Below the pieces are notes generated by a model. That model did not search any database. It saw only the letters and a list, made by a program, of their open reading frames with translations, and was not told where the DNA came from. Positions 1 to 64,000 of a stretch of 64,000 nt of DNA are shown piece after piece. The stretch's first letter is position 1. Each line of letters begins with the position of its first letter. This DNA comes from Tetradesmus obliquus (Eukaryota; Chlorophyta; Chlorophyceae; Sphaeropleales; Scenedesmaceae): assembly GCA_030272155.1 (NCBI GenBank), contig CP126201.1:3446501-3510500 (forward strand), read 5' to 3'. Made by a program: the position numbers and the translations under genes.

Positions 1-12
1 GCGTGCCTGCAG

Positions 13-379
13 GTACTTCCTAGACCCCATGAGCATGGCGCAGCGCACGCTCAGCGCGTTCCAGAAAGCCAGCATCCGCAGCATCCAGTCAGCAGTAGAT
101 GGCTGTAGCCCAGACCTGGACAGCATTGCAACAGGCGCAGCAGCCTGGCAGCAGCTGCTGCTGGCGCCGAGCGTGCACCCGCAGTGGCAGGATGCAGCAG
201 CGGGCGATGGATACAACTGCGGCGTCTTCTGCTGCCTGTACATGTGGGAAATCCTGTACCGCAGGCCCTGGGCAGGTGGTGACGTGGCAACATTCCGGCA
301 GCATGTTGCGACGCAGCTGGACTGCTGGTGGCAGCCGACAGTCGGCATGAAGCGGCGGCTGCGCAGCAGCAGCTTCTGA
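13..379 (+). CDS. C48/Ulp1-like cysteine protease, C-terminal exon (partial)
   Basis: This is the last exon of a gene that begins left of the window. The frame is open from a likely 3' splice site (AG at 11-12) to the TGA at 377-379. It encodes about 121 residues starting YFLDPM. The segment GDGYNCGVFCCLYMWE matches the catalytic-Cys block of Ulp1/SENP peptidases (family C48), where a Gln lies a few residues before Cys-Gly-Val-Phe; the Gln here may be that of PQWQD. Known family members remove SUMO or related modifiers from proteins. The His and Asp of the triad would be upstream and cannot be seen. Alternatives are a host SUMO protease or a C48 domain carried by a DNA transposon; this fragment cannot separate them. 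A T+G-rich 3' flank follows, with TGTAA at 1218-1222. Confidence 0.6.
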
Positions 380-1490
380 GGGTGCGCTGTGATGCCTGCC
401 GATATTGTCTTTGTTGCCGCTTGTTGCGCGTGCGCGTATGTGCCCCGCGCGCCCCCGTGCCAACGCATTTGTCCGCTGTTGTGCACGGCAAGAGCCTGTT
501 ATGTGTAGTGTTTGGGATCACAGGCCGCATGCATTGCATCCAATGCGCTGCTGTTGTGAACGCCGTAGGTAGCAGCCACAGCATCTGCACATCGCTGCAG
601 CAGTGCTGCTGGTGCTGCGGTGGCTGGGCATGTGAATCATCTTTGTTGGCGCCCCATGAGTAGTGTAGTGTCTTTCTCGGCTTGACTTGTTAGGCTGCTA
701 AGTGCTGACTGTGTAGGCCAGCAAAGGGGAGGGTGGGGTGCATTCATTCTGATGGTGGTGTATGGGGTGTGTAGCAGCAGTGTACCTATCCTGAGCGCGT
801 GTTCAGAGCACGCATGCCTTGTGAACTGTACAGTATTGTGTACGATACAATTTTTCTTCTTGCATTCTGCAGCCTCCCTGTCATGGAGCTAGCCTAAGTG
901 TCTGCTGGTTGATTTTCCGCTCAAACCAGTCGTGAAAGCACGCATCATCGTGGCATGACATCACAGGACGTGATAATCTGCTCTGATGAGCAGTAGGGCT
1001 ATGTATAGGCAGCACACTGAAAGCACTATCCGAAGTTGTGTTATTGATGCTGATGAAATCCTTCTTGGTGCGTGTGGAGCGCCCGCTGCACGTTTCATGT
1101 TCCCATACATGTGTGCATGTTGTGGGCGCCTGGTGTCCGTTGCAGAAGCTGCAGTTGCAGCTGCACAGCCAGGATCATGTTGCTGTGGTGTTGTGTGTTT
1201 GCAGCAAACATACCAAGTGTAACATGCCGCACGATCATGTCAACTTGCTGTGGAGTTTCTGCCTTGATTTGACCCATCCCACTGGGACCTGTGGACTGCT
1301 GAGCAGTGAAGGCAGCAGCAAACACAGCCGGCTGTAGAACCCCGTTGCAGTTAACATTTGGAAGATGGCGGCGCTCGACCAACACAACACCGAAACTGCT
1401 ACGGCTTCAAACATGACTACTGCAGTGTTCGCCTTTGCCTCAATGGCGCAACAAGCAAACCTCAACATAACAGCAGCAAACCAGGCGCCT
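380..1490. other. Convergent 3' flanks, no gene seen
   Basis: No open frame here resembles a protein. The left part, to about 1300, is T+G-rich on the plus strand, as expected for the 3' UTR and downstream flank of the protease gene. The right part becomes C+A-rich, as for the end of a minus-strand unit. In particular, no RRM-coding exon can be found on the minus strand, although the gene at 1723-3596 would need one. Confidence 0.5.
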
Positions 1491-1745
1491 GCTCACCTTA
1501 AGCTCGAACCACCCCTGGCTTAGTAACACGCTCTGCAGCCCCCATAACAGCAGGACGGTCGAACCAGCCCTCTGCCCCAACAGCGCAACAACCACACTGA
1601 AACACCGCCTGTTCACCTTGAGCTCGAACCAGCCTTCTGTTGGGTTGTAGGGGAGGGGGGGGGGTCAAAATCAACAGCGCAACAACTGAACCGCAACAGC
1701 AGCAAACAATGCGCCAGCTCACCTTGAGCTCGAACCAACCCTTGG
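1490..1745 (-). repeat. Tandem copies of the last Tat-SF1-like exon end and donor
   Basis: The sense sequence GGTTCGAGCTCAAG|GTGAG (GWFELK plus donor) lies at about 1723-1740. Degenerate copies sit at about 1612-1637 and 1495-1515, a spacing of about 105-115 bp. Each copy keeps a usable GT donor. They lie in what would be the next intron. Confidence 0.75.
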
Positions 1746-1813
1746 GCTCCTCAGCCTCCTCCAACTTGCTGCCAGCTGCAGCTGCAGCAGCACCCTCAGC
1801 GCCAGCATCCCCT

Positions 1814-1849
<36 letters not shown>

Positions 1850-3596
1850 GCAGCAGCAGCAGCAGCAGCCCCCAAATAAGCAGTCATTGAGCATGTTGGC
1901 ACATGCAGCCCACTGGGAGTCTAGTTCCGTGTCAACACACTGTGACAGTGTCAGTGCATAAAAATGTCTCATTGAGGCATAAAATTAGCCAGGCTGCATG
2001 CATGCGGCGCTAGTGGACTCGCGGTGTGCCTAGCTGTTGAGGCAGCCGTGCCTACACAACAGTTGATGCGGTGCTGAATGGTTCACCTGCTGCCTCGCCA
2101 GCAGCAGCTGCTGCAGACCCCTTGGCTTTCTTGGCTTTGCCCTGCGCGCTGTCCTTGTCAGCAGCGCGCTGTGCAGCAGATGTAGCACGGCAGGCAAGAA
2201 CAGGAGGAGGATACAGCAGCAGAAAGCGCTGAGCAACACAGGCAGGCGGCTGCGAACGCCCAGCACACCGGACTTGCACATGCTTTGGGACATCATTGTC
2301 ATGTTGTCACACTCCTGCACCACAGCCCATGTCCCCTGCAGCACCTCAGCCCCCTGTCTCATGCATGCTGCTTATTATGCCCTGATCGCCTCCCTGCATG
2401 CAATGCACATGCAGCACAACTTCCCAGGCCTCAGCATCACATGCATTCAACCAACGGCCTTACCTTGCCTTCTCCTTTCCCTTCCAGCGCTGCTGCTGCT
2501 GCCTCCTCTGCTGCACGCGCTGCTGCCAGCGTAGGAATGACTTCTTCCTCCGCCACAAAAGTCATTGCCTCCATATCATAGTCATGCTGCTGCTGCGCTG
2601 CTGCTGCTGCTGCATCTGCTGCATCTGCCTCTGCAGCAGGGACATACTTTCGAAGCTTGCGATCCCATCTGTACATCGTGCCATCATCATCTTCAAACTC
2701 TAGCTCCTCTGGGGTTGCTGCTCTGTCTGCTGCGCCGTCTGCTGCTGCTGGGTCGGCGTCTGGCGCTGTGTCATCAGCTGCACCCGCCTCTACTGCTGCT
2801 ATTGCGTTTTTGAACACATCTAGGGCGTCTGATGGCTTGCCTGTGAGCACCACTGCATGGTGCGGGTGTGCATGGCTGGGGCTGCTGAGGCTGCAGCAAG
2901 CGAGGCACAAGGCAGGGGCAGGTGTCGATGATCAGTCAGAAGTGCTGATGCAACCGCAGCGCTACGCGTGCGTGCACATCAGACAATGCAGTTAAGCCAC
3001 ATTTGAGTGCCTGCATGTGCAGCTGTGCGAGCTGAGCATGCAAGCGGGCTGCGCAGCTGCAGACATTTGCATAGAATGCAGGCAGTACAGATTGCTACAA
3101 CATGCTTCAGGTGCTGTCATTGTACTGCATCTGAACAGCGCCTTGCTCAACAAGTCTCACATCAGCATAAGCTGCCATGACACTCACCCGGCCGTAGCTC
3201 CTGCTGCTGCTGCCGCTGCTGCTGCTGCAGCTTCGCCCGCTGCTGCTGGTGCTGCTGCTGCTGCTGCCGCGCTTGCTCTATGCTGCTGCAAAGCCTTGAG
3301 CACAGGCTCAAGCTCAGGCACTTCTGAAAGCTTGTCCCAAGACGGCTTGCCTTCCTTCCAGAACACCTGCACCTCGCTCACAAGCCCAGATGCAGCATAG
3401 CCTGCAGCAGCAGCGTGAGCAGCTGTCAGCAGTAGTGCAGCAAGGTGCACTCGCAGTGACGTGGCAGGCAGAACATCAGAGGGCCGGTACAGTTTGCTTC
3501 TAGGCTATTACCTGAGAGATCTGCAATGCTGTATGGGCCCACGGGCTGCGCTTTCGGATCGAGCGTGAACCAGCAGCGCTCCTCAGGTGCTGTCAT
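1723..3596 (-). CDS. GYF-domain / Tat-SF1-like splicing factor, N-terminal part only
   Basis: Five exons can be threaded in frame on the minus strand: 3596-3512, 3401-3188, about 2840/2870-2464, 2168-2087 and 1811-1723. The start is the ATG at 3596 (MTAPEERCWFTLD). Exons 1-2 encode a GYF-like fold (WFTLDPKAQPVGPYSIADL, then GLVSEVQVFWKEG). Exon 3 has the acidic DDDGTMYRWDRKLRKYVP block typical of Tat-SF1/CUS2 homologues, U2 snRNP-associated RNA-binding proteins. Exons 4-5 are Lys/Ala-rich and end GWFELK, the point where plant Tat-SF1 proteins continue into RRM1. After that donor no RRM exon exists in the window, and the exon end is re-copied twice downstream. The gene is therefore 3'-truncated, continues beyond the window across the protease gene, or is misassembled. 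The acceptor of exon 3 is uncertain. Confidence 0.6.
1812..1870 (-). repeat. CTG microsatellite abutting a 3' splice site
   Basis: About 18 CTG units, with one CCG, run directly into the CAG acceptor of the exon starting at 1811. In this transcript orientation the run would occupy the pyrimidine-tract position. Confidence 0.8.
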
Positions 3597-4049
3597 CGCT
3601 GCCGATGCATACAATTGCAGTTATTAGCTTGGAACTATATTTATAACCGTTTCATTTTGTTGGGCACTGAACGCCGGAAACTACAGCAGACATAAGTGCA
3701 GGAATTTGAACAGCAGCTTGTTTGTTTTTTTAAAGCCCTGTCCTTCGAGGACTCTAGTCACAACAGCACGCGCATTACAGGTGGATGGGTTGCATACTGA
3801 CCAGGTTGAGGGGCACAAGCTACCCGTTCACTCCTTTGGCTGCATGCAGTTCAGAGTCCAGTGTTGCAGCCAGCAGTCCGGTCACAACTTCAAGGCCACT
3901 GCAAGTGGTCACAGATGCGCAAAAACGGATCTGGTGGTATTATGGTACACATGCAAGATATTCGCATTGCTAACGTGTTTAAAGTTTCATGCAGAGTTGT
4001 TTGTATGCACCGTGCATGTTGGCCACAAAACATCCGACCTTCCACCTGA

Positions 4050-7000
4050 CTAGGCTGGTGAGGGGTCCCCATGCTGGGCTCTGCTGCTGCTATTGCTGCT
4101 TACTTCCTGCTGCTGCTCCCGGAACCAGCGTGCTAATAGGTTCCCTTGCTGCTGCTGCTGTGCTACACTGTCGGACTGCTGCTGGTACGCCACCCTCTGC
4201 AACATCCGCTGCTGAGGGGCCGGCGCCGGCTGCAGCAACGGCTGCTGCTGCTGCTGCTGGGCTGCCTCCTGCTGCTTCTGTGCAGGCAGCACCTGTGGCT
4301 CCTTGTTTTCCCGTAGCCGCACAATGTGGTGGCCATCCTGAGTGATCTCAAGCACCTGCAGTGAGGCAGCAGCGCGGGCACAAAGTCCGCATTCACAATG
4401 TGTAGCATGTCATGCCAGCACAGACAGCACACATTCAAGATGACACATGCGGCATGCAGACTTACGAATAGGCTGCAAGTTGGAGATTTGGGTGAATTTT
4501 GCAAAAATGCAAAATGAAAAGACTGTACTGTACTGCACTCCACGCATGCAAACGCATGTGCTGCTTGAGTCATGTGCTACTTGAGCGCTGCGTGACACCC
4601 TGTCAAGACGTCTACATGGCACATAGTGCAGCGCACAAACGCTGTTTGTTTTTGCTGTGTGCAGGCCAACTGGGTTTCAGCGCCGCACCTGCACCTCCCC
4701 GTTACCGCAGCCTGCTGACAGCCCCACGTCAACGCGCAGCACCCTGCCCCCGCAGGCTCCGTTGATGCCGCGGTCCTGGATGGTGTGCCCCACCTGAACA
4801 GAAGTAAGACAGACATGGTCAGCAATATGATGATGCTATGATGCATATGATATGAACGTAGCGATGTGGAAACGATGGTAGGGTGCATGCGTCACAAGGG
4901 GTGGTGCGTAGCATTCAAGGTGGCGGACGTTCTGCATGTAATTGCGGATATCTTGCACACAGATGGTAAGCCTGGGTTTTGTTGGAAGAGCATGAGCAAG
5001 CAGGGTGTTGTTGACATGGAAAACGCAGCACATAACATGATGTAGTATGGCAAGGCAAAACAGGCGTTCCTGACACGTGGCTGCCACTCACCACCATGCG
5101 CTGCGCGCCCGGCAGCGACTCCAGCACCTGCTGCAGCTTGTCACAGTCGCAGCGATCCTCGTCACGCGCAGAGTAGTCCCTGCAGGAGCACCAGGCAGCA
5201 GCAGCGTGCAGCCACGTTACGCCAGCGCTACATTGTGAGAGAGCAATTCCTGGACAAATAAGGTGAACCTGCAACAGTAACGCAGCTCATACCACTCGCA
5301 CACCGGCATTCAAGGGACAGCAGGAAGCAGCAGAAGGATGCGTGCAGACAAAGTCAAGTGCTTCCATGCTTCCACGAAGAAGTTCGAGTGTAACAGCAGC
5401 CAATACAACTCAACTGATGCGACAAACCCACCACGGCACAGACCAGCAGCACCTGCAACTGCCTCTGCAGTGTTCAGCCACCGCAGCAGCAGCCATCCGA
5501 CACACATGTCATATTGCATAAAATCAAGCACCACCCACCTGGCCCACACCACAGCATCAGCACCCCGCAGGAACTCCGGCGGTGGCAGCCGCTTCCCGCT
5601 GCTGCTGCTGCTGCTGCTGCTGCCGGCTGGCTTGCCCATCAGCCAATCCCGCGTCTCCCTGTTGATGCGTTCAAGCCCATACTCCACATGTGAGGGCAGC
5701 ACCCCGCCGTGCACAAACAGCGTGCTGCCGACTTGCAGGACAGTGGGGTGCGGCGCGAAGAACCTGCGGGTGATGGGGCCACCTGTGAAATCCGCAGCAG
5801 CGTTGCAGGGAGCACCAAGTGAGAAAGGATTATGCAGACTATATATATAATGCGCCTGCGGCAGCTGCGGCAGCAGTGGAATGGAAAATGACTGCAGCTG
5901 TTTGCACACAAAACAACCGGACTAATCTTGTCCTACAGACAGCCTCTTGCAAACATCTTGCAGAGTATGCGGCAGGGGTCCCTCAGCACCGGCAAGCAGG
6001 CAGCAGCTATCTCTCGCAACACCAGCATACACCACCCTGCAGACAAGCAAGCAGAAATGCACCCGAGCACCCAAGCCTGGCTTGCCACCACCCACCTGGC
6101 CGCAGCGCTGCTTCCCGCATGGGGTTGTACTGCTTTGAGCTGCGCCCGCTGCTGCTGCCAGGTGCCGGCGTGTCAGGCACGCTGGCTGCATCGATGGATG
6201 CTGCTGCTGCCGCTGCTGTGTCGCTGCAGCTGCTGCACTTTGACTTGAGGCGCTGCCCAAACTGGTGCCAGCGCTTCCAGGCAGCCATCTCCAGGTCAGC
6301 ACCTGTCGGCAGCAGGTTTACAATGCGTTGCATGCTGTTTCATTCAACCAGCAGATCCATAGTTTCAGCCAGTGCAACCAACAGGCTAGCATGCAGGGGG
6401 ATACAGAAGGGCTACGCAGTTGCATGCAGGAACAGCTGGCATACTCAAGTGCAGGGTCACATGCTCACACAATGTGCCAGCAGAAACCCACACCAACGGA
6501 ATGGCCCAGAGGCTGGCATCATTCTGGATGCTACAAATGTCAAGAAATGCCCCACCTGCTGTCGCGTATCTGAAGTTGCCGCCCACGTTCATGGTCTCAT
6601 GGTTGCCGTTGAGCACGTGCAGAGCGCCGCCTGCTGCTTGGGCCTGGCGCTGCAGCCGCTCCAGCAGGAACAGCAGCTTGATCTCCTGATCTCCACGGTC
6701 CAGGATGTCGCCAACCTGCGGCACATGGCAACAGCCACAACTAACAGATTATACAGACAGTCAATGACATGACAGTGTGGCAGCCGCTCCAGCAGGAACA
6801 GCAGCTTGATCTCCTGATCACCACGGTCCAAGATGTCACCAACCTGCACCAACCACCAATGACCAAAAGATCAGAAGCGTAGTAATCAAGCAACCCAAGC
6901 ATAGCTGGGGTGCCCGCGGTTGATGACACAACAGTGTGATAGCCGCTTGAGCAGGAACAGCAGCCTGATCTCCTGATCATCCCCATCACGGATGTTGCCG

Positions 7001-8405
7001 AATTGTGAAACAAGGCAGTATGTGACGTGTGTCGTATAACTAAATAGTGAGCAATTGACAATGGTCCCCATAAGCTGTACAACACACCAACCAGCATATT
7101 ATCAGTACACGCAATCACTGCACACTGTTAGAACCGTCCCTGTTTCTGCGCACCTGCACACACACGGCGTCGCCGCCGCTCCACTGGCCCTTGTGGTCAA
7201 TCAGCCCAGCCAGCCGAAATGCACGCAGTGCCTGAGTGGCAGCAGCAGCAGCAGCAGCAGCAGCACGCGCGAGATGATCTACAGGCATGGCAGATCAAAT
7301 AACTATGCCCTCCACTGCTTCATTTGCTGGTGTTGTGCACAGCTGCCACGTGGCCTCTTCTGCTGGAACCTCCCGTCCATCCTGCTGTTTGCGCAACTGC
7401 CGCTGCGGCTGATTGTGCTAATGATGGTGCTGCTGCCGGTGCTAGTGCCGATGTTGCGCTGGTGCTGCTGCCATGCCACACCACGCCATGTCACCTTTGA
7501 CAGGTCTCCGTGCAGGTCTCCGATAGCCACCAGGCGCTTTGCTGCTGGAAGCCGCAGAGGCGGCAGCTCCTTGGGCTGCAGCCACACACACAGAACAACA
7601 CGAAGTTCAGCACACACAAGCTTGTGAGCTTGCATTGCTGCCGTGCTTGCGGGTGGTGCACAGCTGATGGCAGCATGCGTGCCGTGGTGCCGCCCCAGCA
7701 GCTGTTGCTGGCATCAGCTGCAGCACTGCACATGCAGGCGCTGGTGCAAACACCTGAAGGAATTTGCTGCCTACAGCGGACTGGCCATAGCAGCTTGCAA
7801 AGAAGCCAACTGTTGCTTGCAGGACGCCATATGCAGCTGGCACCTGATGCGCCTCCCCATGCAACATGGCATTTGCAGCCGGTATGCCTCAACGAGTGTT
7901 GCAACACACCCTGAACACGCCTATGTGCAAGCCGTGCTGCCAGGAGACAAGCCCACTAGCTGTGGTGACTGCAACTGCATGCGTGTTGAGTGAAGCTGCT
8001 GTGCTGTCGCCCATGACCGCATCTGATGAGATGCATGCAGTTCTGCAACCCTAGCAGTTCAAAGTGTCCTGCAAGCCCCTGCTGCAGCACCCTAACACGC
8101 TCCAGTCAACGGTCAAACAAGAAGACATCTCACCTCTGGATCAGGGTCCGCAATGCATGAACCAGTGTAGGCTGTATCAACCACATGGTCCACAAAGTTG
8201 GCAAACATCTGCAGGCCAACAAGCACACGGCATGCACAGCAGCTGTCAGAGGACATGCTGCGGATATGTCACTGTTTGTGGCAGGTTGAATTCAGTTGCT
8301 GAAGCCACGGACCTGTGGAAACTGCGCCTCACAGAAGCTCGCAGGTGCTGCTGTGTCTGCTGCTGCTGCTCCCCATGTCCCCATCAGGGACGATAGCAGT
8401 CCCAT
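4050..8405 (-). CDS. Shewanella-like protein phosphatase (SLP, PPP-type metallophosphatase)
   Basis: Ten exons join in frame to about 478 residues: 8405-8313, 8208-8134, 7575-7495, 7231-7154, 6715-6556, 6302-6096, 5782-5539, 5179-5092, 4793-4689 and 4355-4050. The metallophosphatase motifs appear in order: GDLHGD, GDILDRGDQE, GNHE, LFVHGG and a final GHT. The last of these precedes a loop, RVLRVDVGLSAG, typical of SLP phosphatases, which are bacterial-like Ser/Thr or Tyr phosphatases of plants, algae and protists that use two metal ions. An Ala/Ser/Gly-rich insert (exon 6), a poly-Ser linker (exon 7) and a Gln-rich tail look like trinucleotide expansions. The chosen start is the first in-frame ATG (MGLLSSLMGTWG). 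No clear chloroplast transit peptide is seen, so SLP1 versus SLP2 location is open. It is divergent from the eL27 gene. TGTAA lies at 3777-3781 (minus). Confidence 0.88.
6640..7006 (-). repeat. Three copies of the SLP GDILDRG exon start
   Basis: The genuine exon starts at 6715 and encodes VGDILDRGDQEIKLLFLLE. Two truncated copies of its first 65-70 bp, each with a remnant of the preceding CAG acceptor, lie upstream in the intron at 6781-6848 and 6940-7006. The nearer is very similar; the farther has decayed and its acceptor is weakened. Confidence 0.85.
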
Positions 8406-8749
8406 GGCGACCACCAGCGGCAGTCAGCGATATGTTGATGCTGGGCTAACAATGATCCGCTGGACGGCGTGAGTGCACCAACGTGCTGGTGACTTCACAA
8501 GGTCACAAGCGCAGGCAGGGATGACGGGTCAGAAGTGGGGAGTCAGGCTGCAGCTGAGCACTAAGTTTGACTAAGCATTTGTGGAAAAGGTGACGATATC
8601 AGCTGTGTGGCTCAGTGATGCTCGCATTTTGAAGCCCTTAAAGCTCAACCCCACGCGGTGGCCAACTTGCACAAGAAAGCCTCTGCGCCCGTCTCGCCCT
8701 CCCTCTTTGCAGCAGACAGTAAGCAGATCACGTTCTGCTGCTGATAAAA
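8406..8749. promoter_or_regulatory. Head-to-head intergenic region of SLP and eL27
   Basis: Only about 344 bp separate the two divergent start codons, so the interval probably holds both core promoters. No confident TATA box or other named element was recognised; an AT-richer stretch precedes the eL27 ATG. The assignment rests on geometry alone. Confidence 0.45.
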
Positions 8750-11335
8750 ATGGTGAAGTTCCTGAAGGTGAGCAACGGCGGCAGTGCTGCTCCCTCCCTA
8801 GGCGGCAGCAGCAGGCTGCAGAGCCCTGTGCTGATTATTATTATATCTCCTGCAGCCTGGGAAGGTGGTGATCCTTCTGTCCGGCAAGTATGCCGGCAAG
8901 AAGGCAGTCATCGTGAAGAACCACGACGATGGCACCTCTACTAGGGGCTACGGCCACGCTCTGGTGTGCGGCCTGGCAAAGGAGCCACGCAAGGTGAGGC
9001 CTTGAGGCTTTTGGTTGCTTGCAGGGGCGCCTGGCAGCCCCACAGCAGCACTGGCAGCAGCAGCAGCAAGGCCAGCAGCAGCAGGCACAGCCATGCTGGA
9101 GCTCTGCACGGGGGCAGTGCGTGCTGGATCAGCGCTGCGAGCTGCTTCGTATCATGCTGAGCTGGAAGCAGCTGCAGGGCATCCGCTGGAGCAGGGCGTG
9201 GTGCAGCAGCAGTTCAGCGGTGCTGTGCAGGCTGCTGTGAGCCAAACATCCACCACCCAGGCTGTTGGAACTGGCGACAGCAGCACTGGCAGCAGCAAGC
9301 AGCTGTGTTGCCTCGTGAACTAAGCATCATGGAAGGATGACTTTGCTTAGGGCAGAAGCGCCAGCAACGACAGCAGTGGCATCAGCAGCACCAGCACCAG
9401 TGATTGCAGTGTTGTGGGCTATCACCGGATATCCAGTGTCTTTGACACAGCAACAGCTTGCAGGCACGAGCTTGACATGGCAGCTTCCATGCCGAGCCAG
9501 CACTGTGCTTCTGGAGCAAGTGTTTGTGCTGGCACAAGCGGCAGCACCAGCAGCAGCAGCAGCGCAAGCTACAGATTTAAACAGCACTGGCCTCAGCAGT
9601 GGCAGAGAGCAGCCGGCAAGGAAACGAGCAGTTGCAGCAGCAGCAACAGCAGCCGTGGCAGTAGCCAGCAAGAGCGTTGTAAACGCTTGCAGTGCCTTTG
9701 GGCCCAGGGCTCTGCCGTGCTGCTGTGGAGCGTTTGGCAGCTGCAGTGCATGATTTGTCGACTTTTGTCGGCTTCTTTGCCGTCGCAGTAGACGCGTGCC
9801 GCTTAGTGCGTGGGCGTTGCACTTGTTGCCAATAGGATCTGCCGCCAGCGATCAGTTGATGCGCTGACCTGACAATCTGAGCAACCGCCCATATGTCCAC
9901 AACACTGGCAGCTGCCACGCTGCAGGTCACAAAATCGGCTCAACACTCCGCCTGCCGCATTACTCACACCATGCATCATTTATGCTTGGCAGTCTCTTGC
10001 TTCCTGCCACTAATGGCATGGTTGTTGCGCACATGCAGGTGACCAGATCATGCTCACATGCATGTGCCTCACCACTGCCCACCCTGCTGTCTGCCTGCCT
10101 GCCTCCTCTGCCAGGTGACCAAGCGCACCACCGCCAAGGTGCAGGCCCGCCGCAGCAGCGTGAAGACGTTCACAAAGGTGGTCAACTACAACCACATCAT
10201 GCCCACGCGCTACACGCTGGACATCGACCTGAAGGGAGTGGTCACCGCTGAGGCGCTGGAGAACAGCAGCAAGCGCACAGACGCAAACAAGGTGCGGCAG
10301 GGTGCGATGGCTTGATTGGTTGATTGCATTATGATGAAGGTGCGGTAGGGAAGCATGAGACGGCGCAGCTGTGCTGGCTGCTGGGCTGCGGGGTGCTGGG
10401 TAGATGAGAACAGCAGCAAGCGCACAGATGCAAACAAGGTGCGGCACGCGAAACATGAGATGCAGCCGCTGTGCTAGCTGCGGGGTGACTGGGAGCAAGG
10501 AAGCAGGCAGCAGCTGCAGGTTGTGGCAGCAAGGCAGTGACCTGGCCTGGACAGTCAGGGGCTGTAGGGAAACAGCTGCACAGGCGGCGGACGCTTTGCA
10601 ATATGAGCAGCAGCAGCGGCAGCAGCAGCAGCAGCAGTTACACGGCAGAAGGTCTGGTGCAGGGGCAAGGGCTACCGTTGCAGGAGCTGCCTGCTCAGGG
10701 CTGCTATGCAGCAGCAGCACCAGCACCAGCAGCAGCTGTTTGTGTGGCACAATGTTAGCCGTACTGCTGCAGCCTTCAGGGCCGCAGATGTTTGCAGCCT
10801 GGGTGCAGCCAGCAGCGGCACAGGCTGACAGGGAGCGGGGCAGCTGCAAGCAGGCAGGAGCACGCTTGTGTTGGGTGCCTACCATGACCTCTTGCTTCAC
10901 ATTCGTGCATAATATTCACTTGCAGCGGCGGTTTTGACCAAACAGTGCATTATATACTAAACAGTGCATTATATACCAGCAGCGCCATATGCAAGCGTAA
11001 CAACGTGCATGCATGCCTAGGAGAGAATGCCACCACAATGTAAAATGACGAATTTTAGACAAAGCCAGGATGCCGAAGCACGCTGTGTTTGCAGGCTATC
11101 TGCAGGCAGCCAAGCTTGTTCTCCCTTGTCAGTCAGCACGCTTTCTCTGCCACAAACCACAAGCCGTGCTGGGGAGTGAGGACATAACAGTGCACCTGCT
11201 CGCAGTAGTATTTACTGTCTCTTACTGTCTCTGTGGCTCTGCCGCTGTCGTGTGCTGCAGCAAGCGAAGGGACTTTTCGAGGAGAAGTTCAAGAGCGGCA
11301 AGAACCGCTGGTTCTTCACCAAGCTCAGGTTCTGA
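8750..11335 (+). CDS. RPL27: 60S ribosomal protein eL27
   Basis: Four exons (8750-8767, 8856-8993, 10115-10291, 11261-11335) give exactly 135 residues, the usual length of plant eL27. The start MVKFLK, joined to [18 protein letters not shown], is the conserved N-terminal KOW-type region. The end [12 protein letters not shown] is the family's C-terminus. All junctions are GT/AG and in frame. The protein is a structural component of the large cytosolic ribosomal subunit. The exons show sharp codon bias (AAG, CTG, GTC). Introns are unusually long for so small a gene (about 1.1 kb and 1.0 kb), and intron 3 contains re-copied pieces of exon 3. The 3' UTR is short, with TGTAA 60 bases after the stop. 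Confidence 0.97.
10250..10490 (+). repeat. Duplicated eL27 exon 3 end and intron start
   Basis: The exon end GAACAGCAGCAAGCGCACAG, followed by GCAAACAAG|GTGCGGCA at 10261-10297, recurs almost unchanged at 10407-10445 inside intron 3. The following intron bases (GTGCGG, then a run resembling GAAACATGAGA) also recur, and a weaker partial copy lies near 10335-10390. The donor is preserved in the copy. Confidence 0.85.
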
Positions 11336-11394
11336 GCTGGTGCCATGCACGGCGTGTTTGGGCTGTGCCGGGGCCCAACGTTTGCTGCTAGCTG

Positions 11395-11399
11395 TGTAA
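11395..11399 (+). terminator. TGTAA polyadenylation signal of eL27
   Basis: TGTAA is the standard poly(A) signal of chlorophycean algae. It lies 60 bases beyond the eL27 stop codon, within the expected distance. Confidence 0.6.
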
Positions 11400-13892
11400 C
11401 AGATCTTCTATACGTGGGCTGTCATTGAGGCAGTGCAGTGATGGTGCTAGTGGCTGTTTGGGAGGAGTGGTGTTGCTTGTTGCGGCCCAGGGTTGTACTG
11501 TCTTCACATGCCAGTTGTTTGCCATGGTGGCAGCTGCCAGTGCCTGGAACTTCTGTCTGCAGCTTCAAGCCCACCAGCAGCAGCGTCGACAGCGCCACAA
11601 GGCAAGTAACGTGAGCAGCGCTCGACTTCCCCTGCATGCACGTTGAAACCCTTGAAAAAAAAGCCTTTCGGGGGACCACTTCTTGCCATGTGAGTGCGCA
11701 TTATGTTGCATGATACTTATGCTTGTAATGAATGCAATTCGGCAATTTTCCTTATTGAAAACTTCGTCCTGAGGCAGTGACGACTTGCACAGGCATCGCG
11801 TTGCTCAGCGCCGTTATTGCGCTGATACGAAATGAACAGCAAATGCATAACCCATGCTCAAACCCTCTCTTCCATATCGCATGCAAAACCGGCAGGATCT
11901 TGGCGGTACGAGTGGTGTAAAGGCGGGCCCCCGGTGCCGGGAGCTCCCGCCAAATATGCAGTGCGGCCTGGTGAGCTCATGACTACGTACAGCTTGCATG
12001 AATTATAGCTGATGTAATTGCACGACATTTCAGCGGAGCTCGTCGTGTACTGGTCGTGGTGATTGATGCCTCGGAGCTCGCAGGTAGCACCCTCGCACGC
12101 CCATGGTGAATGAGTCTGTTTGCATGTGATGAACGGCATTCAAGTTCGCCAATGATGGCGATGTACAGCATCACTTGCGTTCTCAACATGTCCAGGTAGG
12201 CTGTGGCTTGCATAACACTCATCGCAAACCGCTTGTGTGCTTGATTACTCTGCATGTATCGAACCGCAAAACCAGGCGACCCTGGAGGGATATGATGCTC
12301 TGTTACATATCCTGTAACAAGTTCTGTGGCATGCCATCCAACACCTGCGACCTCTCACATCTCTCAGCAATAAAATCGCGCGCAACTCGCAGCCTGAGGC
12401 CACACTACGCTACCAAAACCTCCATAATGAGCAACCCTGCACCCACACACCTGGCAGTAGCATGCACACCATGCTGTGCACGCTTACCAGGCGCCAGCAA
12501 CAGACAAACTTCTCCAGCCAGCAGCTACAACCAGCCCTGCAATACTACTGGCCTCTGCACCTGACTGCACAGCATTTGCCTGCAGACATCCATCAATGCG
12601 CATCTCACCATGCACAAACACATGCAGCAGGGTTTTGAACCCCGCTGCACCTCAAGTGCTCCACCACGGCCACCACACTCCTGCTCCTGCTAGCACTGCC
12701 TTCACAGCACATGCCCACAAAAGCTTCCACAGCACATGCCCACAACAGCTGACACTCCGCCCTATCAGCACCATCCGCCGACCACGCACGCCTTTTGCAC
12801 ACACAAGGCATGCCACGGCACATCTGTTCCGCAGCAGCACAGGCTGCCTAACAAGCAAGCTTACAGAACAGGCAGTTCTGAAACACATGCACAGCGACCC
12901 ACGACAGCAGGCCATGGCCTCAAGTCTCTGCAAGCAACGCCTGCCAGATACACGAAACAGCCTTCCAAACTGCAGCCAGCACAGAAGCAAACCCTCCCCA
13001 AGAACAAAAGGGTTGCAGCCTAATGATAATGCAGCAGTTCTGACCAGGCACAAGCTGGAACCAGCTGCTGTGGCAGTCAGGCACCCAACTAAAACCTGGT
13101 TCTGTTGGCAAAGGCAACCTAGCAATGCCGCGACACAGCTGACAGCACTGTAGCCACTGAGCAGAGGCGCCTTGTGTGGAAGAGCATGCACATGTGCTGC
13201 ATCCTTCCCTCCTTCACATTCCACTGCACGTCCCAGTGCAAAACAACTCACAACGCATAAACACAGAGCAAACAAGCCTAAGCAAGCCTGTTCCGCCGCC
13301 AAAACATGGCAGCCAAACAAAAGGCTCCAATTCCTGCCCTGCAGCCGCAACCAAATCTGGCGCGGCCGCGCAAATGCAGCCGGGGTTTCATATCAGTTGT
13401 TGCAAGGCTCGCAGTTGCAACAAAGCATTGTGCGCTCTGCACATCGCTGCCCCGCCTCCCATCCCACCCCTGCCCTGCCTCGGCTACTTTCGCAGCCAAG
13501 CAGCCACACAGATACCCAAGCAGCACACACACACACACCTACACTTCGCCACGCCAAACACACACTACTCACTACCACGCTGCCAGCTGCTGCACCGCTG
13601 CTCCTCCTGCCCCACACCAACAAGCGGCGCACACCACCCCACATTAGCAGACACAGCAGCCACCTGCTGCCTCACCAAACCTGCTGCCTCACAAACCTGC
13701 TGCCTACCAGCACGCTGTGGCGTGCAGCTTAGCAAGCAAGCCTCACGCAAGCCTCAACACTCATCACGTGCAGCAGCGCACAGCAGCTTGCACGACATCC
13801 CGTGGAGCAGCGCAGAGCAGCTTACACAAGACATCATGTGCAGCAGCTCACGGCAGCTTACTCATCATCACGTGCAGCAGCTTAAAAGCAGC
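11400..13892. other. Convergent 3' flanks of eL27 and SAD copy 1
   Basis: No gene was recognised. The first part is T+G-rich on the plus strand. From roughly 12.3 kb the plus strand becomes strongly C+A-rich, as expected for the long 3' flank of the minus-strand desaturase. Long plus-strand open frames here (12476-13153, 13176-14069) owe their length to this skew and match no family. A short (CA)n tract lies near 13529-13540. Imperfect units of about 40 bp run from 13750 to 13900. Confidence 0.45.
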
Positions 13893-13900
13893 TTACACGA
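13750..13900. repeat. Degenerate short repeats at the SAD copy 1 stop codon
   Basis: Units resembling GCAGCAG-CTTACAC-(A)GACATCACGTG recur about four times. The desaturase stop codon and a TGTAA motif (13822-13826, minus) fall inside them, so the repeats multiply the stop/poly(A) neighbourhood. Confidence 0.5.
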
Positions 13901-16900
13901 GCTCCACTGGCCTGTCAAACACCCAGGCGAAGGGGCTGGTCTGGCCCTTGTTCTTCTGCTTGCGCGCGTTGGAGCGCTCCGCCAGCTTGCGGATGCGGTC
14001 GGGCAGTTTCACCAGGTAGTCGGCTGCCTCGCAGGCCTGCAGGAAAATAGAACCAATGTATGCAAATGATATCAGTACTTGTAGTAGTAGTGAAGGTCGC
14101 ACCCTGGTGAACAACGAACAGCAGAGCACGCATGGCGGCACAGCAGATCCGATCCTGCAGCTGGCTAGGCTAGGTCTTGTCAGCAGTCTTGCTAGCCAGC
14201 AAAAGTGGCGAGGTGCCATACTGATGGTAGAAGCGGCTGCACAGCAGAGGCATCCAAAATCTCGAAAATAACGTCGTCATCGCAGTCAAGCACAGCATGC
14301 GTGTTCTAGCGTGCGCAGAGTGAGCTGTTTCCCTCACCTCGCCGGTGAGGTCGCTGCGCTCCGCCACCCTCCAGCGCTTGTTTAGGTGCTCCATGATGTC
14401 CGCGTAGTCCATCGCAGTGTAAGTGCCCGTCTTCTCCGCAACAGACGAGAAGTCCTGAGAAGCGAAATCGAAGCAGAACAACCAGAGATTGTCAGCAGAG
14501 GCGCAGCGGCGAAAGCTGCTTTCCCATCGCCCGCCACAGAAGTTCTGAAAGGGGATTGTGAACACCGGGGTGACACAGATGCAGGGAGAGACGCAATCAG
14601 GCACAGGTGCAGTACAGAGGGCTGCATTCAATACGTCACAAGTTGCGAACTGTAATACAGTGAGGGTGTTGCTGGGGCGTTCTGCTGCAAACGAGGTTGC
14701 GCAATCAAGCTCTTGCTGAACGCCTGCACGCCTGATAGCACTGGACTGCTCCGCAATTGCTGTTGTACTCACCGCGAACAGGTTGCGGCCGGTCTTGCCG
14801 TGGTGCTCGCCATCATCCATGAGGTGCGCGGGCATCACAATCTGCTTGCGCATCATGTCGGCAAAGGCCAGCGTGGCGCCGTTAGGGTCCTTCTCATACA
14901 CGGCGTCCATGATCTGCGGCAGACATACCAACACGCGCAATACGTGAAGCTATGCAAACATGCTGTAGACATGTTGAAGCCACCACTGAGCCGCTACATT
15001 GCGTGTTGGAAGTCGGTCAAAGCAGCACATACCAAGGAGGCGAGACATGCTACTGTTCAGCAGGCAGCTGCATGACAACGTCCGCACCAATCGGCCTATC
15101 AGCTTTGCTTGCACAAGCACTTCTGCAACACCACCAGCACCAGCTGCTTCCTGCAGCAACTGCTTGTGCACCAACACATACGGCAAACTGTGCTTGGTTA
15201 CAAGTGCTGTGTGCCACTCACGCGCTGGTATGCCTGCTCGTGGCGTCCCTCGTCGCTGGCGATGGAGCCGCAGATCTTGGCCAGCACCTCGTCGCCGTAC
15301 TCCAGCGCGTGGCGCGCCGTGTTGCCGTGAGAGATCTGGGTGCAGACAACACACAAGGACAAGGAGGAACCGGAAGCAAGGCAGAGTCAGCAGTTGCAGG
15401 AGTATGGCACATGCCGAGGCAGCTGCAGCAGCATTACATGCTTTGCGCAAAACAAGTTGTGAGGTGCAGCCAAGACATCCTCAAGCTGTGCCACTGCCGC
15501 TGCAATGCCGTGAGAGTGCACATAGCTGTACGCAGCGCTGCAGCTGCGTGGGCCTACAGCCAGCCCTAGATCTGCTACTACGTACAACCATCCACAATCC
15601 CTGCTGCTGCTGCCACTTGCCCACGTTGCTGCAAGCATGAAGGTGCAGTTCCTGCTGCAGCAGCCGCCAGCAGCCGCCAGACACCAACCCAGCAGTTTCC
15701 TGAGTCACCATCAGGCGCACCTTTGTGGCGCGCTCCTGGAAGCTGGTGTACACGAAGCCCAGGTAGGGGTTGTTCTCGGTCTTGGGGTCCATGCCGCTGC
15801 CGATGAGGTTCTGGATGGTCACCTCAATCGCGTGCATGTTCACCCTGGGTTGCCATACATGAACACGATGTCGCGATGCATACGGCAGACACAGGGAGCA
15901 GGAGGACGAGGTGAGGCAGCGGCGCAGTCGACACGTACGCTGCAACCCTGGCTGCTGTGTGCTCACACCTCACTCGCAATCGCTTGCAGGAGAGCTGCGT
16001 GTGCTTATCTGTTACCGCATGATGAGCATAGCTGTAGCAGCTGTGGCGCATGATGCACTGGAGGGAGCTGCGTGAGGCGACCCTTCACTGCCGCAAACGC
16101 TACAACGGCTACAACTATGCTCATCATGCTGTTTCCGACCACTACTCGGGCCCGCACACTACATGGAAGCGGTCAGCACAGCCAACGTTATACTCACTGG
16201 TTTTGACCAGCAACAAACATATCTTACTGCAACAGCTGGCTAACTGCTGATAGCCACCTCGTACAGATGTCTGCTGCAGCTTCCTTTGCAGCTGCCTGAT
16301 GCTGCCAGCCCTGCTGCGTGAAGCCACAGTTTTTCCATCATTTTGCCAACCACACCAGACTACCACGCACCTGCCGGTGAGGTACATGTACTTGTTCATC
16401 AGGTCGCCGTGCCTGTTCTCCTCTGCTGTCCACTCGCGCGTCCACCTGCCCCAAGGGGTGGGAGCAGCGCCGGTCTCGTCGCGCACGCCGTCCAGGGTGT
16501 TGAGCATGGCCATGTAGGTGGGCAGCGCCTCCTCGGTGATCATGTCACCTGGCGATTACAGTGGACAAATTTGTCGTAACGACGTTGATCATACAGACAT
16601 CTAACACCATCATGACGGCACATGCCAATGTTCAGCAGCACAACCAGCACAACCAAAACACCACTGTGTGACAGTGCGAGTAGAGCAGGTCGACAGCAGT
16701 ACCGCCAAAGCACCAACATAGTGTGCTGGCAGCGCTACGTAGCCTCAGCTGCTGCACCCTACTCTGCTGCTATTGCCCTGCTGTGAAACCCTCGAGGCAG
16801 CTTGATGGCAAGTGCTGCAATGTCAGGAGTGCAGAAGTACACAGCACCTGCCGTGCAGTAGGTGCCACATGTGATCTATGAGCAAGCAATGCAGCAGCTA

Positions 16901-17879
16901 GCCCAGCCGCAACACTCACCAACAAACACCACCAGGTAGTCATCTGGCAGCTGCTGGGTCCTTGTGCGCAGCTCCCGCACCTGCAAAAACACAAGCAGTG
17001 CATGCAGGCGTTGAGCTGCAGTGAAGCTGCTCAAATCCAGAGCAACGGCTGCGGCGGCAACATGTGTGTCCAGGCATCCCTGTGCTGCCCAGTAAGCTTC
17101 TGCCAGCTTGCCGGAAACATTGCTGCCCCACGCACTGCACCTGCCACCTGCCACCTGTATGTTTGATAAGGCACTGATTGGCTGTGTCCTGGCTGTGTCC
17201 TGCAAGGTATAGGCTGCTGCAGCTGCCTTTGCTGCTGCTGCTGTGGCGCACCTTGTCCAGGAAGTCTGGGTCGCTGCTCTCTGGCAGGAAGTCTGATGGC
17301 TGCCATGACTTAGTGGGGTCACGCAGCAGCGGCAGCACCTGCAACAATATAATCAAACATTTGAGGCCGCAGCTACAGCATACTGTTTGACCACAGCAGG
17401 GGAAAGAAATATTGATGACGCATGGTGCCTGCCACACCAGCAGCGCAGCACAGGCTGACAGCAAGGCCATGCAATAGCCCAGCAGCACAGCAGTTTGCCG
17501 CCCTACCTGGCTCTCCATGTATGGCCCCAGCGTCTGCACCAACTCCAGCCGCTCCTGCGAGATGCTGTGCAGCACCTGGCCGTTCATGACGATGGGGCCC
17601 TGTGCCTTGACGGTGGGTGGGCGCTCGGCTGCAGCGACTGCATGGCACCTCACGACCCTCTGTCGCGAAACCACTTGAGCCTTAACGCCTACGCGCAACA
17701 GACCGCAGCGAATGAGGCCGGCTGAAGAAGCTAGAACTGTGCTGGCGTTTCAAGGACGTGTGCGCTACTGTCAAAGTCGCCCGCGGCGCGCGGCCAATTC
17801 TTCATGTAGTCTCCTCTGGAAACATTCAGGCTAACTTACCCTGCTTGGCCACCGCCTGTGCGCTCTTCTGAGAGATCAT
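13893..17879 (-). CDS. FAB2: Stearoyl-ACP (acyl-ACP Delta9) desaturase, copy 1
   Basis: Ten exons join in frame to about 406 residues: 17879-17840, 17721-17507, 17338-17252, 16980-16920, 16548-16371, 15844-15721, 15335-15222, 14913-14773, 14454-14338 and 14036-13893. The enzyme is the soluble plastid di-iron desaturase that introduces the first double bond into stearoyl-ACP using ferredoxin. Both iron-ligand motifs are present: EENRHG (exon 5) and DEGRHE (exon 7). The C-terminus [12 protein letters not shown] matches the family end. The start [13 protein letters not shown] opens a short Ser/Ala/Arg-rich plastid transit peptide ending near [11 protein letters not shown]. No motif is missing and no frame is broken. 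It is the downstream member of a tandem pair with 20473-24079. The stop lies inside a TGTAA motif and another follows at 13822-13826. Confidence 0.95.
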
Positions 17880-20472
17880 GCTGCTCTCCTGTGTGGGCTG
17901 CCTCGGCGAGGTAGAGAAATGGAAGGAATTGATTGTTCAGCAAGCGAAACACAGCTGTCTTTGACGGCGAGGACGGCTGTGGGCGCTTAGGGTGAGAGGC
18001 AGAGACGACAGGTGCTGCAGCAAGGGAGTGTGACGCCGGTGAACGTGCTGTGCGGACCACGCCTGCTTGCAAGAAGAAGCGATTTAGTGTATGCAACCAG
18101 TGCGTGAGCTATTCGTCAGCCCTGCCAACCATACGGTACTTTGTCTGGTGGTTGTCAAGACTGTCACATGGCGTTACGTGCATGGATTCCTGCGATCACC
18201 CTGTGATAAAGCTACAGTATGCATTAATCAGAGTTTTGAGGGCCCGTGCTGCTACACTGCTGTCGCGGGGTAGATTACTCTGGACTGACAGAGAGAGGGG
18301 GGTGCTGTCAGCATTCCTATCATCCATGTGTTGATGCTTGTCCTGCATGCCGCATGCTTCACCCGGCGGCCAACTCAATCTGCAAAACCAGTTTGATGTT
18401 GAGCCATTACCAACCGGCTGTATATACACTGCGGCACTTCAGAATGTGCGGTAATGGAATGCATGAATTGATGTGAGGGGTGCACCACTCACTGCAGATT
18501 GATGAGATGAACCCACATATTGTCGTCAGAGATCCCCCTGAATACGATGAGCATCCGCGAAAGCCGCCGCCCTGGATGCAGCAACACCAAGCATTGTCAC
18601 AGTCCGACTGACGGTCATCACCGTCACTCAGTTGTAACTTTGATCACTGTGACAATTGATTGGGTGACAGAATGCCAGGGCCTGGCGTGCACACTTCCAA
18701 ATCCTGTATGAGCGCAGCTTTGGTTGCTGCTGCAGTTGTTTCTGCACGTGCTTTCATCAACACAGCTGCAGGCAGAATGGCTTGCACAGTGCGTGCAGCT
18801 GCACATGCAAGCATGCCGCAGTGGCAGTCACTCCCATAGCATGCAGCATGAGATGGTGAATTCAAAACTAAGTCAGCAGCCAGACACTGGCCTCTCTGCC
18901 ATGACACGCAGCACAAAAGGGGCAGAGCGGGACCAGCAGCATTGCTGCTGTGCCACAGCCGGGCTGAACTGAAGACGTGACAATGCGCATGATGATCATC
19001 ATCCATGATGGGGTGGAAAGTGCAGCTCAGCAGCCCCTTGCGCTGTCCTGGTGCTACTATTGAGCCACATGTGCTGACTGCACATTGTGCAGCCTGCAGC
19101 ACGCAGTGCAATGAAACCCAGACAAGCGCACTATCAGGGTCAGCGCTGGCTGATGAATGCAGTTAACCTAGCCGCTCACAGTCGGCACGTGCATCGCTGC
19201 GAGTGCGGCAGTGGTACGTATACGCTGGAAAAATTTGTTATGGCTGGCGCTGCCAGTGCGTGCATGGTGGCACAAAACAGAGGCAAGCATGTGCTGCTTA
19301 CAAAAGCCCGAACAGGTCCAGGTGCACAGCTGTGACACGCACTCCACCTGGCACCAACCAAGCAGATTGTATGACACACTCCCAGGTCCTTGCATACATT
19401 GAGGTGTATATGTGCGCACATCCCCAACACATTCGCCAGTGTCAGTAGCCAGCACTGCACTGCTGCGCGTCAACAATCAATCGAGCACAAAGAGGAAGAT
19501 GCATCATGCCTGCTCAGCTGAGGGGGAAGCTGCAGCAGTGACCTGCTGCTCATGTGGCATGAAGGCAGCACCTGCTGCTTGTATGCTGGACTGCATGCAT
19601 GCTGCGGCAAACCCCTTGCTCCGCTGCACTGCACATCCACGACAAAACTGGCTCGCAAACCACGGGAACAACAACAAACAAGGTATCTTCCACATGTAAG
19701 CTATGTGCAGAAGGGCAGGCGATGCATTCTCCTGATTTGAGCCATCTCACTCGCACAAAACAGCTAATAACTACTGTACAATGTTGTGTCTAAACTCGAG
19801 CCCCTGGCCTGCCAGCAAACCCCCCAGCATAACTGCAGGCAACCAACCCCCTCACCCAGTGTGACCTTCAATGCTCAAGTGTGTTTTGCACACACGCACA
19901 CATGCACACTCGCACTAATTGCAACGCCAGGTGGCTGTGGCAACAAGCTGTGGCACAGTCTCGCTTGCCCTGTTGCACATACGCCGTCAGCAGCGCAGGC
20001 TGCAAGCATCTGTCAACGCAGGGCTGGACTGTAACTTGACGGCCGACAAACCAGAAGCTGCCAACAGTGACAACAAGACTGCTATGAAAGCTGCCGAGAC
20101 GAGCTTTCACACTGGCACATGTACGCAAGTACATCCTGCATGTATGCAATCCTGACAGCCAGCTTCCGGCAGTGTCTATAGCTGAAGCAGATGCTGGTGA
20201 TAGCTCCTCCATGTGGGAGCAACATCGGCCTTCAGCTGCATTACAAAAGATGCTGAGAGGCGCTGGAGCCTCCTGTCTCTTTAAAGAGTCGCATGCTTGC
20301 GCCAGCGCTGCAGCATCTGAGGCGAACGCCAGCAGCAGCTGCGCACTGCACACCAAACATAACACCTGCTGACTCAGCAGATTTCACATGCACTTGCAAG
20401 GCACGTCGCTGTATGATACTCCCAGCCCGCCAGTGTTTGACCATTGACCAGCAGGCTATGCCATATGCTGAC
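17880..20472. other. Spacer between the two desaturase genes
   Basis: This stretch holds the promoter side of desaturase copy 1 and the 3' flank of copy 2. From about 19.3 kb to 20.45 kb the plus strand is C+A-rich, consistent with the long 3' flank of copy 2; TGTAA (minus) lies at 20241-20245. The rest shows no coding pattern that I recognise. No transposon ends were seen that would explain the duplication. Confidence 0.4.
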
Positions 20473-22269
20473 TCACAGCAGCTCCACTGGCCTGTCAAAC
20501 ACCCAAGCAAAGGGAGCCGCATCGCCCTTGCTCTTCTGCTTGCGCGCGTTGTGGCGCTCTGCCAGCCGCCGCATGCGGTCAGGCAGCTTCTCCAGGTACG
20601 CTGCAGCCTCACACGCCTGCACACAGTTGAATGAGAGGTTCAGCCATGTGGAACAGCGAAGCAGCGAGTTGGTGTGTGAAAAAATTGTTTCTTAACACGA
20701 GCCTGCATGTGGTTATCCTCTGTGTTGGGGCAAAGGCTGTCACATGGTGTGCACGCAGCTAATGCTCAAGCAGCACCCAACCAACAAGTCTGCAGCACTG
20801 TTCACGCAGCTCTAGCCAGCAGCACTTGCACAAGCCGTGTGACGCGGTTATGCACAACTGTCTGCATGCTGTACCAACGTGTTTGTACATGTTGCCACAG
20901 CACGGCTGTGTATGTTCATCAAGGCTTGCACTGCAGCCTCACCTCGCCAGTGAGGTCCCTGCGCTCTGCGATGCGCCACCTGCGGTTGAGGTACTCAACG
21001 ATGTCTGCATAGTCAAACGCAGTGTAGGTGCCTGTCTTCTCCGCAACAGCAGAGAAGTCCTGTGACAGCAACAGACAGGGCAGCAAACCAGGAGGCAGAC
21101 CGTGTCAGGCGCAGACAGAAAGGCAACGAGCAAGCAAGCCAAAAATCTACTGGATGTGCTGTGTTGGTTGCTCAGCAACGGCTGTTTGTAGCCAGGGTAG
21201 GGTGGCAGCAGCCATGTGCAACAGCAGCAGCTGATGTGCATGCTCGATCCTGCAAGCAGCTGCTGGGCACAGGCTGCTGCCATGCCTGGGCTATGCTGGC
21301 TGCCAGTTCAGGCAGCAATTTAAAAAGCTGTGACTATCCTGCATGCTTGAGTGCTGAATTGTCAAGCGCTGATACGTTATGCCAAGCTGTGCGCAGCTGC
21401 TCACCGCAAACAGGTTGCGGCCTGTCTTGCTGTGGTGCTCTCCATCATCCATCATGTGGGCCGGCATCAGGATCTGCTTCTTCATCATGTCATAGAACGC
21501 CAGGCAGGCACCGTTGGGGTCCTTCTCAAACAGCACGTCAATGATCTGCATGCACAGCAGCAGCCACAACACAACAGGCATGGTCATACAGTGCAGTTAG
21601 CAGACATAGCTGCTGTGTGTGGGGCTGCCCCTGCTGTCTATAAACTATTTGTGCTGCATCCATTTGATGGCAGGCAGCTGGTACATCAGGTAACAGAGCA
21701 TCCAGTTGGCTCCAATACTTCAATTAGTAGCCTGGTCCGCACACCAGCCAAGCAAAAAGGCGCAATCTCCGTGCATGTGATGTGCTGTGTGCCACTCACG
21801 CGCTGGTAGGCCTGCTCGTGGCGTCCCTCGTCGCTGGCGATGGAGCCGCAGATCTTGGCCAGCACCTCGTCGCCGTACTCCAGCGCGTGGCGCGCCGTGT
21901 TGCCGTGAGAGATCTGGAGGCAGCAGCAGCCGCGGTGGCAGAGTTGCAAGACAGATCATGTCACAGCTGATGTACAGTTGGCGAACAAGAAGCTTTCGAA
22001 TGGTTGAAACTGCTGTACGGTGCCACAAATGTAGACAAATGTCGATTGAGTGCGCAACATGCCAATGTACTGCCGGAAGTCATGTCACATTGTCAGCTCT
22101 GCTGCTGCAGCAGCAGCAGCCACCCCTCAGGGCACCTTTGTGGCGCGCTCCTGGAAGCTGGTGTACACAAAGCCCAGGTAGGGGTTGTTCTCGGTCTTGG
22201 GGTCCATGCCGCTGCTTATCAAGTTTTGAATCGTAACCTCGACTGCATGCATGTTGGCCCTGGACAGAC

Positions 22270-22310
<41 letters not shown>

Positions 22311-24079
22311 TGAGCACGGTCATGTCAGCAGGGTTGGCATGGTCCAAGCATGGCTGCCGTCGTTTAGTTGGAGGCGTTAACTGACAGACCTGAGGATCAT
22401 GCTGTGACTGCAGCACCTGTGCACATGCTGGTGTTGCTGTTGTCGATCACAGTATGGCAACACTGACATCGTTGAAGGACGGTACAACATGTTAAGCACA
22501 GCCATCGCTATCAAGACAATACGAATGTCTTGTGTAGTAGTACTACCCTGCTCAAGCTGTTCAGTACGCGAGCTACAGCAGCTGCCGCCACAACGCCATG
22601 ACAATGGAAGCGTCAGTCCAAACAACGACGCACCTGCCGGTGAGGTACATGTACTTGTTCATCAGGTCGCCGTGCCTGTTCTCCTCTGCCACCCACATGC
22701 GCGTCCACTGGCCCCAGGGAGTGGGGCTGGCCCCAGTTTCATCGCGCACGCCGTCCAGGGTGTTGAGCATGGCCATGTAGGTGGGCAGCGCCTCCTCGGT
22801 GATCATGTCGCCTGGCGTGAGGGCACGATGCAGCAGCAGCAGCAGCAGCAGTGGCAGCAGTGGCAGCAGGAAGTTCAGCCGGCGCTCTTCACGGCGGCTG
22901 GTGCTACTGCCATCAACTGCTCTTGAAATGTAGCAAGCGAACAAATGGCAGCAGTGCTGCAGTGCGGAAGAGGCTGCAGGTGTCAGGCTGTGACATACAC
23001 ACGCGAAGACCAGCTGTACACAGCCACATGTGCAGCAATGCAGCTCATCATCTGCGTCATCATCACACTACCAAGCAAGCCAAAGCAATGACAGCAAAGC
23101 ACCTGTCATGTGGCAATGCACCGCTCACCAATAAAGACCACGAGGTAGTCGTCTGGCAGGTTGCTGGTGCGCTTGCGCAGCGCGCGCACCTGCAGGTTTG
23201 TTGCAGCATGCAGCAGCACAAAAGTAATGAGCAACATCACTGAGGCTGTGACAGGCTGCTTGGTGATGCTAAAGTCACTGGCGCAACAGCTTCACATGCA
23301 TACCTTGCAGCTGGCAAAACATGCACAGCTAGTATGGCAAGCGGTAGCAGCAGTGTGCATTAACTTGGTGTGGCAGCTGGCAGCAAATTCCAGCAGGTTT
23401 CAGGTTCAGCAGTGTTCACAAGAGGAGCAGCAGCAGCAGCGCACCTGGTCCTCAAAGTCTGGGTCGCTGCTGACTGGCAGGAAGTCAGAGGGCTGCCACA
23501 CCTTGGCGCCTGTGCGCAGCAGCGGCAGCACCTGCAGTTATATGATGCACGCAGTTGGCAGCAGTGTTAGTAGTATGTTTTGCGGTTTGAATTGCGTGAC
23601 TAGTAACAGCTGTTCCTGCGGGGCAGCGTGTTGCGCAAATCAACAGCAAACTGGCCCTACCTGTGTCTCCAGATACGGCCCAAGCGTTTTGACGAGGTCC
23701 AAGCGCTCCTGCGTGATGCTGTGCAGCACCTGGCTGTTCATGATGATGGGGCTGTGGCTGGGTGCCTTGGTTGCAGGACGCTCGGGTGCAGCGATTGCGT
23801 TGCATCGCACGACCCTGCTACGAGTAAAGCATGGTGCGCTGGCGCCTGCAATAAGGAGTCCGTTGTGAGTGGTGCATGCAGATGTCACCACTGCTGGCGG
23901 GACATACACGTCGACTGTAGGCGTTTTCCGTTGTGTTCCATGTAGCAGGGATGAATGCCTTCCGTGACGCAGCAAAAAGCACTTGATATAGCTTTTGAAT
24001 GATTGAGGGGACCTTTGTACCCACCATGCGCCTTGCTTGCTGCCACTGCCTGGCGGGTGTTTGGTGCAAATGCCTGCAT
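20473..24079 (-). CDS. FAB2: Stearoyl-ACP (acyl-ACP Delta9) desaturase, copy 2
   Basis: This is the second member of the tandem pair, with the same order of exons as copy 1. Recognisable exon products, N to [20 protein letters not shown] (transit peptide, ATG 24079, donor at about 24031); [62 protein letters not shown] through [33 protein letters not shown] through [38 protein letters not shown]; and [12 protein letters not shown]. All iron ligands are intact, so it should be active. Its transit peptide is unrelated to that of copy 1. Some exons are almost identical in DNA to copy 1 while others differ widely, which suggests gene conversion. A CTG microsatellite abuts the acceptor near 22258. 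Confidence 0.94.
22268..22308 (-). repeat. CTG microsatellite at a desaturase 3' splice site
   Basis: About 13 CTG units (sense) are followed by CGTCTGTCCAG and then the exon encoding [11 protein letters not shown]. Copy 1 has no such tract at the equivalent acceptor near 15844, so the expansion is recent. Confidence 0.75.
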
Positions 24080-25087
24080 GCTGCCGATTGACACTTTAAA
24101 CGAGTGGAAAGCGTCAAGTATGGGTGACAGGAAGCCCCTTGCGGCTCCTCTGGCCGTGTGCAAAGTTCTTGCTGCAGAAGGTGATGAACGAGCAGTGCCA
24201 GACGCCAGCAAGGAGTCCTGTTCAGCAACAAGTAAGCATTGAATCGATCGATCATAAGGTTTCAGAGCTGCTTATGCCTTCATAAGCTCGATAAACGACG
24301 AACACGCGGTGGTTACTAGTTGTTATTGTCATGGTGAGCTGAACTTGTTCACATGGTGTATGCCAGGCACCTGTCGGTGGTAATGCCTTCAAACATGTGA
24401 ACAGCAGTACTGTTTTGGCTGGAAAACGAAGAATGTTACATTTCCGGCCCGCGCCTCCGCGCCGGGCGCCCGTGCCAGCGGGCGCTCTCGAGATGCTGAA
24501 AGGCAGGCTGTCAACAGTACCACGTTACCCAGCCTTGGCAACATGGGCACTGCCATTTATAGCACAAGACAATGCAATCTTAATTCGTCACTGCACCAGT
24601 ATACACTTATATGCAGACCACAGACGCGTGGCAGCAGAACATGCACGTCCTGCTCAGCAGTGCTGGCAGGTGCCAGATGATTCAAACGCCAGACTGCCTT
24701 GTTGGGCGCGTGCTGCCGCACCGTCACAGCAAAATCTCCTCTCTAGTCTCCTGAACATCTTACTCAACCTTTGTGATGGACGGCACAGCATTCTACAGCC
24801 AGTGCAAGGCAGGCTGCACAAGCTTGAAGGTGCGCAGCTTTGCTTGAAGGTGCGCAGCTTTGCTTTTTTCATGCTAGACTGTCCATCTCTACAAGTCAAC
24901 GAGTGTGGCACCCTACCAGTGTGTTGTACTAAACCATGCGTCCTGGGGTGCCGTTCAGCAACTAAAAAACCTCCCCATACCTATATGCCTACGCTTATGC
25001 AGGCAACGACTCACCCGTGCACAATGAATCATGTGCCCATATCTTGTAGTAAAAGCTGTCACAAGCTGCCACACCTGGCAGCTTCTC
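24080..25087. other. Promoter side of SAD copy 2 and 3' flank of the SF2 helicase
   Basis: No gene was recognised. TGTAA (minus) lies at 24436-24440. A perfect tandem duplication of GCTTGAAGGTGCGCAGCTTT occurs at about 24823-24863. Confidence 0.4.
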
Positions 25088-28000
25088 TCACGCTGCTGCA
25101 GCTTGCAGCGCGATCAGCTCTGACAACGCCTGCAGCATGTCACGCCGCACAACATCCACAGTCCTGCCAGCCCCAGATGTCCCAACGTGGTCAAGCCAGG
25201 GCGCCATGTCATCTTTGACCTTGCGCAGCTCTGGTAAGCGTGCGGCGGGTGCTGACAGCTCCTGCCGCATCTGCGTCAGCTTGTCTAGCTGCAACTTGCC
25301 ACCACCAGTCAACATGCTCTGCAGCGCTGCTGCCAGATCAGCCTTCACAGCTGCCGTGTCCCTGCCTGTTCCTGACGTTTTGACGAACGCCAGGCACGGG
25401 TACTTCCTCAGAATGTCTCGCAGCTTTGCCATGTCTGGAGCTGATGCTGTTACTGTCTGCAGATCTTGCTGCACTTGCTGCCGGCGGCTCATTGCACAAG
25501 GTGCTGCTGCAGCTGGCGCTGGTGCAGGCACTTGCGTTGGCACTGGCGTTGCTGTTGCTGCTGGTGCAGGCACTGGCGTTGCTGTTGCTGCTGGTGCACT
25601 GCCCGCAAGCTCCGAAGGGTGCACCATGTATGACACGTCATACAGACCTCGCAAGCCAGCTGCCTGGCCCATCCCAGCTCCAAACCGGCCACTTGCTGCT
25701 GACTCCGTGCCTGCTGCTGCAGACCCGCGGCTACTGCTGGTGCCTGCAGGCGGGTAGGTGAAGCTGAGCAAGCGCAGGTTGCTGGCCCTGCCTCTGGCCT
25801 TGAGCTCCCCGGCGTCGTCTTGGCGTTCTGCCTTGTAGATGCTCCAGTGCTTGTGGTAGCCCAGCAGGGGGTGCGCCACTAGGAATGCGATGTTGGCGGG
25901 GTGGCTGGCTCGGATCGGCTGCAGAAGATGATACAGTCACATGCCATGTGAGCGAAGCTGTTGTTGCAACACGCCTAAGGTGACTGTTCAAGATGGCCGG
26001 GCATGCAGCTGTGCATAGGCGGCAGCGCGTGGTGTCTGGATTGGTGGTTCTGGCGAGACACAAAGCAGCAAGCTCGCTGCACCCACCATGCTGCATCCAG
26101 CCTCTGTAACAGGCAGTGCTGCCAATCAACTTTGCTTTATGCACATGCAGGCCCCACATCATTTTGCACGACAGCCTGAAGCTGGATGCCATTGCCAAGC
26201 GGGATTCATGCTGCACGAGTCACTCACTTGCCCAGTGCGTGAGTCCTTGATCCTCCTGGCCGCCCTGCCCAGCAGCTGCATGAAGGGCGCCATGCTGCGG
26301 AACACCTGGAACACTGCCACCACGCTCAGCGCGGGCGCATCAAAGCCCTCGCCCAGCTGGCCCACATGTATCACAACGTCCAGGAGCCCAGCCTTGGCAC
26401 GCCCCTTCACATCCTCCTGTGGTTACAGCAAGATGCTGGCATGTTGAGTGAGCGTTCAGACATAAGAGCCGCAGGATACTACAGCATTTGAGGATGATGA
26501 TTTGGGGACATCAATTGGGAGCTGCTTTCATGCTGGCAGGGACATTCTGCGATAGCGCTGCACAGAAAGAAGAACGGCAGCTGACCCAGCAACTGGAACC
26601 TGCAAAAGCTGCCAGCAAAGACCCGAACATAGCACACTATGATAGTATGCTGATGTGTGCCTCTGATGACGCACCCGGTGCTGTGCCGTCAGGCCCCTGC
26701 CCGTGTGTGTGCGGTCAACTGTGAAGCGTCCACCAAACTCCTGCTGTGAAAGCTCAGTCCACTCCTGCCACAGCAGGTCAGCATCCTCTGTGTCTACCGC
26801 CTGCGGTCCATGGCAGCATGCACGTGTCCACGGCGTGTGATTTTTCAGGTAAAACCTGCACATCCGCTGCTGCTAAGGTACATGCAAGTCTGCGCTGTCA
26901 ACAAGTGTGGTTACATGAGTTGTGTGTCACAGAGCTTGTGTGCCTGTTTTAGAAGTGCAAGTCCTCGCAGAGCACCTGCTGACCACAGCACATACATATT
27001 CCCAACAGCAGCGCAGTACCATATGCTGCTGCGGCAGCACAATCTGGCTTGCCAAGTCACTGTCATGTATGATCATTTTCGGGTTGACTAATGCATCTGC
27101 GTGTGTGCACCATACAAGACGGCAGAGACACATCTGCTTGATTGCCGGCTGTGAGCTGACCACATTCTTCCTTCTCACCTGAGCGATGATGGTGTGCCGT
27201 TCACCGCTGGCGTCCCGCAGCTTCTGTGCCAGCTGCATGCTGTAGCGCATGGTCGACTTTCGCACCTCCTGATTCCTGAGTGACATGTCCTGTATGTCAA
27301 GGCGCTCCGAGAGCTGCTGCAGCTGCTGGCTGCCGCTGTAGGTCTGTGCAGTGTGTGAACCCTGTTGATTTGGCGCAGACAGCAGTGCTCGCTTTGCTAG
27401 GGTGAAGTGAGCATCAAACATGAGAGTGGCTGGCGGTGGTGTGCTGTGCTTGAGCACAGGCTGCTGTATTTTGCACAACCTTACAATGCCCTGTATGCCA
27501 TGCCGCATGGCAGGTTGCCGGATGGCTCATTAAGTCAGCGATTGCTGCAGGTTCTGCCTCAAGTCGTGTTGCACTGCTGCTCTGCCATGTTCTGCAGTAA
27601 GACAAGGTGCCCTGATATCTCCCTACACATGCGCTCTTTTGCAGGCATCAGCAGGTACCCACCGCCTCAGCCACCTGCACGCTGCTGACAGGCACTGGCG
27701 CGTAGGCCATGTTGCTGATGAGGCCCTCCCGGATGCGCTCCTTGATGCGCAGCGCATCACCCCCAAACAGCGCATGCGGCGGCAAGTCTGCCCCATCGCC
27801 CCTGAAAGGTGTCGCAGTCAGCAGCACCTGCACCAGGAGCAGCAAGGTTCAGATGCAGGGACCTGCTTGTCATTTGTGATGGGTGTGCAAAGAGTTTGCT
27901 TGTACAAGCACCCACACCAGGTGACTGCTGAAAGTACTGGCAACAGATGGTTACCAAGACTTGCAGCAAGCAGCTGCCCCAAGCCATATGTGACAGCTGT

Positions 28001-30815
28001 CCATGCTCACTCACCTTTGCAGCTGCAGCAAAGTACTCCAGCACGGCTGCCCAGGTGCGTGCGGCAGCATGGTGCGCCTCATCCATTATGACAAGGTCAA
28101 AGTAGGTGCGAGGGAACAGCGCCTCAAGCTTCCGCTGCGGCAGCTGCTGGATGTTTGCAACCACAACGTGCGCTGCTGCCAGTGGCTGCAGCTTCAGCGG
28201 CACTGGACGGCCTGCTGCAGCTGCTGCTGTCCTGCCGCTGCTGCCTGAATGCACATTGGGCGATGCTGCTGCTGCCTCTGCATTGATCCAAGCAGCTGCC
28301 GCATTGTTCATCAGGTCCTCATTCATGTCGTCATCATCATAAGCATCAAACATATCCTCAGCAGCTTCATCATCATGCAGCTCGAGTGGCATTGCTGCTG
28401 CGGCAGCGACTGCTGCTGCTGAACTGTACGCATTGTTGCTGCGGCTGCCGGCGGTGGCGCTGCTGCTACTGCTGCCTCCCCTGCCTGCTGCTGCTGCTTC
28501 TGTGCTAGCCATGCCGGGAAGATTGGATAACTTAAATGCTGTTGGCAGCAGCTCTGGATGCGTAACCACGCGCAGCACATCTCTCAGGCAGCTCTTGTTG
28601 CTTGCTTTGCTGAAACTGTCATACACACCTTCGGCAATGACTGCGGGAGAAGGATGCGAGCGTGCATGTGCACCAGGCCAGGTCAGAAGGACGGAGTGTT
28701 TCATACAGTGAAAGCGTAGCCGGCGTTCAAATGCTGCTGCACACGTAAGGGGCATACCCGCTAGGTCCTTGTCTGATATGCTACTGCTGCTGCTGCTGGC
28801 GCCGCATTCAATGCACCAATTATGCATGTACATGGGTGTGAGATGTCTGGACACGTGCTCTGCTGCAGCAGCTGCACGCAGCTCACCAATGTTTGGTGTG
28901 ACCACCAGCACCTTGCAGGCGCTGCCGGGTGGCGCTGACGGCCCCAGGGCAGCAAAGGGTGCCAGGTTGATGATGCCTGTCTTGCCTGCTCCTGTAGGCT
29001 CAACCACAGCTGTTCCCACAGCAAGAAAGATTTGAGACAGCATAGTGTTTAGCAGCCAAAGGTGCGCATTAGAAGCAAGCAGTGATGGCATGAGCAAGTG
29101 CCAGCAAGCTAGCAGAACTCCACCATCTGGAAGGCTGCACCAGCTGCAGATGTACAGTAACCGTAGTCATGCATACCTATGTCAGCGGCTCAACAACAAA
29201 GGTAAGTGCTGTCCAGTCACTGCACGTCCAGAGTGTCCTGCGCATGCCATAGGACACGGACACAGCAAATTTCCTTACCTGCCGCAATGTTTGGCCAGGC
29301 GCCTTCCTCGCCCAACAGCTGCTGCTCTGCCTCATATGCAGCAGCAAAGGCAGCCAGCCAAGCATCAAGCTGCCTTTGGTGGGCAGGCCAGCCGCTTGCA
29401 TTTGCATCACTCTGCAGGACAACGACAAGAAGAGGCAGCATCACAACAGGCGCTGCTTTGGTTGTGCGCTCTATGAGAAGCTGCCTTGAAACCGTGTATG
29501 AATGGATATGGCTCAGCTGACACATACAAGTTGTAGCAACAAATGATCAAAGGTCATGCCCGCTGCTTGCTCTTCCAGCTTGGGGCAACTATTATATCGT
29601 CAGGCAGCAAAGGCCACCGTGCACTTCACACTCAGGCCTGTGCTGCGCCAGGCTTGACGCATACCGTGTTGTTGCTTGTCAGCATCTTGCACACGCCCTC
29701 CCGCAGCTGGCACATTGCGTGGTGCGTAGCGTGCATGGCTGCTGCCAGCTCAGCTGATGGCGGCCTGCTTGCGCTGAGTTCACCAAAGTAACTGCTTAGG
29801 TTGTTGAAAGCCTGCAGCTGGTTGGATCTTGCTGCGCTGGCTGCTAACTGGCTGCTGATGTCGGCTGCAAATGGTGAGCTACTGCTGCTGCTGCTGCTGC
29901 AGCTGCCTGCTGAAGCAGATGCAAGCCCCTGCAGTGCTGGCTGCTTGGCAGCGGCTGCTAGTACATAGCTGTTGTGGAGTTGTTCGAGTGACTGGAACCT
30001 GTTCCCTGCACGCCTGACAGCCAGACTGGTGCGTGCGCTGTTACGCATGTTGTGCAGCTGCTTTGCAGCCGCCTTGAGGCTGTCTGCCAGCTGTTCTGAG
30101 CTTGGGTTTTCTGCAACCTGCAGTGTGTCAATGCATACAAGACGACGGCTCAATCAGACAACATTTGCAAGCTGCTGGACCCATATGTATGTAGATTCAA
30201 GAGGAATGTGCATCTGAGGTTGCCCGTTATGCCAGAATCCTGCCTGTGCCAGGCAGGTGCGAAGCAGACAAGCAGAGGAGGGAAGCTAGTGTTGCTTGTT
30301 GTGGTTACCTTGATGCAGGTTGCACAGCTACAGCCCACTCTGGTGACCGATCCTACCTTGACCCGCTGTGCTGCGTCGGCAAGCCAGTCAGCAAGGCCCT
30401 TTGCTCGGGCTGCTGCTTCAGCCAGTCCCCTGCATATGCAGCACACCCATTGGTTGTGTTCGTCAGTGGGAGACAAAGACAACAACAACACTAACACAGG
30501 TGCCGTTGGCACTTACACGCGTATCTGCTGCTGCATTCAGACAGTACACAGCTATGTCACTTTCTACCACCAGGTGGCAGTGGTGGGCACCTGGACAGCT
30601 CCCAGGCAGCTTCCTCCACGAGAGGCTTAAGCCAGGCGTCCAGAATCTGCGCTCAATCACACATAAATTTTCTTAGAACTAAAACAAAGCATGCTGCTGC
30701 TTCGACGGGGAAGATGCCATGCCTCGGACACACCTGCACGCTCTGTGTTGCCGGGAAAGCGCTGAGCGCGTGCTGCGCGCCCAGCAGGCAGTGCTGTAAC
30801 ACGTTCAACCTCATT
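25088..30815 (-). CDS. SF2 DEAH-box helicase, COG1061-like, with novel N-terminal region
   Basis: The gene starts at the ATG at 30815 (MRLNVLQHCLLGAQHALSAF) and ends at 25088. About five leading exons encode an Ala/Leu-rich helical region that I do not recognise (ILDAWLKPLVEEAAWELSR; AEAAARAKGLADWLADAAQ; a long exon at 30117-29665). The helicase core follows: motif I EPTGAGKTG (about 29.0 kb), TPNIG, a Ser/Ala and acidic low-complexity insert, motif II IMDEAHHAAARTWAAVLEYF (about 28.07 kb), motif III LLTATPFRGDG, then motifs V-VI GQLGEGFDAPALS and QLLGRAARR. This resembles the restriction-type SF2 helicases (type III REase/Irc3/XPB-like). The C-terminal exon carries Pro/Ala/Thr repeats (PVPAPAATAT twice) and a Leu-rich end. 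The substrate is unknown; nuclear or organellar action cannot be decided. Confidence 0.8.
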
Positions 30816-31690
30816 TTGAAACACAGCAGCTGCCTGACCTTGGCAAATTTGTTCGCGAGCTGTGTCTCGTGCTGCGTGCTAGGGCGCTGTCTGTGCGCCA
30901 CACTGGTCGGTGTATGTATGCTGGTTAGTTGTGGCGGTAGGTTGATTAGGCGTTGACTGAGCAGTTCAAGCAACGAATTGAACCCATATACAGCAATGCA
31001 GCGGCCTGCCGTGGAATACAGGGTTCCATGCTCTGACATACAATGTGGCAATGCTTTGGGCTACTGCTCCTGGGCTACCGGCCAAATTTCGAAGGACGTG
31101 AATAGGATAGTAAGAGGACGCATTCATACATTGAACAAAAAGATATTTCGGCTGAGCTCTGCTCCACCCCACCCACTGCACGGCACACTGTAAAAGAGGA
31201 ACAGAACCTGGCCATGCCTGGCGGGCCTCAGTTGCAGCAATCTTGCTTTGCGTAATGGATTTACATACATTTACAATGCATACAACCGAGCAGCAGCATT
31301 GCTTGCAGCTGCCGCATACACAAGCAGGCACAGCCTGACTGTCCGGCAAAGTGTCCAGTAACTGAGCACCTCTTGGCTGCTACCAGCCAAGTCGACAAAA
31401 ATGGACGTCAACAACCACAACAACAGTGTGTGAAAAGACAAGCCACAGCATGCGGTGTGCAGTGACAGCTGCTAAGCCTCTGCGCCACAAGCTGGCACCC
31501 ACGCAACATCAAGTGCCTGCCTTGGCGCACAAGCAGCACGACGCTTGCATTCCACTACATGACTCAAGTCATGATCTGCACCAATACCAAGCAGCTCTCC
31601 CAACGCGCACAGCCCGGCCCCCTTGCACACCTCGCCAGCTGCCACAACCAGAAGCACTCCCCCGGCAGCTGCCGCGCTACACCCAGACCC
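30816..31690. other. Gap between UAP56 and the SF2 helicase
   Basis: This interval contains the UAP56 3' UTR, with minus-strand TGTAA motifs at 31261-31265 and 31271-31275, and the promoter of the downstream helicase gene. No other coding sequence was recognised. Confidence 0.45.
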
Positions 31691-34600
31691 TTAAGACTGG
31701 TTCATGTAGGTGCTGGTGTCAATGCTGGCCGGCAGCGGCTTGATGTCCACGTCAAACCGCTCCTGCACCTTGTTCAGCGTCTCGCTGTCATCCACGGTGC
31801 TCACAAACGTGATGGCCAGGCCCTTGGTGCCGAAGCGGCCGGCACGGCCCACGCGGTGCAGGTAGGTGTCCGCGCCGTTGCCGTGGCGCTCGTCGGTGAC
31901 GGGCATGTCGTAGTTGATCACGATGTTCACGCGCTCCACGTCGATACCACGGCCCACCAGGTCAGTGGCCACCAGGATGCGCACCTGAGGCAATATAGAG
32001 CGGTGGCAGCAGCAGCGTCCACATGATTACTCACAGTGCGACAACATGTGTGTGCAAAGCGCTGCACCTCACCAGCATGCGCACCTAGGTCGTTAGCAGT
32101 AGCAGCAGCAGTTGCATTCGATGAGCCTCGCCAAGTGCTGTCTTATGTCGCAATCAGCACTATGCACCTAGATCTTAATGACCGTCGCACCCGGCATGAA
32201 CTGCAGCTGCAGATGGTCTGCTGAGGCTGCCAAGCTGAGATGCACACAGCGTCTACCAAATGCGAGCGCAGATGGAAAAGCAGCGCAATGAAACTTCAAC
32301 CAATGATGATGTGTGCCGCACCTGGTTCTCCTTGAACTGGCGGTACACCTCCAGGCGCTTCTCCTGCGGCATGCCCGCGTAGATGCACACGGCGGGGAAG
32401 TTGCACTCGTTGAGCAGCGCGTTCAGCGTCTTGGCGCGCTGCACGCTCTTCACAAAGATGACCACCTGCGTGGGCGCAGCAGCACCACAAGCAGCAACAT
32501 CACGTCAGCAAGCAGACCTGGTGGGGGGAGGGGCTGGGCACCACAGGAGCAAGCTGATACTCCAGCAGGAAAGGGTTCAGCAGGAAAGGGTGCAGATCCA
32601 TCCATGCCTGCAAGCTCGACTGTGCGCAATTATTCCCAGCAACATACCTGACACCTGTCAACCCTTGCAGAATCCTACTCAACTTGAAAAACATAATCTC
32701 GACAGCAGCAGCAGCAGCAGCAAGCAGTTAAACCGCGCCGCACCTGGTTGAAGTCCAGTGCGTCCAGCAGGTCTGTCAGCTTCCTGTTCTTCTCCTCCTC
32801 GTGCAGCATCACGTAGTGCTGCACCAGGCCGTGCAGCGTCAGCTTGGCCTCGTCGTCCACGTAGATCTCCGCTGGCTGGTTGTTATGACAATGTAACAAT
32901 GACAAGTGAAAAGCAGCAGCAATGCAGGCGAGGCGGAGACAGGCGGAGCAGGACAGTGAGGATAGGGGCAATGGCATGCAAGCAAGCTGCAGCGCTAGTC
33001 GGCTGCAACCAGTGCTGGCCAACCAACACGGGGCCTGCTGCGAAACTGTGTGGCTGCTGCTGATGTGCATGCGCAGCAGCAGCTGGCGAGCCAGTGTGCA
33101 TGCAGGCTGGTTGCTGTGTTGGTGTTGCAGTGACGCAGAGCTGATGTGCGCGTGTGCCATTGATAAAGGTCACACATGCTGCCTGGCCACTGACGTGAGC
33201 CAGGCCAGAACTGCTGCTGAATAAGCAGAGCATTGCACACCACGACTCATAGCCACGCAACACAACAGCTAGCAAGCAGCACTGCAGCATACACGCACAC
33301 ACAGCCTCCGCTGTCTAGCTAGCTGGTTATACTGCGGCTGGGGTGCAAACCGCATGGCATGGAAGGGAGGCGCAGCACCAGCAGGGTAACTGCAGTGGAA
33401 GGGTGATGATGGGAGAACCGCCACCTTCAAGCCACCTTCAGCACTTGCACGCCGCTCCCAGTAGGGTGTCTCCAATGCACAACTTCGCATGCCCAGCCCA
33501 ACGCCGACCTCCAAAGAGGATGACCGCTGAGCGTCCATGCTGCTGAGTCAGTTGCTGCTGCTGCTACACCCAAGCCAATACCACACCCCAGGAGTGCCCG
33601 CCGATACCCTTGCAGAATGAATAGCCTTACTGTGTGGCCATCTAATAGCTGGCTGTGTGTGTGAATACCGAGAGTGCGTGTTTTCAGGCTAGCTTAGCTG
33701 CAACCAGCTGGTTGTAATACCAGAGGTTTTTGCGCGCAGCAAGCAGCATGCACCAGGTTGCAAGTTGGTGCATGCGTTGACGGCCTGTGTGCCAGGATAC
33801 TGCTGTGATCAAAATGGCACGTGCACATGTGCTGAATAATGAAGCAACACTGGCATTAGCCAGCCAGCACCGCACTGAAAGCTGCATAGGAAGGCCAATG
33901 CTGCTGCTGCTGCTGGCGCTGACTTGCTTGGCACTGATACCCTGCCATTGCTACCACTGCAGCTGCAAGCGCTGGCATTGCTGCTGCTGTTGCTGGAGCC
34001 GGCAGGTCGCGAGGCACCATCGCGTAGCGCGAGTAGCACGCTTGCTGCGCGCAGGGACGCACTTTGTTCATGAACTTCTTGCACACGCCGCGGATCTCCT
34101 TGGCCATGGTGGCGCTGAACATCATGACCTGCTTGTCGTGCGGCGTCTCCTTGAAGATGGCCTGCACGTCGCTGCGCATGTCTGCGGAGCAGCAGCAGCA
34201 GCAGTAGCACAACGATACAAGTCAGCAGCGCGTGCGAAGTCAAGTACGCAAAAGTCAATGCATCACATATGCTTGCTTGCAGGAAAGTCCGCGCGGTACA
34301 GGATGAACGAGTCGGCGACACACAGGGCAGGGGACGCTGCACCAGCACACAAGCACTGTGTGTGCACATGATTGGCTAGGCACAGCGGCTACCGCCCAAC
34401 AGCAGCTGACATGCTGAGCACAGCGCACAGCTGCTAGCCAGCATAGTCTGCTTGCAGGCATGCAGCTTGCAGGCATGCAACTTTCAGGCAGGCAGCTTGC
34501 AAGCGTACTGTGCTTGCAGGACTGCAGCTTGCAACCGACATGCTGATGCGGCGCAAGCATTGCTAGCGATGCTATGCTTGCAGGAAGGTGATGCTTGCAA

Positions 34601-35694
34601 CCCAGCAGCGGGTGCCTCACCGTTCTTCTCCAGCACCTTGTCGCACTCGTCGATGACGAAGAACTTGATCCCCTTCAGGTTGAGGTCCTTCTCCAGCGCC
34701 AGCTGTGGTGCCGCAGCACAACGGCGAGGGAAGACAGCAGGGCAGGGGCAGCAGCGGTGAGGGGCACACAACTAATGCATTTGAGACGCAGCCAGAAACA
34801 AGAGGTGGCAGACCAAGCTCTTGCTGAAATGGGTGTTGCCATGTACCCAGGATTCAACCGTCAGGCATGCACATGACCCAGCTTAATGCAGGCAGCAGTA
34901 CAGCAGCAACAATACCGACTGTTTAGTGGCAAACAGCGCTGATGCATAGGAACCTCACCTGCTTGATCCTGCCTGGTGTGCCCACCACGATGTCTGGGCA
35001 CTTCTCCTCGTTCTTCAGCAGCTCCCGCTGTGCCTTGAGGTCCATGCCTCCAAAGAAGTTGCCCACCTTGACATTCAGAGGCTTGCCGAAGCGCTCAAAC
35101 TCGCGGCAGATCTGCAATAGAGAGAGGACTGTGAGACAATGAAATCTGTTAAGATATATGCGACTATTTAATGCGTCTGCATGGCTTCCTACGCACCTGG
35201 AAGGCCAACTCGCGAGTGTGGCACAGCACCAGCGCCTGAGGAACGCCCTTCTTTGGCTCCAGGTTCTGCAGGATGGAGATCACAAACACTGCAGTCTTTC
35301 CCATGCCAGACTTGGCCTGGCACAGGATGTCCTGGCGCATCATGGCCTGTGGGATGGCCTCGTGCTGAACTGCACGGCAGGAAGCACAACAACGATCAGT
35401 CGGATGTCACTGCCGATACCAAAACAAGCTCATTTCTGTGTATAAACGAGATCAGGGCCCATGCTGCGGGAGGCGCGCAGAACTGCTTCAGAGCAGCAAC
35501 TCACCCTCGGAGGGGTGCTCAAAGCCACACCGCTGGATCGCATCAAACAGCGGCTCCTTGAGCAGCATGTCCTTGAAGCTGGTGGAGTGGATGCCGACAT
35601 AGCCCTTCTTGCCAGCGTCTGCCTTGGCTCCACCGGCCTGCTCTGCTCCCTGCTCCTCCTCCTCATAGTCGAGGAGCTCCTCGTTCTCGGCCAT
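31691..35694 (-). CDS. UAP56: UAP56/DDX39/Sub2 DEAD-box RNA helicase (TREX mRNA export)
   Basis: The protein is complete across about eight exons, from [16 protein letters not shown] (ATG 35694) to STYMNQS (stop 31691). All DEAD-box motifs appear in order: [14 protein letters not shown] and the Q motif CGFEHPSE; motif [15 protein letters not shown]-equivalent [15 protein letters not shown]; motif II DECD, the variant diagnostic of UAP56; motif [18 protein letters not shown]; motif [11 protein letters not shown]; and motif [12 protein letters not shown]. The protein acts in spliceosome assembly and loads TREX onto mRNA for nuclear export. Exon sequence is strongly GC- and C-ending-biased, as in highly expressed genes. 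Introns include a patch of GCTTGCAGGCA-like short repeats (34450-34590) and a CTG run directly before the acceptor near 34180. Confidence 0.97.
34445..34595. repeat. Short GCTTGCAGGC-type repeats in a UAP56 intron
   Basis: The motif GCTTGCAGGCATGCA and variants recur about six times over 150 bp, irregularly spaced. They lie within the intron between the DECD exon and the following exon. Confidence 0.5.
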
Positions 35695-36836
35695 TTTAAC
35701 TAGAGTTTAAAGTGAAAAGCTGAGCAAGGAGAGGCACAGCACACAGAAAAAACTGTGGCGGTGTATGCTGCTGGCACAGAAGTTGCTGTGTGTTGATAAG
35801 AAAAGCAGCTGAACGCGATCGACCTATGCTGCTGGACTTTGGACACAGCTGACGATGTTAGTTGCCCCAGGGCGGGTTTTATGTCGCAACATGAACCTCA
35901 TGGTGGTCGCTCAGCTACGCTGGTTGAGGCTCAGCGGGCTTGCATACAGGCCGAACAAGCCTTCTCAAAGCGCAGTGTAACAACCACCACATGTCACCAC
36001 GCGCCAGCTGCACAACAGCGCACACACTGCACTAGGTGCCCCTAGATGGCATGATGCTGTCGACAGCATGGCAAGATCAATGCTGCCTGTGCTGCCACAG
36101 CAGCAGCGTGGTTGACGGGCCCGTCAACCACGGGCGAGGTGAGCGTTTGAGCACGCGTGCCTGCAGCTGAAGTGTGCATGATGCAGCACGCCAACCCCTT
36201 CAAATTTGCATTATGTTAATGTCGGCAATCAGACGGGTTGACTGGTGGTATCAGCTCTGCTGCTTTTAGATGCGGCGCTAAGCACAGCTAGCAATGCTGG
36301 ACAAGCTCACAATGGGAAGCACCATCATGGTATGCAATGCATTGTTGACCAAACCATCAAGGACTCGCCAGCTTCATAGAAGCAAGCTGAGCTGCTGCAC
36401 TGTACACTGCGCACACTGAGTGCAGGAGCACTTCGTGCTAACCAGGAAGCATGAAGACACAGCAGTGCCTGCCCTGGCACGCTGCTATGCTTGGTCGGCA
36501 AACCAAAGTTGACAACAACACAATACAAAAGCATCCGTTGCCTGCCCGTCCAAAGGCTGCAGGCGCTCTGCAGCAGCTCGACAAATCAACCCAACTCTTG
36601 CGAGCATCAGCCTCAGTGGTGATCACGTAATCACACCACCGCTGCAAAACTGCTGCTGCCGCATGCTGCAGCCAGCTGACAATGTAACCACTGCACGTGA
36701 GTGCAGGACATTCGGGCCCAAATACAGGGATGCACCACAACCAGCCTCCAAGACACATCCTGGTCAGTTTGAGCTCTTTCCAAAGTCGTACCCTTGAGGT
36801 ATGCGAGTGACTGCAGGTGCTGATCACAACAGCATC
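35695..36836. other. Upstream region of UAP56 / 3' flank of the channel gene
   Basis: No gene was recognised. It probably contains the UAP56 promoter and the long 3' flank of the channel gene, both transcribed leftward. It holds a perfect 26-bp palindrome (36107-36132). Confidence 0.45.
36107..36132. repeat. Perfect 26-bp GC-rich palindrome
   Basis: The arms are CGTGGTTGACGGG and CCCGTCAACCACG with no spacer, so either strand could form a stem. It lies about 415 bp upstream of the UAP56 start codon. It could be a transcription-factor dimer site or a hairpin; nothing in the sequence decides. Confidence 0.85.
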
Positions 36837-38537
36837 TTACTCATCCCGGTCTGAGTAGACAGACACGCTGTGCCTGCCAGACAGGGGCGAGGGAGGCAGC
36901 GAGGGCACTGCAGTGTGCAGCAGGTCGGCAAGCGTCTGCACCTGCTGCCTCAGCGACTGCACCTCTGACATCAGCGCCTGCAGGTGACAGCAGGGCAGCA
37001 GCAGCAGCAGAGCCGGGCAGCAGTGTGTTGCACATATGAATTTGTGCTGCTAGTCAAGCACATCACACTTGGTTTGGGGTGTGCACATGCTCAAAGCTTA
37101 GGTGCAGGCGAGGATTGTGCTATGAGATGCGCTCGGAGTCCAGCGACACAGGAGGAGAACTGCAGGGTATGTTGCACTGGCAGAACCACGCCAAATGGTG
37201 GCGCAGGAGCTGAAGAGTGCTTCCTAAGCCGCAAATTCCGCACTCTCGCCATGCCACCCAAGCCACTGCACCCTTGCTGCCTTGCATTGCACGCCTGCAA
37301 CATCAGGGCTGCCGCGGTCAGTGGTGCTCCCGTGGTCATCCGGTGCCACACCGTGCCCGATGACACATGCCTGCATCCCCCACCGGTTATGTTGCGTACT
37401 GCTCACCTGCACATCTCCTCCTGCCACACCACTGCCAGAGCCTGCTGCTGCCCCCGTGCTTGGCATTGACATCGGCTGTGACCCCAGGGGGGTGCCTGAT
37501 TGGCCGCTGGCCTCCTCCTGCTGGTGCCACAGGTTGGAGCCGTCACCGCCAGTTGCGCCGTCATCCATTGCCAGAGGGTCGATCTGCAGCAGCAACAGCA
37601 GCAGCAGCAGCAGCAGCGTATGAGCTGAGAGTTCGTGTGGGGGCATGAGAAGTAAGATGAGCGAGCAAAAATCTGTGAGCCGTTGGTGTTGGCACTGCAC
37701 AGGGAGTGGCAAGTGGAACAACCCCTTCACAGCTGCTGCTGCTGACAGTTGCAGCAACGACACACACGAAAGGTAGAATGCACTCTGGCACATGTCATCT
37801 ACGCGCAAGCAGCCAACGGGCGGCCCTGAAGACCCCTGCAGGACGCACCAGCAGCATCAGAACAAGTAGGAAGCTGCCACCGCACACCACACGCAGCACA
37901 CAAAACAGCCGAAGTTGACAGTAGCTGAACCACACTGGAGCCCTGTCACGTGCAGCACGGTGCAGATACACACATGCAACACATACAGCACCAACAGTGG
38001 GGAAGTGCAGGACACTGGCAGTTGCTGTCAACGCCAGCCACGCTCACCCGCAGCACGTGCACGTAGGCTGGGTAGTTCTTGTGCATGGTCTTCTCAATGA
38101 AGCTGGGGATGGTGCTCTCCAGCTCATCCACTGCCTGGGCCTTGCTCAGCAGACGCTTGAGGTCCTCATGAGCAGTGGCCTGCAGAGGGAAGGCAGCAGC
38201 GCAATTGGCATGTCACAACGCAGAGATACATTATTTGGCGCCCACTTTGCTGGCTTACAGTTAATCTGCCAAGTCACTGTCACAATATGTGCGTGTAGGT
38301 GGGAGCATTTGTTGTGCGCGTGCGAGTCCATCAGTAGGGGCGGTGGTATCACTGCACACTGTTAGCTTGCGGATTGTACTGTGCTTGTGCAGTGGTGTGG
38401 TATCTGTAAGTTCAGTCACGCTGCATAGCTGCTAGACGGCAGCCAAAGTGACAATGAATATTCACAGTTGCCATGACGACAACGACACCCAAGCAAGTCG
38501 CATCTGGGGAAGGGGTTGGCTGTCCATGCTGTTGCTG

Positions 38538-38571
<34 letters not shown>

Positions 38572-41500
38572 GTCTCACCTTGTACATGGACTGTGCCATC
38601 ACACCTAACACGCGACAAAAGCAGTAGATAGAGCGGCGGCAGCAGCAGCAGCAGCAGCAGCAGCAACATTGTGATGAGTACACTAGACAAAGAAGTAGGC
38701 AAAGGTGCAGGCACACACATAGTATGCTTCAAACTGTGAACCGAGCAGCACACAGACACAACGAGCAGCAACACAGACGAACGCATCAAGGAACTGCATA
38801 CTTCTGCACAGCAGCACGCTCGCACCTGTCAGCAGGCTCATGAGCACTGTGCCCATGGCAAACTGGTACAGCAGCAGCACACCCCCCCCCCCAAAAAAAC
38901 ACCACCCAAGCATCCATTATACATTCAAACAAACAAGAGAGCCGCACCTGTCAGCAGGCTCATCAGCACTGTGCCCATGGCAAACTGGTACAGCAGCGAC
39001 AGCACGATGGCTGCCTCCGGGTTGCTGCTGCCCAGCATGATGTCCAGGTCCACACCCCCAAGGGCGTAGGTGAACATGGTCAGCATGCTGTGCCCAACGT
39101 CGCTGAATTGCTGCAGGGCAGCAACGCACAGCAGCAAGCAGGCAGGGCATTTTGGAAAGGATGGTCAGCATGCTGTAACCCACGTGGTTGAGTTGCTATG
39201 GTGCAGCAAGCATTCGCTGACAAACGCGCACATCTGAACAGCAGGGCAAGAGGGCAGGGGGCGTGAGCAGCATTGAGCGCGTTGCTGCTTATATCCAGGT
39301 CCACACCGCCCAGGGCATACGTGAACATGGTGAGCCTGCTGTGCCCCACGTCGCTGAATTGCTGGAGGAATGACAACAAAGCAAACAGCCAGCAGGCAGG
39401 GCATGCATGGCAACATGGTCAGCATGCTGCGGCGCGCGCTGTTGGATCACTGCACGTTGGCCCTGACAAGCGCACGGTAAGGCACAGCACACAGCAGCAA
39501 CAAGGTGGGCGATTGAGCAACAGTGCGCAGCACAAGTTGCGCCCGGGCCCCATCCCATCTTACAGCAACAGGATATGTAGGCTTGAAAAGCTCTCACCTC
39601 GTGCTCCTGGTCTTTCCGGAAGAGCACGCAGTAGGCGCATGCGAAGCCCCACATCATCATCAGCAGGTACAGCAGGTACATGCGGATGTCCACCACCACG
39701 CGCTGCATGGACTCGATGATGCTGAAGCTGCTGCTGCCGCCAAACACCCTGCACAGAGCAATGGCAGCATAGACAGCAAACTCAGTGTTGCAAGGTGAGG
39801 GCTGAGTGTTCAATCAATGCTGAAGCTGCTGCGGCCGCCAAACAGGCGCAGCATAGGCACAAAAGTACAAGGTGAAGTTCGAGCCTGAACCCAGCAGCAC
39901 GCACTGACAAGCAGCATCTCATGCCCAGCCACCAACTTGCCAAGCAATCAGCAGTGGCAGTGGAAGCCCCGCCACACCTGCTGAAGGGGTTTGAGCCTGA
40001 ACCATAGCAGCACACTGAAAAGCATCATTGGAGGCCAAGGTGAACCCAGTATGGCATAAGCAGTGATAACAACAATCGCGCCGCACCTGCTGAAGTAGTT
40101 GAGCGTGAACCATAGCAGCACGCACCGGAAGCCAGTGTTACGACCACCTGTCACGGTTACAGCAAAACCCACTTGGCCGCACCTGCTGAAGTAGTTGAGC
40201 CTGAACCACAGCAGCACGCACTGCAAAGCAGCATCTAAAACCAAGGCAACACCAGCTCGACATGACATAAGCAGTTGTATGCAAACCCCATTGGCCGCAC
40301 CTGCTGAAGTAGTTGAGCCTGAACCACAGCAGCACACACTGAAAAGCAGCATCTGAGGCCAAGGTAAACCCCATATGGCATCAGCAAGAATACTCAAAAC
40401 CATGCCGCACCTGCTGAAGTAGTTGGGCCTGAACCACAGCAGCACGCACTGAAAAGCAGCATATGAGGCCAAGCTGAACCCGGTATGGCATAAGCAAGGA
40501 TAATCACAATCCTGCCGCACCTGCTGAAGTAGTTGAGCCTGAACCACAGCAGCACGCACTGGAAGGCCACCAGCACGCTCAGCCAGCCGCTCTCCAGGTG
40601 GATGCGCCCCAGGTGCAGCGCGGTGATGCCAGCCTGCATTGCAACCAGGCAGTGCAATGCAACGGTTTATGCAAACAACACATGTAGATGTTCTTCCTTT
40701 CTATTGCCAGCGCGACTCCAGGTGGATGCGCCCCAGGTGCAGCGCGGCGATGCGCACGGCTATATTGTCAATGAAATGCAAGTTCACCGTTGTATCTAAA
40801 CCAAACACACAGGCTCACCTGCAGCGAGTAGGTGAGCACGTCCAGCGCGTTCCAGAGGCTGAGCCAGCCGCCCGCATACGCCTGCAGGCTGCCCAGCTCG
40901 ATGACCACAAAGGGCAGCATGGCGGCCAGCGCCAGGCACTCACACACCACTGTGATGATGCCCCTGGGGGTGAGCAGCAGCTGCGCCAGCGAGAGTGAGG
41001 TGTCCTCATCCTGTGGTGATGAAGCGGCAGTCGAGGCACAGGCAACAGATGCATGTGAGGTGCGGCCAACCACAATGCTGTTGGGTGCGAGCAGCAGCTG
41101 CGACAGCGACACTGAGGTATCCTCATCCTGCGCGCACCAGAAGCACAGGCACAGGCGAGAAAGAAGAGGCAACAAAAGCGTGTAAGGTGCAGCTAGTGAT
41201 GATGCTGCTATGGGTGGTCAACAGCTGCGCCAGAGACACTGAGCAATTCTCATCCTGCAGAGAACAACGGGTAAAGAAAGGTGATGCTGTGGAAGGAATG
41301 GATTGAAAATAGGAGGAGAGCGGGTGACGAAGAGAGAAGAGATGACGTGTGTGGCGCCACTGAAGCATGCTCATGCATGCCGGCTGATGCTCGTTCATGT
41401 GCGTTGTTGCACACAGCCTGCTGCGCATGTTGCCCTGATGAAGTTCACACTCTGCTGTGATCAGTCAGCAAAGTTCTCACCTGGAAGACCAGCATGAAGA

Positions 41501-42655
41501 TGGAGAATGCCACCAGCCAGGTGAGGAAGCACCTGCAGCAGCATACAGAAAACCATGTCATCTTGCAGCTGACTTCCAACACACACTTAGCAGAAGCAGC
41601 AACAGCTGCAGGAGTACGCAAGGTGTGTGTGAGACATGCTCGCACAGCTCTGCATACAATATCCCCGGCTCGAACCAGTGCTTGCGCAAGTGCAATTAAG
41701 TCGCGCCGAACTCAACCTTGCCCTTTGGGCAATGCTGCTGCAGTTGCTGCTGTGGTCCAGCCGCATTTTCGCAGCCACTGCTATGGTCGAGCAGCTGTGC
41801 CATAACCTATGTGAGGTGCTGTATGTTCCAGCACTGTGTCGTTGCTGCTCACATGCAACCCAAACTCACATGTGCTCAATTTCGCATGGACTCAAGCTCA
41901 CGTGAACAGCTCGCTCGCATGCAACGCACACTCACATGAACTCAAAGCGCACCCAGCCGCCCGCAAACGTCTCCCACTTGAACTCCAGCACCGCCTGAGC
42001 AGCAGCAGCAGCAGCAGCAGCATGAGTGCGAGTGAGATGTTGAACAAGTTCACAAAGCCTCAGGTCACAGGCAACAGCAGCTGAGCGGCATTTTACAACG
42101 GCACAAACGGGTACGCCTGCACAAGGTTTCTGACCGTACGGCACGCAGCTGCTGCATCAATCCGCTCGCCGGCGCTATAAGTGCGGATGGCGTCTTGTAG
42201 CCACAAACTGATGCATGTATGTGGTTTTTGAGGCACACCATGTTCGAAATGCACATCAACAAGCCTGGGAGCAGCTCAGCGCACCTGCACTGCTGGCAGG
42301 CCAAACACGCTGTAGTGGCAGCCGCCAGCGTTGTACCTGTGCAGCAAAGGGTTGACCAGGCCCTCCACATCTGCAGCACAGCAAAACAGCAGACGCGAGA
42401 TGTGTTACGACTTGTAGAGCTGCTGCTGCTGTTGCTGCTGCTGCTACTGCTGCCGTGCACACACCAGTTCTGGTCAAACAGGCTTGGTCAAGGGTGCTGA
42501 AGCGGTGGACACTGAAGCACTGCGCAACAGCAGCATACATGCTGCGGCTGCGGCCATTGCTGGTGCTGCTGCTGCCTCCAGCAGTCACCTGGCTTTGCTG
42601 CATTTTTGATGTTGACCACAAAGGCCTCGACGCTGACCTGGCGCGACCAGCCTGC

Positions 42656-42689
<34 letters not shown>

Positions 42690-44294
42690 GCAGCAGCAGA
42701 GCAGACTAGTGCACAGCAGCAAGACCGGCTTTGCAACCTGCAGCTTATGTGCTGGATGGTGACAGCTCCGCTGTGCCAGCAGCAGTACCTAGGTTACACT
42801 AAGTGCACTAAGAATAGTGCAGCGAATTGTGTTGCTGCCTGTACAGCACGCACGTGTTGCTGAGAGGCATGTGGTCACCTGAGCTTGCCAGGACCTCCAT
42901 TCACAGTCATGCTGCACTAACTCAACATGCAGCATACATGCACCTGTAAGCCATCAAGCTGCGCTGGGGTGTGCCCCACCTGTGTCTGTGCTCTTGCGCT
43001 TGGCCAGCTTGCTGAGGTGGGCACTCCACACCTGCTCAAAGTCAATCTCCCTGTAATTGCTGCCCATGGTCACAAATGGCCTGCCATCCATGGCCGCAAG
43101 CATCACAGAGTCCTGCAAGAGTGACGAAAGTCAAATATGACAATATTTACTTCGATTCAAATGTGACAGCAGCATCTTTGGCGTGCTGGGGCTTGCCGCA
43201 GCAGTGCTGCAGCCGTACACCCCCTATGATATAGCGCAGTTTAGCCTTCCCCTGATGCAATTAGATGCTTCCTGCAAGAGCTGCTTGCAGGAAGCAGCTG
43301 TCATGTATCGTTACCTGCACTTTGAATTCGCCCAGTTTGACCACACCCTTCTTGGCAATGAACTGGATGACATGGTCAGGGTTCTGCTGGATCAGCTGCT
43401 GCACCGTCACTGCAGGCAGCTGCGCGGCTGCTATCTCCACATCATCCCAAGCACCTGCAGCAGCAAGAGGACAGACGGTAGAAGCAGCGGACCACACCGG
43501 CAGTAGCAGCAGCAGCAGAGCACGCTACGGCAGGTGATTAACCGGCATCCGTGTAAAACATCAACTGCTGCGCAAAATGCAGAGCTTCGTTGCAGCAATG
43601 GGCTTGGCATGTCTTTTTACTGCGCATGCGTGTGTACTGCTGTGCAGCATGCAGGGCGAGTGTATGCTGACAGCTCGTGTCAGCACCAGCCAAGGTGCAC
43701 CTGCGCCCAACAAGATCCATCAAATCGCCGATCACTACGGCTGTGATAAGTTCTAGGGAGCAGGCAGTGCCTGCTCTTGCGGGCAACACTGCTCACCGTG
43801 GTCGTCTGCAACCAGCAGGGGCTCGTTGTCGCTTGGCTCGTCGTCCATGCTTGCGGAGAATACGTCAGTCTGCAAGTTCAAGAAAGAAGTATGCGCCTGC
43901 CTCTGTAAGCTGCCAACGAATCAGCTGCTCGCCGAGACGCTGCGTGTGCCAAGCTAGACACAGCGCGACACCCTGAAAATGCTAATGCCTTGTACCGCGT
44001 ACATGTTTATGCTAGCGAGGGCACGGATCTACTGGTGTACGCCGTGCTACAACAACCCCAGTCACATGGGCCTAGTGACTGCCATCACACAACAACAGCC
44101 ACAGGCCACGCATTAACTCAAGAACTTGTGAAGATTAAAGCAATCGATTTCCTCACATCATTGCTTCTCCCTGCCTGCTGACCTAGCGAAACTCTGCACA
44201 GTGGCCAAACCATCACTTGCACCCTCACCACTTTGTCGTTGAGCAGCTCCTGCATCCTTAGCCAACCATCATCAAAACTTGAGTCAGCTGCGCT
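36837..44294 (-). CDS. TRP/polycystin-like cation channel (Ion_trans family)
   Basis: About fourteen exons were read. The N-terminal cytosolic part includes MDDEPSDNEPLLVADDH (43848), GSNYREIDFEQVWSAHLSKL and GGCHYSVFGLPAVQ. Membrane segments follow: CFLTWLVAFSIFMLVFQ; a helix around GIITVVCECLALAAMLPFVV; WLSLWNALDVLTYSLQ; WLSVLVAFQCVLLWFRLNYF; and YLLYLLMMMWGFACAYCVLF. A pore-loop-like segment, FSDVGHSMLTMFTYALGGVD, precedes a last helix ending AMGTVLMSLLTG. The C-terminus has LKRLLSKAQAVDELESTIP, a Gly/Ser linker and a coiled coil (SEVQSLRQQVQTLADLL) ending YSDRDE. The layout matches the algal TRP-like channels, whose relatives often carry N-terminal WD40 repeats; those are not seen here. 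The start is unresolved: exons near 44220-44294, and perhaps 44690-44830, may precede. Several exons are partly re-copied in the adjoining introns. Confidence 0.8.
38822..39440 (-). repeat. Re-copied pore-exon fragments in the channel gene
   Basis: The genuine pore exon is about 38947-39113. A copy of its 3' end (LYQFAMGTVLMSLLTG plus donor side) lies at 38826-38880. Copies of its 5' end (QFSDVGHSMLTMFTYALG) lie at about 39150-39190, 39290-39365 and, degenerate, 39417-39450. So both edges of the same exon were duplicated, each into its own flanking intron. Confidence 0.8.
39865..40562 (-). repeat. Six- to seven-copy tandem array of exon end plus donor (channel gene)
   Basis: The genuine exon end encodes CVLLWFRLNYFSR and is cut at 40521 (AG|GTGCGG). 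Copies of the same 40 bp, each with its donor and about 65 bp of following intron, end at about 40411, 40301, 40183, 40087 and 39977, with a decayed one near 39869. The period is about 110 bp. Copies differ at a few positions each and most keep the GTGCGG donor. Confidence 0.92.
40700..41260 (-). repeat. Copied starts of two neighbouring channel exons
   Basis: The exon start DEDTSLSLAQLLLTP (genuine, about 41010) recurs at about 41080-41128 (DEDTSVSLSQLLLAP) and 41216-41256 (DENCSVSLAQLL). Separately, part of the exon AGITALHLGRIHLESG (genuine, 40590-40635) recurs at 40710-40757. Confidence 0.85.
42656..42702 (-). repeat. CTG microsatellite abutting a channel-gene 3' splice site
   Basis: About 14 CTG/CCG units end in CAG directly before the exon encoding GWSRQVSVEAFVVNIK. 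Similar shorter tracts precede the exons starting near 41998 and 37586. Confidence 0.8.
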
Positions 44295-44976
44295 GCAAAG
44301 GTCGACTGCATGCAGCAAAATGGCTCGTCTGACTTGCTGCTGCTCTCAAGTTGCACAGTCCAATGATGTGCATCATTGCTTGTTGGCTTCAGGAGCATGT
44401 ATGTGCCATTCAGGTTGCAGACTACAGATGGTGCGGTGTTGAATGTCTATACTAACCCAGCTCTTCAGGTGCTGCGCACACAGCAGTCTGAACCACAGCA
44501 ACCTTGGGCACAGCGATAACGATTAAGGATGCATTGCTGCTGCTGATTTGCCCTACCACATCGCATTCGAAGACAGCTGATTGTGACACTGTGCATGCAT
44601 GTATGGCTGCCTGTCATGCCCATTGCAGGGTACGGCAGAAGGTTGGAAGGCATGAAACGCATTCTGCCATACAACTGAACCTACATAGTGAGCAACTGAC
44701 CTCGCAGCCGGTATGCACAACCCCGACTCATCCCGACAGAGAAGCAAGCAGGACCATGAGTGAGCAGTCGTGCAGCGCCATGAGAGCTGCGTCATTCGTC
44801 GCCACAATCACGTCACTAGGCAAAAGACCGGCCGTTGTTACTCCCTGAACACCCTGAAGGTGCCAGCCCTGCAACTACAGCAAGGTTTCGAACAAATCAA
44901 TGGTGATGCAATGCACGACAGGGCAAGAGCATAGAACCCTTGACAGGAAACATTGTCGCCAACACCATCAAAATCA
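44295..44976. other. Unresolved interval between the channel and RecQ-TND genes
   Basis: A minus-strand open stretch at about 44697-44830 (LPSDVIVATNDAALMALHDC) looks coding and may be an upstream exon of the channel gene. No start codon or clean donor was settled. The remainder would hold the RecQ-TND 3' UTR. Confidence 0.35.
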
Positions 44977-51958
<6,982 letters not shown>

Positions 51959-52607
51959 GATCTGCTGGCTTTACTGTACATGTGCTTGACAGCAACGCAC
52001 AGCCAGCATGGGTGGAGCTGCAGAGGCTCTGCAAGCGATGCAAGAAGCCGGCCAGGTCAATGCGTGAAAGTTGCAGCATGGAACAGCGATACTGCACGGC
52101 CATACGAGCGCAGGATTGCTGAGTGCTGTCAACCAGAAGTTGCCCAGGCACTCGTAACATGCAAGCAGTGACCCACGTACTGGCACTCTGTGAACTCGCC
52201 AGCTGCCAAGCTCATTGTTGTAATTTCCACTGTACCACGTCTTCGGCGCACATTTGGCTGTCTGATCGCTGGTGAAATTCTGCTACTACTCACATCGCCG
52301 CAAACAGCGAGGGCCAGCTTACCAGTATGCAGTGTTTAGGTTTATGTGGAGCTCCAGGCAGGGTGAGTGACGAAGCAACCCGGCATGTGCCGAGACAGCA
52401 AGGACACCCCTGCGTTCCTGTCTTCACACCACCTTTCCTTCATCGCAGGCCCATGCCTCCACATCAGCGAGACATCAAACCAGCAAAGTCTTGGGAATAC
52501 GGCCATGCGCCCTGCTGCTCGCCCGGCGGGCAGCAGCATCACCAGCAAGTGCAGCCACAGCAGCAGCCACAGCAGCACACCTACCACTGGGCTCATGCAG
52601 CAGCAGC
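51959..52607. promoter_or_regulatory. Head-to-head region of RecQ and Ycf66
   Basis: About 650 bp lie between the divergent start codons, so both promoters should be inside. Part of the right side could be 5' UTR or an upstream exon of Ycf66, since its frame stays open leftward of the chosen ATG to at least 52452 without another in-frame ATG. Confidence 0.4.
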
Positions 52608-54785
52608 ATGCAGCACAGCAGCAGCCCAAGCAGCAGGCACTGCAGCGCAGCAGCTGTTAGCAGGCGCCGCTGCCGCAGGCTTGCTGCTTTGCCGCCGCTG
52701 GCAATGATCAACGTTGACTTTGCCAGTCCTTCTTTGGTGCTTGGCATCACCTTGATTGGCTGCGGCATCGCGCTGCTGCAGGTGCGCTGGGTGCACGCCA
52801 TTTGTTGCTGTGGTGATGGTTGTTAGGGCAGCTGGGCATGGTGCGGCATGCAAGTAGGTTTGCCGTGTGGCAGCTCAGCTGGCAGGTGACACGGTATGGC
52901 GGCCCACCTTCAGCTTTACCTGACGTCCAGCAGTCGACCTGTGCATCTGCTGTCGACAGTTATTGCTCCGCTTGTGGAAGCTGTCTTAGCACATAATCCT
53001 TCAATAGCTAGAGCAGGTGCATGTACTCTACTGGAATTCAATTCAGCAGGTTCAGGGAACATGACTTTCTTTGCCTGCTTGCGGGTTACATGCAGCTTGT
53101 GGATACGGGCTGTGCAGGCATTCTCAGAATCTGCATGGCAAGTCCCTGCCTTCTCATTCCATTGCGTGCTACCCATTTGTTGTTGTCATGCTGCTGCTGT
53201 GGCAGGTGCGCAACGTGCAGCGTGAGGTGTCGCGTGATGCAGACATTGTGGTGGCTGCCATGATCTCCATTGTTGGCAGCACCCTCATCTTCCAGGGCTG
53301 GCGCCTGGACCCGCTGCTGCTGCTGTGCCAGGTGCGTTACTTCAGCTTGTCTTTAACCTCAGCTCGCTCGTGCACAAGACACAAACTTCAATTGCTATGT
53401 GTTTCACCACCAGTGCAAGGCATGCCATTCCAAAGCAGATGTTTGCTAGGAGGCTGGGTGGAGCTTGTTGATGTAGGGACAGGTCAAATTGCTGCATGCC
53501 TGTTGCATGTGGTCAGGCGCTGCATGTCAGGCGCTTGCACCTGCTGGCGTGCTTTGATGCTCAGCTGCCGGCAATCACATGCAGAGCTCTGTGCTGTCTG
53601 TCTAGAAGTGTACAATTGCATCCGGGCTGATCTGCTTCTGCTGCTGCTGCTGCCGGCCAGGCGCTGACCACCTCTGTGGCCTTCTGGTACGGCTTGGAGA
53701 CGTTCAAGCTGCGGGGGCAGATGGCGGAGGAGGTACGCTCGATTACCAATACGTCATCATTGGACCTACTAGTGTGGTGCTGTGAAGCACCCTGTATAGT
53801 TGCATGCAGTTCGGTGACTGTTGTTGGAGCCTGAGTGGGTCAGGATGGGTCAGGATGCTGAGCCTTGCACGCGCACCTGTTGCATGCCCTTTTGTGTGCT
53901 TGAGCTTCCTGGAAACCCATCACCGCTGCCGTTGCTGTTGCTGCTGCCGCTGCTGCTGCTGCTGCTGCTGCTGCTGTGTAGGAGGACCAGATTGCGGGCC
54001 AGCTGCCGCCCCCAGAGGGCTTCAACCAGCCCAGCCAAATGACCCAGAACATGAACAGCGACCCTTACGCACAAGCCAGCAGCAGCAGCTTCCTGCCGCC
54101 TGCAGCAGACAGGCAGGTGCCGCCTTGGGGCATGCAGCAGCAGCAGCAGCAGCCTGGGCTAGACAGTGGAGCCAGCCGGTGGGGTGTGCCACCTCGAGCA
54201 GAGCAGCCGCCATATGGGAGCTACTTTGGGCAGCAGCAGCAGCAGCCGATGCGGCAACCGGAGGGTGCATTTGCAGGCTACGAAGATCCACTGATGCAGC
54301 AGCAGCGGCTGCAGCAGCAGCAGCAGTATGGTAGTTTGCCGCCTGGCATGTTGGGTGATGCAAGCTTTGGCAGCAGTGGCAGCAGCGGCATGTTCCCTGG
54401 GCAGCAGCAGCAGTTTGGGCAGCAGCAGCTACCCCAGCAGCAGCAGCAGCCGTTTGGTGCGCCTGGCGGTTACCAGGACCCTGGTTGGTATGCTGGCAGC
54501 TTTGACCAGCCGCCGTTTGGTGCTGCTGCTGGCAGTTATCCTGGCGGGACGAGTGGCCTGCCTCCAGATGCAGCAGCAGCAGCAGCAGCTGGGCAGTATA
54601 TGGGCTTGCCGCCTGTGCTGGGTGCTGGTGCTGGGTACCCTCCGCTAGATGGCAGTTCGCTGCTGCCGCTGCCGCCGGGCGCTGCAGAGCAGCAGCAGCA
54701 GCCACCGCGGGGTGTGCAGCCGCCGCCGCAGCAGCAGCAGCCGGGAGGAAGGGCAGCATATGAGCGGGTAGATGATTGGGAGTGA
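52608..54785 (+). CDS. ycf66: Nucleus-encoded Ycf66-like thylakoid protein with Q/G/P-rich tail
   Basis: Four exons (52608-52781, 53206-53331, 53661-53732, 53982-54785) give about 391 residues. The chosen ATG gives a Ser/Arg-rich leader of about 33 residues (MQHSSSPSSRHCSAAAVSRR) consistent with plastid import; the conserved core could also start at MINVDF (52707). The core has two or three membrane segments: NVDFASPSLVLGITLIGCGI, then SRDADIVVAAMISIVGSTLI with FQGWRLDP, then TSVAFWYGLETFKLR. These match Ycf66 of cyanobacteria and plastid genomes, a protein linked to photosynthesis whose function is not settled. The last exon adds about 260 low-complexity Gln/Gly/Pro residues ending YERVDDWE, far longer than the usual family tail. 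It is divergent from the RecQ gene. Confidence 0.85.
52778..53211 (+). repeat. Ycf66 intron 1 flanked by a 10-bp direct repeat
   Basis: GCAGGTGCGC occurs exactly at the donor (52778-52787) and at the acceptor (53202-53211). Such AGGT-containing direct repeats are what a tandem duplication that gives birth to an intron would leave. Confidence 0.6.
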
Positions 54786-55265
54786 GCTGTCAGGTCGGGG
54801 TTTTGCCTTCATTTTACGTGTGCATGCAGTTGCTTTGTACGCTGCTGATGGTTGCTGTCCAACACAGAGCTGTGCTGGCCTGCTGTTTATTTTGTTTACA
54901 GCGGGCGCACATCAATTATCATGTTTCATGTATTCAAAATGTGCCACACGGACGTCGAGGTGTGTGCAGCAAAGGGGTGATGCTGCAGTAGCATGGTACC
55001 CATGATCGTACTGTTGGTTGGCCAAGGCTTGGAGTCAGCTGGCCAGGGCCACGCATTGGACACTGCTGGGCGTCCCAGTCACCGCGCAGTTTGTTGTACA
55101 CTTGAGCCGACATCACAGACGTGTTGCACGCATTGGCATGGGTGTGCATGTCGTGTATGTGTGCGTGTGTATGTGGACATGGTATGGTCAGTATGGGCTC
55201 AGATGCCTGCCTTTGAGAGGCAGCGCGTTGCACCGGCTTTGTCACTCTGCCATTCTCTGTGCCAT

Positions 55266-55342
55266 TATCAGAACAACCCTAACCTTACCTGTATTGGCAC
55301 CGGCACGGTGCCATGGGAGGCCAGGATAGGGTTGTTCTGATA
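55266..55342. repeat. Inverted repeat with perfect 16-bp arms
   Basis: TATCAGAACAACCCTA (55266-55281) is repeated as TAGGGTTGTTCTGATA (55327-55342). The 45-bp centre holds a smaller palindrome, GGCACC/GGTGCC, and further partial complementarity. It could be a 3' UTR hairpin or a very small inverted-repeat element; no target-site duplication was evident. Confidence 0.85.
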
Positions 55343-56236
55343 GACAGGCAAGGAGTATGGTGGAGTGCTAGGCCTGTTTGTGCTGTTTTTGTGCTGCTTT
55401 CCTGCAATGGCATGGCTGAAGCCACCCAACTCGTTTTCAACGCTGATTGTGTATCTGGGTGTGAGTGGCAGGCAGGTAGGCTAGACACAGCAGCGAGGCC
55501 GTGCTGCACGTGCCACTGTGTGTTGAGGGTGTCAATTTGTTACCAGGGGGAGCAAAACCCTACTGGTTGACCTGAAGCAGCAACAGCTGCTGCTGCAGAG
55601 TCAGCGCTGGCTCTCCTGTCCCTCACATGCAAGCAGCTTGTCAGCTCACCTTCATCTGCAGCCCCACGCCTACATTGTCACCAGCTAGTGCATGCAGTAT
55701 ACGCTTACATACAATCATAAGAGTGGCAGGAACGACATTACAAGCGTCTGCTGAATGCAACATACAACCTGGACAAGCAGCAGTGATGCAGAAAATGCCA
55801 TGACATGCTGTGCACTGTGTACCACCCAATCGTGCTGGCGTACCACACGTAGTATGAAACCATGCATGAAGCCGTACCAACTGTAGGTTTGATCGCTGCT
55901 GTGCCAGCAGAGGTTTTAATGCCTCACCGCGCACACCACCTGTCCACCAACCCACACATCGGAGTGCCAGGAGACTTTGGCGGGGTCTTCTGGCTCAGCA
56001 TTGCTTGAAGGTGCGCAGCTGTGCATGACCAGCGTGCTACGGCATCCTGGCTTTGTCTAGAATTCGTCACTTTACATGTTGCGTGCACACTCCCCACCAT
56101 CCGCCCTATGCAGGGCCTCCTGTCTCCCGTGTGCTGCCAACAGTGCAGCAAACGCACTTCCCCACACACCCCTCCTCCACAGCCAATGCTGCTCATACAA
56201 CCCATAACCAATAATCAAAAAACCGCCCCTACATGC

Positions 56237-56282
56237 GTGCACACACACGCACACGCACACGCGCACACACACACACACACAC
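56237..56282. repeat. (AC)n microsatellite
   Basis: Near-continuous alternating AC/GC dinucleotides, in the CA-rich 3' flank of the permease gene. Confidence 0.85.
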
Positions 56283-57847
56283 GAGTTGTTCATGGACTGC
56301 AGCTCGCACAGCTCAAACAGCTTATGACCACCGCCGCTCGCAACCTGTTTGCTTCGCTGCACATGCGCCAGCCTTGCACACACATCTTCCCACAAACACA
56401 TAATACACACACATCGCAGCTAGCACCATACCCCCCACCGCAGCAAGGCTGCCACGTCTCATAACTCCCAGCCCCCCCTTCATCGTACATGCAACGTCGC
56501 GCGTCTCCCTTGTACATACTGTGTTGGTACAGGTCCATGTCTTTGTCCCAACCAGCATCGATGCAACACGTAGCACATGTAGTAGTAAAAATAGCTGGCA
56601 ATGCATGCACACCCTCACACAAGAGCGCAGACACACTCTTCCATCCTCATTTCACCACCACCCGACACACACCGCCCTGCCAAATTAACCCTTTAGCTCA
56701 TGATGGTACCAACGTGCAGCGTACTCACAACACATGATAAGCCGGCATCATACCAGCTGCATCACAGCCCAAGCAACGCGTCGACATCAACAAACAGAGT
56801 GCTCGCCAGCCACCTGAATGCAACTCTACCAAGTGCAACTCTACCAAGTGTGAAACCTTCTATACACAAGTGCCACTGGCATACATTGATAGTAATAATA
56901 GCACCCAAACAGCATATAACACTGCCCACTGATGCAGGCACAATTTGACAAAACGCGGAGCGCATACTAAAGCAGAAACATCAGCAAGAGACACTTTGCA
57001 GCAGGAGTCATGCGCCATGAGGAGTCACGGCCGGCCGCGCTTACTACCGTCGACAGCAGCAGCAGTCCTCTTCCTGTTGCATCAAACCATGCCAGCGCCG
57101 CAAGTCAGCGCTGCAGCAACACAGCATGTCTCGCTTCATAGATGTGCCACCACTTCAACATGTGCCAAGGTCAGCAAATAGAGTCAAAAACTCCCCCTTG
57201 GAGGGAGCACACCACATTAACATACTGCAAGCTGAATCTTCAACATCATCGCATGTAAAGGCCCAGAGCTGACTAGAATTCAGCAAAGCCACTGCTATAA
57301 GCAGGCATTGCAATCCTACAGTCAAAACCACACGGCAGCACGCCTATTAGCGCTAGCCACCAGCGATCAAAAAGTCAGCAGACACGGCCATTGCATCAAT
57401 AAAAGCGTAGAATTAGCAATGGTGCGCACACGGTGCCGCGGCTGAATGCAACGACCTCACTAATCACAGTCGCAACTGCCACCATAGTGGTAGACGATCG
57501 CAAAAGGAAGTAGTTTGGTGCTGGTTGTAAACGCTGGTTGTAACAAACACGCAGCGCACGCACTTTGCGCACGCTGGAAGCAAAGTTGCATTGCAAGCTC
57601 CATCACGTTTAATAGATACGTGCAAATGCACACCACCCCCGCCACCTCTTCAGTCGCCATCCACTGCCAGCGCCTACAAGCGCACCTCATAGCGCAATGT
57701 AGCAGCTCACACCCTAGCTTGCAATATACATAGCAGCAGACTGCGGAGGCCAGCATCTACAAGCAAACTTTGCAGCCGTCAGCTCCGCCTGCAAAGATGC
57801 AAAGGCAAAGGAGAATCTCCCACTGCCATCCAACCTTCACACCACTT

Positions 57848-57970
57848 CAGCTGCAAAGATGCGGTACGTCGCAGACGCCGTGCTGATGCCGTACATACAG
57901 CTGTCGAGCTGCGAGTGCAATCAAGCTGCAAAGATGCGGTACGTTGAGGAGGCCTTAATGATGCCGTACA
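57848..57970 (-). repeat. Duplicated C-terminal coding end of the permease
   Basis: The coding end GTACGGCATC...ACGTACCGCATCTTTGCAGC at 57922-57970 is repeated at 57848-57895, 74 bp downstream. The copy reads YGISTASATYRIFAAE in the equivalent frame but lacks the stop at that point. Confidence 0.85.
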
Positions 57971-60900
57971 GCGCCCCAATCGTGCCCAGGGTTCCCATGA
58001 TGCCCGTGATGATGACCAGGAACCAGTTGACCAGCCATTCCTTGCCCCACTTAGTGGGCTGCTTGTACAGCAGCCACAGCAGCGGCGGCAGCAGGAAGGT
58101 GGTGGGGGTGATGGCAATGGCGCCAAACAGGCCCTGCAGGCAGGGAAGGAAGTCAAAACAACACAAGAAAAGTTTGTCAGTTGCAATCGTGCGCACATCT
58201 GACAACCCTTAACCTTGTCTCATCCTTGTCGATGTCACATCGAAGGCACCAGCTGCACATGACACAACGTCAGGGCACTCTACATCCACTGCTCGCCGCC
58301 ACCAGCACTTGGAAGTTGCTGCAATTGCAAGTGGCAGTCACACTACTCCTGGGAGCTGGCATGCATGTGTCCTACTCGCGTCATTGCAACCGTCAGTACT
58401 GACTCAATCAACACTCTGCAGCAACACTCCGCTCACCATGCGGCAGCCGAAGATTGGGACGAGCAGCCCCACCACAGTCACACCAACCACCAGCGACATG
58501 CATCTGTTATTTTCAAAACTCTAAGCTGCCAGCCACGCTGTCCACTCACCATGAGTGAGCCGAAGAAGGGGATGAGCAGCCCCACCACAATCACGCCCAC
58601 ACTCTCAAATGAAAAGAAACAATACAAGTCAAGATACAATCAAACAGCAGCTCATCATGAGGGAGCCGAAGAAGGGGATGAGCCGCCCCACCACAATCAC
58701 GCCCGCACTTTCAAATGAAAAGTAACAATACAAGTCAAGATACGAATCAAACAGAAGCTCACCATGAGTGAGCCGAAGAGGGGGATGAGCAGCCCGACCA
58801 CTGTCACGCCCATACTTTCAAATGAAAAAGTAACAATACAAGACAAGATACAAATCAAACAGTCAGCTCACCATGAGTGAGCCGAAGAAGGGGATGAGCA
58901 GTCCCACCACAGTCACGCCCACCACCAGCGACATGCGCAGCAGCGTCTGCACGATAGGGTTGACTGTGCCAAAGCGTGTGCGGCGAGACAGCGAGGCCTC
59001 GCACATGATGAACACCGGGTTGATGTACACCTGGTAGGCGGCAGCCACGTGCACCACGACAAACATGTCTGCGGCAGCAGCGGCAGCAGCAGCAGCAACA
59101 ACGTCAGCAATACTGAAGGCAGCAGCACCGCGAAGGGGGGCGGGGGCTTGAAAAACTGTTTGCCTGATACAGTGGGTGCAGCGCTGCAACGTCTATAAGG
59201 GCGCACGAATTGCTGCCTCAAGAAGGCTGCAGCTGCTGGTTCAGGTGCCATTCCTGAAACGACCAGGAAATGACATTTGATCCAATCAGCTGCAGCCTTA
59301 AGGCGCCAACATAGACAACCGTCCTACTCCTATTGCATCGAACTTAGCTATGCAACAGTGTATCACCAGCAAGGCAACTAACACATGCTTGTTGAATATG
59401 CACAAGACCCTGGCTGGCACCATCATCAGCTGCGCAGGCTGGTGCAGAATGCTGTGTAACGGACATGTGGACCACCTCTGCCCCTGGCACGTCACAACAC
59501 GCTTTGGCCACATCCAAACGGTAGCAAGCAAGGGCATACACACACACCTGCCATGGCGACCACCCAGCTAGTGGGCCCGTGTGAGAAGGTCAGCAGCACG
59601 TTGTCAGCGACCCCGGTTCCAAAGGCATAGAAGCCCACAATGGCAACCAGGAAGTAGGCCAGCGCAGTCACCACAAAGGTGATGTGCACGCCCTTCTCCA
59701 TGCGAGGGACGGTGGACTTGTGCTGCGCGTTGATGGGCAGCGTGGCTTGGATCTCAAGAGCCACATTGTGGCCACCTGCGCCACCAGCAGCAGCAGCGCA
59801 TGCTCAGCACCTGTGCAGTTCATATCTACTGATTGTTCGGGCGGCATGCCAAGCGCCTGCAGATATGTACATGTGCACGATTTTGACAAAAGGAAAACTG
59901 TATTACGTATCATGAAACCGGCGCAGCTGGCACGACACACAGCCCACCTGGTCCACACAAACACTCACCGTATGCAAACAGCACAGTGGTCACTGCATTA
60001 AAGATGCCCATGGCCCTCTCTACAGGGGTGCGCTCCACTGCCTCGGGTGCGTAGTTGACTGTGCCCTTAGCGGGGTGCACGCGCGCACTCATCACGATGG
60101 CGATGATGCAGTAAGCTACGCTCATCACAGCTCCCAGCAGTGACACCATGCTCAGCTCGTTGAAGCTGGGCAGCTGCAAGCAAGAGCAGCAGCAGCAGCA
60201 GCAGCAGCAGTGAATTCAGTGAAACCCCTGGAAGCCGCTTGCATGCCAATAGCATGCTCTCGCCACCAGCTGTGAAGCAAAGTCGCCGGCAGACACGCCT
60301 CAGGAGCAGCACAGCAGCAACCATAACTGCTGTCCAAACAAGACACGCTTGTTGTGCAGTGCAACTGATCAACTTGATGTGAGCTGAGCCTCACCAGCGA
60401 CAGCATTGCTGCACAGCGCCAAAGATGATGTAGAACTTCCAGCTGTTGACAACAGCAGTAGACCGCCAGCGCAGCAATGCAGCAACAGCATATGAATGCA
60501 TATCAGTGTCACTCACCAGAGACAGCATCAGCTGCACAGCACCAAAGATGATGTAGAAGCTCCAGCGGCCCATTGACAGGTTGGGGTTGATAAAGGTGGC
60601 AAAGGCGCGCAGGCTATCGCCGCCCACCTGCAGCAGCAGCAGCACGCATGATGCACACCATCAAACCATGTCCGGGGACCTAATCTGTTAGCACAGCTGC
60701 GAGAAACATATGAAACACATATGTTTCTGCTACATCTGCTTTATCACACACCAGCAGCAGTACATGCTAGATGGCACGTGGATTCAGATACATAACCTCT
60801 GTGCTCAGCAGCAGCAGCAGCAGCGCCACTCACCACTGTGTATGTGATGGCCACTCCCAGCAGCACGATCAGCTGGAAGGGCAGCAGCACGGCTTTGCCC

Positions 60901-62075
60901 TTACGGGGGCCCAGCACATAGGTGGCAAGCTGGTCATACCTGCAGTGGCAAAAGACACACACAATTCAGAGTGAACACTGTGTGTGGAGCTAGGTCTGCG
61001 TGATACGTCGGTGTTAAACACATTTATAGCTGGCTGGCCGACCACATACTGGCTGGCGAGCTGCGGTCAGAGAAGAGGAGATTTGGGCAGTAGCTTTCAA
61101 AATGATTCAAATCGATTTATCAGGCAACAATCAGCCGCAATCCTGCAGCTGGGCAGCACACCTGTCCAGCCTCCTGATGCCGTTGCCTGCCTTGTTGTCC
61201 AGGTCTGGCACCTCATGCATCCACACCAGCAGCAGGTAGGTGTACCAGCTGGGGCAGCAGCAGCAGCAGCAGCGGTTAACAGCAATGCACATGGCGAATA
61301 GTAACAGACAGTCGACAGTCGGCATCACATGCTGCTGGCTGGTGTGCCAAGGCGGGAGCAACCTGGCGGGCACGATGGCTGCTGCAAACTCCGGCCGGTT
61401 GATCCACCAGAGCCAGCAGCCCTTATTTGAGCGATGGCTGCAGACTGCACTGCAACATGCAGCTTTTGCACCTGGAACGCGCTGATGATTCATTATTCAT
61501 CGCAGAACCTACCTGACCCAAAGTGAGAAGACCAGCATGATGATGCCTCCAGCCCAGCCCAGGTGGCTGAACACAGCAGGGAGACCTGCAAATGATACGT
61601 AAAAGCAAGTAAGACTGCAAGTCCTTGGCGAAACTGCCGCGCCGACCGCTGCGCAGCTAAGTGTGACGTCTCACACCGCTGCTGCTGCTGATCTGCCATG
61701 TCGCCAACAGACGCGGCCGCTCACCGAGCACGCCTGCTCCCAACATGCCCGTGATGGAGTGGTAGACCATCTCGAGCCTGAACACAGAATCGAGGCACAC
61801 AGCAGCCACATTCGCACGCATTACGCCAGAATTTAGGGCTTGCTGGTTCCATTGATCTGCTGCGTTCGATGATGGGTATGATGTTGTAAGAGGAAAACAT
61901 CAATGCAACCATGTCCAAAGACAAGCAGGTGTCCATGAGCAGTGAGCCATGAGCTGTGACAGCCGGGCACGCACCACCCTGCATGGCGCCTCATGTTTGT
62001 GTCTTCGACAACAACCGTTGCATCTGTGCCCTCGATCATCTCCTTCCGGTCATGGGGCAAGTTAGCTGAAGACAT
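57921..62075 (-). CDS. AAAP-family amino-acid permease
   Basis: Ten or so exons join from the ATG at 62075 (MSSANLPHDRKEMIEG) to the stop at 57921 (STYRIFAA). The order of segments fits the amino acid/auxin permease family (about 11 membrane helices, proton-coupled uptake): MVYHSITGMLGAGVLGLP with the GAGVL turn typical of helix 1; VFSHLGWAGGIIMLVFSLW; YTYLLLVWMHEVPDL; KGKAVLLPFQLIVLLGVAIT; WSFYIIFGAVQLMLSL; SMVSLLGAVMSVAYCIIAIV; FNAVTTVLFAYGGHNVALEI; HITFVVTALAYFLVAIVGFY; QVYINPVFIMCEA; GVTVVGLLIPFFGSLMGLFG; PTTFLLPPLLWLLY; and a last helix. It resembles plant LHT/AAP-like carriers; the substrate cannot be told. Three places carry tandem copies of exon ends, and CTG runs abut the acceptors near 59070, 60176, 60628 and 61256. 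Confidence 0.93.
58432..58925 (-). repeat. Five-copy tandem array of exon end plus donor (permease)
   Basis: The genuine exon ends at about 58872 (VVGLLIPFFGSLM|GTGAGC). Copies of the last 50 bp of exon, its donor and about 55 bp of intron lie at 58758-58812, 58651-58707, 58544-58600 and, more decayed, 58432-58500. The period is 107-112 bp. Several copies retain the donor and differ by only a few bases. Confidence 0.93.
60386..60560 (-). repeat. Copied exon end FYIIFGAVQ in the permease
   Basis: The genuine exon ends near 60522 (FYIIFGAVQLMLSL plus donor). A decayed copy at about 60395-60445 reads FYIIFGAVQQCCRW, with a donor-like GTGAGG after it. The spacing is about 125 bp. Confidence 0.8.
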
Positions 62076-64000
62076 GTTGCTGTCTGCACCAAGAGCACTG
62101 TGCCGGAGGTATTGCAAGCACGGCTGGTTGTGTATGAACTACTAAAAGCTAGCACGATAGCAGCCAAAGAGTGGGCACGGCCTTTGACGCTGCAGATCTT
62201 ATGGGAACAAGTCCGGAAGGACCATGCGATGACATAAGTTAACAGCCACGCCAGCATCTAATCCTGTTGATCGGGCACCGGCATTCCACTTGCTCACTCC
62301 CCACAACTTCAAGATGTATTTTAATCGAGATGTTTTGACTCAATCGACGCGAAGCAGTCAAAGTTGCGCATGTGTATCACGGCTTCTGCTTTGCCTTGCT
62401 GGGAGCGTGCTGCCATTGGCCGTTCCTCAGCACTTAGACAGCCGATGCAGCTGTTTAACACAGTTGAATGTTCCTGATCAGTTGCCAGCTGCCACGTTTC
62501 AAGCAATGCATCACCGACAGCTTGCAGGCAGTGGTGCAAGGGCAGTGTCTGACCAGTCTCACGCCCGGCCACCCATTTCTCCACAGACACCTGTACGTAT
62601 CTGTAGTTACACAGCACCCATGCAATTGAACATGCACGCATGCGCAACCCAAATGCGGGATCTTTGATGGCCTGTGACAGATATGAACCTCAGCAGACCA
62701 ACGAACAGTTGACGAGCCGTGCCAATGACCAAAAGAGTGCAAGCCAGTCCTACCCACTACGCGGACCTTGCTAGCAGAAGCCTGCTGTGATGCTCACAGC
62801 ACCAATTGATGAAGCACTTCAATAGTGCATCAATGTGGAACAGGCCACGTGTACCATGAACATGGCTCTAAGCAGCCTGCAACCCGCCACAGCTGCTGCA
62901 GCAGCCCCATGCACTCAGCACACAATGTGGAACTCACGTTTGATACAGCACGTGGAATGCTTTGTGGCGACAGCGCACAAAAGGCAGCAACAGGCCTCCT
63001 AGGCAGGCTGGACAAAGTGCAGGTTCCAAGTAGTGGGTGTGTGCACGCTAGCAGCAGCACCTGTGTTGGCAGCATCAGAGGTCAGTCAGTCAGCCGACAA
63101 CTCCTGTAACAGCGAGGATGAGCTGTACACACAATATGCATCACCAGCGATCTGATGCCAGGAGCGCTGCAACAGCAGCGATGTGCGGCACCAAAATGAT
63201 TGCAAATGTGCAGCCACCAAGCCAGTCAGCCAGATTCACTGTCCACCAGCCATTGCCTTGCCAGCTGCAGCAGCAGCACATTTTACGGCATGCATACCAC
63301 AACTGCACAGGTGCACAACATGAATGAATGCAGCGGTGTGCACATCACTACTAGTGTAGTACAGGTAGGGGGCACACTGTACACAGGAGGCCTACACAGG
63401 GCCATGCATGTCTCAGGACTGTAGCTTACAGGGCAGTGGGGAGCGGCTGTATGCACACACTGCATCTATCTTGCACGAGATCAATGTCGCCTTTCTCTCG
63501 AATGAAGAACCACAAACCTCTTACTAGCGAGATGGAGAAAAAAGTGCTACGCCGCCCAAATGCTCTCCACTGCATCTACGAGCTTCAACACGCTTGTGCT
63601 GCTGCTAAGTCACACGCGCACCAAGAGCCAAAGAACCACGGCTGCCAGCTCTACAGCCAGATGGCTTGCAGCAATCATCCCAGCTGCCTGAAAACAGCAC
63701 TGACCATCGCTTGCTGCACAGCTTGTTGCAGCAGCAGTAGCACGCACAGCCTGACGGCTGCTGCGCAACTGCCATGCACCCTACAGGTCAAAACACACAC
63801 ACGAGACCCCAAGCGATGCATGTAGCAGAGGCATGTAGCACCTTGCAACCATGGCATCTTTAGCAGACTAATACTTCTTCCAGAGCACGCACACTCGCCT
63901 GGGTGCAGGCAGAAGCGAGCTCCTCTGCACAGTTACATGCATGTAGCATTTACAAAGCAGCCACCAACCATTGCGCGCAGCAAGTGGCTGCCTTTGTACG
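62076..64000. other. Permease promoter side and unassigned right end
   Basis: No gene was recognised. From about 62.7 kb the plus strand is C+A-rich, like the 3' flanks of minus-strand genes elsewhere in the window, so it may be the 3' flank of a leftward gene that starts beyond the right edge. Open frames here are short and match nothing. Confidence 0.35.

Follow-up and report, generated by a model that had tools for sequence, protein, structure and literature searches.

The edges of exons, with their splice sites, appear again inside the adjoining introns in a 64-kb window of Tetradesmus obliquus DNA (the whole stretch analyzed here, positions counted from its first letter), which raises the question of how such copies arise, why they resemble the exon and what they do to the intron. 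The window was analyzed together with eight other places, giving a sample of 344 kb in which a self-trained predictor, working from sequence only, placed splice sites and 521 introns. Repeat segments were collected without gaps at a score of at least 18 and lags of 30-600 after masking of low complexity, with lags of 5000-5570 and 8000-8570 as controls for chance. Short-range direct repeats amounted to 424 segments, compared to 3 and 5 at the control lags. These formed 164 clusters, an upper count as some arrays were divided among several clusters, with the shortest lag at 90-130 in 64; a second lag group, 18 clusters at 20-30, consists of ordinary short repeats.

The original prediction, that exon edges and splice sites are recopied into adjoining introns, was confirmed: repeats were found at the loci it named (Table 1), and junction-spanning clusters (64/134) exceeded the number obtained by circular shifting of the junctions (44.5 ± 5.4, with 0/500 shifts reaching 64). 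Donor-spanning clusters numbered 49 against 29.3 expected, and acceptor-spanning clusters 38 against 29.6, a count reached by 4.6% of shifts. Exon-edge copying is therefore genuine and extends beyond the 64-kb window. Copies were present in eight of the nine sampled places, and in up to 58 of the 521 predicted introns the edge of the adjoining exon was found copied, a figure inflated by copies that had been predicted as exons. Within the window, no exon-edge clusters were found at two neighbouring genes at 13.5-24 kb, which we take to be desaturase-like.

Table 1. Repeated exon edges in the window (positions within the 64 kb; lags between copies)
Gene	Feature	Position	Strand	Details
Tat-SF1-like (name putative)	donor-type array, GTGAGC donor	1469..1742	-	exon edge ends near 1723, two intronic copies; lags 106/120/226
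Calcineurin-like phosphatase (SLP, name putative)	acceptor-type array	6652..7017	-	exon edge 6652-6719; copies 6780-6847 and ~6939-7006; lags 128/159/287
eL27	donor-type pair	10259..10446	+	41 nt copy, 98% identical; lag 147
Ion_trans channel	donor-type pair	38821..38982	-	intron sequences unrelated past donor; lag 122
Channel	acceptor-type copies	39040..39429	-	lags 85, 166, 251
Channel	acceptor-type pair	39719..39844	-	lag 98
Channel	donor-type array	39892..40567	-	about seven copies including exon; intron part also common to several copies; lags 96-118
Channel	acceptor-type pair	40592..40753	-	lag 124
Channel	acceptor-type, three copies	40952..41258	-	lags 117 and 127
RecQ	three or more copies	45431..45848	-	lags 91, 125, 216, 362
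RecQ	acceptor-type pair	46398..46563	-	lag 126
RecQ	two long copies, true tandem, longer unit	46730..47384	-	lag 268-273
RecQ	pair	48658..48858	-	74 nt; lag 127
RecQ	helicase-motif exon edge (TATATHQ|gtgag), copied twice in the intron	49506..49834	-	lags 91, 136, 227
RecQ	four copies	50428..50923	-	lags 172, 143, 119
Permease	last codons recopied 3' of stop codon, without splice site	57849..57970	-	lag 75
Permease	exon edge (GSLM|gtgagc), copied four times in the intron	58423..58936	-	lags 106-113
Permease	donor-type pair	60390..60566	-	copy has 1-nt deletion; 68-nt unrelated spacer; lag 123

Six clusters lie in the channel region (38821-41258), with neighbouring lags of 85-127, and lags in the RecQ repeats (45431-50923) are mostly 91-273. 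In the cases tried, protein alignments accommodate one copy only. The phosphatase gene matches PF00149 with a single copy retained, the RecQ helicase-motif edge is collinear with solved RecQ helicases when one copy is kept, and the permease array with four intronic copies is collinear with Aa_trans in single copy, homologous full-length proteins having this edge once; the channel gene gives an Ion_trans match. In such protein-supported cases, the site used would be the one joined to the remainder of the exon.

A spacing of 105-115 bp had been proposed for these arrays. The preferred spacing indeed peaks at 90-130, but its range is wider: copies usually lie about 80 to 150 nt from the exon edge in the neighbouring intron, and the nearest intron-side copies are 83 to 454 away (36/68 at 90-135). 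The shortest lag fell at 90-135 in 47/83 clusters involving an exon compared to 7/26 intron-intron clusters. The description of the copies as tandem holds for a minority, as aligned length reached at least 0.75 of the offset in 30/118 distinct pairs. Most pairs consist of a copy of about 50 nt, an unrelated spacer of about 63 nt and a second copy (spacer range 25 to 106 nt). Homology mostly did not equal the period, as it would in a plain tandem array or minisatellite; among distinct pairs of at least 95% identity, the ratio of alignment to offset was at least 0.9 in 9/26, with a median of 0.44, and 58545-58922 is an example of the tandem minority.

Homology between exon edge and copy tends to end at the splice site. 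The 134 initial alignments included repeated rows (up to five per array), and before these were removed 46/98 pairs stopped at the splice site (7.6 ± 3.0 expected). In the recount of 88 distinct junction pairs, homology ended 0-12 nt inside the intron in 43, compared to 6.8 ± 2.5 and a maximum of 15 in 1000 shifts; the end lay 3-11 nt into the intron in 37/57 donor records. This boundary is a tendency only, because pairs with homology reaching at least 13 nt into the intron were also mildly enriched (22/88 versus 13.5, reached by 8/1000 shifts). Coding ends that lack a splice site were copied as well: homology stops about 4 nt past the stop codon at C5:5410-5589 and at the last codon at 57849-57970 of the window, and continues about 30 nt past the stop codon at C1:22439. 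The permease gene, earlier said to be affected in three places, accordingly has two that span junctions (58423-58936 and 60390-60566) and one that copies the coding end beyond the stop codon.

Flank identity was scored with a measure giving 0.42 for unrelated sequence, in place of a lenient-gap measure (null 0.73) that was dropped. Flanking intron exceeded the unrelated 95th percentile at 28/68 junctions, with about 3 expected, and the values were nearly bimodal, only 3/68 lying between 0.6 and 0.75. Beyond the end of homology, weak residual similarity above the 95th percentile was detected on the intron side (5/26 donor, p=0.004; 4/20 acceptor, p=0.019), compared to 0/26 and 1/21 at the exon-interior end (p=0.65 and 0.92). 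Some pairs that are 96-97% identical share no intron at all, as at 38947 of the window (edge 0.97, flank 0.42). Concerted evolution predicts copies more alike than the sequence beside them, and this was found at 18/19 multi-copy junctions belonging to some 15 arrays (mean identity 0.87 between intronic copies, 0.58 in adjoining intron, 0.42 unrelated), although likeness to the exon edge was the criterion for picking the copies, and flanks lying beyond the original unit would look unrelated too. Decay of the intron alone, with a slow exon and a fast intron, is disfavoured since the intronic copies also resemble one another above their flanks.

In a paralogous permease, the corresponding exon edge likewise bears an array. 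At 42 diagnostic cells in seven intronic copies, the base was that of the copy's own exon in 30, that of the other gene's exon in 6 and neither in 6. Likeness within the gene thus exceeded that between paralogs in this one pair, as under concerted evolution; independent new arrays would have the same outcome. A three-way comparison gave exon-specific changes of 4/3/30 and copy-specific changes of 57/45/87 by codon position; the exon is the constrained partner, and most copies decay almost neutrally. About ten of 53 exon/intronic pairs, chosen by eye and with some pairs belonging to a single array, differ almost only at synonymous sites. A paralog as the template of such synonymous-only copies was rejected, since two of these arrays matched nothing else in the genome at the sensitivity used.

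We consider it about an even proposition that these patterns began as small duplications spanning exon edges, whose copies stay similar because they are rewritten from the exon, while the intron beside them decays. Short duplications would arise again and again over exon ends in the nuclear genome, the original unit reaching from ~30-60 nt inside the exon, at its end or its start, across the splice site and a little way into the intron. Extra copies would land inside the intron and leave the protein unchanged, because the outermost site, joined to the whole exon, would be the one used. The exon, fixed by selection, would stay the template, and the intronic copies would be rewritten from it or from each other, direct repeats ~110-125 bp apart exchanging sequence through gene conversion or through slipped-strand template switching. 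Adjoining intron, unconstrained on either side, would erode to unrelated sequence, so that exon edge with splice site, spacer, and exon edge with splice site would remain. Re-copying as the cause, this molecular route and splicing at the outermost site are inferred. The splice site, at which homology tends to stop, is also the limit of constraint on the exon copy, which counts for re-copying, as do the ends near stop codons, the likeness of intronic copies to one another, the codon-position pattern, the own-exon likeness in the permease pair, the preferred lag of exon-involving clusters and the single copy in protein alignments; residual similarity on the intron side only suggests that the ends there are eroded rather than original. 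Pairs of high identity without common intron count against it, as erosion would have to be complete while the copy was refreshed. Further points against re-copying are that nearly bimodal flank identity would suit two kinds of birth event no less than decay, that synonymous-only pairs are commoner than neutral copies should give and that each paralog may just have acquired a new array independently. A broader claim, that in this algal lineage exons act as standing templates which keep rewriting their edges, together with the splice site, into the adjoining introns and would be a main engine of intron lengthening, is put forward tentatively.

Several of these observations would also follow from fresh one-step copying, in which a repair or transcription-linked event places about 50 nt of exon, with its splice site, ~120 bp away in the intron, the tract ending near the exon-intron border because of, for example, breaks, R-loops or a paused polymerase there. 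Such copying would account for the donor records ending 3-11 nt into the intron, the high-identity pairs lacking common intron, the exon specificity of the preferred lag and the near bimodality of the flanks. It does not lead one to expect residual similarity on the intron side and none in the exon interior, the excess of related flanking intron or similar ends at stop codons without any splice site, and we regard it as rather unlikely. Function of the copies as alternative exons, regulated decoys or recursive splice points seems quite improbable. Some copies do differ from the exon almost only synonymously, and predicted-site or above-threshold splice scores were kept in 126/168 donor and 116/146 acceptor correspondences. 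However, the splice dinucleotide was intact in 54/68 nearest copies, no better than exonic dinucleotides of the same copies (782/1020), and because the two persist alike, the copied sites look like neutral decoys, with neither selection nor purging evident. Enrichment of a partner acceptor before donor-type copies was not clear (39 records, p=0.06) and that of a donor after acceptor-type copies was absent (32 records, p=0.56). The copy at 60390 is frameshifted, and lags at 90-135 are spread over all three remainders on division by three (34, 29 and 26). Whole-exon duplication and mutually exclusive exons found no support, neither missing splice site being significantly enriched.

Classic intron birth, in which exon sequence containing AGGT is tandemly duplicated, could explain exon-derived AG|GT units repeated beside introns, and at C13:5950-6350 the same peptide-coding edge flanks a predicted intron on both sides. 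The donor-to-acceptor register that it implies was found in 0/168 donor and 1/146 acceptor correspondences at predicted sites, and the permease and its paralog agree in the length of three exons, so the introns between these are common to both; we hold such birth to be very unlikely. Because this register is almost absent, the process, judged from predicted structures, is one of lengthening, and birth is not supported. The earlier suggestion that this lineage may enlarge or create introns is consistent in its first half with longer copy-bearing introns (predicted median 303 versus 234, although longer introns also give more room for copies), while creation through AGGT found no backing. Small mobile elements (introners) that insert with long target-site duplications would produce the copy-spacer-copy layout, but two whole arrays had no other genome match at the sensitivity used, 44 spacers were without family signal (median pair score 6.5 versus 8.0 for random intron pieces) and spacer lengths vary; we judge this origin highly improbable. 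In the spacer comparison, one outlying pair scored 50 and is probably a pair listed twice. An assembly artefact is scarcely credible given that identity was below 95% in 106/133 binned pairs, that copies were seen at all but one of the nine places sampled and that their ends coincide with predicted splice sites. The spread of ages noted originally, from near-identical to decayed copies, was borne out across many genes.

Among related systems, human 'intron-breeding' whole tandem repeats reportedly make new alternatively spliced introns (Zhuo et al. 2007). Those are likewise direct-repeat arrays with splice signals within genes, whereas T. obliquus has one-sided exon edges, mostly separated by unrelated sequence, and as many as a tenth of the sampled predicted introns carry them. 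Repair of adjacent nicks is a possible source of the original local duplications; duplications derived from breaks or nicks are expected as adjacent full copies without exon-edge preference, unlike those of T. obliquus, which favour exon edges and are mostly not adjacent. Pol alpha-primase, which gives rise to small tandem duplications when it acts at DNA breaks (PMC8355091), could also supply them. Intron gain by tandem duplication of AGGT (Hellsten 2011; Gao & Lynch 2009, as cited in PMC3443670 and PMC4974935) resembles the present case in that exon sequence and splice signals are duplicated locally beside or inside introns, leaving decoy GT/AG pairs. The T. obliquus copies differ in aligning donor to donor or acceptor to acceptor, in lengthening introns and in having homology mostly to the exon edge only, spacing near 115 bp and high density. 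In Cryptococcus (PMC2395259), repeat expansion also alters gene structure, multiplying introns within a repeat of one gene, and the proposed mechanisms are slippage, unequal crossing over and gene conversion; in T. obliquus, the exon edges of many genes are involved. The potato RdRp intron (PMC4974935) arose by duplication of an intron-exon segment that likewise crosses the border and reuses parental splice signals. There, one recent event sufficed to yield a new intron that is spliced, whereas the T. obliquus copies are recurrent, multi-copy and presumably unspliced. No description of exon-edge copies in green-algal introns was among the matches listed from the open-licence literature (titles and abstract starts).

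Intron growth is less well understood than intron gain or loss. The mean intron of T. obliquus, 462 bp, is the longest of five green algae, the others having 230-302 (Table 1 of PMC5966456). Local duplication with exon templates is a candidate cause of these long introns, because repeat clusters of lag at least 40 cover 14% of predicted intron bases (copies and spacers together, not exon edge alone) and array-bearing introns are longer. If exon templating is true, transcripts would be loaded with near-perfect decoy splice sites. The arrays offer natural tests of splice-site choice, as real and decoy sites are almost identical over 40-60 nt. They also carry a warning for annotation: the gene predictor took several intronic copies for exons, and it fused the RecQ gene with the channel gene.

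Short-range repeats in this DNA are real. With low complexity masked, ungapped self-matches at lags (distances between copies) of 30–600 numbered 424, compared to 3 and 5 in the two lag ranges that served as controls. They grouped into 164 clusters, with certain arrays divided among several, and under a stricter cut cluster density varied by place from 1.4 to 11.5 per 10 kb. The shortest lag was 90–130 in 64 of the 164 clusters and 20–30 in 18. The lag preference depends on exon involvement, as a shortest lag of 90–135 was found in 47 of 83 clusters that include an exon or junction, versus 7/26 intron–intron clusters, 11/32 coding–coding clusters and 6/23 with intergenic sequence. GCA/GCT trinucleotide runs are very common across the window, ~5% of which was masked as low complexity.

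The sample comprised the window (C11:3446501–3510500) and 280 kb from eight other contigs, 0.3% of the 104.66-Mb, 17-contig genome; adjacent clusters are non-independent in its statistics. Splice sites were predicted by a two-strand HMM gene finder self-trained on this sample, which converged on donors (C)AG/GTGAG and acceptors (T)GCAG/G and yielded 46 genes and 521 introns (median length 241). The gene finder fuses some adjacent genes and labels some copies exons, both of which limit the counts below.

The original prediction that exon edges are copied in tandem holds in part. True tandem arrays are present (permease, 58545–58922; channel, 40176–40561), but among the 118 best pairs left after dropping repeated rows, the aligned part covered <0.75 of the offset in 88, giving a layout of copy, spacer and copy. 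At offsets of 80–150 (46 such pairs), the aligned part had a median of 51 and the unrelated spacer 63.5. Among the 26 pairs with ≥95% identity, the aligned part had a median of 0.44 of the offset and nine were full tandems.

The shared part tends to terminate at the splice site. In 43 of the 88 distinct copy–spacer–copy pairs (26 donor and 21 acceptor, some both), at least one of which (C5:5410-5589) is a coding end mistaken for a donor, homology included ≥20 nt of exon and ended 0–12 nt inside the intron; 1,000 circular shifts of the annotation gave 6.8 ± 2.5, with a maximum of 15. Including repeated rows, the count was 46/98 versus 7.6 expected. Pairs extending ≥13 nt into the intron were mildly enriched (22 versus 13.5 expected; 8/1,000 shifts), and the 30 full pairs showed no clear enrichment (5 versus 2.3 and 18 versus 15.6 expected). 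Units do span junctions, as predicted, with 64 of 134 clusters overlapping one against 44.5 expected; because this enrichment is modest, the stopping point is the sharper fact. Pairs with both copies intronic (25 versus 42.6) or both coding (19 versus 27.5) fell below expectation.

Several lines of evidence together favor a process in which duplication would first arise over exon edges and the portion held constant in the exon by selection would then be re-copied. A permease paralog half a megabase from the window (L003), with three exons equal in length, bears its own array at the equivalent exon edge (lags 114–122). Across six exon-distinguishing sites in seven intronic copies, the base was that of the copy's own exon in 30/42, the other gene's in 6/42 and neither in 6/42, although the two arrays could be independent of each other. 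L003 also has donor-type copies, at lags of 98 and 118, at two more edges; the window permease shows no cluster there. At 18 of 19 multi-copy junctions (~15 arrays), intronic copies were more alike than flanking intron, with means of 0.87 for copies, inflated by the use of exon-edge likeness to pick them, 0.58 for adjoining intron and 0.42 for unrelated sequence. Weak similarity persists on the intron side beyond the splice site (P = 0.004 for donors and 0.019 for acceptors), and none above chance was detected at the exon-interior end (P = 0.65 and 0.92). In two of three coding ends noticed, homology stopped close to the stop codon or at it, a place with no splice site. All three have their final codons, with the stop codon included or adjoining, copied just downstream of the gene end, so copying extends beyond splice junctions. 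Counting against re-copying, intron-flank identity is nearly bimodal, a pattern that fresh splice-bounded copying would also yield.

Constraint acts on the exon, and the majority of copies decay. Differences by codon position in 53 exon/intronic pairs, some being parts of one array, were 60/46/152, with 141 synonymous and 115 other, compared to 26% synonymous expected if changes of these kinds fell at random. Where exons had two intronic copies, exon-specific differences were 4/3/30 and copy-specific differences 57/45/87. By eye, ~10 of the 53 pairs were oddly synonymous, and such copies look as though they are or were coding. Of the 68 nearest copies, 54 retained the splice dinucleotide, close to the rate for other dinucleotides in those copies (782/1,020). 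There was no clear acceptor in front of donor-type copies (P = 0.06) and no donor behind acceptor-type copies (P = 0.56). The proposed intron birth by AGGT duplication is not borne out, as its classic register occurred in 0/168 and 1/146 correspondences at predicted sites.

Features of the arrays and copied coding ends.
Feature	Coordinates	Stretch	Observation
Coding-end copy	C5:5410-5589	L026	ends near stop codon
Coding-end copy	57849-57970	window	ends near stop codon
Coding-end copy	C1:22439-22822	L008	runs on past stop codon
Intronic copy	C1:20033-20074	L008	differences almost all synonymous
Intronic copy	C1:37460-37559	L009	differences almost all synonymous
Intronic copy	C1:15539-15587	L007	differences almost all synonymous
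Intronic copy	C13:12760-12814	L033	differences almost all synonymous
Intronic copy	C5:5176-5243	L026	differences almost all synonymous
Junctions	40090, 40201, 40300, 40410, 49575, 50638, 50893, 58549, 58604	window	read as copies predicted as exons
Permease		window	Aa_trans match across permease, one copy kept
Channel		window	Ion_trans match across channel, one copy kept
RecQ gene		window	matches to DEAD and to solved RecQ helicases spanning [13 protein letters not shown], one copy kept
Phosphatase gene		window	Metallophos match, one copy kept
eL27 gene		window	eL27 match, one copy kept

An intron-side copy of its own exon edge was found in 58 of 521 predicted introns, an upper figure because the predictor took some copies for exons (~9 of the 19 window junctions listed, by reading of the arrays). 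The distribution was uneven, with 0/69 introns in the C2 stretch, 1/69 in C3 and 12/38 in C5. The distance from the original to the nearest intron-side copy ranged from 83 to 454 nt (n = 68; lags searched from 40), with 36 at 90–135 and 48 at ≤152.

Protein matches back several gene models bearing arrays in the window. The GSLM/GLFGAI edge, or its equivalent, is single in homologous permease proteins covering that place, some apparently from transcript collections, going by source names. The window permease matched P0001 at 96%, and the L003 reading was almost identical, judged by eye, to P0002; both proteins are named T. obliquus by source, and these matches put the DNA in that species or one very close to it. 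Compared with the permease exon ending at 59969, the homolog P0022, apparently from a transcript collection, continues beyond FAYG into residues that lack homology and may represent a retained intron.

In the parts of the literature considered here, the process that comes closest is the origin of introns by internal tandem duplication (PMC3443670, PMC4974935), and repeat expansion in Cryptococcus is a related case (PMC2395259). Relative to internal tandem duplication as those parts describe it, the alga's introns are lengthened and lack a birth register, its copies are one-sided, and their spacing and density differ.

Two adjacent window genes (13572–24000), which we take to be desaturase-like, share one exon pair at 88% identity, while longer exon-plus-intron stretches align at just 63%; neither has an exon-edge cluster. 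Among the few young intron-only pairs is an AT-rich 48-nt intronic repeat at C3:2681-2834 (L016), 100% identical at a lag of 106.
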